Assembly (NCBI RefSeq): GCF_032854445.1
Contig: NC_088296.1
Location: 9,336,706-9,400,705, forward strand
DNA from: Liolophura sinensis
Taxonomy: Eukaryota > Mollusca > Polyplacophora > Chitonida > Chitonidae
Direction of reading: 5' to 3'
DNA length: 64,000 nucleotides
Below are positions 1 through 64,000 of the stretch, piece after piece. Both the position numbers and the translations under genes were made by a program. Each line of letters begins with the position of its first letter. Within the stretch, counting starts at the first letter, position 1. A model generated the notes under the pieces. That model saw only the letters and a list, made by a program, of their open reading frames with translations, searched no databases and had not been told where the DNA came from.

Positions 1-138
1 AATGTGGGAAACGAAGGCACACAATGGCACACAAACGTTACTCCATTACATTCGTCTGGAAAAAAAAATAAAAAATATATCGCAACACATGATGTAATAA
101 AAATGCGGTGGTATTTTTTTCTTTATTCTTTGGAATTC

Positions 139-177
<39 letters not shown>

Positions 178-329
178 TTGATGTTAGCAATATACTGTTT
201 GTCATTCCTAAAAGGAATATTTTTTGCACGAAGAACTGTCTTTCGGTTAAAAATAAATCTACCAACATCTCTTAGTGACCACAACATAATTTGTAACAGC
301 CGTGGAACGTTTACCGCATGTTTTATTTA

Positions 330-460
330 TCTATTTATTTCACTAATATGAGAGGCAAGGAGAAACACACGACCGGGGAGGAAGCCAGCGTGAGTTGCAC
401 TTGAACTCACAGCGACTGCATTGGAGACAGGCTCCTGGGTCAATGCGCCGCGCTGGAGTT
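330..460 (-). repeat. tRNA-derived SINE (AAATAAAT-tail family), fragment
   Basis: This minus-strand fragment covers the B-box end and central part of the family whose full copy is at 20721-20981 (the strings GAACTCACAGCGA and GACCGGGGAGGAAGCCAGC are shared with other copies). The A-box end is degraded. Confidence 0.7.
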
Positions 461-1310
461 TATTGGAGGACAGTATATGTACAAGTGAAATTTTGCTCAC
501 ACAGGTGAAATTTCGCACACACTTACTTAATTACTGAAATACTTTTCTAGCAAAACAGATCGATTTTTGATTGGAAGTTTCCAACTGCATAAAATTCTTT
601 TAAAACACCGGATTTTTTAAACGAAGTAGTTATTAATTGATATACAAACAAACTGAAGTGTATACTGACAGATTTATTTCCTCTAGGATTTCACAGTTGC
701 TATCAAAAAAACACTCCTCACCAAACCTGCTCTGAGAGAGAAGTCTGAGTCAAGTGGCTAATAAATCTGAGTTATATAACTGAGTTAACTAAGTGAGTTA
801 AACAATATAACCAGATGAGTTTCACTACGCCGCTGATCAGGTCATATGACTCAGTTTTCAGATTTGCATTAGCTCAATTGTGTAACTCAGATTTTTTCGT
901 CAGCTGACCCAAACAGTTTTCTTAGTGCATACACAGGGAAGAAAATGAAAAGATTCTTCAAAAATAACATTGTTTATAGGTGTCCGGCATTGTTTCCCTG
1001 ACGCTCACTTCACCTCAAAAATTTCCCACATACATGTAAATGAAGGTCCGTCCGGTATATGGGAGGGAAAAAACAGGGCCTGGAGCTTGCTAAATGGCAA
1101 AAAATGATTTACCCAAAATGCAACAGGTAAAAAAAATTCTCCTCTTGGTTATATCTTCCACAAGGAATACCTGTTTTCAAACATGAACACTAGAGAAGTT
1201 AAGATACTTGTGGACGTCACGCTTGTCAAATCTTGGTCGCACCGTCTGTTCTTTTTTTACGAGCTGGGTGATTCTTTTTTCCGAGTTTCCCATTTTCCGA
1301 GTCTATATTT
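461..1310. other. Non-genic stretch, degenerate GAGTTA motifs
   Basis: I see no exon-like open stretch here. At 740-900 there are loosely repeated GAGTTA/AACTCAG words in both orientations, too degenerate to call a tandem array. The 3' part belongs to block X. Confidence 0.4.
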
Positions 1311-1863
1311 GTCGGCTTTGACATTGAATATAGTTTCAACTGCAAACATTTCCGTTTTCATTTAACATTGAATCTTATTTCTAAGGTACAATTATGGAAA
1401 AGAAAACGTAAAAATATTGCAAATATCAGATGAAAGAGCGTGAAAACTGGTTTGCCATTATGGCCTCTTATCTTTCAGGAGAAAGGACTTTTAAAAATAT
1501 TTTTTGTTTGAAATAAGTATGTGATAATTGTCAAAAAAATTATTTCAATGTAAATTTGTTTTTGATGTCCCAAGACATGTATTTCTCCTAATTATGAAAA
1601 TACTTATGAATATATAAAAAAAAGACGAATATGATTAAGAATCAGGATGAACACATATTTCTAGCTGAACAAACCAAATTCCAGAAGAAATGTATTTAAT
1701 AATGATATGGTACATCTTTGTTTTTAACATCATTATACAGGGACAATATATACCAAACGGTGATGCTCAGTAGCCATCATGCATACAATTTTCAAATGTA
1801 TTTTTCTCATTATTTATGGTTATCCTATCAGACTCTACCATCTGAACTTCACGTAATGTTTAT

Positions 1864-1920
1864 CGCCACAATATGCCTGAAATACTGCCGATGTGGCGTT
1901 AAGCCATAATCATTCATTCA
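1864..1920 (+). mobile_element. 5'-truncated SINE tail with 16-bp target duplication
   Basis: This 57-base insert ends in the SINE-like string GTGGCGTTAAGCC followed by (ATTC)n. It is flanked by TTCACGTAATGTTTAT at 1848-1863 and 1921-1936. The right arm has a single copy of that target without the insert (58461-58476), which is a clean empty site. This shows a retroposition event in the left arm after the duplication. Confidence 0.8.
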
Positions 1921-1936
1921 TTCACGTAATGTTTAT

Positions 1937-2480
1937 GTTTCCTCCGCACTTAACAAATGTTTTGTTCGCTATCGTCCGTTCTAACTATATGTTTGCTCGA
2001 CGACTATCGGAAGCCACTGACTGAGCTTTCGTTTCATTTTGCCTTTTATACCCGTCTAATAAAAGCGCCTGAGAGTTTAGGTCAAATACTAGGCTGCCTA
2101 TTTTTGTGCTTCCGTGTGTTGTGACGCGTAACAATGTGAGCATTGCTCATCAGCCTTTTTCACGACGCTGTTTACTCTCGGCTTACAGGGAAAAAGTCAT
2201 TTTCATTTTTCTTGATTTTTTTTATCTTTTAACTACTGTAACCTAAAATGTGAGCGCTAATGCCGAAAGAAAGCTTTCCTGTTTATAAAAAACAGATTAC
2301 AGTGTGGAGATTAAAACTAGAGGAGCAACGTCAGCGTTGTTAAAACAGCGGAAAACTTTTAAAAAAGAAACGGAATAGACTTTTGTATTGTCGGACTCAC
2401 TTAACATGTCACCAGTGTATTTCCATGAATCGTGCAAATATTTCATGAAAAGGACAAGTACAACGCCCATATAAAATGGC
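1937..2480. other. Left-arm noncoding sequence
   Basis: No gene is visible. The stretch aligns with the right arm at about 57740-58440 (for example the TTGTATTGTCGGACTCAC segment at 2384-2401). Confidence 0.5.
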
Positions 2481-3550
2481 GGAGGCAAATTAAGATTGCC
2501 CAGACTATCTCAGCCCAATAGGGCGAGGGTCCAGATGCCGCCTAGGCCCCGGAAACTGGGTGCCGCAAGACCCCTGCATAAACGTTGAAAGCGATTTCTG
2601 GTGTCTAAAATTAGGAACTATATTAAGATATATTAAGTGCTGAATTCTTATTATTGACGCAAATATTGGTGCCCGGTGGTGCAGAAAAATGCAATTGTTG
2701 GGGTGAAATATGAGCGTCAAACTTTCACTAGGTAGCGAAAATTGAACCTCGTGTATTACATCTTTCGGAAATGTACATTACTGGGGTAGGCCTACCATAT
2801 TATTTCACCTAGTGCCAAATACATTTTCGAAATTCGGCTCTAAAGCGATCATACATTGGAAAATGATGCCGTTATCTGTATTTCAAGTCCCAGAGAATAT
2901 ACTTTGGCCGATAATTTACTCACTTTAACGATATTGAATCTGTGGGCTGTCAGCAGACTGAACAGATGGTGCTGTTTTCTGATTTGTAAAAGTACTCAGA
3001 CTGCAATTTGGTGAATTCATTGCTCGTTTCACTCAAACTTAATTATTTCGAAGATATAAATTCGAAATGTCGATTCTAAACTATTTCTCTCTAAAATAAC
3101 GTTCAGAAATTCGTCAGAATCCGTCTTCTCCGGCAGAGGCTGTCGAAGAAAACCTTTGATGCGGTGACAACGCGTCGTTGACATCTCAAATAACTTCACA
3201 GCATACTCGCACGACATGTGTGTCATCTACTCCCAGTCAACCCAGATCGTTTGATTTTCCGTTCCGTGAGTTTGAAAAAAAAAAGCTATTGTTATACGAA
3301 AGTTTTAAATGGAATGGTTTAATAAATGCACCTAGTTGCATTATCAAGAAAATACCGACTTAGCTTTCTGTTTTGCATGCCAAAACCTTTTGACCGTTTT
3401 CGTCAAGGTTATCCCCCAGCAGTAAGACTTAGCCCACTTTCATATCCTAACGTTTCAGCAAATGGAAAGGTACACAGGGCGTATTTAGAGAACACGAAGT
3501 TAGCAGGTGTCATCAACAAGCCGTTGAACGTATCATTTCCTTACCATCTG
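2480..3550. other. Unrecognised inserted sequence
   Basis: This belongs to the left-arm-specific block but matches nothing else in the window that I can see. The short open stretches lack recognisable domains. It could be more of the Gypsy or hAT element too decayed to read. Confidence 0.35.
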
Positions 3551-3639
3551 TCATGTTGCTTGACTGAAGAACAACAGAGATGATCGAGTTAGAGCACAAA
3601 AGGCCTGGAATCTGTATTGATGATCGCGATCGTTATCAT

Positions 3640-4536
3640 GGCACATGGCTTGATAGGACTTGCATCAGTGAGAAGTTCTGTTTGTTTTCTCGGATCGAAA
3701 TAGGCCAAAACTGTGTTACTCCGTAGTCGCTTTTTCAGTGTGAGAAAGGCTTGATTTTCATCCGTTCCAACTATGCAGTCGGCGCCTTTCAGCGTAAGCT
3801 TGCGGATTGGTTAGGTTATAGTTGCGTAATGTGGGATAAACCTTGAGCAGTAGCCTGTCATGCCAAGAAGACTTTCCACTTCAGACGGGTTGGTCAGCAG
3901 TGGTAGCTTTTGGATTGATTCTACTTTCTTCGGGTCTACTGATATACCGGCCTTACTGAACAAAGCCATAGAGTCTCGATTTGCTGAATCGACACTTTTC
4001 CTTGTTAAGGGTAATGTTTCTTTCTCTCAGGCGTTGAAGAGTTGCTCTTAAATTCTTGTCGTGGTCAGCATTGCCTGCACCATACACAAGTACATCGTCA
4101 CTCAAGTTCACAGTTCCGGGTATCCCGTCCAAAACTTGACAAATTGTGTTTTGAAACACTTCGGATGCGGATGAAACTCCAAAGTTAAGGCGTTCGAAGC
4201 GTCACAATCTTACATGAGTGGTGAAAATGTTACGCACCTGGACTCGGACGCTAACTCGAGCTGATGATAAGCTTTGCTTAGGTCAAACTTACTGTAGACA
4301 GTCGCTCCGTTCCGATCGTGGATAATATAATCCAGGGTAGGTGTGATGTGTCGTTCTCTTTTGACAGCCTGATTGGGTAGTCGCATGTCAACACAGACGT
4401 GTACTTGGGACGGATCTTTAGGCTTGGGAGCAACAACGATCGGTGATACCGTCGAACCGTCAACTTTCTTTATGATGTCGATGATTTCTGGTCTTGCCAA
4501 TTCCTCTTCTACCGTTTTACAAAGGTGGAACGGCAT
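3640..4536 (-). pseudogene. Gypsy reverse transcriptase / RNase H fragment
   Basis: On the minus strand, 4536-4210 reads through the RT fingers/palm (VCVDMRLPNQAV, then SKFDLSKAYHQLEL with the first catalytic Asp). The frame then shifts, and a stop lies near 4205 before the stretch that leads to NLSDDVLVYG (catalytic Asp pair) at 4159-3953. Continuing downstream, the RT-RNase H connection is recognisable and ends at a TDASP motif near 3665, where it runs straight into the 100-bp repeat. Frameshift, stop and 3' truncation make it non-functional. Confidence 0.85.
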
Positions 4537-4576
4537 TCTCCGATGTGGCCAGTGTGACCGGTTTTACTCTGATTGA

Positions 4577-4815
4577 TCTGATTAGTGGTTTACGCCGTAC
4601 TCAAGAATATTTCACTTATACGACGGCGGCCAGTATTATGGTGTGAGGAAACCCGGCAGAGCTCGGATGAAACCCACGACCATCCACAGGTTGCTGGAGG
4701 ACCTTCCCACTTACGGCCGGAGAGGACGCCAGCAACAGCTGGTCTTGAACTCACAGCGACCGCATGGGTGAGAGACCCCTGGGTCATTACGCTGTGCTAG
4801 CGCTCTAACCAATTG
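4577..4815 (-). mobile_element. SINE, AAATAAAT-tail tRNA family, nested in Gypsy
   Basis: This is a near full-length minus-strand copy of the family at 20721-20981. The 3' end (CGCCGTACTCAAGAATATTTC) is at 4590 and the tRNA-like head, degraded around the A box, is near 4810. It separates the gag and RT fragments, so it inserted into an already present Gypsy copy or at its deletion joint. Confidence 0.85.
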
Positions 4816-5074
4816 AATCCAGGTTTTCATCTGTCTGTTGTTCGGCCTGTCTAAATATATATCTCGCGTATTCATTGTTTTTTTTCGGTTGGAAATATCC
4901 AGATCGCTTGGTAACAACAGTGACATAATCACCTTTCTTGCCAGTGTCTGATAATGTGTCAAAAATGTCTTGCACTTCTTCGCATGAATAGTACAACATC
5001 AACGGACGTATTCGCAGTGTATAGTCGTCGTCGACAGCGAGCGCGATTAAAAACGCTTTAACCGCTGAAGGCAC
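4815..5074 (-). pseudogene. Gypsy gag-like fragment
   Basis: The minus-strand reading contains the Gag signature VQDIFDTLSDTG followed by YFQPKKNNEYARYIFRQAEQ, characteristic of Ty3/Gypsy Gag proteins of invertebrates. The open stretch is about 85 codons and is cut at its 3' end by a SINE (4577-4815). The remainder of gag, including any zinc knuckle, and the protease are absent. It is a remnant, not a host gene. Confidence 0.8.
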
Positions 5075-5449
5075 TTTGCCCGTCTGGCTGACACTGTATT
5101 GAGGTCAGATGAGACAGGGAAGTTAGAAAATGGGGGTACACTGGATGCCACAATTGTCAGTGAAACACAAGCACATGAAAGTTCAGTAAAGCGTTGGTTG
5201 TACAGTGTCGTTTTTGTTTAGATGGAAACAACTGTGATACAACGCACGTTACCACAGTAGTATCGACTCCTGTGTCGTTAATTAGGCCTGTAGGCTGTAC
5301 GTGTAACATTCTCGTCGCCAAGAGTCATGTTGCTTGACTGAAGAACAACAGAGATGATCGAGTTAGAGCACAAAAAGTCTGCAATCTGTATTAACGATCG
5401 TGATCGTTATCATGGCACATGGCTGAATGGATATCATTAAAAACCTGAC

Positions 5450-7250
5450 TTACACAAAACATGGAGGACGATATTACACCAGCAACTACTAGACATATTG
5501 GCAAATCCCTCAGTCAAGCGTATGCCGAAGAAAAGGCGGGAAAATAGACGTATTTTATATAAAATATTTGAAAATATACGTCACTTATGTCGACAACGTT
5601 TATCATTCCGTGGAAGCAGTGCTGCTGCAGATGAAGACGGTGGGAACTTCACGCAGCTTCTCATTTTGCGTGAAAGTGACGGCCCATCTCTTCTACAGTG
5701 GTTAAAAAAGAAATAAAAAAAATGTATCGCATGACATTTAGAATGAAATGATTCGTGTTCTTTCAAGAGAGGTCATAAATGAAATTCTGAAGTCTATAGA
5801 TCCATCGCTCAAGTTTTACTGTATAATGGTAGATGAGTTAGCTGACGTTTCCAATCATGAGCAGGTTAAACTAGTTTTTGGGTGGGTGAGAGGATTTTAT
5901 TGTGCACGAAGATTTCCTTGGGGCTTATGAAGTAGATGACATCAGAGCTGAAACTTTGGTAAAAGTAATTTTAGACGTTCTTTGTAGAATGAATGTATCA
6001 GTAAGAAAATGCAGAGGGCAATGTTATGATGGCGCGAGCAATATGAGGGGGAGAAAATCTGGCATGGCTGTCAGGTTACAGGAGTTGGAAACGAAAGCGT
6101 TGTGCACACACTGTTATGGCCACTCATTAAATCTTGCGTGCAGTGGCGCCATAAAGGAGGTAAAAGCTACTAAAGACGCTTTGAAAGTTACGTATGAAAT
6201 TTGTAAATTGATCCAATACTCACCCAGGCGTGAAGCATTGTTTGATAACCTGAAAACTAATACCCTATACACCTGGAGCTAGAGTACTTTGTCCTACGCG
6301 CTGGACTACGTGCAAATTCACTGGGGAGCATTGTTAATAAGTATGAGGTTTTCTTTCATTTGTGGGAAGAGGCACTGTAATGTGCGACAGACACTGAAGT
6401 GAAAGTTAGGGTTATTGGAGCGCAGTCACAAATGAGAAAATTTGATCTTTTCTGGGAAATATCACTCTCACACCTCATTCTTAAGCACTCTAATAATCTT
6501 AGTAAAACATTACCATCCAAATTTGTCAGCAGCAGAAGGTCAAAAAATTTGCTTCTTTGAGTGTTAAAACCCTTCAGAAAACAAAGCAAAACCGAGATTT
6601 TGACCTGTTTTACGAGAAGATTCTCCAAAACGTAAAATCACTTAACGTAGAAGATCCCATGTTACCGCAGAAAAACGCCATCACGATACGTTGGCGAAGG
6701 GGCTGGACACTTCCCTCAGAAGCCGGGTGAGGTCCACAGGCAACAGTAGCTTGATGTTGTTGATCGTATCATTAAAAGTAATTCAAGACTGGTTTGATCA
6801 GCCGAGTTTCCGACAATATAGAAATCCCCAGGGTTTACTTCTGAATGCCTGCAATAATAAAGAGTACACTAAGCAACTAGAAACCGTGGCAGCATTCTAC
6901 ACGTCAGACTTTGATAAAGAGAGACTAAGTACTCAGTTAGACACACTTTCTGTCAATTTGCCAAACAGGAAGACTCACCTGTTCATTTGAAGTCTCTAAT
7001 TTCCCTTTTTTCTGATATGTCACACGATGAGAGGACCTTTTTTCTCCGAGGTTGGCATGGTACTTCGTCTGATCCTTGTTATGCCAGCAACAAATGCAAA
7101 AAGCATAGTCTAGGTTAAATGAATTCTTCGTCTTGTATGCCCGTAAGGATTATACAGACAGAATTGATATCAAAACTGCAGCCAATCAGTTTGTTGAACT
7201 CTCAGACTATAGGCAGTCAATCTTAAGAAAGTATCGATAGCCTAAATCGA
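5450..7250 (+). pseudogene. Degenerate hAT-family transposase (DUF4371/ZMYM1-like)
   Basis: Successive plus-strand fragments in shifting frames follow the order of hAT transposases of the DUF4371/ZMYM1-like type: 5540-5716 (RHLCRQRLSFRG, then FTQLLILRESD), 5748-5890 (FYCIMVDELADVSNHEQ, with the expected IMVDE..D..N.EQ motif), 5902-6282 (VHEDFLGAYEV, CYDGASNMRG with the DGA.NM motif, CHCYGHSLNLA-like cysteine/histidine region), 6410-6690 (GAQSQMRKFDLFWEISL) and 6780-6970 (YRNPQGLLLNA, AAFYTSDFDKERL). Stops and frameshifts near 5716, 5900, 6282 and 6690 show it is dead. The C-terminal dimerisation domain is not clear and no terminal inverted repeats were found. Confidence 0.75.
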
Positions 7251-8285
7251 TCGGCAAGCCATTATACCAGTGTAATTATTTCAGCTGATTGTGTGACACT
7301 CAATGCAAACCTGTGTCATAAGAGAGCCAGTTTCTGACTGTCAAATACCAGCCCTTACAAGTTCGGTTCTCCGACTCGTTCTGTCTTTTCAATATACTAC
7401 ATTACTACATTATATAGCTGTTTTTTGGGGGGCAGCAGCCTGCACACCAAGCTTCAAAATATAGTAGGCCTACCACAACGTCATAGCCATAAATACGCGG
7501 TGGAAGTTATTGACTTGACACGCATTTGGAGTAAAGAAAAAAAGGCACAGTCTCTATCTGTAGTTGCTGAGTAATTTGTCTTTACTCTTGTTCTGCTTCT
7601 GTTTCTTTTTCAATTTTTTTTCGGTGGGTGGTTTGGGCGACAAACAACTGTATTGCTAAGGCCTTCTGTAAAATACGATTGCACAAAACCTGATACGGGC
7701 GTGAACCGCTGGGATGGTATTACCTTTAACAAGAGCCCGTTCGCCACCGGTGCCCTGATCCGGCTATAGCCAGTATTGTTGACCAAGAAAACACAGAGCA
7801 GTGTACTTTTTGCATTAAGTCATGCAAGTTCATATTCCCCGTCGTTGTATTGTGGCCCAGGTTTATTGTGTGTCCTTAAATTTGTGAGCGGAGCCTTTTA
7901 TCTTGTCTAGAGAACATTTTTCAGCTTTTAGAACGCAACCCACAAAACGTGTGTCATGTAATATATATTTAAGTCTGTATCGGCATATGAAGGGTTTACA
8001 GAAAAGGGTATACAGTATATGCATGCAGTCAAGTATGTTCGGCCTCTCTTGGGATGTTTATCGTGCCTAGCTGACGAAGACACGTCGATAATTGTTCACT
8101 CGATCCATTGTTTACTTTATTTGTTTTGTTTGTAAATGTTCATTGTTGACTTTTCAAATTCTTTGTCTTCTTTGTTACCATTTTGTTTTTCGTGTTCTAC
8201 TTGAATGTCTTCTGTATTTAGACCTTAACTTTCTCCCAAACCAATGACTTTCGTAAGGCAACTTAACGATAACTATATAATCCAA

Positions 8286-8528
8286 GACGTACAGCATAGA
8301 GAGTAAGACCGAAGCAGCGACGAAAGTGTGATGGCTGGCATATGGCCACACGTAACTGGTGAAATACGGCTACAGCATAGAGAGTAAGACCGGAGCAGCA
8401 ACGACAGTGTGATGGCTGGCAAATGGTCACACGTAACCGGTGAAATACGGCTACAGCATAGAGAGTAAGACCGGAGCAGCGACAATAGTGTGATGGCTAG
8501 CAAATGGTCACACGTAATCGGTGAAATA
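8286..8528. repeat. Three tandem copies of a ~90-bp dispersed repeat
   Basis: Units start with a TACAGCATAGAGAGTAAGACC-like string and end with ACACGTAACCGGTGAAATACGG. The right arm has the orthologous array at 56836-57050. Single related copies occur at about 46575-46690, 18595-18720 (opposite orientation, degraded) and 63150-63200, so the unit is part of a dispersed family and not only a local satellite. Confidence 0.75.
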
Positions 8529-9690
8529 CGGTCTTTTGTTGATTTACCTCAGTCAGGGCCTTATTCTAACCGTTCATATACATGCTTCCAAAGTATCTAA
8601 TTATACGACCTCCACCCCTCCCCTTCCCTGTCCCTCTAATGCCATGCCTTAAGTAGAATTAGGTAAACAAATACAGTGATGTTAATTACAATTTATTAGA
8701 CGTCTAGAATTAATCAGAATATCGAGTTTTCATCACATTTAACATACAATAACATTAGAATTATGCAAACGGGAACAAAGACGACAAAACAAGTAATTTA
8801 TAAAACATGAAATCTCTTCATACACATTACAGTTAAACTGCCATAAATAAACAGATTAAATATAAGCCATTGAAAAAAAAGAACGTAGAGGTTTGTCTAT
8901 TTGACTTAAGGCAACGTTTGCTTTATTACTTAGTTCTTAGTAAGAACACGCAAACTACAGTAGGGCGATAATACCCTCAGCCATGACTCAATACCTCAAA
9001 AAGCCTAACGTACAGTAGCTCAGATTGTTGCTATTGCGATTGGCTTAAAATATATTAGATTTCCTTCTATGACAGCCACTTCATGATAAATACAAGTATT
9101 CGACACACACTGGCAAGAGATAGAAAAGATAATTCTGCCTAACTTGCGGTGTGGATATCGGACGCTTATTGTACGTCTTACATTCAACGTGTTGTTAGAG
9201 GTTCACTAAATCAACAGGCCCTTTTACTGAAGCGACTAGTCACGCGATTTCTCGAATTATCATATCAGGAAAACTCTAAGCTGGCAATGGCCTCGTTAAC
9301 TCAGGACTAATTCTAAGGCGCATGCGCTTTCTGTTGAACAAGGCATCGAGTTTAAACCCAGTTTATATCTGCAAATTTGGATCCGCTGAGGATGTGGTAA
9401 AACGGCGAGGTCACATTACACAGAGACGTTAAACTTTGTTTCGTTATAACTTGAAATCTGCATATTGTTTGATTGATTGACTGCTGTAAGCTTACGCTGT
9501 ACCCGCGTTAACAAGTGTTGTTGCACACTGTAAATTGTGATATTTATTAAAATCATTTTATGTTTTCACTTATATTTAAGTCACTTAAATGATGCTTAAA
9601 AAGTGTACATGTAAATAAAACATATGTCAGGAATCTGGTGCCGGCCTTGGAGTAGCTACGCAACTGAATTTAGTCTTATCTTTTTATACT
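8529..9690. other. Left-arm noncoding sequence
   Basis: No gene is visible. It aligns collinearly with the right arm at about 56110-56830 (for example the ACTCAATACCTCAAAAAGCC stretch near 8987). Confidence 0.5.
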
Positions 9691-9838
9691 GTAAGTGGGA
9701 AGGTTTCAACAACCTGCGCATGGTCGTGAGTTTCCCCCGGGCTGTGCCCGGTTTCCTCCCACCATAATGCTGGCCGCCTTCATATAAGTGAAACATTCTT
9801 GAGTACAGCGTAAAACATCAATCAAATAAATAAATATC
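9690..9838 (+). mobile_element. SINE 3' half (AAATAAAT-tail family)
   Basis: This is a 5'-truncated plus-strand copy: GGATGGTCGTGGGTTTCC-type central part, CTGGCCGCC...ATATAAGTGAAA, then GTAAAACATCAATCAAATAAATAAAT. The head is missing. Confidence 0.85.
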
Positions 9839-9864
9839 TTTTTATATTACTTATTTATGTCTTT

Positions 9865-10107
9865 TTTGATTGATGTTTACGCCCTACTCAAGAATATTTC
9901 ACCTGTACGACAGCGGCCAGCATTTTTTGTTTAAGGAAACGGCGCAGAGCCCGAGGGAAACTGCAAGTTGCTCTCAGACGCTTCCATGTACGGACGGGGA
10001 GGAAGCCAACATGAGTTGGACTTGAACTCACAGCGACCACATTGGTGAGACGCTGTTGTGTTATATTGCGCTAGTGCGCTAACAACTGAGCCACGGAGGC
10101 TCCCCCC
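9865..10107 (-). mobile_element. SINE, AAATAAAT-tail family, nearly full length
   Basis: Minus strand. The tail side is at 9865 and the tRNA head with the GCCTCCGTGGCTCAG-like start is at 10107, directly followed by a C-rich run. The internal sequence is more diverged than in the copy at 20721. Confidence 0.85.
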
Positions 10108-10116
10108 CCCCCCTAC

Positions 10117-10195
10117 CCTTTCATATCACTTATACACCATGCATATTCTTGAGTTCGGCATAAAACACCAATTAAATAAATAAATAACAAATATA
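10117..10195 (+). mobile_element. SINE tail fragment
   Basis: Only the last ~70 bases of the family remain (TTCTTGAGTTCGGCATAAAAC then CCAATTAAATAAATAAAT). Confidence 0.7.
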
Positions 10196-10314
10196 CACCA
10201 TGGAGAAGCATTTCGGATCAATAATCGCCATAAGCCATCTCCAAATAAAAAAGCATAAAACAGTAATTTCAAAAAGAATATGTAAAAGTAACAAAAGAAA
10301 TAAAAGTAAATCAC

Positions 10315-10577
10315 ATTTATTTATTTATTTGGTGTTTAACGCCGTACTCAAAAATATTTCACTTATACGACGGGGACCAGCATTATGGTGGGAGGAAACC
10401 GGGCACAGCCGGGGTGAAACCCAAGACCATTCGCAGGTTGCTGATAGACCTTCCCACGTACGGCAGGAGAGGAAGCCAGCATGAGCTGGACTTGAACTCA
10501 CAGGGACCGCATTTGTGGGAGGTTCCCGGTTCATTACGCTGCGCGAGCGCGCTAACCAGCTGAGCCACGGAGGCCTC
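10315..10577 (-). mobile_element. SINE, AAATAAAT-tail family, full length
   Basis: Minus strand. The element runs from the TTTATTTATTTATTTGG tail at 10315 to the head GCCTCCGTGGCTCAGCTGG near 10575. On its sense strand the pol III A-box-like GTGGCTCAGCTGGTTAGCGC and a B-box-like GAGTTCAAGTCC are both readable. The short open frames in it are non-coding. Confidence 0.9.
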
Positions 10578-11105
10578 TGAAATCAAAATTTAAAAAAATT
10601 AAAACTAATCTTGTGGTCCGTAAATAATCTCCAAATGATTTACAAATCTAAGTATCTCAGTTGAGCTTTGATTACAACTATTCACACATGCATCATGACG
10701 ATGGAATGAAAACGAATGTTTACACCGACCCTGGCACACCTAGAATACCACTATCGTAGAGTGGTGTTGTGCTTAACGAAAATGATTTCCACATACAAAA
10801 TCTGGCTAAACTTTACACGATAATCCGGTATTCATTTTTTTTTAACATCGAAAGAATATGTACGTCTTCACCAGGGCGCAGATGAGATTTTATGACATGT
10901 CGGATTATATAACAGGGATTGTTTCTTCGATGAGAATCGTCACGGGTCTGAGGTGACCGAATGAGGACGCGCTTTAAACATGAATTGAATTAAGCCGAGC
11001 GGGAGTATGAACACAATTGATCTCACGCCCAGTTTTGTGAGGGGGATCTCGTTTTACCTGAGCCACGTTAAAAAAGCGCATTCAAAACTATCCAGACACA
11101 CACAG
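10578..11105. other. Left-arm noncoding sequence
   Basis: It aligns to about 55184-55640 in the right arm. I see no gene beyond the exon candidate that follows. Confidence 0.45.
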
Positions 11106-11208
11106 GTGGGATGCAATGATTATGTACATATAGAAATTACCTGGCAGGACACATCTTCTTTCTTGTCAAGCACAACACTAGCTATTGAAGTACAAGCTTT
11201 ATCAACGA
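11106..11208 (+). CDS. Candidate orphan exon, left arm
   Basis: The 103-base segment is preceded by ACACACACAG (acceptor-like) and followed by GTGAGTATT (strong donor). Read from its first base it is open for 34 codons and contains NDYVHIEITWQD and STTLAIEVQ, a pattern of alternating hydrophobic residues like an extracellular beta-sheet domain. The right arm has the same segment (55081-55183) with the same splice signals and only 1 difference in 103 bases (Ala to Val), whereas the next ~220 bases differ at about 12 positions. I found no partner exons, so the gene it might belong to is unknown. It may simply be conserved by chance. Confidence 0.25.
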
Positions 11209-11553
11209 GTGAGTATTGTTTATATCTTTGCCATATTAATACTAATCCACTTATTATGGTAGTTAATATTTGAATATTCACCCATGGTTATTCTTTCCGA
11301 CACGTTTAGATACAACTGAGTATATTGCAAGACGGGCTGCACATCTAACTTCCATCTTGAGCTAATTTAATTGATGACGTTTTGAAACTTATTATAGTCA
11401 ATAATATATACGGATTATGTAACCTTTTTGGTCAGGTTGTATTGTGAGACAATTCACTGGGCATCTTCTAAATGTCCATGTACAATATATATTGAATTTA
11501 TCCCAACTATCATTTTAAAACATGATTTACAAATAAATAGAAGTAAATTCTTA
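11209..11553. other. Left-arm noncoding sequence
   Basis: It aligns closely with 54740-55080 of the right arm. No gene is seen. Confidence 0.45.
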
Positions 11554-11918
11554 GAGTGAGTGAGCAAGTGAGTGCTTGGGGTTTAACGTCGTACTTAACA
11601 GTTTTTCAGTCATATTACAACGGAGGAATCCTTTGAGTGCATATAATGTACCTCCTTGTTGCAGGCCAGATTTGCCCCGCACTTTTGTCTAGTGCTGCTT
11701 CACTGAGACGCCTTACCGAATGCAAGCAAGGCGCCCTGCCCACGTCATTATACTGATACGGGTCAACCAGTTGTTGCACTATCCCTTTCATGCTGAATGC
11801 TAAGCGTGGAAGTTACAACTTCCTCTTTTAAAGTCTTAGGTGTGACTCAATCCAGGATTGATCCTAGATCTACTGCTCCCGAAGCGGACGCTCTACCAAC
11901 TGTGCGTTCGGGGCCGGT
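11554..11918 (-). mobile_element. SINE, CACT-tail tRNA-derived family
   Basis: Read on the minus strand it begins with a tRNA-like head (an AGTTGGTAGAGCG A-box-like block and a CTTCGGGAG anticodon-loop-like block), then a central region found in all copies (GTCTCAGTGAAGCAGCACTA), and ends with ACGACGTTAAACCCCAAGCA and a short CACT tail. Sister copies are at 18237-18590, 33868-33947 (fragment) and 41653-41732 (fragment). It is absent from the right arm. Confidence 0.85.
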
Positions 11919-11939
11919 CACTGAACACCAGGGCGATCT

Positions 11940-12910
11940 ACAAGTTGCTAGCAGCCTTTTTGTTATTCGAATAACGACTATCGTGCTAACAAGGTATTCA
12001 TTATTCGAATCTTAAATAGTGTGCTAGCAGTATTGATATGAAGCCAGCACTTTATTCGTTATCTGCATCTAAAATAGAATCTTTACCCGCATATGGTACA
12101 AGCACGTTTTTCTTTAATGGGATCTAACATAGGACGTTTCCCGAATATGGTGCTAACCAGTTTTTCATTTTTCAGGTCTTTAATAACGTGCTGGCTCAAA
12201 TATGGTGCCAGCACGTTTTCGTTATTTGGGTCTTCAGTAACATGTGGGCTCGAACATGGTGCTAGCTCGTTACTCGTTCTTTCGTGTCTCAGATATGGTG
12301 CTCCCATGTTCTTCATTATTCAGCTCTTCACTGAGGTACAGGGTGGAATATGGTTGTGGCGCGTTTTTATTTATTCGGATCTGAAAATAAAGTTTACTCA
12401 CGTGTGGTGCTAGCACGCTTTTGCGCTTTTCGTTATTCACCTCTAATAACACTCTGGCACGAATATGCTACTTGCACGTTATTCGAATAACGAAAAACGA
12501 ATATGGTGCTAACTTCTACAATGACAGCAAGTTGTTCGAGATTCGAATAACGTGCAAGCATTATATCCGAGCTAGCACTCTGGTAAAGAACTGAGAAACA
12601 TAGTGGCACAAAATTTGACTAGACCTCTTATTTCACATCCGAATAACGCGCTAGCACCATATTTGAAACCGTCTGTGACTGGAGGTATGAGTTAAATTGT
12701 GAACACGGTACTGAATTCTCTCCACTCAGCAGGTTATTTGAGATCTCACTGTGGAATTAGGCGATTCGAATAATTATTAACAATAATTAAAGGAAACACG
12801 AATAAGGTGCTAATATCTATGTTGCCAGCACGTTATCCCGGATTGCAATAACGAATATCGCGCCAGCAATGTTATTCGTTATTCGAATAACCGCGAACGA
12901 ATCTGATGCT
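11940..12910. repeat. Degenerate tandem array rich in GCTAGCAC / TTATTCG words
   Basis: Imperfect units of roughly 55-65 bases combine TATGGTGCTAGCACG, CGTTATTCGAATAACG (a perfect small palindrome variant) and AACGTGCTGGC in both orientations. The right arm has a shorter, more eroded version at 54030-54560. The short open frames in it are repeat artefacts. Confidence 0.7.
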
Positions 12911-15730
12911 AACTTCCGGTCGCCAAACACCCGTGGACAATTCATACGGGCATTAACGCAATCATATCTTATGATAATTCAAATGGTCAGTGGCAAAAAT
13001 ATCTTCATACATAACATGTACGGTCTATAGCACAAACATATCTTTAAATGCCATGTTTGAAACACCCCAACATTTGGCTCCCTAGCAATGGCTTTAAACA
13101 AAGTCAATTTACCGCAAACAAGCTTAGCTATTATAACACCAACCTACCTTTTCATGGTTGAGTGTTACAAAGTATAAATTATCACCTTTTATCATTATTT
13201 CTCTGGATAGTGTTAATACACTTTTATGTTTTTAGTGGATGTCTTCGAAAAATATTTTACTCAAAAACAAATGCCAGTTATGTTGTTTTAATGTTTTTGT
13301 TACTGAAAACGAAATGTGAATAATGACTTTTTTTCTAAATTCGTTTCATTTCTGCGTGTAAAATTGTTAATTTTACAGTTACCATATTGTTGTAGTGGGA
13401 TGTTATATCTAAAACAAAATTTTACACCATATGCAATATTAGTTAATTTCTGTTAATTTTATACCTTGACCTAAATATACATACACTGGGTGGAGCTCAT
13501 GAGTAAAAGGAATCAACTATATAGTAGACCCACCGCACCCCACTCCTCCGTCGATAAAAAAAGCCGAAGGTTCGAAACCAGCATTCTTTGGCAAGCTTTG
13601 ACATTAGGGTTGTCAAATTCCTACGTCTATGAAACCACACAGTTTAACTGTGACACAAATACATACATTAATGCATAATTGAGTTCATTGATAAACTAAA
13701 ATAGGCAATAGACAAACACACCGGCCATCACATCAATCATTATCTACCATCAGTAGACGAACTTTAAGCTACACCCAAGGAAAAGCATGTATCGTTAATC
13801 AATCAGTTTGTTTGTTTGGCCTATGTTTGCTGTTAACATGTGTATTTTCTTACTTTGTACTTGCGACCTATAGACTCTCGATAGGCATGTGGTCTAGTGG
13901 GAAGTGTGCAGTGAAGTGTGAAGTGTCGTATGCGATAGGTATCGTTACAAGAAAAGATCTCATGATAGCGGAGGACTATTCTTACCACCTGTTACGTTAT
14001 TCTCGCTGGTTAGTATACAAAGTATTTTATAACATTTTTAATCTAAAGGATTTTATAGCTGAAGTCACATCACCCAACAAGCACACACCGATTATGATAA
14101 AACTGCTTGTTAAAGAGTTGAAAAGAAAAGGACCGCGTTGGGTTCATTTGCTGAGTTTATTTTGGAAATATTTCAAAGTACCAGCAACAGTAATACAATA
14201 GAATACAAAAAGACATTGCCTTGAACATAATCGATCAATAGGGAGAGTATGATTGAATGCACATTCCTGCCGTGTCATCTACAAATACGGAAAGACTTTA
14301 AGAGACTCTAATTTGAATCCTAATGACGTCTTGTAGAGGCAAGGAATTTTCATCGCACGTGAATAAAATGACTAGGTGCCAATCGTGCATGGATGGATCT
14401 CCTAGCCCTAACCCCCACGTGCCGACACGCAAACGCGACGTACACCTATATGTCATGGAAGTGCACTTGTATATGAACGAAACACAATTTTGTATTACTT
14501 CAGTGTAGTTAAGGGCGAAGTAGAGTCACAACGTGTTTAGCTGACAGTATCGGTTACGTAATATGCGCCTGCTTTAGTGGAAATTATTTTGTCACAACTG
14601 TTACATGTACCACAGGAAAACAGTTTAAATCAGATTCTTAGATCTCCTTAGAAAATGAAAGGTTATTCTTTTCTTTCAATATATTTCTCTCCTGCAAAGA
14701 AAGTTTCGTGTTATGAGTAAGTTATGAGCAAACCTCAAATACCTGATGCTTATTTTAAACCCAACATGCATGTACATGTGTGCGCTCAAATCAATGCACA
14801 CAGCCAGACAGTATCTGTTCCTCTGCCCTGCTGACATGAATGCAAATCTACTCAATGGCGTAATTCTTAGTTCTCTTTGACATAAGAGAAAAATGTTTTA
14901 TATCTTCTAGTCACGAATTTTATACTGAAATTTGAGACAATGCAGTGGGCTTACCAATTGTATCGACTGAGACGTGGTTCTTTATGCACATGCTTCTATT
15001 TCAGCATGTAGCTCACTTTTAAGACATACTCTATTTTTTCAAACAACAACGATGAAAATAGCTCATCAGTTCAAGTCTCATCAATTTTTTTTCTTCAAGA
15101 ACGAACAAATACTGATTCCATGTTATCAATTTCCATACTGACTATTTAGGATTGAGGGACCGATGGGTCAAGACTGTCTATGACTGAATACCAGATTTAA
15201 GTTAAGTCTTCAATTTTGTACTTAGCTTGAAATTATATATCGGCATTACTTAATGCACATACACTTTCGAATAACAGGGTTGCAAATATTCGAAATTATT
15301 AAATCATAAATTAAGGACTTGAGTTTCATGTCGTTCATCAAGTTTGCAAACGCCATACATGAGTGCATATTTGTATGCATTCCTTCACTAGTAAACATTC
15401 AGCAGTCTAACTTTTAACCCAGACATTAAGCATTGCTCACACGCCATCACAATCTCACCACACGCAGTCCTAAACTTATCTGACACGACTGTGGAACGTT
15501 TTACTAAGGCGACTCATGTTTCATTGTCGTTCTGACAGTTGGACATTTTACGTTGACACTCGGCCTGGCTTACGAAACCAAAGCTGAAATATATTCCCCT
15601 ATAGTCAAATAGAAAGGAACAGAACCAACAGATTTGAAGGAAATGTTATCCACGTGTAATTTTAAAGACCCAGAGGTATTTGAAGATTTGTTATGCATTT
15701 AGCATATTCTAACTTTCTGGCTTGCGTTAC
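12911..15730. other. Left-arm noncoding sequence
   Basis: It aligns with the right arm between about 47880 and 54030, with indels. At 13870-13960 both arms share a TGTGGTCTAGTGGG tRNA A-box-like word inside an otherwise unrecognised stretch, perhaps an old tRNA-derived element. The 129-codon open stretch at 13812-14201 is not preserved in the other arm and I do not call it a gene. Confidence 0.45.
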
Positions 15731-17480
15731 ATTATATAAAAACGGTATGCGTTGTTAATTATTTTATCACGTGTCTTTTCACAAACATGGGCAAACTGAC
15801 TGCCTAACCACACCGCTATACTGTTCACTGTTTTTCTAGAGGAAATTTATGATTTAAATCACTCTTTGGTCAGTTTTTACTCGGCATTACTGCACAGACT
15901 TTTTATTGGAAGACAAGCTTTTACCTGTAGGTATGCATGTATTAATTTATACACACATTATTGACGTTTATCGGTGAATTCATGGATATTTCACGTACAT
16001 ATCAGCCGTTAGTTTTGTTAGGTGAAGAAACTTGGCAGGTATTGCAAACATATCTAACACACATTTTTACTGAGAGTCGCAGCCAAAATTCATTCTTACT
16101 GTTCGAATGCCAGTCGTCTGCAGATAGAGAGACGCCTTTTTTTACCCCTGAACCAGCGAGAGTTTCAGCATAGGGCGCACAGGAAAAGCGAGACCACTGC
16201 ATTATTTGTTACCGCTTTCAACCGTTAGGCCTGTTACGACCCAAACTGTCTGTATTGTAAAGAGATGGCTTGTTCGAAATACACGACAGTTTAGCCGCAC
16301 AAAAGGTAACCCAAACCAGCAGATTTTATTTTACAGGAATTTATTAGGTTTAACAAGAACAGATAACAGAACTTTTACAAATAATAAAGTACTTAAGCTT
16401 AACAAGAAAGGATAGCAGTATCTATACAAATACTAAACTACTTATATGTACAACGGTGTCAAGCCCAAACGGACGCATATACTCCACAATGCTCATAAGA
16501 GGGAAAATCCACAGTGTAACTGAGTGTATGACGAAATATACACAAAATTCCACAGACAGGGTCCGTGTACTAATAAGCACTGTGTACACAAGAGCACAAA
16601 TTAAATATACAAGTTCAGACTGAACAAGTGCTCGGTGGAGATAGGATATAGCAAAGCCAGAGGCTATAAAGACACCAAAATTCAGCACAAAAGGCCTACT
16701 AAAGTAACACACAGCGAAAGCATCCAAAACTCTCAATAATTCTCCTTTCTTGCCTCCTTTGACCTGCTTTCATAGGTCTTTTATAGACTGGTGGAATTTT
16801 CTAGAATAAGAAAAGTCTTGAACACTTGTTGTAAACAAACAGGCCCCGAACCGAGCGTATTCTGGAACATTCTAAGGTAGAGGCAGACAGCAGGCCCTGA
16901 ACTATGTAAACAGCGGCAAGCTAAATTTACAAGCTGACGGCAGTTGTTCACATAACAGGCCACACTAGTTACGGGTTCAAAACCGAACTTCTACAGGTAA
17001 TTTGTGAATTGGATATTGTAATTTAATTGTATAGGATGCCGTTACAACCAAACTTCTGGTGTTCAGCATTGCCTATATATTGCCAACTGTTTAACTTTAC
17101 ACTTAGGGGGGAGGGGGAGAGGGAGGGAGGCTCCGTGGCCGAGATGGTTAGCAGGCCAACGCGGCGCAATGACCAAAGAGCCTCCTACCAATGCAGTTGT
17201 GATGTGTTCAAGTCCATCTCATGCTGATTTCTTCTCTGTGTGTGTACAAAACGTCAGTTGGATATAAACACCTGTCAAACATCAGCAGATGTCCATTACA
17301 GAAACAGGTGCTTAAACATTTGAGATATTCCACAACTTTAGTCTATGACTGAGATGTCTGTGTTGTGTTTAACTTCTTTTCTGATTACCTGGTGATCAAT
17401 TTCCTTGCCTCATTTGTTCATTATGTATATTTGTATATTATTGCTATAGAGAACTTTATTCACTTTTTCTCTGTATCCAT
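15730..17480. other. Upstream region of gene A
   Basis: It aligns with 46940-47880 of the right arm. A TATATAAAAA word lies at about 15735. The counterpart of the right arm's possible 5' UTR exon (47726-47767) is at about 15780-15845 but its splice signals are lost here. The segment 16200-16980 has no right-arm match, so it is a left-specific insertion with no feature I recognise. A C/G-rich GGGAGGGGGAGAGGG run precedes the SINE head at 17128. Confidence 0.4.
17128..17235 (+). mobile_element. SINE head fragment shared by both arms
   Basis: This is the tRNA-like head of the AAATAAAT family (GAGGCTCCGTGGCCGAGATGG ... GTTCAAGTCCATCTCATGCTG). The same fragment sits at the orthologous place in the right arm on the other strand (about 47192-47300), so this insertion predates the arm duplication, unlike most other SINEs here. 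Confidence 0.8.
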
Positions 17481-17496
17481 TTTCCCACAGGACACC

Positions 17497-17548
17497 ATGT
17501 GCCTTAAGACATTTGTCTTAGTGATTGCAATATTGCATACATCTTCCG
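17497..17548 (+). CDS. Gene A exon 1 (signal peptide)
   Basis: It encodes [17 protein letters not shown] plus one base of a Gly codon and is followed by GTAAGT. The ATG is preceded by an excellent acceptor, TTTTCCCACAG at 17480-17490, conserved in gene B, so an untranslated exon probably lies upstream. The hydrophobic core and small residues at the end fit a cleavable signal. Confidence 0.8.
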
Positions 17549-20500
17549 GTAAGTGTATTCACTGGCCTGATACTTCTCCATCAAACCCTATTGTGGTGTG
17601 ATTGTACATTAAATGTTATGACAACACAGAATTTTGAGTAATTCTTTGTAAGCGTGACGTTGCTTTCCTTGGACGGGTGATCGTTGTACATCATATTTTG
17701 CGGAATATTATGCGGCCAATGGAAACGGAGAAAAATCCCACAAAGTACAATAATGACACACTTCTTTGTCCAGTGAACGTCTGTTTTTTAATTAATAAAA
17801 GTCAGTAAATTGGGTTTTTTCTGGCCACATGAATCAAGTAATGTCTAAAATCAAAAGAAATATAAATATAGTCAGGCGTCAAATGGAACCTAACTGAAAA
17901 AAGGTATTGAAAAAACCTTTACTTATTTTTTAAATAAATAAATGAACTCCATCTTCAAGTTTCAGGGGCAAAGCTCAATGAAGCGTGTACCTCTGACAAT
18001 GAATGCGATGTTAGTGGGTCCTCTTGTAAGCCCAATTCTTGTGAGGGTTTTGTGTGTATGTGCGATGTTGGCTTCCGTGATAATGAAGATAATACAAAAT
18101 GTACAAACGGTAAGTTAAGCGACAGTTCAATAAACCGAACCAGTGTAATTGTTGCAAGTTGTTGGTATTTAAGAATTTACACGACATTTTACAATAAAAC
18201 TGAAGTAAACTAACAAGACTGTGTTTCGCACGATGAGTGAATGCGTGAGTACTTGGAGTTTAGCGTCGTACTTAATAATTTTCAGTCATATGACGACGAA
18301 TGAGTCATTAGAGCGCATGTAATGTACCTCCTTGTTGCAGGACAGATATCCACCGCTCTTTTATCTAGTGCTGCTTCATTGAGACGACTTACCGAAGGCA
18401 AATAAGACGCCCCGCCCAAGCCAATATACTGAAACGGGTCAACCAGTTGTTGCAATATCCCCTTCATGCCGAACGCCAGGCGAAGAAGTTACAGCTTCCT
18501 CTTTTAAGGTGTGACTCGATCAAGGATTGATCCTGGATCTACCGCTCCCGAAGCGGGTGCTCTTCCAACTCTGCTGTCGGGGGGCCGGGTCGCACGATGA
18601 CGAAGGGGACTATTTGCCACCAATCACATTGTCGTCGCTGCTCTGTATTTTTTCCCTCTGTGCTGTAAATCTTGAATATTTTCATACGTGTAGTTATCCC
18701 GAATTGTTAAAGTATTGAAAGTTAATTTGCGGGAGGTTCGGGGTTGGAGGGTTCGGGGGCAGTCTGATTTAAAGAAATAAATGAATGTTGATACATATGT
18801 TACTAATGACACACAAGTCAATCAAACACTATCCAAATAAATAAACTCTGTCAAGAAAGAAACGCAACCCCCGTATTTTAGAGATTTTAATATTTAGTTT
18901 TAGGACGGCACAACTTTTTTCTTATTGAAGACAGAAGTCAGAAATTTTGGCAGAATAATAATCAAGATGGTCATGTTTAAAACTGTCTTTTCAAAAGTCA
19001 TCTCACAGACACCACTTGCTCACCAGGGGGCGTCTTCCTCAGTATCTCGTATGACCACCACGAGCTGCAATCACTGCACGGCATCTCCTTGGACAAGAAC
19101 GGATAAGACGCAGGATTCTCTCCTGGGGAATGTTTTGTGAACATTTAGGTGTCGTGCAATAGTACCAAAACTTTCTCCGGCTTGAAGACGGACCAATGGC
19201 GATATTTCGGTCGGCAGCACTCAGTCGCGGCATTTTACCGACTGCCTTTCGTCGACGAATGAATGAATAAAATACGAAAGCACATGGGCTTTTATACACC
19301 CCCACACTATAACTGCCATTGACATGATTTGCATGTGAATGGTTCTGTGTGCGACGTCAACAGGGTCAGTCCATGCGTTGTGACGTCATAAGCAATAAAA
19401 TACACTTACGAGAGAAAAGGCAGTTGTTTGGATGGTAATCTTGATTAAAAACGTGTATAATTTCATTACATTTGGCTAAAATTTAGTTTGGAAGCAATAA
19501 CTTTATTCGAACGAATTTTTGATATCCGAGGACAGGGGTTGCGTTTCTTTTTTGACAGAGTTTATCTCCATACATGGTTCGCTATAATCGGATTTGTTTC
19601 CTGCTTTCACAGTTAGTCTTATCGGAGGTGAAATGCTCGTCAGACGCGAACTGTCTGCCATACTTCTCAGAGTGCGCATCGGGAAAATGTGAATGCAAGT
19701 CGGGTCGCACAGCAAAGCAAGAAAACTTTTCTTGCCTCCCTTCTGACTCCCCGGTCAAGAGATACAAGGAAAACTGCACCACAAATGATGAATGCGCAGG
19801 TTTCACAACCTGTGATGGCGGTGTGTGCTCGTGCGCTGATGGTCAGATGCCATGGACGCAAGAAGAGCGATGGCTATTGTTTCCACAGTCGGTACTTGTT
19901 GACTGTCGCCACCCAGAATTATCTAACGTAGGTGTATATATTTAAAAATTGACGGAATAATACTGTATACTGTAAATCCAAATCGTATCGAGCGACTAAC
20001 ATTTTATATCGCTAAACAGAACTGTACTGCGCGATAACTACATGGCATAGCTGAACCTAACTGTACCAAAGAATGGTGGCTTCTGTTTCCAACATTGGTA
20101 GTCCTTGATTGTCACCCTCCAGAATGCTCTAACGGTGGGTGTATGTAGTGAAAAAATGACTTGATAAATCAGTTAAACCGAAATCTACTCTGCGATCACC
20201 ATATTGTGCTGCAATACCGATCTGTCACACCGTTGAACCGAGCGATGCCTTGCCGTCGCCACGCTGTACTGTTAAACTAAGCAGTATTTTGTGATCGCCA
20301 TAGTATACGGTTAAACTGATCTATGCCGTGCGATCACAACACAACATTGTTTCCCCAAACTGTACTGCACGATCATCATACGGCTCTGTTAAACCGACCT
20401 GCAAAGTGTGATTAGCACCATGTACTGTTAAAGAAAATTATGTCGTGCAATCACCATAGTGTATACTGTTAAGCGGAAGTTGTTCCATCACAACACTGTA

Positions 20501-23500
20501 GTGTTAAACGGAAATGTACCGAGCAATCACCACACTGTACTAATAAATCGAACTGTACTATGCGATCACCATACTCAACTGATAAACCGAACTCTATCGC
20601 GCGCTTACAACACTATACTGTGGCACTGAACTGCATTGTTCGATCACCATACTCTATTGCTAAACCCGACTGTGCCGCGTTGTCACACGATTGTATGGTG
20701 CGATCATCAATCTGAGTTCTGGGGCCTCCGTGGCCTCAGTGGTTAGCGCGCTAGCGCAGCGTAATGACCCAGGAGTCTCTCACCAATGCGGTCGCTGTGA
20801 GTTCAAGTCCAGCTCATGCTGGCTTCCTCTCCGGTCGTACGTGGGAAGGCCTGTCAGCAACCTGCGGATGGTCGTGGGCTGTGCCCGGTTTCCACCCACC
20901 ATAATGCTGGCCGCCGTCGTATAAGTGTAATATTCTTGAGTACGGCGTAAAACACCAATCAAATAAATAAATAAAATAAATCAATCTGAGTTCTTAAATC
21001 AAACTGTACCGCTCGGTCATCGTTTTACACTGTTAAACCGAACTGTGTCCTGTAAATCAACACGTCACGCTATTGAGCATAATACCGTCTGATTCGCTTT
21101 CACAAAACATCGTCATATCTCTTTTAGTAAAAAGGAGCCATTGTTAAAAAATAACAATGGTTTTGCTCAATTTTGTGAAAATCGGATCTGTGCTCTCACA
21201 GGTAGACAGGATTTTTCTAGTGTCAGGCAATTTGTGCCACCAAAATTCAAGAGGTGATAAAACACACGCTGAGATTTTTTGCAAAAGGTCAATCAATACA
21301 AATCCAATCGGTTTCCTTTTGGTATATTTGAATAGCCCAAATAGTTTCCTTTCACAAATTCCAGCCTCGTCTGTATATCAGTATAAAGTTCCCAAAATTT
21401 ATAAAGCGGGTCGCCCTCCCAAAATGTAGACAGCGGGTAGCCTTTCCAAATGTATAAAGCGGGTCGCCTTCCCAGAAGGTATAAAGCGGGTCGGCTTCCC
21501 AAACTTTATACAGCAGGGCGCCTCCCTAAATTTTTAAGGTGGGTCACTTTCCCAAACTTATATGGCGGGTCGCCTTCCAAAATTTATAAAGCTGGTCGCC
21601 TTCATAAAATTTTTTTAAAGCGGGTCGCCTTTCCAAAATTAACAAGGCGGGCCACCTTCACAAAGTTTATAAAGTGGGTCGCCTTCCAAGATTATAAAAC
21701 GTGTCACCTTCCCAAAATTTATAAAACAGGTCGCCTTCCCAAAATGTATAAGGTGATGTGTTGCCTTCCCAAAATTTATAAAACGGGTCGCCTTCCCTAA
21801 ATTTGTAAAGTGGGTCGCCTTCCCAAAATTTATAAGGTGGGTCGCCTTCCCAAAATTTATAAGGTGGGTCGCCTTCCCAAAATTTAAAAATTTGGTGGCC
21901 TTTTAAAAGATTTATAAAGCTGGTCGCTTTCCTAAAATGTATAAAGCGGGTCGCACAATAACTTTTACAAACTTTAGAATGATTTGAACAGTATAAATAG
22001 TACGGGTACAAGTCTGATGTTTACTGAAAGGTGATAATTCCATCTATTATCATTAAGTATGGATAATTTGCTTTGAAATCGGCGGTTTAGGCTATTTAAA
22101 TTCGGTAAGAGAGAAAAGACCTACACAATGATTTTCATGACCTTGATTGTTTTATTATTGAGTTGAAACACTTCTATGATTCTAAAGTCATTGTTTTATG
22201 TTTCAGAAATTTGCAACGGAACTAATATTTCTGTCGTCGACCAAAACCCAACAACAGGTAATTTTTAAAAAATGTTTAAAATCTCTTCTAATTTTATACT
22301 TGCTGATATATCAGTGTCGGAACTTTTCGTAAAGGACGTCATCAGTAAACCGATTTCACGCCCCATTCCATGACCCCCCCCCCCTTTCCACACCCCCACA
22401 TTTGCTTTTACGGCCGTAATCGCTGAGGTCACCATTACAAGTCTGTACTTTCGGAATACCTTTACGAACCCAAGGAATTGCGTATCATTCTTGTAACTTT
22501 TTGCCTTGACACATGCTATTCTGCACAGTAAGAAATTAAACAAATACACGGGTATCTTTTATACCTTTTCAATTTATACCTGTATCATTTATATTTCTTT
22601 GTTTCACGTTTGTTTAGGATAATAAATTCTAAGTTCTTCAGGATACATTTATCAAGATTCACAAAGATACTACTGTGTAAAATGACAGCAAATAAAAAAA
22701 ATAGGTAGGTGCCAATTGGAAGACTACTGAAAGGTGTATGAAAAAATTCCTACGCTTAATTTTGGACAAAGGTTTGGACTACTTGTACCAACTGGCCTGA
22801 GACATCTTTAGAATGTTAGAGGCCATGATCGTGGGCCCAAACCTTCTCTACTTCCGCGTTCACTTTTGCTTCTAATCTTTATTATTGTAATCTGATTGTA
22901 AACAAACACGGCGTTTGTGATGAAAATGTTTGTCTTACAATTCACGGCATTTGTCCGTTTTTTATTGTCTCTAAAATCTAAGAGAAAAAGTTTCCACTGG
23001 TCTTTCTTGTGACATAAACTGTATTGTTGGCTGTCTTTCACTTTGTATAGGGAAATTATTTACCTGAGTACCACTAGTATATACTTGGTGGATGTACACT
23101 TGCTACAGTATCACATGTAACCTAACTGCTGTTAATTTCTATTTTTTTTCTTAATGGTTTTGTGCTTTCCTGCAGAAGTAGTCATTATGGATTTTTTGCC
23201 AAAAATCTGCAGTTCGGCGTATTTTAAAATCACTAAGACAGAATAATGACATAGACCTGCTATAATGATTTTTTGAGACCGTGAATGTTTTATTATTCAG
23301 CTGATATATTTATGTTTGGTTTTAAAGTGATTGTTTTATTTTCAGAAATTTCTAACGAAACCAATATCACTGCCGCAGACCGAAACTCAACAACAGGTAA
23401 GTTTTTAATCTCTGCAGATCCATTATATTTAATGCTTATTTTCTTCGTGAGAGGTGGGAAATTTTCGGAGAAGGCGTCATCACCGAAAGCGCTATAATTG

Positions 23501-26500
23501 GTTTGTTGGCAAGATCTTTGTACGTCATGTTTTTCCGAACATCACGTGACTCAGGCTTGACAAATGGAAACTATGAATCACTCCATGGGGTATAGTAATA
23601 TTAAATATTAATTACAAAGTACATTACATATTTATATTGGCCCATTTTCGTTTTTCAGAAAGAATCGTCATACCTAGTGCAGTGGCTGGCGCCTTGTTTA
23701 TCGCCATTGTCGTTGTGATCGCAGTGATGTGGCGTCGCTCTCGGAGAAGAAGGTAGCTTTTAGGTTTCTTTTTATTGTCCTAATTTGTTCAGTGCTAGAG
23801 CCTTACTCCTGTATACAATGTCGCTAAACTCCATTCCCAGTCCCCTTACAAGTGTTCTTTTTAACAGTTGCCACAATATGGTTGGATTATTTCGGAGGTG
23901 GCGTTAAACCATTTACCTTCACTTTGCTATTTACGTCCATTTATGGTACTATGAGATGGATGACTTCATTTTCTGTGTTATCCTCAACCTCAGTTGTGTT
24001 GAGGACACAATTTTTGTCTTTTGTTTTGTAATATTTGTATGTTAGTCCCCAAGAAGTGGTTTATTTCATTTCGCTTAACCTCATTCCCATTGCCGTTATT
24101 TTACCATTGTGACCCATTGTTCTGGTATTACGATGTCACTCCCAAAAGAATTTGGTTATCGCATATTCCCTTTTGATGTGATATTAGTGCTATGGCAATG
24201 GTCTTCATTTAACATTCCGCCTTTTTTGTATGGAATCTTGATTTTGTTCTAAAAGTAGACGGATTCCTTCGCTCTTATTGCTTAAGTCTTGGTGCCTTGG
24301 TGACAATAAGCGGTCGACGACGCTCGGGTGGCCGTCTGCTCATTCGAACATTCATACTTGGGATTTTCCGTTGAACCTCAACCGGTCTAAAGCAGCCCAT
24401 ACACGATCAATGATATTGCACAATAGTATTGTGTGAACTGACATTGCGCAATTATATTGACCGTGTGTGGGTGATATTGAAGACTTGCGCAATCATATTG
24501 TGCAAGTCTCAGAATTTCAAAATCTAGTAGAAATTTTCAGACTTGCGCAATCATTTGATTGACGGTGTGTGGCATTGCTCAATTACATTGAGCAATATTC
24601 ATTTGAAGCGACAACTTTCTACTTTAAACATGACCACTACCCAGGAGAAAAAATTCTTGTTGGAGTGTATAGAACTCTATCGGGAACATCCCGTACTCTG
24701 GAATATTAAGAGCAAAGATTACAGCAATCGGAGAATGAAAGAGGAGGCATATAGAGTACTTGTAACAAAATTCAAAGAGAAATATCCCACTTGGGGAAAA
24801 GATGATGTGAAGAAAAAAACTCAATGCCCTACGAACCAACTTCCGGAAGGAACTTAAGAAAGTAATGGATTCCAAAAAATCTGGTGCTGGTAGTGATGAT
24901 GTGTATGAACCTACACCGTGGTATTATAATGCATTGTTATTCCTAACGGACCAAGAACAGCCAGCTTCATCGAGAAATTCCATAGAAACTGTAGAAAACA
25001 ATGAACTTGAAGAACAAATCCAGGTATGTTTTCATCTTGATATTTAACTTTATAATAATTATTATATAATTACAGTTATCATGGTTAAAGAGTTTTCTTT
25101 TCAATTCATTGACATTGGGCCGTATTCATAAATCGGGATCAATTCGAGATCATTTACCGATCGCGCGATATTTTCGATCGGAGTCAATTTTTTATTGTAA
25201 ATATGACAAAGTTTGTGAGCTTTGTGCTTGACGGAGAACCACATTTATTTGATCCGGACTCCAAACTTTACATATTTCATCATACGAAATTGATTATAAA
25301 CCCTGCATGAATATTACAATCAACGCGGATCGATTACATACAGTTACTGGCACTTTTCTGCTGAGAATCTGAGATCAACTGTCATAAAATTTGATCTCGA
25401 CTAAATATTATGCATTCCACGAGTCTATCAAGCAAACCTTGGTGTATTTACAATGAAATATTGGCCCCGATCGAGCTTGGTCACAATTCATGAATACGGA
25501 CCATTATATGGTGGAGTTCACTGTTTTTTCATTACTATGGTAACACATACAACAGTGTAGCAATGTTTGTTATTCCTCTGATTCCTCTTTTATTTCAACC
25601 ATGTGCAGCGTTCTTTTTGCCACGGGATTGCTCCTTTGCTATTGAAGTATTCCTTGTATAAATCACGGTAGTATTTTGCTTGTCACGACGCATTCGGCCC
25701 ATAGGTTGCCCGCAAACCTTCTAGGTTTCCCTGACGTTCACGCCATGATCCTTGGTGTACGACTCCATTATCATCTTCCCAATCAACTGTCCCGCTGGTG
25801 ATGTACGAACCAGATTTTGTTCTTAAATAGTTATGAAGATAGCAACATGCCAACGTAATTATTTGAGCTTTCTCAGGGATAAGTTGGATGGCTCGCTGAA
25901 ACACCCCAAATCTGGACGCCAGAATTCCAAAAACATTTTCCACTATACGCCGCGTTCTGCTTATACGGTAATTGTAAATGCATTGGTCCAAATCAAGTTT
26001 ACCGTCACCTTCCCCGCCGTAAGGCTTCATCAAATTTTCTCCCAAGGCGAAGGCGTCATCACCGAGGAATACATATGGCAGACATGCCTCATCGTTATCA
26101 TGTAGCTTCTCCGGTGCTGGTATACAGAGTTTGTTTTCCTCCATCATGCGTCCAAATGTACTATATGAAATAACTCCACCATCGGAAACGCGACCGTTGA
26201 TGCCTGCGTCCACCATGAAAAACTCATAATTAGCATTTACCACTGCCAATAATACAATGCTGAAAAAGCCTTTGTAGTTATAATAGAATGATCCAGAACC
26301 TGGGGGCTTTTTTATGGACACATGTTTGCCGTCAATCGCTCCAATGGCATGGGGAAAGTTCCATTTACCGCGAAATTTATCAGCCTCTAGCTTCCACTCA
26401 TCTTCCGTCTTCGGCATCTGAAATATAGAATTGTATTGTCATTTCAGGTTGAGACAGAAGATATCGCACAACATGAACCATCAACCACACCTGGGCCTGT

Positions 26501-28786
26501 CCCCTCCAAAGACACACAAAAATCTCGACAAAAGGACGCGCGAAAGAGTAAGCTGTCACGAGAACAGGAACTAATGGATTTGGCATGTAAACGACTTCGT
26601 GAGCCCGATGATGTTAATCTTGCCTTGGCAAAGACATGGGCCAACGAACTATCGCAAATGACACCGAATCAGCAATTATTTGCAAAAAAGGCTATTAATG
26701 ATATTTTATTTGAAGGCCAAATGGGTACTCTACGAAGAGACAGCGTTACAATCAACCAAATGCAGCAGTTCATTTGCCGACCTGGTACCCGGTACAGCAG
26801 TGCATCTGAATCAAGTTACATTAACAACCGCCCTGATACGCCATACAGCACTGTATCTGCACCAACATACAGTCGATCCTCGACACCTTTGCCGCCTCCT
26901 GAGGAGTCATCTTGTGGACTCGCTGATTATTTCTCTTCTTTTGTACCGTGAATGAAACAGTATTTGAACAATTTAAATTTGCAGTTGCTCCACAAAATTG
27001 GTGCAGACTTAACGATTTTGTTTTGGTAATTCATTTCTGAACTTTGTGATGACACATGTATATTTCTACATTTCTTAAATCAATAATAATAATAAACCGA
27101 ATTTAACAGAAATTGTGGTTTGTGCTTACCTTGATATATGGCCCAAGGCACGTGATGAGGGCCTCAAACGTCTCGATGACGATTTTTCCTATGGCCTGAG
27201 GTGATACAGCAGTGTGAAATTTCAAATCCTCGAAAGAATTCCCTGTAGCCAAATACCGTAGCGTAACTGAAAGTCGCTCACTAGGGGAAATCGGATCTCG
27301 CATAATTGTTTTTTGTTTTTCAATTAAAGGTGTTATCATATCCAGTAGTTCATCAAAACAATTTGCGTCCATTCTCAAGAAATTCCTGAAATCATCCGGC
27401 TCATTGTGGCGCAAGTCGAGTAATAATGATTGGTTTCCGAACTTTCGTCCACGCTCTAGAAACCATTGTTTCGCCCACAACCTTCGTCTTCTCCGTTTGC
27501 TACGTCTAGAGGCAAATACCAATGCGATAGCGATTGTTGGATCCATAGTGGCCAAAGTTTACAGTAGAAATGATACCATTTTGCTCAATACAATTGTGTG
27601 ATTTTATTGAATCGTGTGTGGCGACCAGAAAAAACCCTGAAGTCAATTGTGCAATACTATTGTGCAATATCATTGATCGTGTATGGGCCGCTTAAAATCA
27701 AGAGACGCACGCTTGGGAACATAACCACGTCACAACACTCCACCTTGGACGACACCATCTCAAAGCAGGGGGCTTACACAGGTGTTCAGGCCAGAAAATC
27801 ATTAACGTAGACGACAACAAACTCGCGCGAAATCATAAACAAGATAACATTTATTTCTTGTGTTTCAGTTTGAATTGATATATGTATAGAACAGATGGAC
27901 TAAAAATTAAAGTAACACAAAGACAAAATGATTTGCTGAAAACACATGTTTCACCCCTTTCCTTTGTGTGTGTATGGTCCTTTCCGTGACGCACTCGAAC
28001 GGGTGTTGAGAGCGGACAAGAGAAATTGGGGAGGATGGTTGTGTATTTGCCCTACGTTTGCGTCATTTTTGTGTAGAATAAATATGTAAAAGTTTAAAGG
28101 AGGATTATTAGAATATAAATAATAACTTTTTACCACAGGCATCCTAGGTCTTAAATTTCAACTCTTCCCCATTTACCGGTCTAATATCATCAAAAACGAC
28201 TCGACAAAAAGACATTATTTCTTAACTGAACAACACTTCTCTGGTTTGTCAGGTTAATAAGGTACTCATATATCTGTACGTCATACGACAGAAAGTTCAT
28301 CATTAAATTAATGTCACGGGTTTCCCCCGGTTTGTGCCCGGTTTCCTCATACCATAACCCTGACCTCCGTCGTTTAAGTGAAATATTCTTGAGTACGGCG
28401 TAAACTACCATGAAACAAATAAACAGTAACTTGTCAAAGGTCGAAGGTTTATCTCGGGTACCGCGGTATCCTTCAACCTCCCCCCCCCCCCCTCAAAAAA
28501 TGAAATGCAAAATTGAAGAATGAAAAAAATATGTAAGTAAATAACAAAATCAGTAAAAAGAGTATGTCAATTTTGCTGAAATACCTTTGCTCGCGTTTTC
28601 AGGCGGAGACTTATGGACGATGGTTCTAATGACGATAAGTGCAGTATTAGGATTCCTCGACCTCAGACCTGGGACACGGCGAACTTTAGAGACGATAAAA
28701 CATGGAAGAGTTACACAGTGTCGTACCCGGAACTCTTCCCTTACATTTTCTACAACAACGGTTTCCAAGATTCGAAACACGCGTAA
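17497..28786 (+). CDS. Gene A: EB-module type I membrane protein without mucin stalk
   Basis: Seven exons with GT-AG introns: 17497-17548, 17966-18109, 19617-19931 (shifted splice sites, see below), 22207-22257, 23346-23396, 23659-23752, 28603-28786. Together they give 891 bases in frame, 296 residues. Layout: signal peptide (1-18), one cysteine module, two more EB/EGF-like modules, two short Asn-glycosylated spacers, a transmembrane helix at about 208-230, an RRSRRRR stop-transfer and a ~60-residue tail rich in Asp and Tyr. EB modules occur in invertebrate extracellular and receptor proteins; the ligand is unknown. Relative to gene B it lacks the 694-codon Thr-rich exon and has the 51-base exon twice. 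With gene B's splice sites exon 3 would be frameshifted, so the locus may instead be a decaying copy. The last intron is swollen to 4.85 kb by a Harbinger transposon. Confidence 0.6.
17966..18109 (+). CDS. Gene A exon 2 (first cysteine module)
   Basis: Phase 1-1, 144 bases, acceptor TTTCAG and donor GTAAGT. The cysteine spacing is C-5-C-6-C-4-C-4-C-1-C, ending FVCMCDVGF, an EB/EGF-like module. It differs from the gene B exon at about a quarter of its residues while all cysteines are kept. Confidence 0.85.
18237..18590 (-). mobile_element. SINE, CACT-tail family, with perfect 10-bp target duplication
   Basis: The 354-base element in intron 2 of gene A is flanked by CGCACGATGA at 18227-18236 and 18591-18600. 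The tRNA-like head is at the 18590 end (minus-strand sense). It is absent from gene B. Confidence 0.9.
18844..19562 (-). mobile_element. Internally deleted Tc1/mariner element
   Basis: Terminal inverted repeats of about 27 bases (AACTCTGTCAAGAAAGAAAC at 18844 and its complement ending at 19562, 2 mismatches near the ends) are flanked by TA on both sides (18842-18843, 19563-19564), the Tc1 target. On the minus strand it starts with [14 protein letters not shown], typical of a Tc1 transposase N-terminus, then a frameshifted helix-turn-helix part, and ends with [13 protein letters not shown], typical of the C-terminus. The catalytic middle is missing, so it is non-autonomous. It lies in intron 2 of gene A, ending 54 bases before exon 3, and is absent from gene B. 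Confidence 0.9.
19617..19931 (+). CDS. Gene A exon 3 (two EB-like modules, shifted splice sites)
   Basis: The cysteine-rich reading runs from [14 protein letters not shown] (19633 on) to [12 protein letters not shown]. Compared with gene B there is one extra A in the AAA run at 19631-19633 and one missing G at the donor (AACGTAGGTG in place of AACGGTAAGTG). With the B-type acceptor (after CAG at 19612) the frame hits TGA near 19695. Using the AG of the adjacent TTAG (19615-19616) and the GT at 19932 gives 315 bases, exactly the length in gene B, in phase 1-1. The stronger-looking GTAGGT donor at 19928 would break the frame. Two N-glycosylation sequons (NFS, NCT) are present. Confidence 0.6.
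19932..21110. repeat. Degenerate ~40-bp satellite in intron 3 of gene A
   Basis: Imperfect units combine AAACCGAACTGTACTG with GCGATCACCATACTGTACTGTT. A SINE (20721-20981) interrupts the array. The right arm has the equivalent array at about 43150-43840. At 20045-20143 the array contains a decayed copy of the exon 3 end ([15 protein letters not shown]) followed by GTGGGT, matching the 207-bp units of gene B. Confidence 0.75.
20721..20981 (+). mobile_element. Full-length SINE, AAATAAAT-tail family, perfect 13-bp target duplication
   Basis: This is the reference copy for the window: head GGGGCCTCCGTGGCCTCAGT, A-box-like GGTTAGCGCGC, B-box-like GTGAGTTCAAGTCC, 3' end GTAAAACACCAATC then (AAATAAAT)n. 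The duplication CAATCTGAGTTCT is at 20708-20720 and 20982-20994. The perfect duplication means a recent insertion, inside the satellite of intron 3. Confidence 0.95.
21385..21960. repeat. 28-bp minisatellite (~20 copies) in intron 3 of gene A
   Basis: The consensus unit is AATTTATAAAGCGGGTCGCC followed by TTCCCAAA. The right-arm equivalent (about 42700-42850) holds only 4-5 recognisable units. The open frames with WEGDP or AGRLP periodicity come from the repeat and are not genes. Confidence 0.85.
22207..22257 (+). CDS. Gene A exon 4a (glycosylated spacer)
   Basis: It is 51 bases, phase 1-1, acceptor TTTCAG, donor GTAATT, reading [17 protein letters not shown]. Sequons are NGT and NIS. It is orthologous to the single gene B exon at 42403-42453, including the flanking introns. 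Confidence 0.75.
23165..23240 (+). pseudogene. Relic 5' edge of the lost mucin exon
   Basis: The intron 3' end CTTAATGGTTTTGTGCTTTCC plus TGCAG at 23151-23176 matches the acceptor region of gene B's Thr-rich exon (minus strand, around 41565-41600). After it the A copy reads [10 protein letters not shown] and soon stops, with no Thr-rich sequence. This indicates the stalk exon was deleted from A rather than newly gained in B. Confidence 0.6.
23346..23396 (+). CDS. Gene A exon 4b (tandem copy of exon 4)
   Basis: It is 51 bases, phase 1-1, reading [17 protein letters not shown] with sequons NET, NIT and NST. About 180 bases of upstream intron are also similar between 22060-22206 and 23215-23345, so the duplication included intron. 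It occupies the position where gene B has its mucin exon. Confidence 0.75.
23659..23752 (+). CDS. Gene A transmembrane exon
   Basis: It is 94 bases, entering in phase 1 and leaving in phase 2. It encodes a hydrophobic helix ([20 protein letters not shown]) followed by WRRSRRR, a stop-transfer. Orthologous to 38775-38868. Confidence 0.85.
23867..23922 (+). mobile_element. SINE tail relic shared by both arms
   Basis: The strings GCCACAATATGG and GGTGGCGTTAAACCATT resemble the small insert at 1864-1920. The same relic is in the right arm at about 38605-38660, so it predates the duplication. Confidence 0.5.
24630..26951 (+). pseudogene. Harbinger MADF-BESS accessory protein, one-base frameshift
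   Basis: Exon 1 (24630-25023) encodes a MADF domain ([16 protein letters not shown] ... [19 protein letters not shown]), the Myb/SANT-like DNA-binding partner of Harbinger transposases. Exon 2 (26448-26951) begins [11 protein letters not shown] and ends with a BESS-like helix ([20 protein letters not shown]) and a Ser/Pro/Thr tail. Splice sites CAG|GTATGT and TTTCAG|GTT join in phase 0. In exon 1 the A run at about 24812-24818 has seven A's; six would keep the MADF frame running into [15 protein letters not shown]. As written the protein stops about 10 codons later. It may be a true null or a homopolymer error. Confidence 0.8.
25048..25682. other. Harbinger internal noncoding part
   Basis: It lies in the MADF intron, downstream of the transposase stop. 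A/T-rich with no open frame of note. At 25100-25500 a GGCCGTATTCATAAAT...ATTCATGAATACGGACC pair forms a ~390-base inverted-end segment (25122 and 25487-25503), possibly a small nested MITE. Confidence 0.4.
25683..27555 (-). CDS. PIF/Harbinger DDE transposase, two exons
   Basis: Exon 1 is 27555-27130 (142 codons, basic N-terminus [11 protein letters not shown], then the helix-rich region ending LGPYIK) and exon 2 is 26417-25683 (244 codons). Donor AAG|GTAAGC and acceptor TTTCAG|ATG join in phase 0, for 386 residues, a normal length. Catalytic residues are all present: Asp ~171 in GAIDGKHV, Asp ~262 in FLGDDAF, Glu ~302 in [15 protein letters not shown]; the GRVSDGGV block is also intact. No stop or frameshift is visible, so the enzyme could be functional. 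The first exon lies close to the 27692 end; the intron holds exon 2 of the antisense MADF gene. Confidence 0.9.
27696..28312. other. Intron sequence of gene A without right-arm match
   Basis: This is part of the 4.85 kb last intron. The matching gene B intron is only about 310 bases, so this stretch is another insertion or a loss in B. No coding potential is recognised. Confidence 0.4.
28313..28428 (+). mobile_element. SINE 3' half, AAATAAAT-tail family
   Basis: It is 5'-truncated, with the GGTTTCCCCCGG...GTGCCCGGTTTCCTC centre and the TTCTTGAGTACGGCGTAAAC end. A C-run and A-rich tract follow at 28481-28505. Confidence 0.85.
28603..28786 (+). CDS. Gene A last exon (cytoplasmic tail)
   Basis: It is 184 bases, acceptor CGTTTTCAG, ending TAA. 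The tail contains the block [14 protein letters not shown], also present in gene B, and a Tyr cluster ([13 protein letters not shown]). YPEL fits the YxxPhi sorting pattern; gene B has YPEH there, so the motif is not conserved. Confidence 0.85.
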
Positions 28787-29575
28787 TAGACAGGGAGATA
28801 ACTCATGGCTTTTGAATTTGATGTTAGCCTTTGGTTTTTCCCTTTGTTTTCAGCACCAAAGAATGTTTTCACGCGTTCTTTTTTCTCCTTTCAACAACGT
28901 CAGCAGGAAATTTGTTTATATTAAAACTTGACAAATATATGCATTATCCTTATTCCATGTGAGCACAAGATGATTCTATCGTGTCACCTGAAACAGTGCT
29001 GTTGACGACATCTTGATAGGCTTATAGGTCCGAGTAAGCCTAAACAGCGCCAGGTATGTCGTAAAGGATACAAAGGTCAAGCTTGTCTAGTGGTGGCAGT
29101 GACATAACGTGGGTGGAGAGAGCCGGACATCCACTGTAAGGAGTATATGTCCGACTTGGAATAAGTTGAGGCCTGGGTTATTTCCCCTTTCACTTTTAAA
29201 ATACAGTCAGTACATAGATTAGTTTTGTCCTACCACTCTCGATTCACGCAAAACATTGTTGTGCAAATTTGGTAAAGCATGTATGCGTGCGTGTATGTAT
29301 GTATCCTTGGGTTTTGACATCATGCTTAACAGTTTTGTCAGTTAGAATGAAGAGTCATTAGGTGTGTGCCCATATAGGCCTACTGTGTGTTCTTGTGGCA
29401 GGGCCAGTTCATGTTGCCAAAATGCTAATCGGTAAATTATGGTAAGGTATTGATTGTCGATCACATCATATATCAATTTCACTTTAATCTGACGTACATG
29501 AGACAATGTTGATATATAAGACATCAGAACTTCTAATGGCTAACGTTTTCCGTCTGATGTACGTAAAGTCAAATG
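28787..29575. other. 3' flank of gene A, inner end of left arm
   Basis: It aligns with 38280-37570. The block 28957-29105 is especially similar to 38115-37970. At 29300-29440 lies an old relic resembling the CACT-tail SINE (TTGGGTTTTGACATCATGCTTAACAG), also present in the right arm at about 37700-37820. No canonical AATAAA was found close to the stop. Confidence 0.5.
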
Positions 29576-30019
29576 TGCTGTGCATCCATGTCAGAATTAT
29601 TATGGTTGTTTTTTGTGGTGGTCGCTATTCTTTAAATTGAACAGAGAGCCAGTCGCTAAAGCTGACTTAATTATTAAAGTAGTATTTCAGAAATGTTCTA
29701 AAAGTATATTTAAAATTCTACACCGCTTATCAACAAAATAAATAGTAAAGAATAGTCAGTACCTAGCCATTCATTTGGTGACGTCATTTTGGCATGTTAT
29801 AGCTGTCTAGAGTGACTTCACAGAACCTAGAAGCTCTCCCCAACCACAGGTATTACAGGTAGCTGATAAATGTGTGGCTCAAAATGCACCAGTTTAACAC
29901 TTTGACTAACCGCAAAATCCAATTTCTTGCTCCGTTATCTGTCTATCCACAAAAAGAAACCACACTGACAATTGAGAGGTTAAAAGGGTTTTTGACTCAT
30001 CAGCCAATTATCACGTGAC
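29576..30019. other. Start of the central spacer, no feature
   Basis: Arm homology has ended and block X-prime has not begun. I see no gene or repeat here. Confidence 0.4.
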
Positions 30020-30204
30020 TTTTCTTTATCCCATGCAATTGGAGAAGATGATGATGATAGCAAAATGCTGTTTGCCATTTCTTAAAAAAAATGACTTTGT
30101 AGGAAGAGCTGTCAAAGCTAGTAAAAAATAAATCTACGAAAACCTCTTAGTGGCCATAACATAATTTGCAACACCCGTGGAAGCTTTACCGCATGGTTGA
30201 TTTA

Positions 30205-30342
30205 TTTATTTATTTATTTATTTCGCATTTAACAGAGGCCGAGAGAAACCCACGCCCATCTGCAGGTTGCTGGCAGACCTTCCCACGTACGACCGGGAAG
30301 GAAGTCAACGTCAGTTGGACTTGAACTCACAGCAACCGCACA
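30205..30342 (-). mobile_element. SINE fragment, AAATAAAT-tail family
   Basis: Minus strand, with a (TTTA)n tail at 30205 and the B-box side (GGACTTGAACTCACAGCAACCG) abutting the minisatellite. There is an internal deletion between the tail and the GGCCGAGAGAAACCC part. Confidence 0.75.
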
Positions 30343-31145
30343 TATACACATCAAGCTGTAGAGGTACATACCAAGCTGTACGTGTACATATCAAGCTGTA
30401 GAGGTACATATCAAGCTGTAGAGGTACATAACAAGCTGTACATGTACATATCAAGCTGTAGAGGTACATACCAAGCTGTACATGTACATATCAAGCTGTA
30501 GATGTACATACCAAGCTGTACATGCACATATCAAGCTGCAGAGGTACATACCAAGCTGTACATGTAGATATCAAGCTGTAGAGGTACATACCAAGCTGTA
30601 CATGTACATATCAAGCTGTACATGTACATATCAAGCTGTAGAGGTACATACCAAGATGTACATGTACATATCAAGCTGTAGAGGTACATAACAAGCTGTA
30701 CATGTATATATCAGGCTGTAAATGTACATACTAAGCTGTACATGTACATATCAACCTGCAGAGGTACATACCAAGCTGTACATGTACATATCAAGCTGTA
30801 GAGGTACATATCAAGCTGTACATGTACATATCAAGCTGTAGAGGTACATATTAAGCTGTATATGTACATATCAAGCTGTAGATGACATACCAAGCTGTAC
30901 ATGTACATATCAAGCTGTAGAGGCACATACCAAGCTGTACATGTACATATCAAACTGTAAAAGTACATACCAAACTGTACATGTACATATCAAGTTGCAG
31001 AGGTACATACTAAGCTGTACATGTACATATCAAGCTGTAGAGATACATATCAAGCTGTACATATACACATCAAGCAGTAGAGGTACCTATCAAGCTGTAC
31101 ATGTACATATCAAGCTGTAGAGGTACATACCAAGCTGTACATGGA
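30343..31145. repeat. 20-bp minisatellite, about 40 copies
   Basis: Two alternating 20-base variants, CATATCAAGCTGTAGAGGTA and CATACCAAGCTGTACATGTA, form a roughly 40-base higher-order unit. There are no unique spacers, so it is not CRISPR-like. It starts exactly at the SINE fragment. Confidence 0.95.
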
Positions 31146-31232
31146 TATGTAAAAATTCCTTGAAATACAAATGACATTAAACCAATGGAATGAAGGTAAG
31201 ATATCAGTTTATCAATGATTTCTATGTACCAT

Positions 31233-31760
31233 TTACCGGGACAACTTAGTCAGAGTCAAGTTTTTGTTCTGGCATTGTGTATACTTGGACTGTGGTAACC
31301 CCGCCCACTTTTTCTCCTCTGTCCACGCTCCGTGACATGGCTTACAGCTACACGTTCCAGACTTGCATTCCGCTCCGATGCCGCAATTATTGGATTTGTT
31401 GCAAAGGTCACCGAGTGCAACATGGGCGGTACTGATAAACCTATCGTGGAAAGAAAACTGACCTCGCACTCACAGGTGTGATTGGCAGAGCAGATGAAAT
31501 GCCTGGGCAAACAGTCCTTCGTTGTGTTACACGGATCACCAATAACACCAGCTGGAGGTGAACAAAACCAAATTTAAATCCGTAGTCACATGGGTGATTT
31601 ATTGCTCGAAGATTTTGTTTGTACGTCTTTGGCGTTATGCAGTATACATTTACTTCATTACCTATGTAAGATATTAACTGAGGGCCGTGTGCAAATACAC
31701 ATGATGTAGAGATGACCATTGGAACAAGTAAAACGTTTGTTTGCTTGTTAGATTTGCTTT
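31233..31760 (-). pseudogene. Third EB-module paralogue fragment, frameshifted
   Basis: On the minus strand 31548-31460 reads GDPCNTTKDCLPRHFICSAN then HTCECE, preceded by an acceptor-like CACCTCCAG at 31556-31548. After CECE the frame shifts and 31425-31240 reads GDLCNKSNNCGIGAECKSG, TCSC, then HGAWTEEKKWAGLPQSKYTQC. The last part parallels [20 protein letters not shown] of genes A and B. Further upstream (31719-31660) an ATG opens MVISTSCVFAHGPQ up to ACATAG|GTAATG, a weak signal-peptide candidate. No transmembrane exon was found nearby. I interpret it as a broken relative; a very short intron at the shift is unlikely. Confidence 0.65.
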
Positions 31761-32270
31761 TATGAACTGTTTTACATGTTTTTCTTGGGATTTGAATTGG
31801 TACAAAGCAAGGTTCAGCTGTACCGGACTACCCTACAAACGCCGGTATATAGCAGTTCTAAGCCCTTAGTCAACCAAACATGTGCCTGGGTAAAACCACC
31901 GCCTTTGGCCAGTGACTTCAAAAACCTACTGAATTCAAGATTTCTATGTATCAAGTATTAAAAAGTGCAAAGGTCGTGACACATGTTTTCCAGACACCAC
32001 TAGTTGACCCATCACTATGACCCCCAGTGACCTTAGCGTTGATGACGATTTCTCTACAAAATTTGCTAACTGTGTGACGGAATAAAGTGACTGTCCCAGT
32101 TATGTTCAACTCGCTCTCACTGTGAGAGGTATGGCAGTGTGCGAGAAAATTGCAGTCGCTGAAATATTTGACATGACGAGCATGGCACTGTGGCAGAAAA
32201 CTGGAATTTTTGTCACTGGAACAGGAAACTAAAGAATGTGCTGTATTTTGACATTGGAAAAGTGGATAAA
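31761..32270. other. Spacer sequence without recognised feature
   Basis: No gene, SINE or array is seen. The 61-codon open stretch at 31776 has no supporting signal. Confidence 0.35.
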
Positions 32271-32274
32271 ATGC

Positions 32275-32800
32275 TATTCTTCTAACGCGAGGATATTCTC
32301 GACTTGTCCAATAGATGGTATTCTTCTAACACGGGGATATTGTAGACTTGGCCTATAGATGATATTCTTCTAACGCGGGGATATTCTCGACTTGTCCAAT
32401 AGATGGTATTCTTCTAACACGGGGATATTGTAGACTTGGCCTATAGATGATATTCTTCTAACGCGGGGATATTTCCGACTTGGCCAATAAATGCTATTCT
32501 TCTAACACGGGGATATTGTAGACTTGGCCAATAGATGCTATTCTTCTAACGCGGGGATATTTTCGACTTGGCCAAAAGATGCTATTCTTCTAACACGGGG
32601 ATATTGTAGACTTGGCCTATAGATGCTATTCTTCTAACGCGGGGATATTTTCGACTTGGCCAATAGATGCTATTCTTCTAACACGGGGATATTGTAGACT
32701 TGGCCTATAGATGCTATTCTTCTAACGCGGAGACATTCCCGACTTGGCCAATAAATGCTATTCCTCGAACGCGGGGATATTCCTGACTTGGCCAATATTT
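32275..32800. repeat. 44-bp minisatellite, about 12 copies
   Basis: The unit is CTATTCTTCTAACGCGGGGA followed by TATTTTCGACTTGGCCAATAGATG. Two variants alternate (GCGGGG/CTCGAC and ACGGGG/GTAGAC), giving an 88-base higher-order period. Confidence 0.9.
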
Positions 32801-33090
32801 GAAATAATAATTTATGATTGGCTACTACGCCTGGAAAATTCATTTTTTCAATTAGCCAAAAACAGTATAAAAAAATTCCCTTCTTGCTTATATCTTCTAC
32901 AAGGAATAGCTATTTTAAAACACGAACAATAGAGGGACTAAGACACTTGTGAATGACCTATAAGTAACGACTGACGTCATCGTTATCTGTGAATGACGTG
33001 ACGCTTGTCAAATTTCGGTCGCACCGTCTGCTCGTTTCTCATTTCTTATTTCCGAGTTGGGGAGTCTATATTTGAAGATTTAATCTGTTT

Positions 33091-33866
33091 GAATGTGAAA
33101 TAAACAAATTCAGAAATTAAGCTGAGAAAACGTGATTTGTCAGCTGCATACATTTTATGCATATGGGACTGTGCGTAAGCCTACTGGGCGCAGTTCTCAA
33201 GATCAGTCAATGCCGTAAACCAGTAAACAGCGTCCTGCTATGCGTTTTTCTTGGTATATATCATCGATGACTTCATGAAAATACAGCTCTGGTTTTATTT
33301 ACTTGTGGGCGCAACTCATGTGATTCGAATAGCTTAACAGTTTTCCATCGCAAAGACACGAGTCCGCCTGGCACGCGCACTCGTATCTCGTTGACGAGTA
33401 TCTTAACCTCTATCACTTAACTTTACTGTCCATCGCTATGAGCCACAGTTCAATAGCAAACAGTTTTTTCCCCTTGAAAATGAGAGAATTCATCCTTTTG
33501 TCCTACATGGTAAAGAGATCCAACTGGCAGAGTAAATCAAGTATACAGACCATCTTTGTGAGAAAAAAAATTGGCTGCTTGATGTCTATATGGTTCATTG
33601 GTAGGCCCCTAGGCCCATTTTTCGAATTTTAGCAATATTTGTCTTATAAAACAGCAAACAAAAAATAGAAAATCTCTACAAAGTTTCCTTACCTCAGTAT
33701 ATGGCTTCCCTCCGTTACGAGTAAGACATGCACTTAGCGCCTGGCTCAGGTTATACACTTTACTCCTACCAACACTTTTTTATTTTACCACGGGCAAAGT
33801 TAAGATCAGGGCCGGACCTTGGGCAGTGAACGACATAGTATAACACATGCATGTCATGGTTGTCAA
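33091..33866. other. Spacer sequence without recognised feature
   Basis: I see no coding region or repeat family. The short open frames lack splice or domain support. Confidence 0.35.
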
Positions 33867-33867
33867 G

Positions 33868-33947
33868 GAGTGAACGAGTGAGTGTTTGGGGTTTAACGTC
33901 GTGCTTTTTTTCAGTCGTATTACGACGAAGTAGTCCTTAGAGTGACT
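33868..33947 (-). mobile_element. CACT-tail SINE, 3' end fragment
   Basis: The GTGTTTGGGGTTTAACGTCG block and following TCAGTCGTATTACGACGAAG match the 3' portion of the copies at 11554 and 18237. It is a 5'-truncated copy. Confidence 0.8.
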
Positions 33948-35320
33948 AGAAACCTTCTTCACTGCAATTATATTTACCTGTTCCTGCCTAAGCCATGATA
34001 CTAGAGGCGTGTGCGTGGCTACTTTTTTAGGCATTTACATGGGCAGTTAGAATAAAACCCCGTAATACCTTTATGTTACCGTCTTTTGACGTAAGAAAGT
34101 ATAAATAAATAAAGGACTCGAAACAGCATCTCCTTTCAGACAGTCACTCTATTCCACTCGGTTCATCACTTTGAGCAGTCCCGCAGTATGTTACTTTCGT
34201 ATTATTATCCAATCGCAATGCTGCAACGTCATGAATATTAATATAGGGGAGCTGATCATGTGATGTAAACATACACATGTGCTATGATCTAAACAAATGC
34301 ACGTGGCAAACTATGGCAATATCACAAACCCTAACTGAGATAACTGAAAATTGGCCTGATTTCACCCTTTACGAGCGAATACTTGGCAAGTGTTACTTTT
34401 CACAAAATATGTCGGTGGTTTGCTGTGAAAAACAATCAAGTAAAAATTGCCGTAACTGCTTTGAGATCTCTTTGGCTGAAATGTAAGGAAAAGAAAGGGA
34501 ACAATAAATTACAAGAAAAAAATTTATTCAAAAAATATAACACTAGAATAAATATGTAAATGAGGTTTATAATGAAATATAAAGCAGCGACATAGTTAAG
34601 ACCAAAAGGTAAACACCAGCACTATTCCAGCTCTGACGCGGCTCCATATGTCATTTCTTCAATGCTAATTATTTTAAGCTAATACTCTCTTTAAAAAAAA
34701 AACCACATTTTTTCAGTGAAACACGGGTACTCGTACAGTGAAAACTTGGGTATTAACATGAACAACATTTGGTAAATATATACAATCTTATATACAGAGA
34801 GAGTTTAATGTGTAACAATTTCTTACTGGTCTCCTCACGGCATCAAAGTTACCCTGTCAAAGTTGATATTCTGGATTATCACCTCTATGATATGTTAGCC
34901 CCAAAAACACAATATTTTAGCACAAGTATTAATGTATTATCACTGGACACTGGCAAAAATTTTTTTTTAGACATTTCAACACAGCGACGGTAATGTTAGC
35001 TCTGGCATAAATATACATGTACCGGTGTATTTGCACTGGACACCAACAAAACATGTCAGGACAAGGGAAAAAAATTTCATTAATGCCACTGGTATTAGAT
35101 AAAATATTCAGTAGGGATAAAAAAAATTTGTAATCATGACCAATTGTTTGAAATTTTATTTACTAATGATGGTATTAAGTCATATTTTATATTTAAATTT
35201 TTGGCCTAACTCAGCAGCCTTAGCAGTTATTGAAAGAGTAACAGCAGCAGTTTTATCACTGACTCTGATATTTTAGGAATCACACCAAAATGTTAACAGT
35301 AATATGGACATCGATTACAG
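33948..35320. other. Spacer sequence without recognised feature
   Basis: A/T-rich, no gene seen. Confidence 0.35.
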
Positions 35321-35595
35321 CAGTATAGCACGGTAATTGTGGCACTAACACCATAAGTTACGGAATAACACCGTGACATAGCAGCAATGATACCGTGACG
35401 TTAGCACTAACACCATGACATTATAACACTAATACAATGACGTTAGCACTAACACCATGATATTATAGCACAAATACCGTGGCGTTAGCATTAATACAGT
35501 GACACTGGCACTAACATCGTGGCGTTAGCACTATAACAGCATTTAGTAATGGTATTAACACCGTAATTTTGGCACTAACATTAAAACATTTCAGT
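35320..35595. repeat. Degenerate short tandem array (GCACTAACACCGTGAC)
   Basis: Words like TAGCACTAACACCATGACATTA recur about 10-12 times with variable spacing. Too eroded for a fixed period. Confidence 0.6.
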
Positions 35596-35617
35596 ACAGA
35601 AACATTTAAATGGTTAT

Positions 35618-35812
35618 ATGACTCAGGAGCCTCTCACCAATGCGGTCGCTGTGAGTTCAGGTCCAGCTCATGCTGGCTTCCTCTCCAGCCGTAAGTGGGA
35701 AGGTCTTGCAGCAACCTGTGGATGGTCGTGGGTTTTCCCCGGGGCTGGCCGCCGTCGTATAAGTGAAATATTCTCTAGTACGAAGACACGAATCAAATAA
35801 ATAAATAAATAA
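35618..35812 (+). mobile_element. SINE, AAATAAAT-tail family, head-truncated with internal deletion
   Basis: It begins at TGACTCAGGAGCCTCTCACC, lacks the A box, has a short deletion in the GCCCGG...CATAATG region, and ends with (AAATAAAT)n at 35812. Confidence 0.85.
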
Positions 35813-37569
35813 TTGGATTTATGATCCAGCTGTAAAATGCTATTCATAAACTTTAAAAAATTATTATTACACTATTATGATCTTTAAAAAATCTGGCAAC
35901 AACGCGAACTGATTTGATACATCTGAAGATATCGTCTGCGACTTCTACAATGGATTAACACTTATTTGACGTTTCTTGTACATAAGTGTGTATTTCAGTC
36001 ACTACATAATATCGGTAACATTTATATGTATAAATATGGATAAGTATATGGAGTAATAAAGAAGATATATGTATACATGTCATTTTTGTTTTGTTGATCG
36101 AGTGAAATAGTCTGTATTGGTTCGCCGGAGCACGGTCGTTCATTGGGGAAGACATTTATGCCCAAACTACAACATTGCAGGCTTTTTTGTGCACTGATCT
36201 AAGTTTTTAACTGGAAAGAATTCTGAAAGTGTTTTGTGTCACAAAACTTTACGTAAAATACATGAAATGTGCTGAATTATCCAAACTGCCGACGATTTCA
36301 ATCCTTTCTACTTTAGCCACGTGGGTTTGTTTGTAACGCTAGCTGGGCATGCGTACTCGACATGAGTACCTGTGCCCATATTTTGGAAACGCCTAAAGAC
36401 TCGTGTCTAACATTCCAACAAAACTCTTGTGCACTCATTCCGTATAGCAACTCCATGTAAAAAAACACAGATTGAGGTCCTTCCTGTTCTGAATTTTACT
36501 TTTTAGACGTTTGCAAGTTATCACTTAAAACTTAACGCGCTTGATAAATGCGAGCACTGGTTTATTCTGGCGTTTTTGCTATGATGAGGGTAGGCCCCTA
36601 TGGGGAATATATTACTTCTGAGTTTAAAACAGATTGAACAGAAAAACAATATTTTGAAATAACGTATACATAAGATAATAACCAAAAATAATCTACAACA
36701 GTTTATGTAAGCTTTTCATTAATAAATAACGTCATATTGTGTGGTTTTAGTCAGTTCAATTATTTAAGGTGACCAGCAATCATCCGTGACGAGAGAGCGT
36801 GGTAAGGATTCCGTTTTGACATGAACAAAAAAACACCTCTCAGGTAGAGGACGATTTGGCAACAGCAATCTGCGCATATATACTTATGATCGTGTAGTGC
36901 ATTTATTGTATTCTGTAGTAATGAAGATGACACAGAAAATGTCCGTTTTTATGAAATAAGCCGTGAAATTTGAAACCGATTTGACCAGCAAACCGGATGT
37001 TCCTTTCAACCAATGAATGTATAAATGATTAGATAATATGTTCTGGAAATTTGTTCACTAAAGGATATACAACATATAAAAGGCAATAATGAAAATTGTC
37101 AGGAGACAATCTCTAAGTAAGTTGTTACTTAACGATTAGCTATGTATAATCCACGGCCAATTTTAAAAACGTTTCGATGTTGTTGTTGTTGTTGTTACGT
37201 TGTCAAAAATGGAATCATATCAAAAGGTGATAGAGTTTGATCATATCAGATACACAACTACAAACTTGATAGCATGCGAAATGTTTTTCGACACGCCTAG
37301 TTCTCTATGGTGCTTTGTAAATCCATAGTAGATCAAACAACTGGCATTTGTGATCTTTCTGTTTTGCACAGAAAAAAAACGTTAAAGAGTTGAATGAATT
37401 ACTGTGGCCTAACACCTCCCTGAAGTGTTTCACATTCGAATAAGATCTCACCAAAGATCAATGAAGTGACCTTTTTGAGTGGAATAGCGACTCGTGTCCA
37501 AGTTGTCTTGGTAATTTTCTCTTGTAGTCCATGAATGATACGCTAACCCACAAACTGTAATCGCACCCG
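35813..37569. other. Spacer sequence without recognised feature
   Basis: No gene recognised; a (GTT)n microsatellite lies at about 37180-37196. Confidence 0.35.
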
Positions 37570-38280
37570 ACTTTACGTACGTCATACGGAAAAGGTTAGC
37601 CATTAAAAGTTTCAACATTGTCAACAGTGTGCGTCAGATTAAATGGTATATAATGGGATCGACAATCAATACCTCACCACAATTTGCTGATTAGGATTTT
37701 GGCAACATGATGTCGCCCTGCCACAAGAACACACAGTAGGCCTATATGTGCAAACACCTAAAGACTTGTCGTCATAACTAACAAAACCGTTAGCCATGAC
37801 GCAAAAACCCAAACATACATACATACACACACGCGCAAATACCTTACCAAATTTGCACAAAAATGTTTTGCGTGAATCGAGAGTGGCAGGACAAGAATAA
37901 CATGTGTACTGACTGCGTTTTAAAAGTGAAAGGGGACATAGCCCAAGGCTCTCCACTCATGTAATATCGCTGCCACCACTAGACAAGCTTGACCTTTGTG
38001 TCCTTTACGACATACCTGGCGCTGTTTAGGCTTAATCGGACCTATAAGCCTATCAAGATGTCGTCAACAGCACTGTTTCAGGTGACACGATAGAATCATC
38101 TTGTGCTCACATGGAATAAGGATAATGCATATATTTGTCAAGTTTTAATATACACAGTTTTCTTGCTGTTGTTGCAGGGAGGAAAAAGAACGCGCGAAAA
38201 CATTCCTTGGTGATGAAAACGAAGGGAAATAACCAATGGCTCACACCAAGTTCAACACCCATGAGTTATCTCCTTCTCCA

Positions 38281-38464
38281 TTACGCCAGTTTTGAATCTT
38301 GGAAACTGTTGTTGTAGAAAATGTAGGGGAAGTGTTCCGGGTACGATATTGTGGAATTTTTCCATGTTTTATCTTCTCTAAAATTCGCCGTGTCCCAGGT
38401 CTGAGGTCGAGGAATCCTAAAACTGTACTTATCGTCGTTAGAATCATCGTCCATAAGTCTGTGC
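38281..38464 (-). CDS. Gene B last exon (cytoplasmic tail)
   Basis: 184 bases ending [32 protein letters not shown] and a Tyr-rich [13 protein letters not shown]. Preceding intron is only ~310 bases, against 4.85 kb in gene A. Confidence 0.9.
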
Positions 38465-41400
38465 CTGAAAACGTGACATAAAAATATTACAAAACAAAAG
38501 ACAAAAATTGTGTCCTCAACGGCCATAGGAATGAGGTTGAGGATTAAACAGACAATGGCGTCATCCTTCTCATAGTACCATAAATGGACGTAAATAGTAA
38601 ACTGAAAGTATATGGTTTAACGCCACCCCCCACAATAATCCAGCCATATTGTCGCGACTGTTATAGAAAGGACACTTGTAAGTGGACTGGGAATAGAGTT
38701 TAGCGACACTGTATACAGGATTGAGGCTCCACCACTGAACAAATAAGGGCAATAGGAAGAAAACTAAAAGCTACCTTCTTCTCCGAGAGCGACACCACAT
38801 TACTGTGATCACAACGACAATGGCGATAAGCAAGGCGCCAGCCACTGCACTAGGTATGGCGATTCTTTCTGAAAAACAAAATAGGCCAATATAAATATGT
38901 ACTGTATTTTGTAAAATAAACAAATTTTGTAAAATAAATTTCATATTATTATAAATCAAAGAGTGATTCATAGTTTCCATTTGTCAAGACATAGTCACGT
39001 GATGCTCGGAAAAACATAACCTACAACTATCCAGCGAAAAAACAAAATATAGTGCTTTTGGTGACATATAGTGATTTTTACGACACTTAGTGATTTTTGT
39101 GACAAAGTGAATTTTGTAACATACTTTCTGTGAATAAATGTGAGCGTTTGTTTGAAGATCCCAGTCATCGTTTAAAAATGTCATTGGTCCCAGCCCCACG
39201 TGGTCTATTCCAGCATCTGCTGGGACCATTAAAGCCTACACTGAATCGAACCATGTGTCATATCAAGGATCAAACAAATGTACAAGATGTGGTAGTTATC
39301 CCTGCTCTTGTTCTGCGATCGTACATGTACCTCTGGCCTTCCGGCAACTTGCGGATGGTCGTGGATTTCCCCCTTAGTACTACACCGTTTCCTCTTACCC
39401 TAATGCTGGCCATCTTTAGTTTCGGCTTCAGACACCAATTAAAATACATTTAATAAAATTCTCCATAATGTTTAATATTTACCTATGGGTCCGAGCCCTG
39501 TTGCTTGATCACTTGTCCCTTCCCCTGTGTCTTTTGTCGTCGGTTTCGCTGTTGTATTATTGGTAGCTTGATCCGTAAAATTTGTTGAGGTGCTGTTGGC
39601 GTCTGTTATTTGCATCGTTGTTGGACCACTTGGAGTGTCTGTTGTTGTCTCCATTGTTATTGTAGTACTTGATGCATCTGTTGCTGTTTTCATTGTTGTT
39701 GTCGTACTCGGTGCGTCTGTTGTTGTCTCCACTGTTGTTGTAGTACTTAATGCATCTGTCGCTGTTTTCATTGTTGTTGCAGTACTTGGTGCATCTGTTG
39801 CTGTCAGCGTTGTTATTGTAGTACTTGATGCATCTGTTGCTGTTTTCATTATTGTTGTAGTGCTTGGTGCATTTGTTGTTGTTGCTGTCACCGTTGTTAT
39901 TGTAGTACTTGATGCATCTGTTGCTGTTTTCATTGTAGTAGTACTCGGTGCGGCTGTTGTTGTCTCCATTGTTGTTGTAGTGCTTGGCGCATCTGTCTCT
40001 GTTCTCATTGTTGTTGTAGTATTGGGTGCATCTGTTGCTGTCACCGTTGTTTTTGTAGTACTTGATGCATCTGTTGCTGTTTTCATTGTAGTAGTACTCG
40101 GTGCGTCTGTTGTTGTCTCCATTGTTGTTGTAGTACTTGATGCATCTGTCTCTGTTTTCATTGTTGTTGTAGTACTTGGTGCATCTGTTGCTGTTTTCAT
40201 TGTAGTAGTACTCGGTGCGCCTGTTGTTGTTGTCTCCATTGTTGTTGTAGTACTTGGTGCATCTGTTGCTGTTTTTATTGTAGTAGTACTCGGTGCGGCT
40301 GTTGTTGTCTCCATTGTTGTTGTAGTACTTGGTGCCTCTGTCTCTGCTTTCATTGTTGTTGTAGTACTGGGTGCGTCTGTTGCTGTCACCGTTGTTATTG
40401 TAGTACTTGATGCATCTGTTGCTGTTTTCATTGTAGTAGTACTCGGTGCGTCTGTTGTTGTCTCCATTGTTGTTGTAGGACTTGGTGCATCTGTCTCTGT
40501 TTTCATTGTTGTTGTAGTACTTGGTGCATCTGTTGCTGTTTTTATTGTAGTAGTACTCGGTGCGGCTGTTGTTGTCTCCATTGTTGTTGTAGTACTTGGT
40601 GCATCTGTCTCTGTTTTAATTGTTGTTGTAGTACTGTGTGCGTCTGTTGCTGTCACCGTTGTTTTTGTAGTACTTGATGCATCTGTTGCTGTTTTCATTG
40701 TAGTAGTACTCGGTGCGCCTGTTGTTGTCTCCATTGTTGTTGCAGTACTTGATGCATCTGTCTCTGTTTTCATTGTTGTTGTAGTACTGGGTGCGTCTGT
40801 TGCTGTCACCGTTGTTATTGTAGTAATTGATGCATCTGTTGCTGTTTTCATTGTAGTAGTACTCGGTGCGGCTGTTGTTGTCTCCATTGTTGTTGTAGTA
40901 CTTGGTGCATCTGTCTCTGTTTTCATTATTGTTGTAGTACTGGGTGCATCTGTTGCTGTCAACGTTGTTTTTGTAGTACTTGATGCATCTGTTGCTGTTT
41001 TCATTGTAGTAGTACTCGGTGCGGCTGTTGTTATTTGCATTGTTGTCGCAGCATGGCTTGCCGTCTTTTCTGTTGTTGACGTAGCCGTTGCATCTGTTGT
41101 AGTTTCTATTATTGTTGTACTACTGTGTACATTTGTTGTTGTTTCTACGGCTGTCGTAGTACTCGTTGCCCCTGTTGTAGTTTCCACTGCATTTGTCATT
41201 GTTGCACTAGAAGCATCTGTCGTAGATTTTAATGCTGTTGTATTACTTTGAGTCTCTGTTGTTTCTCTTATTGTTGTCGTGCTTTGTCCGTTTGTTGTCG
41301 TTTCTGTCTTTGCTGTTGTCATCGGTGGAGTCGTTGTGCTATCCATGTCAACTGTAGATGTCGGTGTGGGTATGAACACGGGTGTCGCTGGAGGGGCGAT

Positions 41401-44400
41401 AGAAGTCGGAGCTTCAGTTCCGTCGTCGCTGGTCGCTGTTGTTGTGACCTGGGGTGTTGGCGCTGTTGTCAGTGGAGTAGTTGTCGTATCTGTGTGAACT
41501 GTAGATGTCACGCTCGTTGTTGTGGAATCAGACATTTCCGTCGTGGACGTCGATGTGGAAGATTCTGCAGGAAAGTGCGAAACCATTAAGACAGAAAAAA
41601 AGAGTAACAACAATTAGATTACGTGTGATACTGTGACAAGTGTATATCCAATAAGTCGTCATATGACTGAAAAATTGTTGAGTACGACGTTTAACCCCAA
41701 ACACTCACTCACTCACTCACTTACTCACTCACTATATCCAATTATTATATACTAGTGGTGCTTAAGTAAATCATTTCCCTATTCAAAGTGAAAGACAGCA
41801 AACAATAAAGTTTATGTCACAAGAAAGACCAATGGAATCTATAGCAAAATCACAATTCAGTTTTCTTTTTATTTTTTTTTTTTTTGAGAAAATAGTAAAC
41901 ACACAAATATTCCGAATTGTAAGATTGGATGTATGGATCAGTTTAGGTCTTCACGCCGCCACAAACATTTTCTTCATCACAAATCTTCATGTTTACAATA
42001 AGAATACAATAATATAGTTCAGAAAAAAAGTGAACACAGAAGTAGGCAAAGTTGGGCCCACGGTAATGACCTCCAACATTCCAAAGATGTCTCAGGCATC
42101 CCAGTTGATACCAGTTGTCCAAAATTTTGTCCAAAATTAAGGGTAGGAATTTTTTCACACACTTTTCAGCTGTTTTCCCATTTGTCACCTATCTATTTTT
42201 TGATAGTTGGTTTCATTTTAGATAATAGTATGTTTGTGAATCTTGATAAATGTATCCTGAAATGGAGGAATGGGGCGCAAAACCCGTCTGGACTTCTCCG
42301 AAAGTTCACTGATGACGCCTTTTTGGAAAAGATGCGACATTTGGCATATCAATAAGCATAAAAATAAAAGACATTTTAAACATTTTTTTTTTCAAAAATT
42401 ACCTGTGGTTGAATTTGGTTCGACAACAGTAATATTAGTTCCGTTGCAAATTTCTGAAATATAAAAAAATCCCTTTAGAAATATAGAAATGCATCATAAT
42501 TAAACAATTAAGGTCCAGAAAATCATTGTGTAGGCCTTTTTTCTCTTACCGAATTTAAATAGCCTAAACCGCCGATTTCAAAATAAACTTTCCATACTTA
42601 AACATTATAACTGAAATTATCGTCTTTAAATAAATATCATACATGTACCTGTAGTATTTATACTGTTTAAATAAGTTTCTAAAAGTTACTGTGCCATCCG
42701 CATTATACATTTTGGGAAAGCGACCAGCTTTTTAAATTTTCGAGAGGTGACCTTCTTTAAAAGTTTGGGAGCCGCCTTATAAATTTTATAAAGGCGACCC
42801 GACTTATCAATTTTGGGAAGGGGACCCGCTTCATAAATTTTGGGAAGATTACTCTAATATACAGACGAGCCTGGCATTTTGTGAAAGGAAACTATTTGGG
42901 CTATTCAAATATACCAAAAGGAAACCGATTGGATTCGCATTGACCGACTTTTGCAAACAAATCCCAGCGTGGTCTTTTATAACCTCTTGTCAAGAATTTT
43001 GGTGCCACAAATTACCTGACACTAGAAAAATCATGTCTACCCATAAGAGCACAGACCCGATTTTCACAACCAATGTTATTTTTTTTTTCAAAATAACTCC
43101 TTTTACGAAAGGAGATAAGGCGATGTTTTGTGAAAATGAATCCGACAGTATTCTGTCTAACAACGTGACTTGTTGATTCACAGGATACAGTTCGGTTTAA
43201 CAGTGTAAAACCATGACCGAGCATGATATGATTTAAGAACTCAGTTTGATGATCCCACCGTACAGTCCAGTGATCACGCTGCACAGTTCGGTTAAACAGT
43301 GCAATATGGTCATTGCACAACACAGTTCGGTGCCACAGTATAGTGTTGTGAGCGCGCGGTAGAGTTCATTTTATCAGTGAAGTATGGGGATCGCACAGTA
43401 CAGTTCGATATAACAGTACAGTGTGGTGATTGCACGGTGCAGTTAGGTTTAACACTACAGTATTGTAATGGCAGAGAACAATTCCGTTTAACAGGATACA
43501 GAATGGTGATTGCACGACATAGTTTCATTAACAGTACACTGTGCTAATCGCACTATGTAGTTCGGTTTAACAGAACAGTACGATGATCGCATAATACAGT
43601 TCGGCGAAACAATGTTGTGTTGTGATCGCACAGTACAGGTCGGTTTAACAGTACAAAAAGGTGATCACAAAGTACTGTCTAGTTTAACAGTACAGCGTGA
43701 CGACGGCAAAGTATAGTTCAGTTTAACGGTGTGACAGCTCGGTTTTACAATAGAATATGGTGATCACACAGTATAGTTCGGTTTAACTTTGCAGTGCGAT
43801 AGTCGTTTACAATACTGTTTTGTCAAGTTTTTTTTCACTATATACACCTACCGTTAGAGCATTCTGGAGGGTGACAGTCAAGGACTACCAATGTTGGAAA
43901 CAGAAGCCATCGTTCTTTGGTATAGTTAGGTTCAGCTATGCCATGTAGTTATCGCGCAGTACAGTTCTGTTTAGCGATATAAACTGTTAGTCGCTCGATA
44001 CAGTTTGGATTTACCGTATACAGTACTATTCCGTCCATTTTTAAATATATACACTTACCGTTAGATAATTCTGGGTGGCGACAGTCAAGGACTACCAATG
44101 TTGGAAACAGAAGCCATCGTTCTTTGGTATAGTTAGGTTCAGCTATGCCATGTAGTTATCGCGCAGTACAGTTCTGTTTAGCGATATAAACTGTTAGTCG
44201 CTCGATACAGTTTGGATTTACCGTATACAGTACTATTCCGTCCATTTTTAAATATATACACTTACCGTTAGATAATTCTGGGTGGCGACAGTCAAGGACT
44301 ACCAATGTTGGAAACAGAAGCCACCATTCTTTGGTACAGTTAGATTCAGCTATGCCATGTAGTTATCACGCAGTACAGTTCTGTTTAGCGATATAAAATG

Positions 44401-46933
44401 CTAGTCGCTCGATACAATTTGGATACACAGTATATAGTACTATTCCGTCCATTTTTAAATATATACACTTACCGTTAGATAATTCTGGGTGGCGACAGTC
44501 AACGAGTACCGACTGTGGAAACAATAGCCATCGCTCTTCTTGCGTCCATGGCATCTGACCATCAGCGCACGAGCACACACCGCCAGCACAGGTTGTGAAG
44601 CCTGCGCATTCGTCTTTTGTGGTGCAGTTTTCCCCATACCTCTTCACCTCGGAGTCAGTAGGGTGGCAAGAAAAGTTATCTTGCTTTGGTGTGCGACCCG
44701 ACATGCATTCACATTTTCCGTATACGCACTCTGAGAAGTATGGCAGACATTCCGCGTCCACCGAGCATTCACCCCCGATAAGGCTAACTGTGGAAGTGGA
44801 ATTTAATTCCGTTTGAGCAAAACATGTGAAGTATAAACATGTTTATACAATTTTTTATAATGTTTGCCACCTCCTGACTCACTGGATTTTGTTTTCATCA
44901 TATTAAAAAAATTAATCAAGATCATTGCACAAACTTTGGATGGATACTAAACCAAAATTAACTTAAAGTTATACAGAATCGATTCTGATTGGCTGGTTTG
45001 AGAGATAGGCAACGCCAGCCTATGCCTAACCCAAACTAGGCCTACCACACTCTCTAAAACTAAAGAGTTAAATTTAATACTGTAAAGACTTATAATGGTT
45101 ACAGTTTTTATTAAGTGTTAATGTTTCAACGCTCTTTAAATGTGTTCCTATTTCAACTGCATTAAGAGTGCTACAGCTTTACTTAACTGTTTCAAGTCTT
45201 GGTTTTTAGATGTTGAATATCCTGTTGATGGAGATGAAACGTGAACACTTTGGCGAATATTAAAACATTTAACACTTTATAAAAGTACAGTAAGTCCTCG
45301 TGACCTTCACAGTGTTAAATGTAAAGTTTTAGTTTTTAAGATTGCAGAGTTTTATTGTAACAGCTCATGTTGAGCTCTCTTTTTACTTACCGTTCATACA
45401 TTGTGCGCCATTTTTATGGGCACGAAAGCCAACATCGCACATACAGACAAAACCGTCACAGGAACTCGGCTTACAAGCAGATCCACTCACGTCGCATTCA
45501 TCGTCAGAGGTACACACTTCATTGAGCGCAGCTGCTGTAATGTTAACATACAGACTGTTCATTTATTTATATAGTTATTAATTATCTATTTCGTTATTTA
45601 GTTATTTGCTTTCATTTTTTTGTGTTTTTGCATAACGCCGTAGACATGAATATGTCAATGAAACGATGATGGCCAGTGTAACATTTGGAGGAAACTAGAG
45701 TGCCCGGCCGAAACCAATGACCTTTGGCGAGTTACATGGCGAGCCCTCTATCGTGTGATGCATGTCGTATTAGTGACCTGAAAGCATTCTCCAGTGAACA
45801 TGCGAGGTCACCATTGACAAGACGATGGAAGAATGAATGGATAGCTTTTGTATGTATACATATCGGAGTAATCATAGCCAAAAACATTTTTAAAAAATGC
45901 TGCCCTTGTATTATTTCCTGTGCATTATAAACCGTGACCTCGCAGGTTCACAGAAGAAAACTTGTGATTACGTATACATTACGTATACTGTTCATTAGAA
46001 TGAGAGTTTTACTAAATGTGTACTAAAATGTTCATAGGTATAAATGCAGGATTTTTCCGATGTAGAGAAATAATAGAATAAAATAGAACAAATGAGCCTT
46101 TTCTCAACTTCTAACATTTATTCACAGTTAAATAAACTCGCAAGTCGCTGTGTGTCATTAGTATACGTCATGGGGTTATTCTCCGTTTCCATTGGTCGAG
46201 AGACGGTCACATGATATTCCGCAAAACATGATGTACAACGATCACGCGCCCAAGGAAGAACGTCACGCTCACAAAGATATATCCCACGTTCACGAGACAA
46301 TATCCAGTGATCTCGTGCTAATATCCAACCGTCACGTGCGTTTATTCCACGGCAATTAGCTCCCTTTATTAGGGGCGAAAATTCCTTATATTCCATCCCA
46401 TAATATACACTATCTGTATAATATGCCCAGATATTTAAGAACAAAGTTTGATTTAGGTATGGTGCACTATATTACTCTATTCTGAAATATATCTATTACA
46501 CCCTGAAAGAAAAATTAATATTTCAGCATTTTCTAAAAGTTATATACAAAAGAGAAAATATGCAATATAAAAACCGAAAGCATAGAGCAACCACGACAGT
46601 GTGATAACTGACAAGTGGTTACACGTAGTGGATAAAATACGGCCTCTCTCAGTTTACGTTAGTTTTAGTTTCATTCTAACTCTCCATGTATATGCTTCAA
46701 AAGTGTCAACACGCATGTCCTCTAGAGCCAAGACGTAAGCAGACTTAAGGTAAAATTTACAGTGATGTCAGTAGAAATTCATTACTTGTCACTCAGAATG
46801 ATGTGTTGTCGTCACATTTAATATACAATCACACGAAAATGGGATTTAATATAGAAGTATAAGCCCAGTGGATACACTTACCGGAAGATGTATGCAATAT
46901 TGCAATCACTAAGACCAATGTCCGTAGGCACAT
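38281..46933 (-). CDS. Gene B: EB-module type I membrane protein with mucin-like stalk
   Basis: Exons, all GT-AG: 46933-46882, 45531-45391, 44787-44473, 42453-42403, 41564-39483, 38868-38775, 38464-38281. Joined they give 2919 bases, 972 codons plus stop, with every junction in phase. Layout: signal peptide (1-18), cysteine modules (about 18-169), glycosylated spacer (170-186), 694-residue Ser/Thr-rich stalk (187-880), transmembrane helix (884-906), RRRR stop-transfer, ~60-residue tail. The design is that of a cell-surface protein with a long O-glycosylated stem that lifts an EB-type head off the membrane. Function and ligand are unknown; secretion route and membrane topology are inferred from the helix and signal. 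It appears intact, unlike gene A. Its tail faces the tail of gene A across the spacer. Confidence 0.8.
38775..38868 (-). CDS. Gene B transmembrane exon
   Basis: 94 bases; hydrophobic [20 protein letters not shown] then WCRSRRR. Orthologous to 23659-23752. Confidence 0.9.
39335..39455 (+). mobile_element. Degraded SINE 3' half
   Basis: GGCAACTTGCGGATGGTCGTGG, CTAATGCTGGCCATC and ACACCAATTAAAATACATTT match the AAATAAAT family. It lies in gene B's intron 5, antisense to the gene. Confidence 0.75.
39483..41564 (-). CDS. Gene B exon 5 (Thr-rich mucin-like stalk)
   Basis: One 2082-base exon, phase 1-1, acceptor TTTCCTGCAG, donor GTAAAT. It starts ESSTSTSTTEMSD, has a Pro-richer part (PPATPVFIPTPTST), then about 35-38 repeats of 13 residues (consensus APSTTTTMKTETD and variants with METTTA or TVTATD) at 41050-39650, and ends DQATGLGPI. 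High Thr/Ser with spaced Pro fits dense O-glycosylation. Because all repeats are 39 bases, copy number can change without frameshift. The antisense strand is also open for 553 codons, an artefact of the repeat. Confidence 0.85.
41653..41732 (+). mobile_element. CACT-tail SINE 3' end with 10-bp target duplication
   Basis: An 80-base 5'-truncated copy ends in (ACTC)n; TATATCCAAT flanks it at 41643-41652 and 41733-41742. It lies just upstream of the stalk exon in intron 4 of gene B. Confidence 0.8.
42403..42453 (-). CDS. Gene B exon 4 (glycosylated spacer)
   Basis: It is 51 bases, phase 1-1, [17 protein letters not shown] with three sequons (NGT, NIT, NST). Single copy here, two copies in gene A. 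Confidence 0.85.
42700..42855. repeat. Short right-arm version of the 28-bp minisatellite
   Basis: Four to five eroded units (AATTTTGGGAAG..GACCCGCTT on the + strand) correspond to the ~20-unit array at 21385-21960. Confidence 0.7.
43150..43849. repeat. Degenerate ~40-bp satellite in intron 3 of gene B
   Basis: Units such as GATCGCACAGTACAGTTCGG then TTTAACAGTACAGTGTGGT recur; equivalent of 19932-21110. Confidence 0.75.
43850..44470 (-). repeat. Three 207-bp tandem units carrying the exon 3 end
   Basis: Donor-like ACCGTTAG words recur at 43850, 44057, 44264 and 44471, an exact 207-base period. Each unit on the minus strand contains an open segment [16 protein letters not shown] then RHPELSN (the outermost copy reads HPPEC instead) followed by GGTAAGT or GGTAGGT. 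A weak acceptor (GGCATAG) 84 bases before the donor would make each a phase 1-1 exon of 28 codons. Upstream there is no pyrimidine tract, so use as exons is doubtful. Confidence 0.8.
44473..44787 (-). CDS. Gene B exon 3 (two EB-like modules)
   Basis: It is 315 bases, phase 1-1, acceptor TTCCACAG, donor G|GTAAGT. It reads VSLIGGECSVDAEC ... [12 protein letters not shown]. Cysteine patterns are C-5-C-6-C-4-C-1-C and C-5-C-5-C-4-C-1-C. About 13 of the first ~62 residues after the first Cys differ from gene A, but the last 36 are identical. Confidence 0.9.
44788..45390. other. Intron 2 of gene B
   Basis: No insertion corresponding to the Tc1 or SINE elements of gene A intron 2. A/T-rich, nothing else recognised. 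Confidence 0.5.
45391..45531 (-). CDS. Gene B exon 2 (first cysteine module)
   Basis: Phase 1-1, 141 bases, six cysteines in the same spacing as gene A. The acceptor is a CAGCAG tandem; using the upstream AG would add one Ala codon and give the 144-base length of gene A. Donor GTAAGT. Confidence 0.85.
45625..45745 (-). mobile_element. Very old SINE-like relic
   Basis: ATAACGCCGTAGACATGAATAT, GATGGCCAGTGTAACATTTGG and GCCCGGCCGAAACCAATGACC follow the order of the AAATAAAT family on the minus strand, with many changes. Confidence 0.4.
45746..46570. other. Intron 1 of gene B
   Basis: Noncoding. At 46190-46340 a cluster of CACG..GATATCC-type words (ACGATCACGCGCC, CGTCACGCTCAC) stands out but has no clear period. 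Confidence 0.35.
46575..46700. repeat. Single copy of the ~90-bp dispersed repeat
   Basis: AAGCATAGAGCAACCACGACAG ... GTGGTTACACGTAGTGGATAAAATACGG matches units at 8286-8528; the following ~70 bases (TCATTCTAACTCTCCATGTATATGC) also match the flank at 8545-8600, so the repeat unit is longer than the tandem part. Confidence 0.65.
46882..46933 (-). CDS. Gene B exon 1 (signal peptide)
   Basis: [17 protein letters not shown], donor GTAAGT. The acceptor-like TTTTCCCACAG directly upstream of the 5' UTR part (46939-46949) is conserved with gene A. Confidence 0.85.
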
Positions 46934-47191
46934 GGTGAACTGTGGGAAAATAGATACAGAAAAAAGTAAAAAAAGTGCCTTATAGCATTAATGTGCAAAC
47001 ATATATAGTAAACAAAAGACGAAAGGAAATTCATCACCAGATAATCAGAAAAGAAGTTATACACAGCATAGACACCTCAGTTATAGACTAAAGTTGTGGA
47101 ATATCTCAAATGTTTAAGCACCTGATTCTGTAATGGACGCTGATCATTTGACAAGTGTTTATATGAAGCTGACGTTCTGTATACACACGGA

Positions 47192-47300
47192 GAAGACACC
47201 AGTATGGGCTGGACTTGAACTCCTAGCTACCGCAATAGTAGGAGGCTTCTCGGTCATTGCGCAGCGCTAACGTCCTAACCACCCCAGCCGCGGACCCGTA
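47192..47300 (-). mobile_element. SINE head fragment, ortholog of 17128-17235
   Basis: Minus-strand head of the AAATAAAT family; same site as in the left arm, so inserted before the duplication. Confidence 0.75.
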
Positions 47301-47725
47301 ACTAGTGTGCCCTAACGGTTGAAAGCAATAACAAAAAAATGTAAGTTTCTCGCTTTACATGTAGGCTCTACGCTGAAACTCTCGCTGGTTCGGGTAACAA
47401 AAGCTTCGCTCTCTCTGCAGATGGCTTACATTCGTTCAATAAGAACGCGTTTTCAAAGCACGTTTTGGTTTCAACTCACAGTGAGAAGGTGTGTTAGATA
47501 TGTTTGCAATACCTTTCTTCACCTAACAAAAATAACGGCTGATATATATGTAAAATATCCATGAATTCACGGATAGACGTCAGTAATGTGTGTATAAATT
47601 AATACATGCATACCTACAAGTAAAAGCTTGTGTTTCCAATTAGGAGTCTATGTAGTACTGCCGGATATAAACTGACCAACATAAAAATAAAGACTGATTT
47701 AAATCATAAATAAAAAAGGACTTAC

Positions 47726-47767
47726 CTATGGTATAGAGGTGTGGTTATACAGTCAGTTTGCCCCTGT
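47726..47767 (-). other. Possible 5' untranslated exon of gene B
   Basis: The minus strand shows TTTTTCTTTCACAG (acceptor) before ACAGGGGCAAACTGACTG and CCATAG|GTAAGTCC (donor) after it, giving a 42-base exon. This would splice to the conserved acceptor just before the start codon. The left arm has the aligned sequence but with CACAAACATG in place of the acceptor, so gene A would differ in its leader. Confidence 0.35.
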
Positions 47768-47879
47768 CTGTGAAAGAAAAACAAGAACCAATATAATTAA
47801 AAACAAATACAGTTTTGATATAATGTAACGCAAGCCAGAATGTACTAAATGCATAACAAGTGTTCAAATACCTCTGGGT

Positions 47880-49800
47880 CTTCAGAATTAATTTTAAAAT
47901 TTGCATCGGAATGTCATTACAACAAAGCCGTCTGTACACCAATGGATATCACTTCCTTCAAATCCGTTTGTTCTGTTCCCTCCTTTTAGAATATATGGGA
48001 ACATATTTCAACTCGGGCTTTGTAAGCAAAGCCGTGTGTCAACGCAAAATGTCCAACTGTCAGAACGACAATGAAACCTGAGTCTCCTTAGTACTCCTGA
48101 GTTCCACACTCCTGTCAGGTAAGTTTAGGACTGCGTGTGGTAAGATTGTGATGGTGTGTGAGCTGGGTGCTTAATGACTGGGTTAAACGTTAGACTGCTG
48201 GACATTTACTAGTGAAGGAATACATACAAATATGCCCTCATGTATGGCGTTTGTAAACTTGATGAACGACATGAAACTCAAGTCCTTAATTTATAATTTA
48301 ACCATTTTAAATATTTTGGCTGTTGATTTTGGCTGTTGATCGAAAGTGTACATGTAGTAAGTACCTAAACTGATATCAAGTCATATTATATATTTAAAAT
48401 TTTAACCAAACTCTTCATCCAATGCAGTTGTCCAAAGTTAAAGTATAATATTAACAGTTTTATGTTCATATATAACGTATTGTTACATAATTATTTCAAG
48501 CTAAGTACAAAATTGAAGATTTAGCTTAAATCTGGTATTCAGTCATAGACAATCTTGACCCATCGGTCCCTCAATCCTAAATAGTCAGTATGGAACTGGT
48601 AACATGGAATCAGTATTTATTCGTTCTTGAAGAAAAAAACATTGATGGGACTTGAACTGATTAGCTATTTTCATCGTTGTTGTTTGAAAAAATAAGAGCA
48701 TGTCTTAAAAGTGAGCTTCATGCTGAAATAGTAGCGTCTGAATAAAGATCCACACCTCAGTCGATACCGTTGGGTAAGCCCACTGCATTGTCTCAAATTT
48801 CAGTCTGAAATTCGTGACTAGAAGATATAAAACATTTTTCTCTAATGTCAAAGAGACCTAAGGATTACGCCATTTAGCAGATTTGAATTCATGTCAGCAG
48901 GGCGGAGGAACAGATGCTGTCTGTTTGTGTGCATTGATTTGAGCGCACACGTGTACATGCACGTGGAAAAAAATAAGCATCAGGTATTTGGGATTGCACA
49001 AGAATCTACTGAATCAGTCCAAATCTGTTAAACATGTGTTTCCCTCTTAAACTGTTTTGTGGCTGTGTTCAGCGGCTATACATCTGTACTGTTCTTGAAC
49101 ACGGATATAAGTTTCCCTTTTTAGATAATTATACTTTATTTCAGTAAGACTTTTTTTCTCGACTTGTTGCAGACACATTGGCCTTGGTGTGTTGCTGACA
49201 GCGTGCAGCGTGCATGCTATAGGTTTAAATGACAGAAACAACTTTTAAATAATGTTGTCTGAAACAGGTTTTCCATTCCTTGATACCATTAAGATAGCCC
49301 GATATTGTGACTTTTACTACGAGCCATTACAAAATTACAAAACCTTAGTTACAGCACAAAACTTTCTTCGCAAAAGAGAAATATATTCAAACAAAAGATT
49401 AGCACTTTCATTTTCTAAGGAGATCTAAGAATCTGATTTAAACTGTTTTCCTGTGCTACATGTAACACTTGTGACAAAATAATTTCCACTAAAGCAGGCG
49501 CCTGAAGTACGCATAACGATAACGGTTCAGGTCTAAATTGTGATTGCAGTTCACTGTGTTAGGAAAACACACCACATGTACGCTATGTATGGATTCAATC
49601 GGTCAAGACCTTTGAAGTCACCTTGAAGTACGCCCATATTTGTAAATAACCAGATTTATTTATGACCTTGTGTTACAACTGGCAAAAACCTGTATCGGTT
49701 CATGTCTAAAGCTTTTGATCGTGGGTTAAAATCAAAGGTCGCGTTAAAACGCCCTGATTATCAATATTTGTTATGTAGGGATCAGTCAGAATTTAGGCCT
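47880..49800. other. Right-arm noncoding sequence
   Basis: It aligns with about 14550-15700 of the left arm (for example the CCATCGGTCCCTCAATCCTAA stretch near 48563). No gene recognised. Confidence 0.45.
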
Positions 49801-49808
49801 TGTCTAGT

Positions 49809-52470
<2,662 letters not shown>

Positions 52471-52471
52471 T

Positions 52472-52678
52472 GTAATAACCCACATGATATGGGACATAAA
52501 CTCTGGCATGTCTCCACACGGATGTCACGATTGAGGGTTTGTAATAACCCACATGATATGGGACATAAACTCTGGCATGTCTCCACACGGATGTCACGAT
52601 TGAGGGTTTGTAATAACCCACATGATATGGGACATAAACTCTGGCATGTCTCCACACGGATGTCACGATTGAGGGTTT
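52472..52678. repeat. Three identical 69-bp tandem units
   Basis: The unit begins GTAATAACCCACATGATATG and ends GTCACGATTGAGGGTTT. The three copies are identical to my reading, so the expansion is recent. 69 bases is 23 codons, which creates open frames in several phases; none has gene support. Confidence 0.95.
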
Positions 52679-52739
52679 GTGACACCACATGTGAAATACA
52701 CGTGGGTCTCAGAATGTGAAATGAACTTGAGGGTGTGGT

Positions 52740-54030
52740 AGATGAAACGGCAGCAATGTACACCCAATGATACACTCCCTATTGGTCGATTACGCAATAT
52801 CCTACTGGTCTTACGCAATATCTTTTTTGTTCTTTGTATAATTGTTACTGGTTACTTAATACGATCCTTTAACAGAACGCTTATATTACAAAGAAGCTTG
52901 CTCTCGTTAAAAAAAAACAGGTATTAGTTTTATGTTAACATATATCACCATCTGTTCAGTCTTCATTTACACTTGTCTAAAACCCAAACTGAGCAAAACC
53001 GACTGAGTTTCGTTATTCAAAGAACCGGTTTACTAAAGATCCGTGATTTCACTTCTGATGTTTCCACTTTTTAACAAGCAGTTTTATCATTATCGGTGTG
53101 CTTAATTGGATGATGTTACTTCAAGTATAAAAACATTTGGAAAAAGATAGTTGTAAACTAAGGTTGTAACCTAACCAGCGAGAATACGCAACAGGTGGGT
53201 AAAAATAGGTCCTCCGCTATCACGAGGCCTTTTCTTGTAACGATACCGATCGCTTACGACACTCCTCACTTTACTGCACACTCCCCACTAGACCACACGC
53301 CTATCGAGAGTCCGTAATTCCCAAGCACAAAGACAGAAAATACATATATGTTCACAGGATATATAGGTCAAACAAACAAACTGATTGATTAATGATACGT
53401 GACTTTCTTTGGGTGTGGCTTAAAGTACGTCTACCGATGGCAATTTGATAATGATTGACGTGATGGCCAGTTACACAGTCTGAATCATGGGTTTATACTG
53501 TGTATCTGGCACGTGCGTGTACAACGAAAATGCCCATAGTCTTTAAAGCACGGATGGACATAATACAGCAAGAATAAACTCTTATACTTAAATATGATAA
53601 GGTAAATACATGTAATACAGTTAATCAAACGTCATCTCTTAAAAAGCGAGGGTAGAAGTTTGTAGCCAACAGCTTCTGAAACTTATCTTTTTGCTGTTGT
53701 TTGTTTATCTGTTGCCTGTTTTATTTTATTAATGAACTCATTTATGTATTAATGTATTTATTTGTGTCACAGTTAAACTGTGTGGTTTAAAACAAGTAGG
53801 AATTAGACTACCTTGATGTTAAAGCTTGCCAACGAATGCTGGTTTCGAACCTGCGATCGAAATGATACATTTTCATTCCATGGGGGGGGGGGGGGGGGGG
53901 AGTCGTCTACTATGTAATAGACACTTTGTAGTCATGAGCTCCTTCAAGTATATTTATACTTATGTCACGGTATAAAATTAACAGAAATGTAAAACTACTA
54001 TTGTATATGGTGTAAAGTTTTGTTTTTAGA
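52740..54030. other. Right-arm noncoding sequence
   Basis: The 53160-53480 part aligns with 13700-14010. A G-run lies at 53882-53900. No gene recognised. Confidence 0.4.
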
Positions 54031-54560
54031 TATAACCTGGCACCATATTCGAGCCAGTACGTTACTAAAGCCCTGAATAACAAAAAAAACCGATAGCACC
54101 ATATTCGGGAGAAGTCCTTTTTAAGATCAAATTATATTCGGTTAAAGATTTTGTTTTGATGCGGATAACGAATAATGTGCCGGCGTCCTTTCTGGACCAC
54201 CATGTTATTTAAAACCCAAATATCGACAAATCTGCTGGCCCCATAATCGAGCAAACTTGTTACTGAAGAGTTGAATAACGAAAATTTAGCCAGCACCATA
54301 TTTGTGTTAATTCGAGGTGACACATTATTGACCGACCAAATAACGAAAAACGTAGAATAAGCTTCTTATCTCATCTTCAAATAACCTGATAGCAATATAC
54401 TGTGAACAGGACACTACCGGAGATGTGAATGCAAGTGGCCAGTGATGCCAAACCCGATGCTAAATTCTGTAGGATCACCATGTTATTTAAGATCTAAATA
54501 TTGAATATCGTACTAGCACGATATCGTTATTCGAATTACAAAAAAAAACGAGATTGGTGC
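54030..54560. repeat. Right-arm version of the TTATTCG/GGCACC array
   Basis: Eroded units (GCACCATATTCG, CGTTATTCGAATTAC) correspond to 11940-12910. Confidence 0.6.
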
Positions 54561-55080
54561 TAAATCCTGCCAGCACACTACCCAATCTATGGTAGTTTAA
54601 AATTCCTGGATTTGCCTCAGCTACACTCTTGTTCATTGTAAATGTATGAGAAGAAGGAAAGGAACATGCTGAAATTGACTGCAGTTCCCTCCCTTGGACA
54701 GACATCAATACGTTGTGCTGGATGGCGTTCATCCAAGAATTTGACTTCTATTAATTTCCAAGTCATGTTTTAATATGATAATTGCAATAAATTCAATATA
54801 TATTGTACATGAACATTTAGAAGATACCCAGTGAATTGTCTCAGAATACAACCTGACCAAAAAGGTTACGTAATCCTTATATATTATTGACTATAATATG
54901 TTTCAAAACGTCATCAATTAAATCAGTTCAAGAAGGAAGTTAGATGGGCAGCCCGTCTTGCAATATACTCAGTTGTATCTAAAACGAGCCGGAAAGAATA
55001 ACCATGGGTGAATATTCAAATATTAACAACCATAATAAGTGGATTAGTATTAATATGGCAAATATATAAACAATACTCAC

Positions 55081-55183
55081 TCGTTGATAAAACTTGTACT
55101 TCAATAGCTAGTGTTGTGCTTGACAAGAAAGAAGATGTGTCCTGCCAGGTAATTTCTATATGTACATAATCATTGCATCCCAC
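55081..55183 (-). CDS. Candidate orphan exon, right arm
   Basis: Reverse-strand copy of 11106-11208 with the same acceptor (ACACACAG) and donor (GTGAGT) and the same open frame; one substitution (Ala to Val). See the left copy for interpretation. Confidence 0.25.
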
Positions 55184-55839
55184 CTGTGTGTGTAGTGTCT
55201 GGATAATTTTGAATGTGCTTTTATTTGACTGGGACGTGGCTCAGGTAATATGAGGCCCCCCGTCAGAAAACAGGGCGTGAGATCAATTGTGTTCATTCTC
55301 TCGCTCGGCTTATTTCAATACAAGTATAGAGCGCGTCATCATTCGTTGACCTCACATCCGTGACGATTCTCATCGAAGAAACGATCTCTGCTATATAATC
55401 CGACATGTCATAAAATCTCATCTACGGCCTGGTGAAGACGTATATATTCTTTCGATCTTCAAAAGACAAGAATATCGGATCATCCTGTATTGTTGGCCAG
55501 ATTTTGTATGTGGGAATTTTTTTCGTTAAGCACAACACCACTGTGCGATAGTGGTATGCTAGGTGTGCCAGGGTCGGGTGTAAACATTCGTTTTTCCATC
55601 ATCGTGGATGCTTGTATGGCAAGTTTTCATTTTCAATTTGATTTTATGCCTAGGATTCGGCTGTATTCCCTGAATGGATCGATCCTACACATCCGATATA
55701 CTACCGCCCCTTCTCGTGACAACGTTACTTTTCATTCCATCCCGGGTGAAAGAAATTGTGACATCATTTCGTGACAGAAAGATTGAACATTTGCAACGAA
55801 TGTGTAGGACATCCGGTTGACCGATATGAACTTTACTCA

Positions 55840-56060
55840 GCCCGATAGCGCAGCGTAATGAAACAAGAGCCTCTCATCAATGCGGTCGCTGTGAGTTCAG
55901 GTCCAGCTCATACTGGCTTCCTCTCCGGCCGTACGTGGGAAGATCTTGCAGCAACCTGCGGATGGTCTTGGGTTTCCTCCCACCATAATGCAGGCCGCTG
56001 TCGTATAAGTGAAATATTTTACGGCGTAAAACACCAATCAAATAAAGACATAAATAAGTG
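55840..56060 (+). mobile_element. SINE, AAATAAAT-tail family, head-truncated
   Basis: It begins near CGATAGCGCAGCGTAATG and runs to GTAAAACACCAATCAAATAA. A small deletion removes the GCCCGG part. Absent from the aligned left-arm site, which has its own SINEs at 9690-10577. Confidence 0.85.
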
Positions 56061-56835
56061 GTACAAAAAGATAAGACTTAATCCAGTTGCATAGCGACTC
56101 CAAGGTAAGTACCAGATTCCTGAGATATGTTTTATTTACATGTACACCTTCTAAGTATTATTTAAGTGAATTAAATATAAGTGAAAACATAAAATGGTTT
56201 TAATAAATATCACAATAGGCAGAATTATTTTTTCTATCTCTTGATACTGTTCGTCGAATACATGTATTTATCATGAGGCTCTGTGGCTGTGTTTAAATAG
56301 AAGGGAATCTAATATTTTTAAGCCAATCACAATAGCAACAATTTGAGCTCCTGTACGTTAGGCTTTTTGAGGTATTGAGTCATGGCTGAGGGTATTATCG
56401 CCCTCCTGTAGTTTGCGCGTTGTTAGTAAGAACTGAGTAATAAAACAAACGTTGTCTTCAGTCAAACAGACAAACCTCTCCGTTCTTTTTTTTCAATGGC
56501 TTATATTTAGTCTGTTTATTTATGGCAGTTCAACTGTAATGTGTATGAAGACATTCCATGTTTTATAAACTACTTTCTCTGTCTTCTCTGTTCCCGTTTT
56601 CATAATTCTAATGTTATTGTATGTTAAATGTGACGACAAGACGATATTCTGATTAATTCTAAACGTCTAAAAAAATTGTAATTAAGATCACTGTATTTGT
56701 TTATCTAATTCTACTTAAGCCATGACAGTATAGGGACAGGGAAGGGGAGGGTGAGGGTCGTATAATTAGCTACTTTGGAAGCATGTATATGAACAGTTAG
56801 AATAAGGCCCTGACTGAGGTAAATTAACAAAAGGC

Positions 56836-57050
56836 CGTATTTCACCGGTTACGTGTGACCATTTGCTAGCCATCACACTGTTGTCGCTGTTCCGGTCTTA
56901 CTCTCTATGCTGTAGCCGTATTTCACCGGTTACGTGTGACCATTTGCTAGCCAACACACTGTCGTCGCTGCTCCGGTCTTACTCTCTATGCTGTACGATT
57001 ATCACACGGTCGTCGCTGCTCCAGTCTTACTCTCTATGCTGTAAGTCTTG
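56836..57050. repeat. Right-arm copy of the ~90-bp tandem repeat
   Basis: Two full units and one truncated one (ATTATCACACGGTCGTCGCTGC) in the opposite orientation to 8286-8528. Confidence 0.75.
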
Positions 57051-58993
57051 GAGTATATAGGTATGGTTAAGTTGCCTCACAAAAGTTATTGGTTTGGGAG
57101 AAAGCCAAGGTCTAAATACAGAAGATAGACCAGGAAGAACCAAACGGTAACAAAGAAGACAAAGGAACAGCCAACAATGAACATTTACAATGAAAACAGA
57201 TAAAATGAACAATGGATCGAGTGAGCAATTATCGACATGTCTTCATCAGCCAGGAACGATAAACACCATAAGAGGGGTAGAAAACATTTGACGAGCTGCA
57301 TGCATGTACCGTAAGCCCTTTTCTGTATACGCTTTGTATGCCGTTACAAGCTTGTTAAGCATATGTTATATGACAAACGTTTTTGTGGGTTGCGTTCTAA
57401 AAGCTGAAAAATGTTCTCTATACAAGATAAAAGGCTCCGCTCACAAATGTGAGGACACACAATAAACCTGGGCCACGACGGGGAATATGAACTTTTATGA
57501 CTTAATGCATAAAGTACACTGCCCTGTGTTTTCTTGGTCAACAATGCTGACTATTGCCGGACCAGGGCACCGGTGGGGAAAGGACACTTGTTAAAGGTAA
57601 TACCATCCCAGCGGTTCACGCCCGTATCAGGTTTTGTGCAGTCGTATTTTACAGAAGGCCATAGTAATATAGTTGTTTGTTTATTATGGTACATAGTGTA
57701 AATTCTGACGTTTGTACTTTTTGCCTGTGTATGATATATCAACCTTTACTATTAAACATTTACACGATTTATGGAAATACACCGGTGACATGTTAAGTGA
57801 GTCCGACAATACAAAAGTCTCTTTCCGTTTTTTTTTTAAAGTTTATTGTATGTTAAATGTGATGACTTTTCAGTACTTTCGAATAATTTTAAACCATTTT
57901 TGTCTAATAAATAGTTTGTGCGTTCTTTTAATTTAAGTCCGTTCAAGCCATTGTACTAGGGGGCGGGTTAGTTTGCTACTATTTAAGCATTTACATAAAC
58001 AGTTAAAACGAAACTCTAACCGACATAAAAATGACTGGAGGCCGTGATTCTATTTTTTTTATTTTTAATCTGTTTTTTATAAACAGGAAAGCTTCTATCG
58101 GAATTGTTGGTTAATTGTAGGTTACAAACAATTACAAGATCAAAAAATCAAGAAACAGGAAAATTTTGGTTTTAAACGGTTTCATCAAGAAAAACGTATA
58201 AAAAATCCTGTAAGCCGTGCCTAAATAGCCTCGTGAAAAAGGCAGATGAGCAATGCTCACATTATTACGCATCACAAGACACAGAAACACAAAAATAGGT
58301 AGCCTAGCATGTGACCTAAATTCTCAGGTGCTTTTATTAGACGGGTATAAAAGGCAAAATGAAACGAAAGCTTAGTCAGTGGCTTCTGATAGTCGTGGAG
58401 CAAACATATAGTTAAAACAGACCATAGCGAACAAAACATTGGTTCAATCTGGAGAAAACCTAAACATTACGTGAAGTTCAGATTGTAGAGTTTGACAGAA
58501 TAACTATAAATAATTAGAAAAAGACATTTGAACAGATTTTTTGCTTGATGGCTATAGAGGATCACCTTTTGGTATATATTGTCCCTGTATAGTGACGTTA
58601 TAAACAAGGATGTACCATATCGTTAATAAATACATTTCTTCTGGAATTTGACTTGTTCAGCTAGAAATATGTGTTCATCCTGATTCTTAATCATATTTGT
58701 ATTTTTAATATATTCATAAATACTATCATAAACAAAACATTTACATTGAAAGGAGTTTTTAAACAATTATCACATACTTATTTAAAACAAAAAATATTCC
58801 TTTCAAAGAAAGTCCTTTTTCCTGAAAGGTAAAAAAACCATGATGGCAAATAAGTTTTCACGCTCGTTCATCTTATCTTCGCATTATTTTTATGTTTTCT
58901 TCTCCATTAATGCACCTTAGAAGGAAGATTCAATGTTAAATGAAAAATACAATGTTTGCAGTTGAAACTATACTCAATGCCAAAGCCGACACA
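57051..58993. other. Outer end of right arm, noncoding
   Basis: Collinear with the left arm down to 1313. It includes the empty target site at 58461-58476. No gene recognised. Confidence 0.5.
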
Positions 58994-59820
58994 GATGTAA
59001 AAAAAATCCTTTATAAGAGTCCTTGATCGCAGCCATTTTGTAACTAAATTTAAATCCACGATATGATGGATCTTCGAGATACAAAGATAATCCAATTTAT
59101 TCGGTTCAGATACACAAATCAAGCTTATCTGAGCATTGGGGGGGATAGCAAAATGACACAACTCCATGCAACTGTACTTAAAGTGCAACATTGCCTGAAT
59201 CCATCGCCCACATGGTTTCTACGGCTTGTATTTGTCAAACAGGTTTGCAATTTTATTATTAAATATATGAGAACAATTAATATTAATACATATTTTTTAA
59301 GGACTGTTTTTTTTTTTTTTGTTTTGTTTTTTTTTTTTTGGCATTATGTACATACAAAATTAAATAGTTTTCTCCTTCCTTAATTCGAATAATGTTTATG
59401 AATTGTGTCTGTATGTGTTAAAGACGAAAAAGCTTAGGGTGCAATGGACAGTACAATAAAGGAATGAGATTTCTTTCGAATTCAGAGGAAAATCTTGGAT
59501 CTAAATCACGAATTGCACATGTGTAACCTCAAGGAGGGGTAGAGAAAAAAATTGGTATTTCGGATATTGGCGTGTGTCAGTCCCGCGCTGGGACTGGTTT
59601 ACACTAAAACCGTATAGGCGTCAACGAAATGTGTACAAATCTGATTATTCTGTAGCTAAAATTACAAGAAACGGAAAGAGATAACAATGCAGTTAACGTT
59701 CTTATAAACACGACAGAAAATTGTATCTAAAATAAGTGAACTGATTTTTGCTGCTTTTTTATCAAAGTAGTTAAATGTGCAAAATCTGTGATGTGAGCAC
59801 CTTCTACCACAACTTACTGT
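58994..59820. other. Unique sequence outside the right arm
   Basis: No match elsewhere in the window; T-runs at 59309-59338. No gene recognised. Confidence 0.35.
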
Positions 59821-59828
59821 AATATATA

Positions 59829-59869
<41 letters not shown>

Positions 59870-59876
59870 CATATAT

Positions 59877-59940
<64 letters not shown>

Positions 59941-59982
59941 ATATATGTAATATATATATATATATATGGGGATATTGCAACG

Positions 59983-60065
<83 letters not shown>

Positions 60066-60082
60066 TATATATATATATATGA
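59821..60082. repeat. Compound (TA)n tract
   Basis: Several TA runs interrupted by TTACATATATTACA and GGGGATATTGCAACGAT. It can fold into long hairpins; such tracts often break assemblies. Confidence 0.95.
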
Positions 60083-60503
60083 GAATCCTGTTCATAATGT
60101 AATTGTAGCCCGAGAACAGCTACTCTAATATTGACACGGTTGGAATATCTTGTCTAATATGTCACGTTAAATTTAGTCTTCTACGCAACTAGAATTTGTA
60201 ATTGATTACTTTCAAGAACTGGTGTCTAAATCAAGCGAACAAAATCATGTTTGCAATATTAACATTGATAACTGAGGATTTATATATCATGCATGTTCCC
60301 GCATTTAGTAATAGGTGTGTGATATCATGATACTAAGTCAGTTACTTGGCGCACCGTATCGCTTGATACTGTACCACAACCGAAATAGCCCCATAGCCTG
60401 GGCTGAATAAGAGTTCAAACCGGCCTTCGACAATGAATTTTCTCACAGCTTGTCAGGACAAGTGGTGGACAAGGCTTGGCCTGACTGCACTTGTGTTCCA
60501 TAT

Positions 60504-60703
60504 NNNNNNNNNNNNNNNNNNNNNNNNNNNNNNNNNNNNNNNNNNNNNNNNNNNNNNNNNNNNNNNNNNNNNNNNNNNNNNNNNNNNNNNNNNNNNNNNN
60601 NNNNNNNNNNNNNNNNNNNNNNNNNNNNNNNNNNNNNNNNNNNNNNNNNNNNNNNNNNNNNNNNNNNNNNNNNNNNNNNNNNNNNNNNNNNNNNNNNNNN
60701 NNN
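60504..60703. other. Assembly gap (200 N)
   Basis: Exactly 200 N. The sequence resumes inside the 29-bp minisatellite, so the gap probably hides more of that array. Confidence 0.98.
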
Positions 60704-62075
60704 TAAAGTCTACAGTACCACTCACTAAAAACTAAAGTGTACGCATTCCACTCTCTAAAAACTCTTGTGTATGGTACCACTCCCTAAAAACTCTTGTGTA
60801 CGGTACCACTCTCTAAAAACTACTTTGTACGGAATTACTCTCTAAAAACTACTATGTACGGAACTACTCTCTAAAAACTACTGTGTACAGCTCCACTCTC
60901 TGAAAACCACTGTGTACGGCACCACTCTCTAGAAACCACTGTGTACGAAACTACTCTCTAAAAACTACTGCGTAAGGAATTACTCTCTAAAAACTACTGT
61001 GTACGGCACTACTCTCTAAAAACCACTGTTTAAGGAACTACTCTCTGAAACTGCTGTGTACGGGATCACTCTCTAAAAACTACTGTGTACGCACCCACTG
61101 TCTAAAACTTCTGTGTACGGAATTACTCTCTAAAAACTACTGTGTGAGGCACGACTCTCTAAAAAGTACTGTGTACGGCACCACTCTCTAAAACCTATTC
61201 TGTACGGAATTATTCTCTATAAACTACTGTGTACGAAACTACTCTCTAAAAACTACTGTGTCCGGAACTACTTTCTAAAAACTACTGTGTACGGCACTAC
61301 TCTCTAAAAACTACTGTGTACGGCACCACTCTCTAAAAACTACTGTGTACGGCACCACTCTCTAAAAACTACTGTGTACGGCACCACTCTCTAAAACCTA
61401 CTGTGTACACATCCACTCTCTACAAACTATTGTGTCCGGAACTACTCTCTAAAAACTACTGTGTACGGAATTACTCTCCAAAACTACTGTGCACGGCACC
61501 ACTCTCTAAAAACTACTGTGTACGGCACCACTCTCTAAAACCTACTGTGTACACATCCACTCTCTACAAACTATTGTGTTCGGAACTACTCTGTAAAAAC
61601 TACTGTGTACGGAATTACTCTCCAAAAACTACTGTGTACGGAACTACTCTGTAAAAACTACTGTGTACGGAATTACTCTCCAAAAACTACTGTGTACGGA
61701 ACTACTCTCGAAAAACTACTGTGTACACATCCACTCTCTAAAAACTACTGTGTACGGAACTACTCTGTAAAAACTACTGTGTACGGAATTACTCTCCAAA
61801 AACTACTGTGTACGGAACTACTCTCTAAAAACTACTGTGTACACATCCACTCTCTAAAAACTACTGTTTACGGCACTACTCTCTAAACACTACTGTGTAC
61901 GTGTCCACTCTTGAAAAACTACTGTGTCCGGAACTACTCTCTAAAAACTACTGTGTTCAGGACCACTCTCTAAAAACTACTGTGTACGGAGCTACTCTCT
62001 AAAAACTACTGTGTACGGAACTACTCTCTAAAAACTACTTTGTGCGGAGCTACTCTCCAAAAACTACTGCGTACG
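60704..62075. repeat. 29-bp minisatellite, about 47 copies
   Basis: The unit is CTCTCTAAAAACTACTGTGT followed by ACGGAACTA (variants GGCACCA, GGAATTA, CACATCCA). The start is lost in the gap. The open frames with NYCVR periodicity arise because three units make 29 codons; not a gene. Confidence 0.95.
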
Positions 62076-62134
62076 AGAGGTACTAGTGTGCATAACAGCA
62101 ATTTATAATCCCTGTTATACCCGATTGATGTACA

Positions 62135-62600
62135 CCATTTGTGTACCACTCATACACCTCTCAGTATGTATGTACATATTTGTGCACCACTCATACACCT
62201 CTCAATATGTATGTACACATGCGTGTACCACACATACACCTCTCAGTATGTAAGCACACATTTGTGTACCACTCATACACCTCTCAGTATGTATGTACAC
62301 ATGTGTGCACCACTCATACACCGCTCAGTATGTATGTACACATTTGTGTACCACACATACACCTCTCAGTATGTATGTACACATTTGTGTACCACTCATA
62401 CACCTCTCAGTATGTATGTACACATGTGTGCACCACTCATACACCTCTCAGTATGTATGTACACATTTGTGTACCACTCATACACCTCTCAGTATGTATG
62501 TACACATTTGTGTACCACTCATATACCTCTCGGTATGTATGTACACATTTGTGTACCACTCATACACCCTATCAATATGTATGTACACGTTTGTACATAG
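62135..62600. repeat. 41-bp minisatellite, about 11 copies
   Basis: The unit is CACATTTGTGTACCACTCAT followed by ACACCTCTCAGTATGTATGTA. Open frames across it in three phases are artefacts of the array. Confidence 0.95.
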
Positions 62601-62904
62601 TCGCTGTTAAAGGATATGCGACAAAAACAGAAACTAAAATCGTGCATGAGTTTATGATCCAGCTTGAAAAGTTACTGGTTTTCACAGCATTTTGGGAACC
62701 ACATATGACTTCTCATAGCTTTGTGCATATATCGTTCTGAAATACTGCCTTGGTAAAATCTGTGGTGAAAAAAAGGTAGATGGGCAATGGTTGAGTACAC
62801 GACCTTCATTCACCACGATTTATTGCCCCTTGTTTCATGCTTTTGTCTTATAACGCAGTGTGAAACGATATGTTGTTTTGGGAAAATATAAACATAAAAC
62901 CATT

Positions 62905-63108
62905 TTATGCTCATTGTGAGTTCAAGTCCAGCTCATGCTGGCTTCCTCTCCCACTGTACGTGGGAAGGTATGACAGCACCTTTCGGATGGTCGCTGGTTT
63001 TCCTCGGGTTCTGCCTTGTTGCCTCTCACTATAATGTGTTCGCCGTCGCGTAAGTGAAATATTCTTGAGTGAGGCATAAAACACCAATCAAATAAGTAAA
63101 TAAATGAA
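62905..63108 (+). mobile_element. SINE, AAATAAAT-tail family, head-truncated
   Basis: It begins at GTGAGTTCAAGTCCAGCTC and ends CACCAATCAAATAAGTAAATAAAT. Confidence 0.85.
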
Positions 63109-63149
63109 ATCCAGGGTCAGTGTCATACTATTTTCCTTAGATGACCACA

Positions 63150-63205
63150 AGTCTCCGACATGGAGAGTAAATCCAGAGTAGCAATGACAGTGTGATAATT
63201 AAGGA
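63150..63205. repeat. Fragment of the ~90-bp dispersed repeat
   Basis: ACATGGAGAGTAAATCCAGAG and GCAATGACAGTGTGATAATT resemble the units at 8286-8528. Confidence 0.5.
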
Positions 63206-63479
63206 AATGCAACCCGTAAATTTCCGACTTTTTTCAACTTATATGTATTTTAGGGTTTATTCATGTAATTACCTAAAATATATGTATCAGTAACTTACAA
63301 ATCCTCTATCTCTGTCTTGAACAGAATTTACCAGCTTATTAATGGCTTCCTTAACTGGCCAAGCTTCCTTATTCCATGCATTTCTGTGTATTTACAGTGG
63401 TGAAGCCATTGTGTCTGAGACGTGTTCATTCAGAGTTATAACCATCGATCAATTGATCTACCTTACCTTGACTATCCAA

Positions 63480-63880
63480 TACGATATCCATGGAATCTCT
63501 GGAAAGCCGCATGGTTTTCGTTGAATGCCGGGGTGACCCTTAAACCGGCTCGTCCCCATGAAAGCCTGCTGTTCCTCGAGGAAAGCTGAGTGATGGAGAG
63601 TACGGCTGCACTCGTGGAAACCCACGTTGTTATAGGAAACTGTGTGGTTCGATAAACCGGCGGTCCTCATGAAAGGATGGGTTGTTCTCATGGAAAGCTT
63701 GATGACCCTTGCAAATAACTCGACGGTCCTCGTGAAAGGATAGGTTGCTCTCATGGAAAATCTGCTGGTTCCTGTGTATATCCACATGGTCCCAATGGAA
63801 GGCCAGCTGGAAACCATGGAAAGTCTTGTTGTCTTTGTGGAAACCCAGTTAGTCCCCATGGATAACGTCATGGATAGACA
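63480..63880. repeat. Degenerate ~35-bp array (CATGGAAAGCC words)
   Basis: Words like CTCATGGAAAGCTTG, CCCCATGGATAAC and CTCGTGAAAGGATAGG recur about 11-12 times. The 164-codon minus-strand open frame across it follows the repeat and has no other support. Confidence 0.6.
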
Positions 63881-64000
63881 ATCGTCCACCCAAAAATCAC
63901 CATGTTTGTTTTTGTCTGAATCCCACTTGTGCATATACTTGAGATACCACATCAGTCAAATGATTCACCACAGATATGAATTTCTACAGCTTTTGTAATT

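Follow-up and report, generated by a model that had tools for sequence, protein, structure and literature searches.

A diverged inverted duplication with a convergent pair of predicted EB-module surface-protein genes in the chiton Liolophura sinensis

A stretch of 64,000 nucleotides of the Liolophura sinensis assembly (contig NC_088296.1; hereafter the window) contains two collinear arms on opposite strands, each with one gene model for a predicted single-pass membrane protein. In all probability this arrangement goes back to an old inverted segmental duplication, in the animal's genome, of a gene together with its upstream region, the two copies having diverged since. The signs of later conversion between them are weak. 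The predicted head and tail of the protein recur in both arms, and the most visible difference between the two models lies in the stalk.

Arms, spacer and private sequence

The overall layout is made of three parts:

1310..29570, + strand: left arm of the inverted duplication, 28.3 kb, with collinear minus-strand blocks
29571..37568, no strand: spacer between the arms, 8.0 kb, with tandem arrays at 30340-31143 and 32271-32797 and a partial EB paralogue
37569..58991, - strand: right arm of the inverted duplication, 21.4 kb, with collinear minus-strand blocks

The original prediction was of an imperfect inverted duplication with arms of 28 and 21 kb around a spacer of about 8 kb, and its sizes were correct. 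The duplication itself is borne out by a blastn comparison of the left half of the window with the right half, which pairs the arms on opposite strands in 25 collinear blocks, the first at 1310-1862 / 58991-58461 and the last at 28591-29570 / 38476-37569 (27 blocks make up the best chain, but those at 375-411 and 30246-30340 are repeat matches beyond the arms). When both halves were randomised (order-3 Markov), none of 20 runs gave a match, at the threshold that yields 61 in the real sequence. Matches on the same strand amount to 17 rows of at most 282 columns, mostly SINE-like copies, and no collinear series was seen among them. What is found is therefore what defines an inverted segmental duplication: two collinear arms on opposite strands, noncoding DNA included.

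Within the arms the best chain aligns 10,793 sites at 87.7% identity. The aligned share is about 50% in the shorter arm (21.4 kb) and 38% in the longer (28.3 kb), both being lower bounds: the chain omits some arm sequence where overlapping matches were dropped (19604-20155 and 20980-21537 among them), and a single match was kept of several in the exon 3 repeat and in the 27-base array. One block of the chain, 10320-10553 / 56046-55839, consists of a SINE-like repeat and may not be a true counterpart; both the 10,793 sites and the noncoding distance given below include it. Arms and spacer form an unbroken sequence in the assembly, the sole run of N (200 bases, 60504-60703) lying beyond them, and the GC content of the window stays between 30 and 44% in 2-kb steps.

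Private sequence is abundant, and we name here the larger stretches among many. On the left these are 2454-7639 (5.2 kb), which includes a SINE-like copy, and 24043-28590 (4.5 kb), which contains a PIF/Harbinger element; on the right, 51336-49502 (1.8 kb) and 41562-39065, the latter comprising a mucin-like exon and a SINE-like piece. The left stretch 18131-19603 spans 1.5 kb vs 0.6 on the right. Mobile elements account for part of this private sequence:

24391..27692, - strand: PIF/Harbinger DNA transposon, confined to the last intron of the left gene, with terminal inverted repeats and TAA on both sides
20713..20975, + strand: SINE-like repeat of the left arm, without a right-arm copy at that place
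17126..17236, + strand: SINE-like piece common to both arms, with its right counterpart at 47294-47188

PIF/Harbinger elements are recognized by a DDE_Tnp_4 transposase, terminal inverted repeats and a three-base target-site duplication, and they have a second, Myb-like protein. The element described here combines a transposase frame at 25683-26417 (Pfam DDE_Tnp_4, E 1.5e-29) with inverted ends (42-base arms, 98% complementary) and a flanking TAA at either side. Two other frames of the element, 27103-27555 and 26436-26951, gave no Pfam match with an E value of 10 or less, and the transposase reached 17.9 bits in NCBIfam, vs a cut-off of 140. As for the SINE-like repeats, the piece at 17126-17236 occupies an equivalent place in both arms, so it probably predates the duplication. 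The copies at 4572-4811 and 20713-20975 are unpaired at their positions, and a right copy, 55839-56054, may pair with a left copy between 9851 and 10585. We take these repeats, together with a short repeat near 33870, to resemble molluscan elements.

Outside the two gene models little else was seen. In the outer arms (1310-16300) no coding frame stood out, among the 30 listed of 131 stop-free frame pairs in a Ka/Ks scan that has low power, as it ranks the known exons 2 and 7 26th and 28th. No Rfam family at its gathering score and no tRNA was found. The long open reading frames at 62141-62740 and 39590-41251 (+) lie largely within tandem repeats and were discarded, and so were the 11 rows of a PDB sequence search (best E 0.3), all of them ribosomal protein L17/uL22, which we judged to be chance matches.

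Two predicted membrane proteins with different stalks

The left gene model runs on the + strand from 17497 to 28786 and encodes 296 residues; the right one runs on the - strand from 46933 to 38281 and encodes 973. Both were built from a translated comparison of arm against arm and from the sequence itself, with exon borders picked as AG and GT so as to keep the frame. Every picked border passed this check, and the introns of the coding part of both models can take GT-AG borders that preserve the frame. The tail-to-tail pair of membrane-protein genes that had been proposed thus takes the form of two open, spliceable models on opposite strands, converging on the spacer. Their exons, and the related piece located between them, are as follows:

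17497..17548, + strand: left exon 1 (coding part), signal peptide; open frame with a GT donor, also conserved on the right
17966..18109, + strand: left exon 2, first EB-like module; gene model
19617..19931, + strand: left exon 3, EB modules 2 and 3; acceptor and donor a few bases off relative to the right
22207..22257, + strand: left exon 4A, short stalk with N-glycosylation sequons; AG/GT borders
23346..23396, + strand: left exon 4B, second short-stalk exon copy; 23264-23408 matches 42527-42391 (blastn)
23659..23752, + strand: left exon 6, transmembrane segment; hydropathy 2.87 over 19 residues
28603..28786, + strand: left exon 7, cytoplasmic tail and stop; gene model
46882..46933, - strand: right exon 1 (coding part), signal peptide; gene model
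45391..45534, - strand: right exon 2, first EB-like module; gene model
44473..44787, - strand: right exon 3, EB modules 2 and 3; gene model
42403..42453, - strand: right exon 4A, short stalk; gene model
39483..41564, - strand: right exon 5, 694-residue mucin-like stalk, right arm only; Thr/Ser-rich (53%)
38775..38868, - strand: right exon 6, transmembrane segment; hydropathy 2.79 over 19 residues
38281..38464, - strand: right exon 7, cytoplasmic tail and stop; gene model
31254..31573, - strand: two EB-like pieces in the spacer, from an incomplete third EB paralogue; over 53 residues 32% identical to right exon 3, E 5e-9

From the N-terminus on, both models predict a signal peptide followed by cysteine-rich EB modules and a stalk; a membrane segment comes next, and the last part is a tail of roughly 60 residues. 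Besides the hydrophobic N-terminus, each has a single strong hydrophobic segment. The ectodomains, entered as exon joins typed by hand, match the Pfam EB family (PF01683) with E values of 3e-15 and 7e-16 (56.3 and 58.5 bits vs a cut-off of 24.3), and at a loose threshold the profile finds three stretches in both genes. An AG is present six bases upstream of the start codon in both genes, and this suggests a noncoding first exon further upstream of each. Judging from sequence, we would expect both predicted genes to be expressed, and their products to act as adhesion proteins or receptors on the cell surface, similar in head and tail, which would be carried at differing distances from the membrane.

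It is in the stalk that the two models part. The left one is short and lacks the 694-residue Thr/Ser-rich exon of the right model, a long stalk which is likely to be O-glycosylated and whose exon is largely made of 39-base and 153-base repeats. The match with the left arm ends two bases into that exon, and on the left it is exon 4B that occupies the place of the mucin-like exon, the two left stalk exons carrying five N-glycosylation sequons. The mucin-like exon may have been gained on the right or lost on the left.

The spacer contributes a more distant relative, with an E value of 0.0094 against Pfam EB (16.4 bits, under the cut-off of 24.3). When the spacer was probed with the signal, membrane and tail exons of both genes, the best of 8 rows had an E value of 1.0, so no such exon of a third gene was found there. 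The presence of this piece suggests that the locus may hold a small cluster of EB genes.

Divergence of the copies and competing explanations

That the arms are not recent copies, as had been anticipated, is upheld by a noncoding distance of 0.13 and a Ks of 0.21, and by the many private stretches. The noncoding distance was taken over 10,199 sites and differs along the arms, being larger within the gene (0.17) than in the outer arm (0.12). Over 269 shared codons Ka is 0.097 and Ka/Ks 0.47, a ratio that pools both lineages, so that the constraint on each of them separately cannot be read from it. Exon by exon the ratio ranges from 0.27 to 0.59, except in exon 6, where it is 1.47: there Ka (0.063) exceeds Ks (0.043) on one synonymous change. 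Exon 2 has a Ks of 0.60, with 11.5 synonymous differences over 27.8 sites, where the remaining shared exons together have 20 over 146; the excess has a Fisher p of 0.0008 or 0.003 according to rounding, a value that is optimistic since the exon was chosen post hoc.

In the scenario that we favour, the unit would have been a complete single-pass surface-protein gene, together with about 16 kb upstream of it and less than 1 kb past the stop codon. It would have been copied once (we infer a single event), inverted and next to the original, with part of the more distant EB relative also present in the vicinity. Afterwards point changes, insertions of transposons and SINEs, growth of tandem repeats and deletions would have set the copies apart.

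A very improbable alternative is that the assembler joined two haplotypes of one locus in opposite orientation. Some marine invertebrates are highly heterozygous, the arms carry equivalent genes, and large presence/absence differences separate them, all of which would fit such a misjoin; against it speak the noncoding distance over the aligned sites, the fact that at least half of each arm is unmatched in the chain, the inverted orientation with 8 kb of other sequence in between, the differing exon content, and the lack of any N run from one arm to the other. Two further readings are compatible with an old inverted duplication and concern what became of the copies. The left copy may be decaying, because its exon 3, compared with that of the right, has gained one base near its start and lost one at its end, and keeps its frame solely if the acceptor used lies four bases further along and the donor a few (as read from the phases). 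Yet it is doubtful that this copy is a pseudogene and that the right gene alone works: displaced splice sites at both ends of exon 3, the missing long stalk exon and a 3.3-kb transposon inside the last intron would go with decay, but once the splice shifts are granted the left frame is open across all 296 codons, and the pooled Ka/Ks of 0.47 counts against it too.

The other reading, which we regard as unlikely, holds that parts of the inverted pair are still kept alike by gene conversion from arm to arm. It would explain why identity is patchier than chance, the standard deviation of 200-site windows being 0.040, above every one of 2000 shuffles (mean 0.023, highest 0.031), although shuffling disregards uneven constraint along the arms. 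It would also fit the clustering of synonymous differences in exon 2, and two identical tracts that are rare in shuffles: 28917-29033, with 117 sites, 130 bp beyond the left stop codon (reached in 1 of 2000 shuffles), and 11089-11196, with 108 aligned sites and a five-base gap on the left side (reached in 4 of 2000). Patchy conversion and conserved elements fit these tracts equally well, however; the overall identity of aligned sites is modest, and the longer arm is mostly unmatched. A palindrome held near-identical by conversion was rejected, as the arms, at 87.7% and with the aligned shares given above, are not nearly identical over their length. For this locus, the original prediction that such a structure can drive gene conversion, inversion or copy-number change is no more than a possibility. 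It is quite improbable, finally, that the pair is a matched set of short-stalk and long-stalk receptors, alike in head, tail and membrane segment, with conversion between the arms preserving the likeness of exon 3, of the membrane segment and of parts of the flanks, exon 2 being free to diverge or derived from another paralogue.

Relation to known systems and significance

Inverted gene duplications are already known in invertebrates, and the old duplication described here adds another example. The long inverted repeats reported in Caenorhabditis hold convergent or divergent paralogous gene pairs (PMC1803023), and the convergent paralogous genes inside two inverted arms around a spacer are common to both cases. 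The nematode examples given there are mostly more than 95% identical, with arms that reach 2207 bp at most and spacers measuring 126 and 414 bp, unlike the insertion-rich arms of 21-28 kb seen here, 88% identical where aligned, and their 8-kb spacer. In some species the likeness of the arms has decayed, down to 83.4% in one C. remanei pair, the counterpart of which in C. briggsae is below 61% (PMC1803023). The palindromic collinear gene blocks described in Folsomia candida offer a second case of inverted duplication in an invertebrate, with a synonymous rate of 0.2 for one of them, vs a Ks of 0.21 here; the two palindromes described there have eight and five gene copies per arm, and here there is one clear gene per arm (PMC5490193).

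The GRC and PTC2 regions of Biomphalaria are clusters of single-pass membrane proteins, some mutually related, with large structural differences (PMC7494358). The two predicted single-pass membrane genes here, related but structurally different, may be comparable; the PTC2 proteins are reportedly without known domains, whereas EB modules are present here (PMC7494358). In the one sequence examined there are two models with a single strong hydrophobic segment besides the N-terminus, and a third locus, in the spacer, where no membrane segment was found. The EB module (PF01683), the profile cut-off of which is well exceeded in both genes, is joined here to a stalk, a membrane segment and a tail.

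As it stands, this is an ordinary old segmental duplication. It also shows, in good resolution, what happens to a gene copied in inverted orientation, the predicted head and tail having been kept and the stalk altered by gain or loss of an exon. If its genes are expressed and polymorphic, the locus would be a candidate for an invertebrate cluster of surface receptors.

Mobile and repeated sequences within and between the arms

The transposon lodged in the last intron of the left gene carries a second frame, 27103-27555 (-), which may be the N-terminal portion of the PIF/Harbinger transposase; a Pfam search with this frame matched no family. A short interspersed repeat occurs at four places, with two copies in the left arm and one each in the right arm and the spacer. 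It may resemble a molluscan repeat; a literature search on it found no support for that likeness. At right exon 3, a tandem repeat duplicates the exon's 3' end, together with the donor site, into the next intron.

24391-27692: PIF/Harbinger transposon, TAA flanking both ends
33868-33944: short interspersed repeat, spacer
41655-41721: same repeat, right arm
11555-11639 and 18234-18313: same repeat, left arm
43831-44538: 207-bp tandem repeat, 3.4 copies, right arm

Scaffold gap and the arrays past it

60504-60703: scaffold gap, 200 N
60717-62075 and 62128-62594: long tandem arrays past the gap

The arrays hold long open reading frames in repeat frames.

Uneven divergence between the arms

Two noncoding tracts, 28917-29033 (117 aligned sites) and 11089-11196 (108), are identical between the arms, and each exceeds the length expected by chance. 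Synonymous differences are more abundant in exon 2 (17966-18109 left, 45534-45391 right) than in the other shared exons, an excess that looks as if this exon had had a history separate from theirs.
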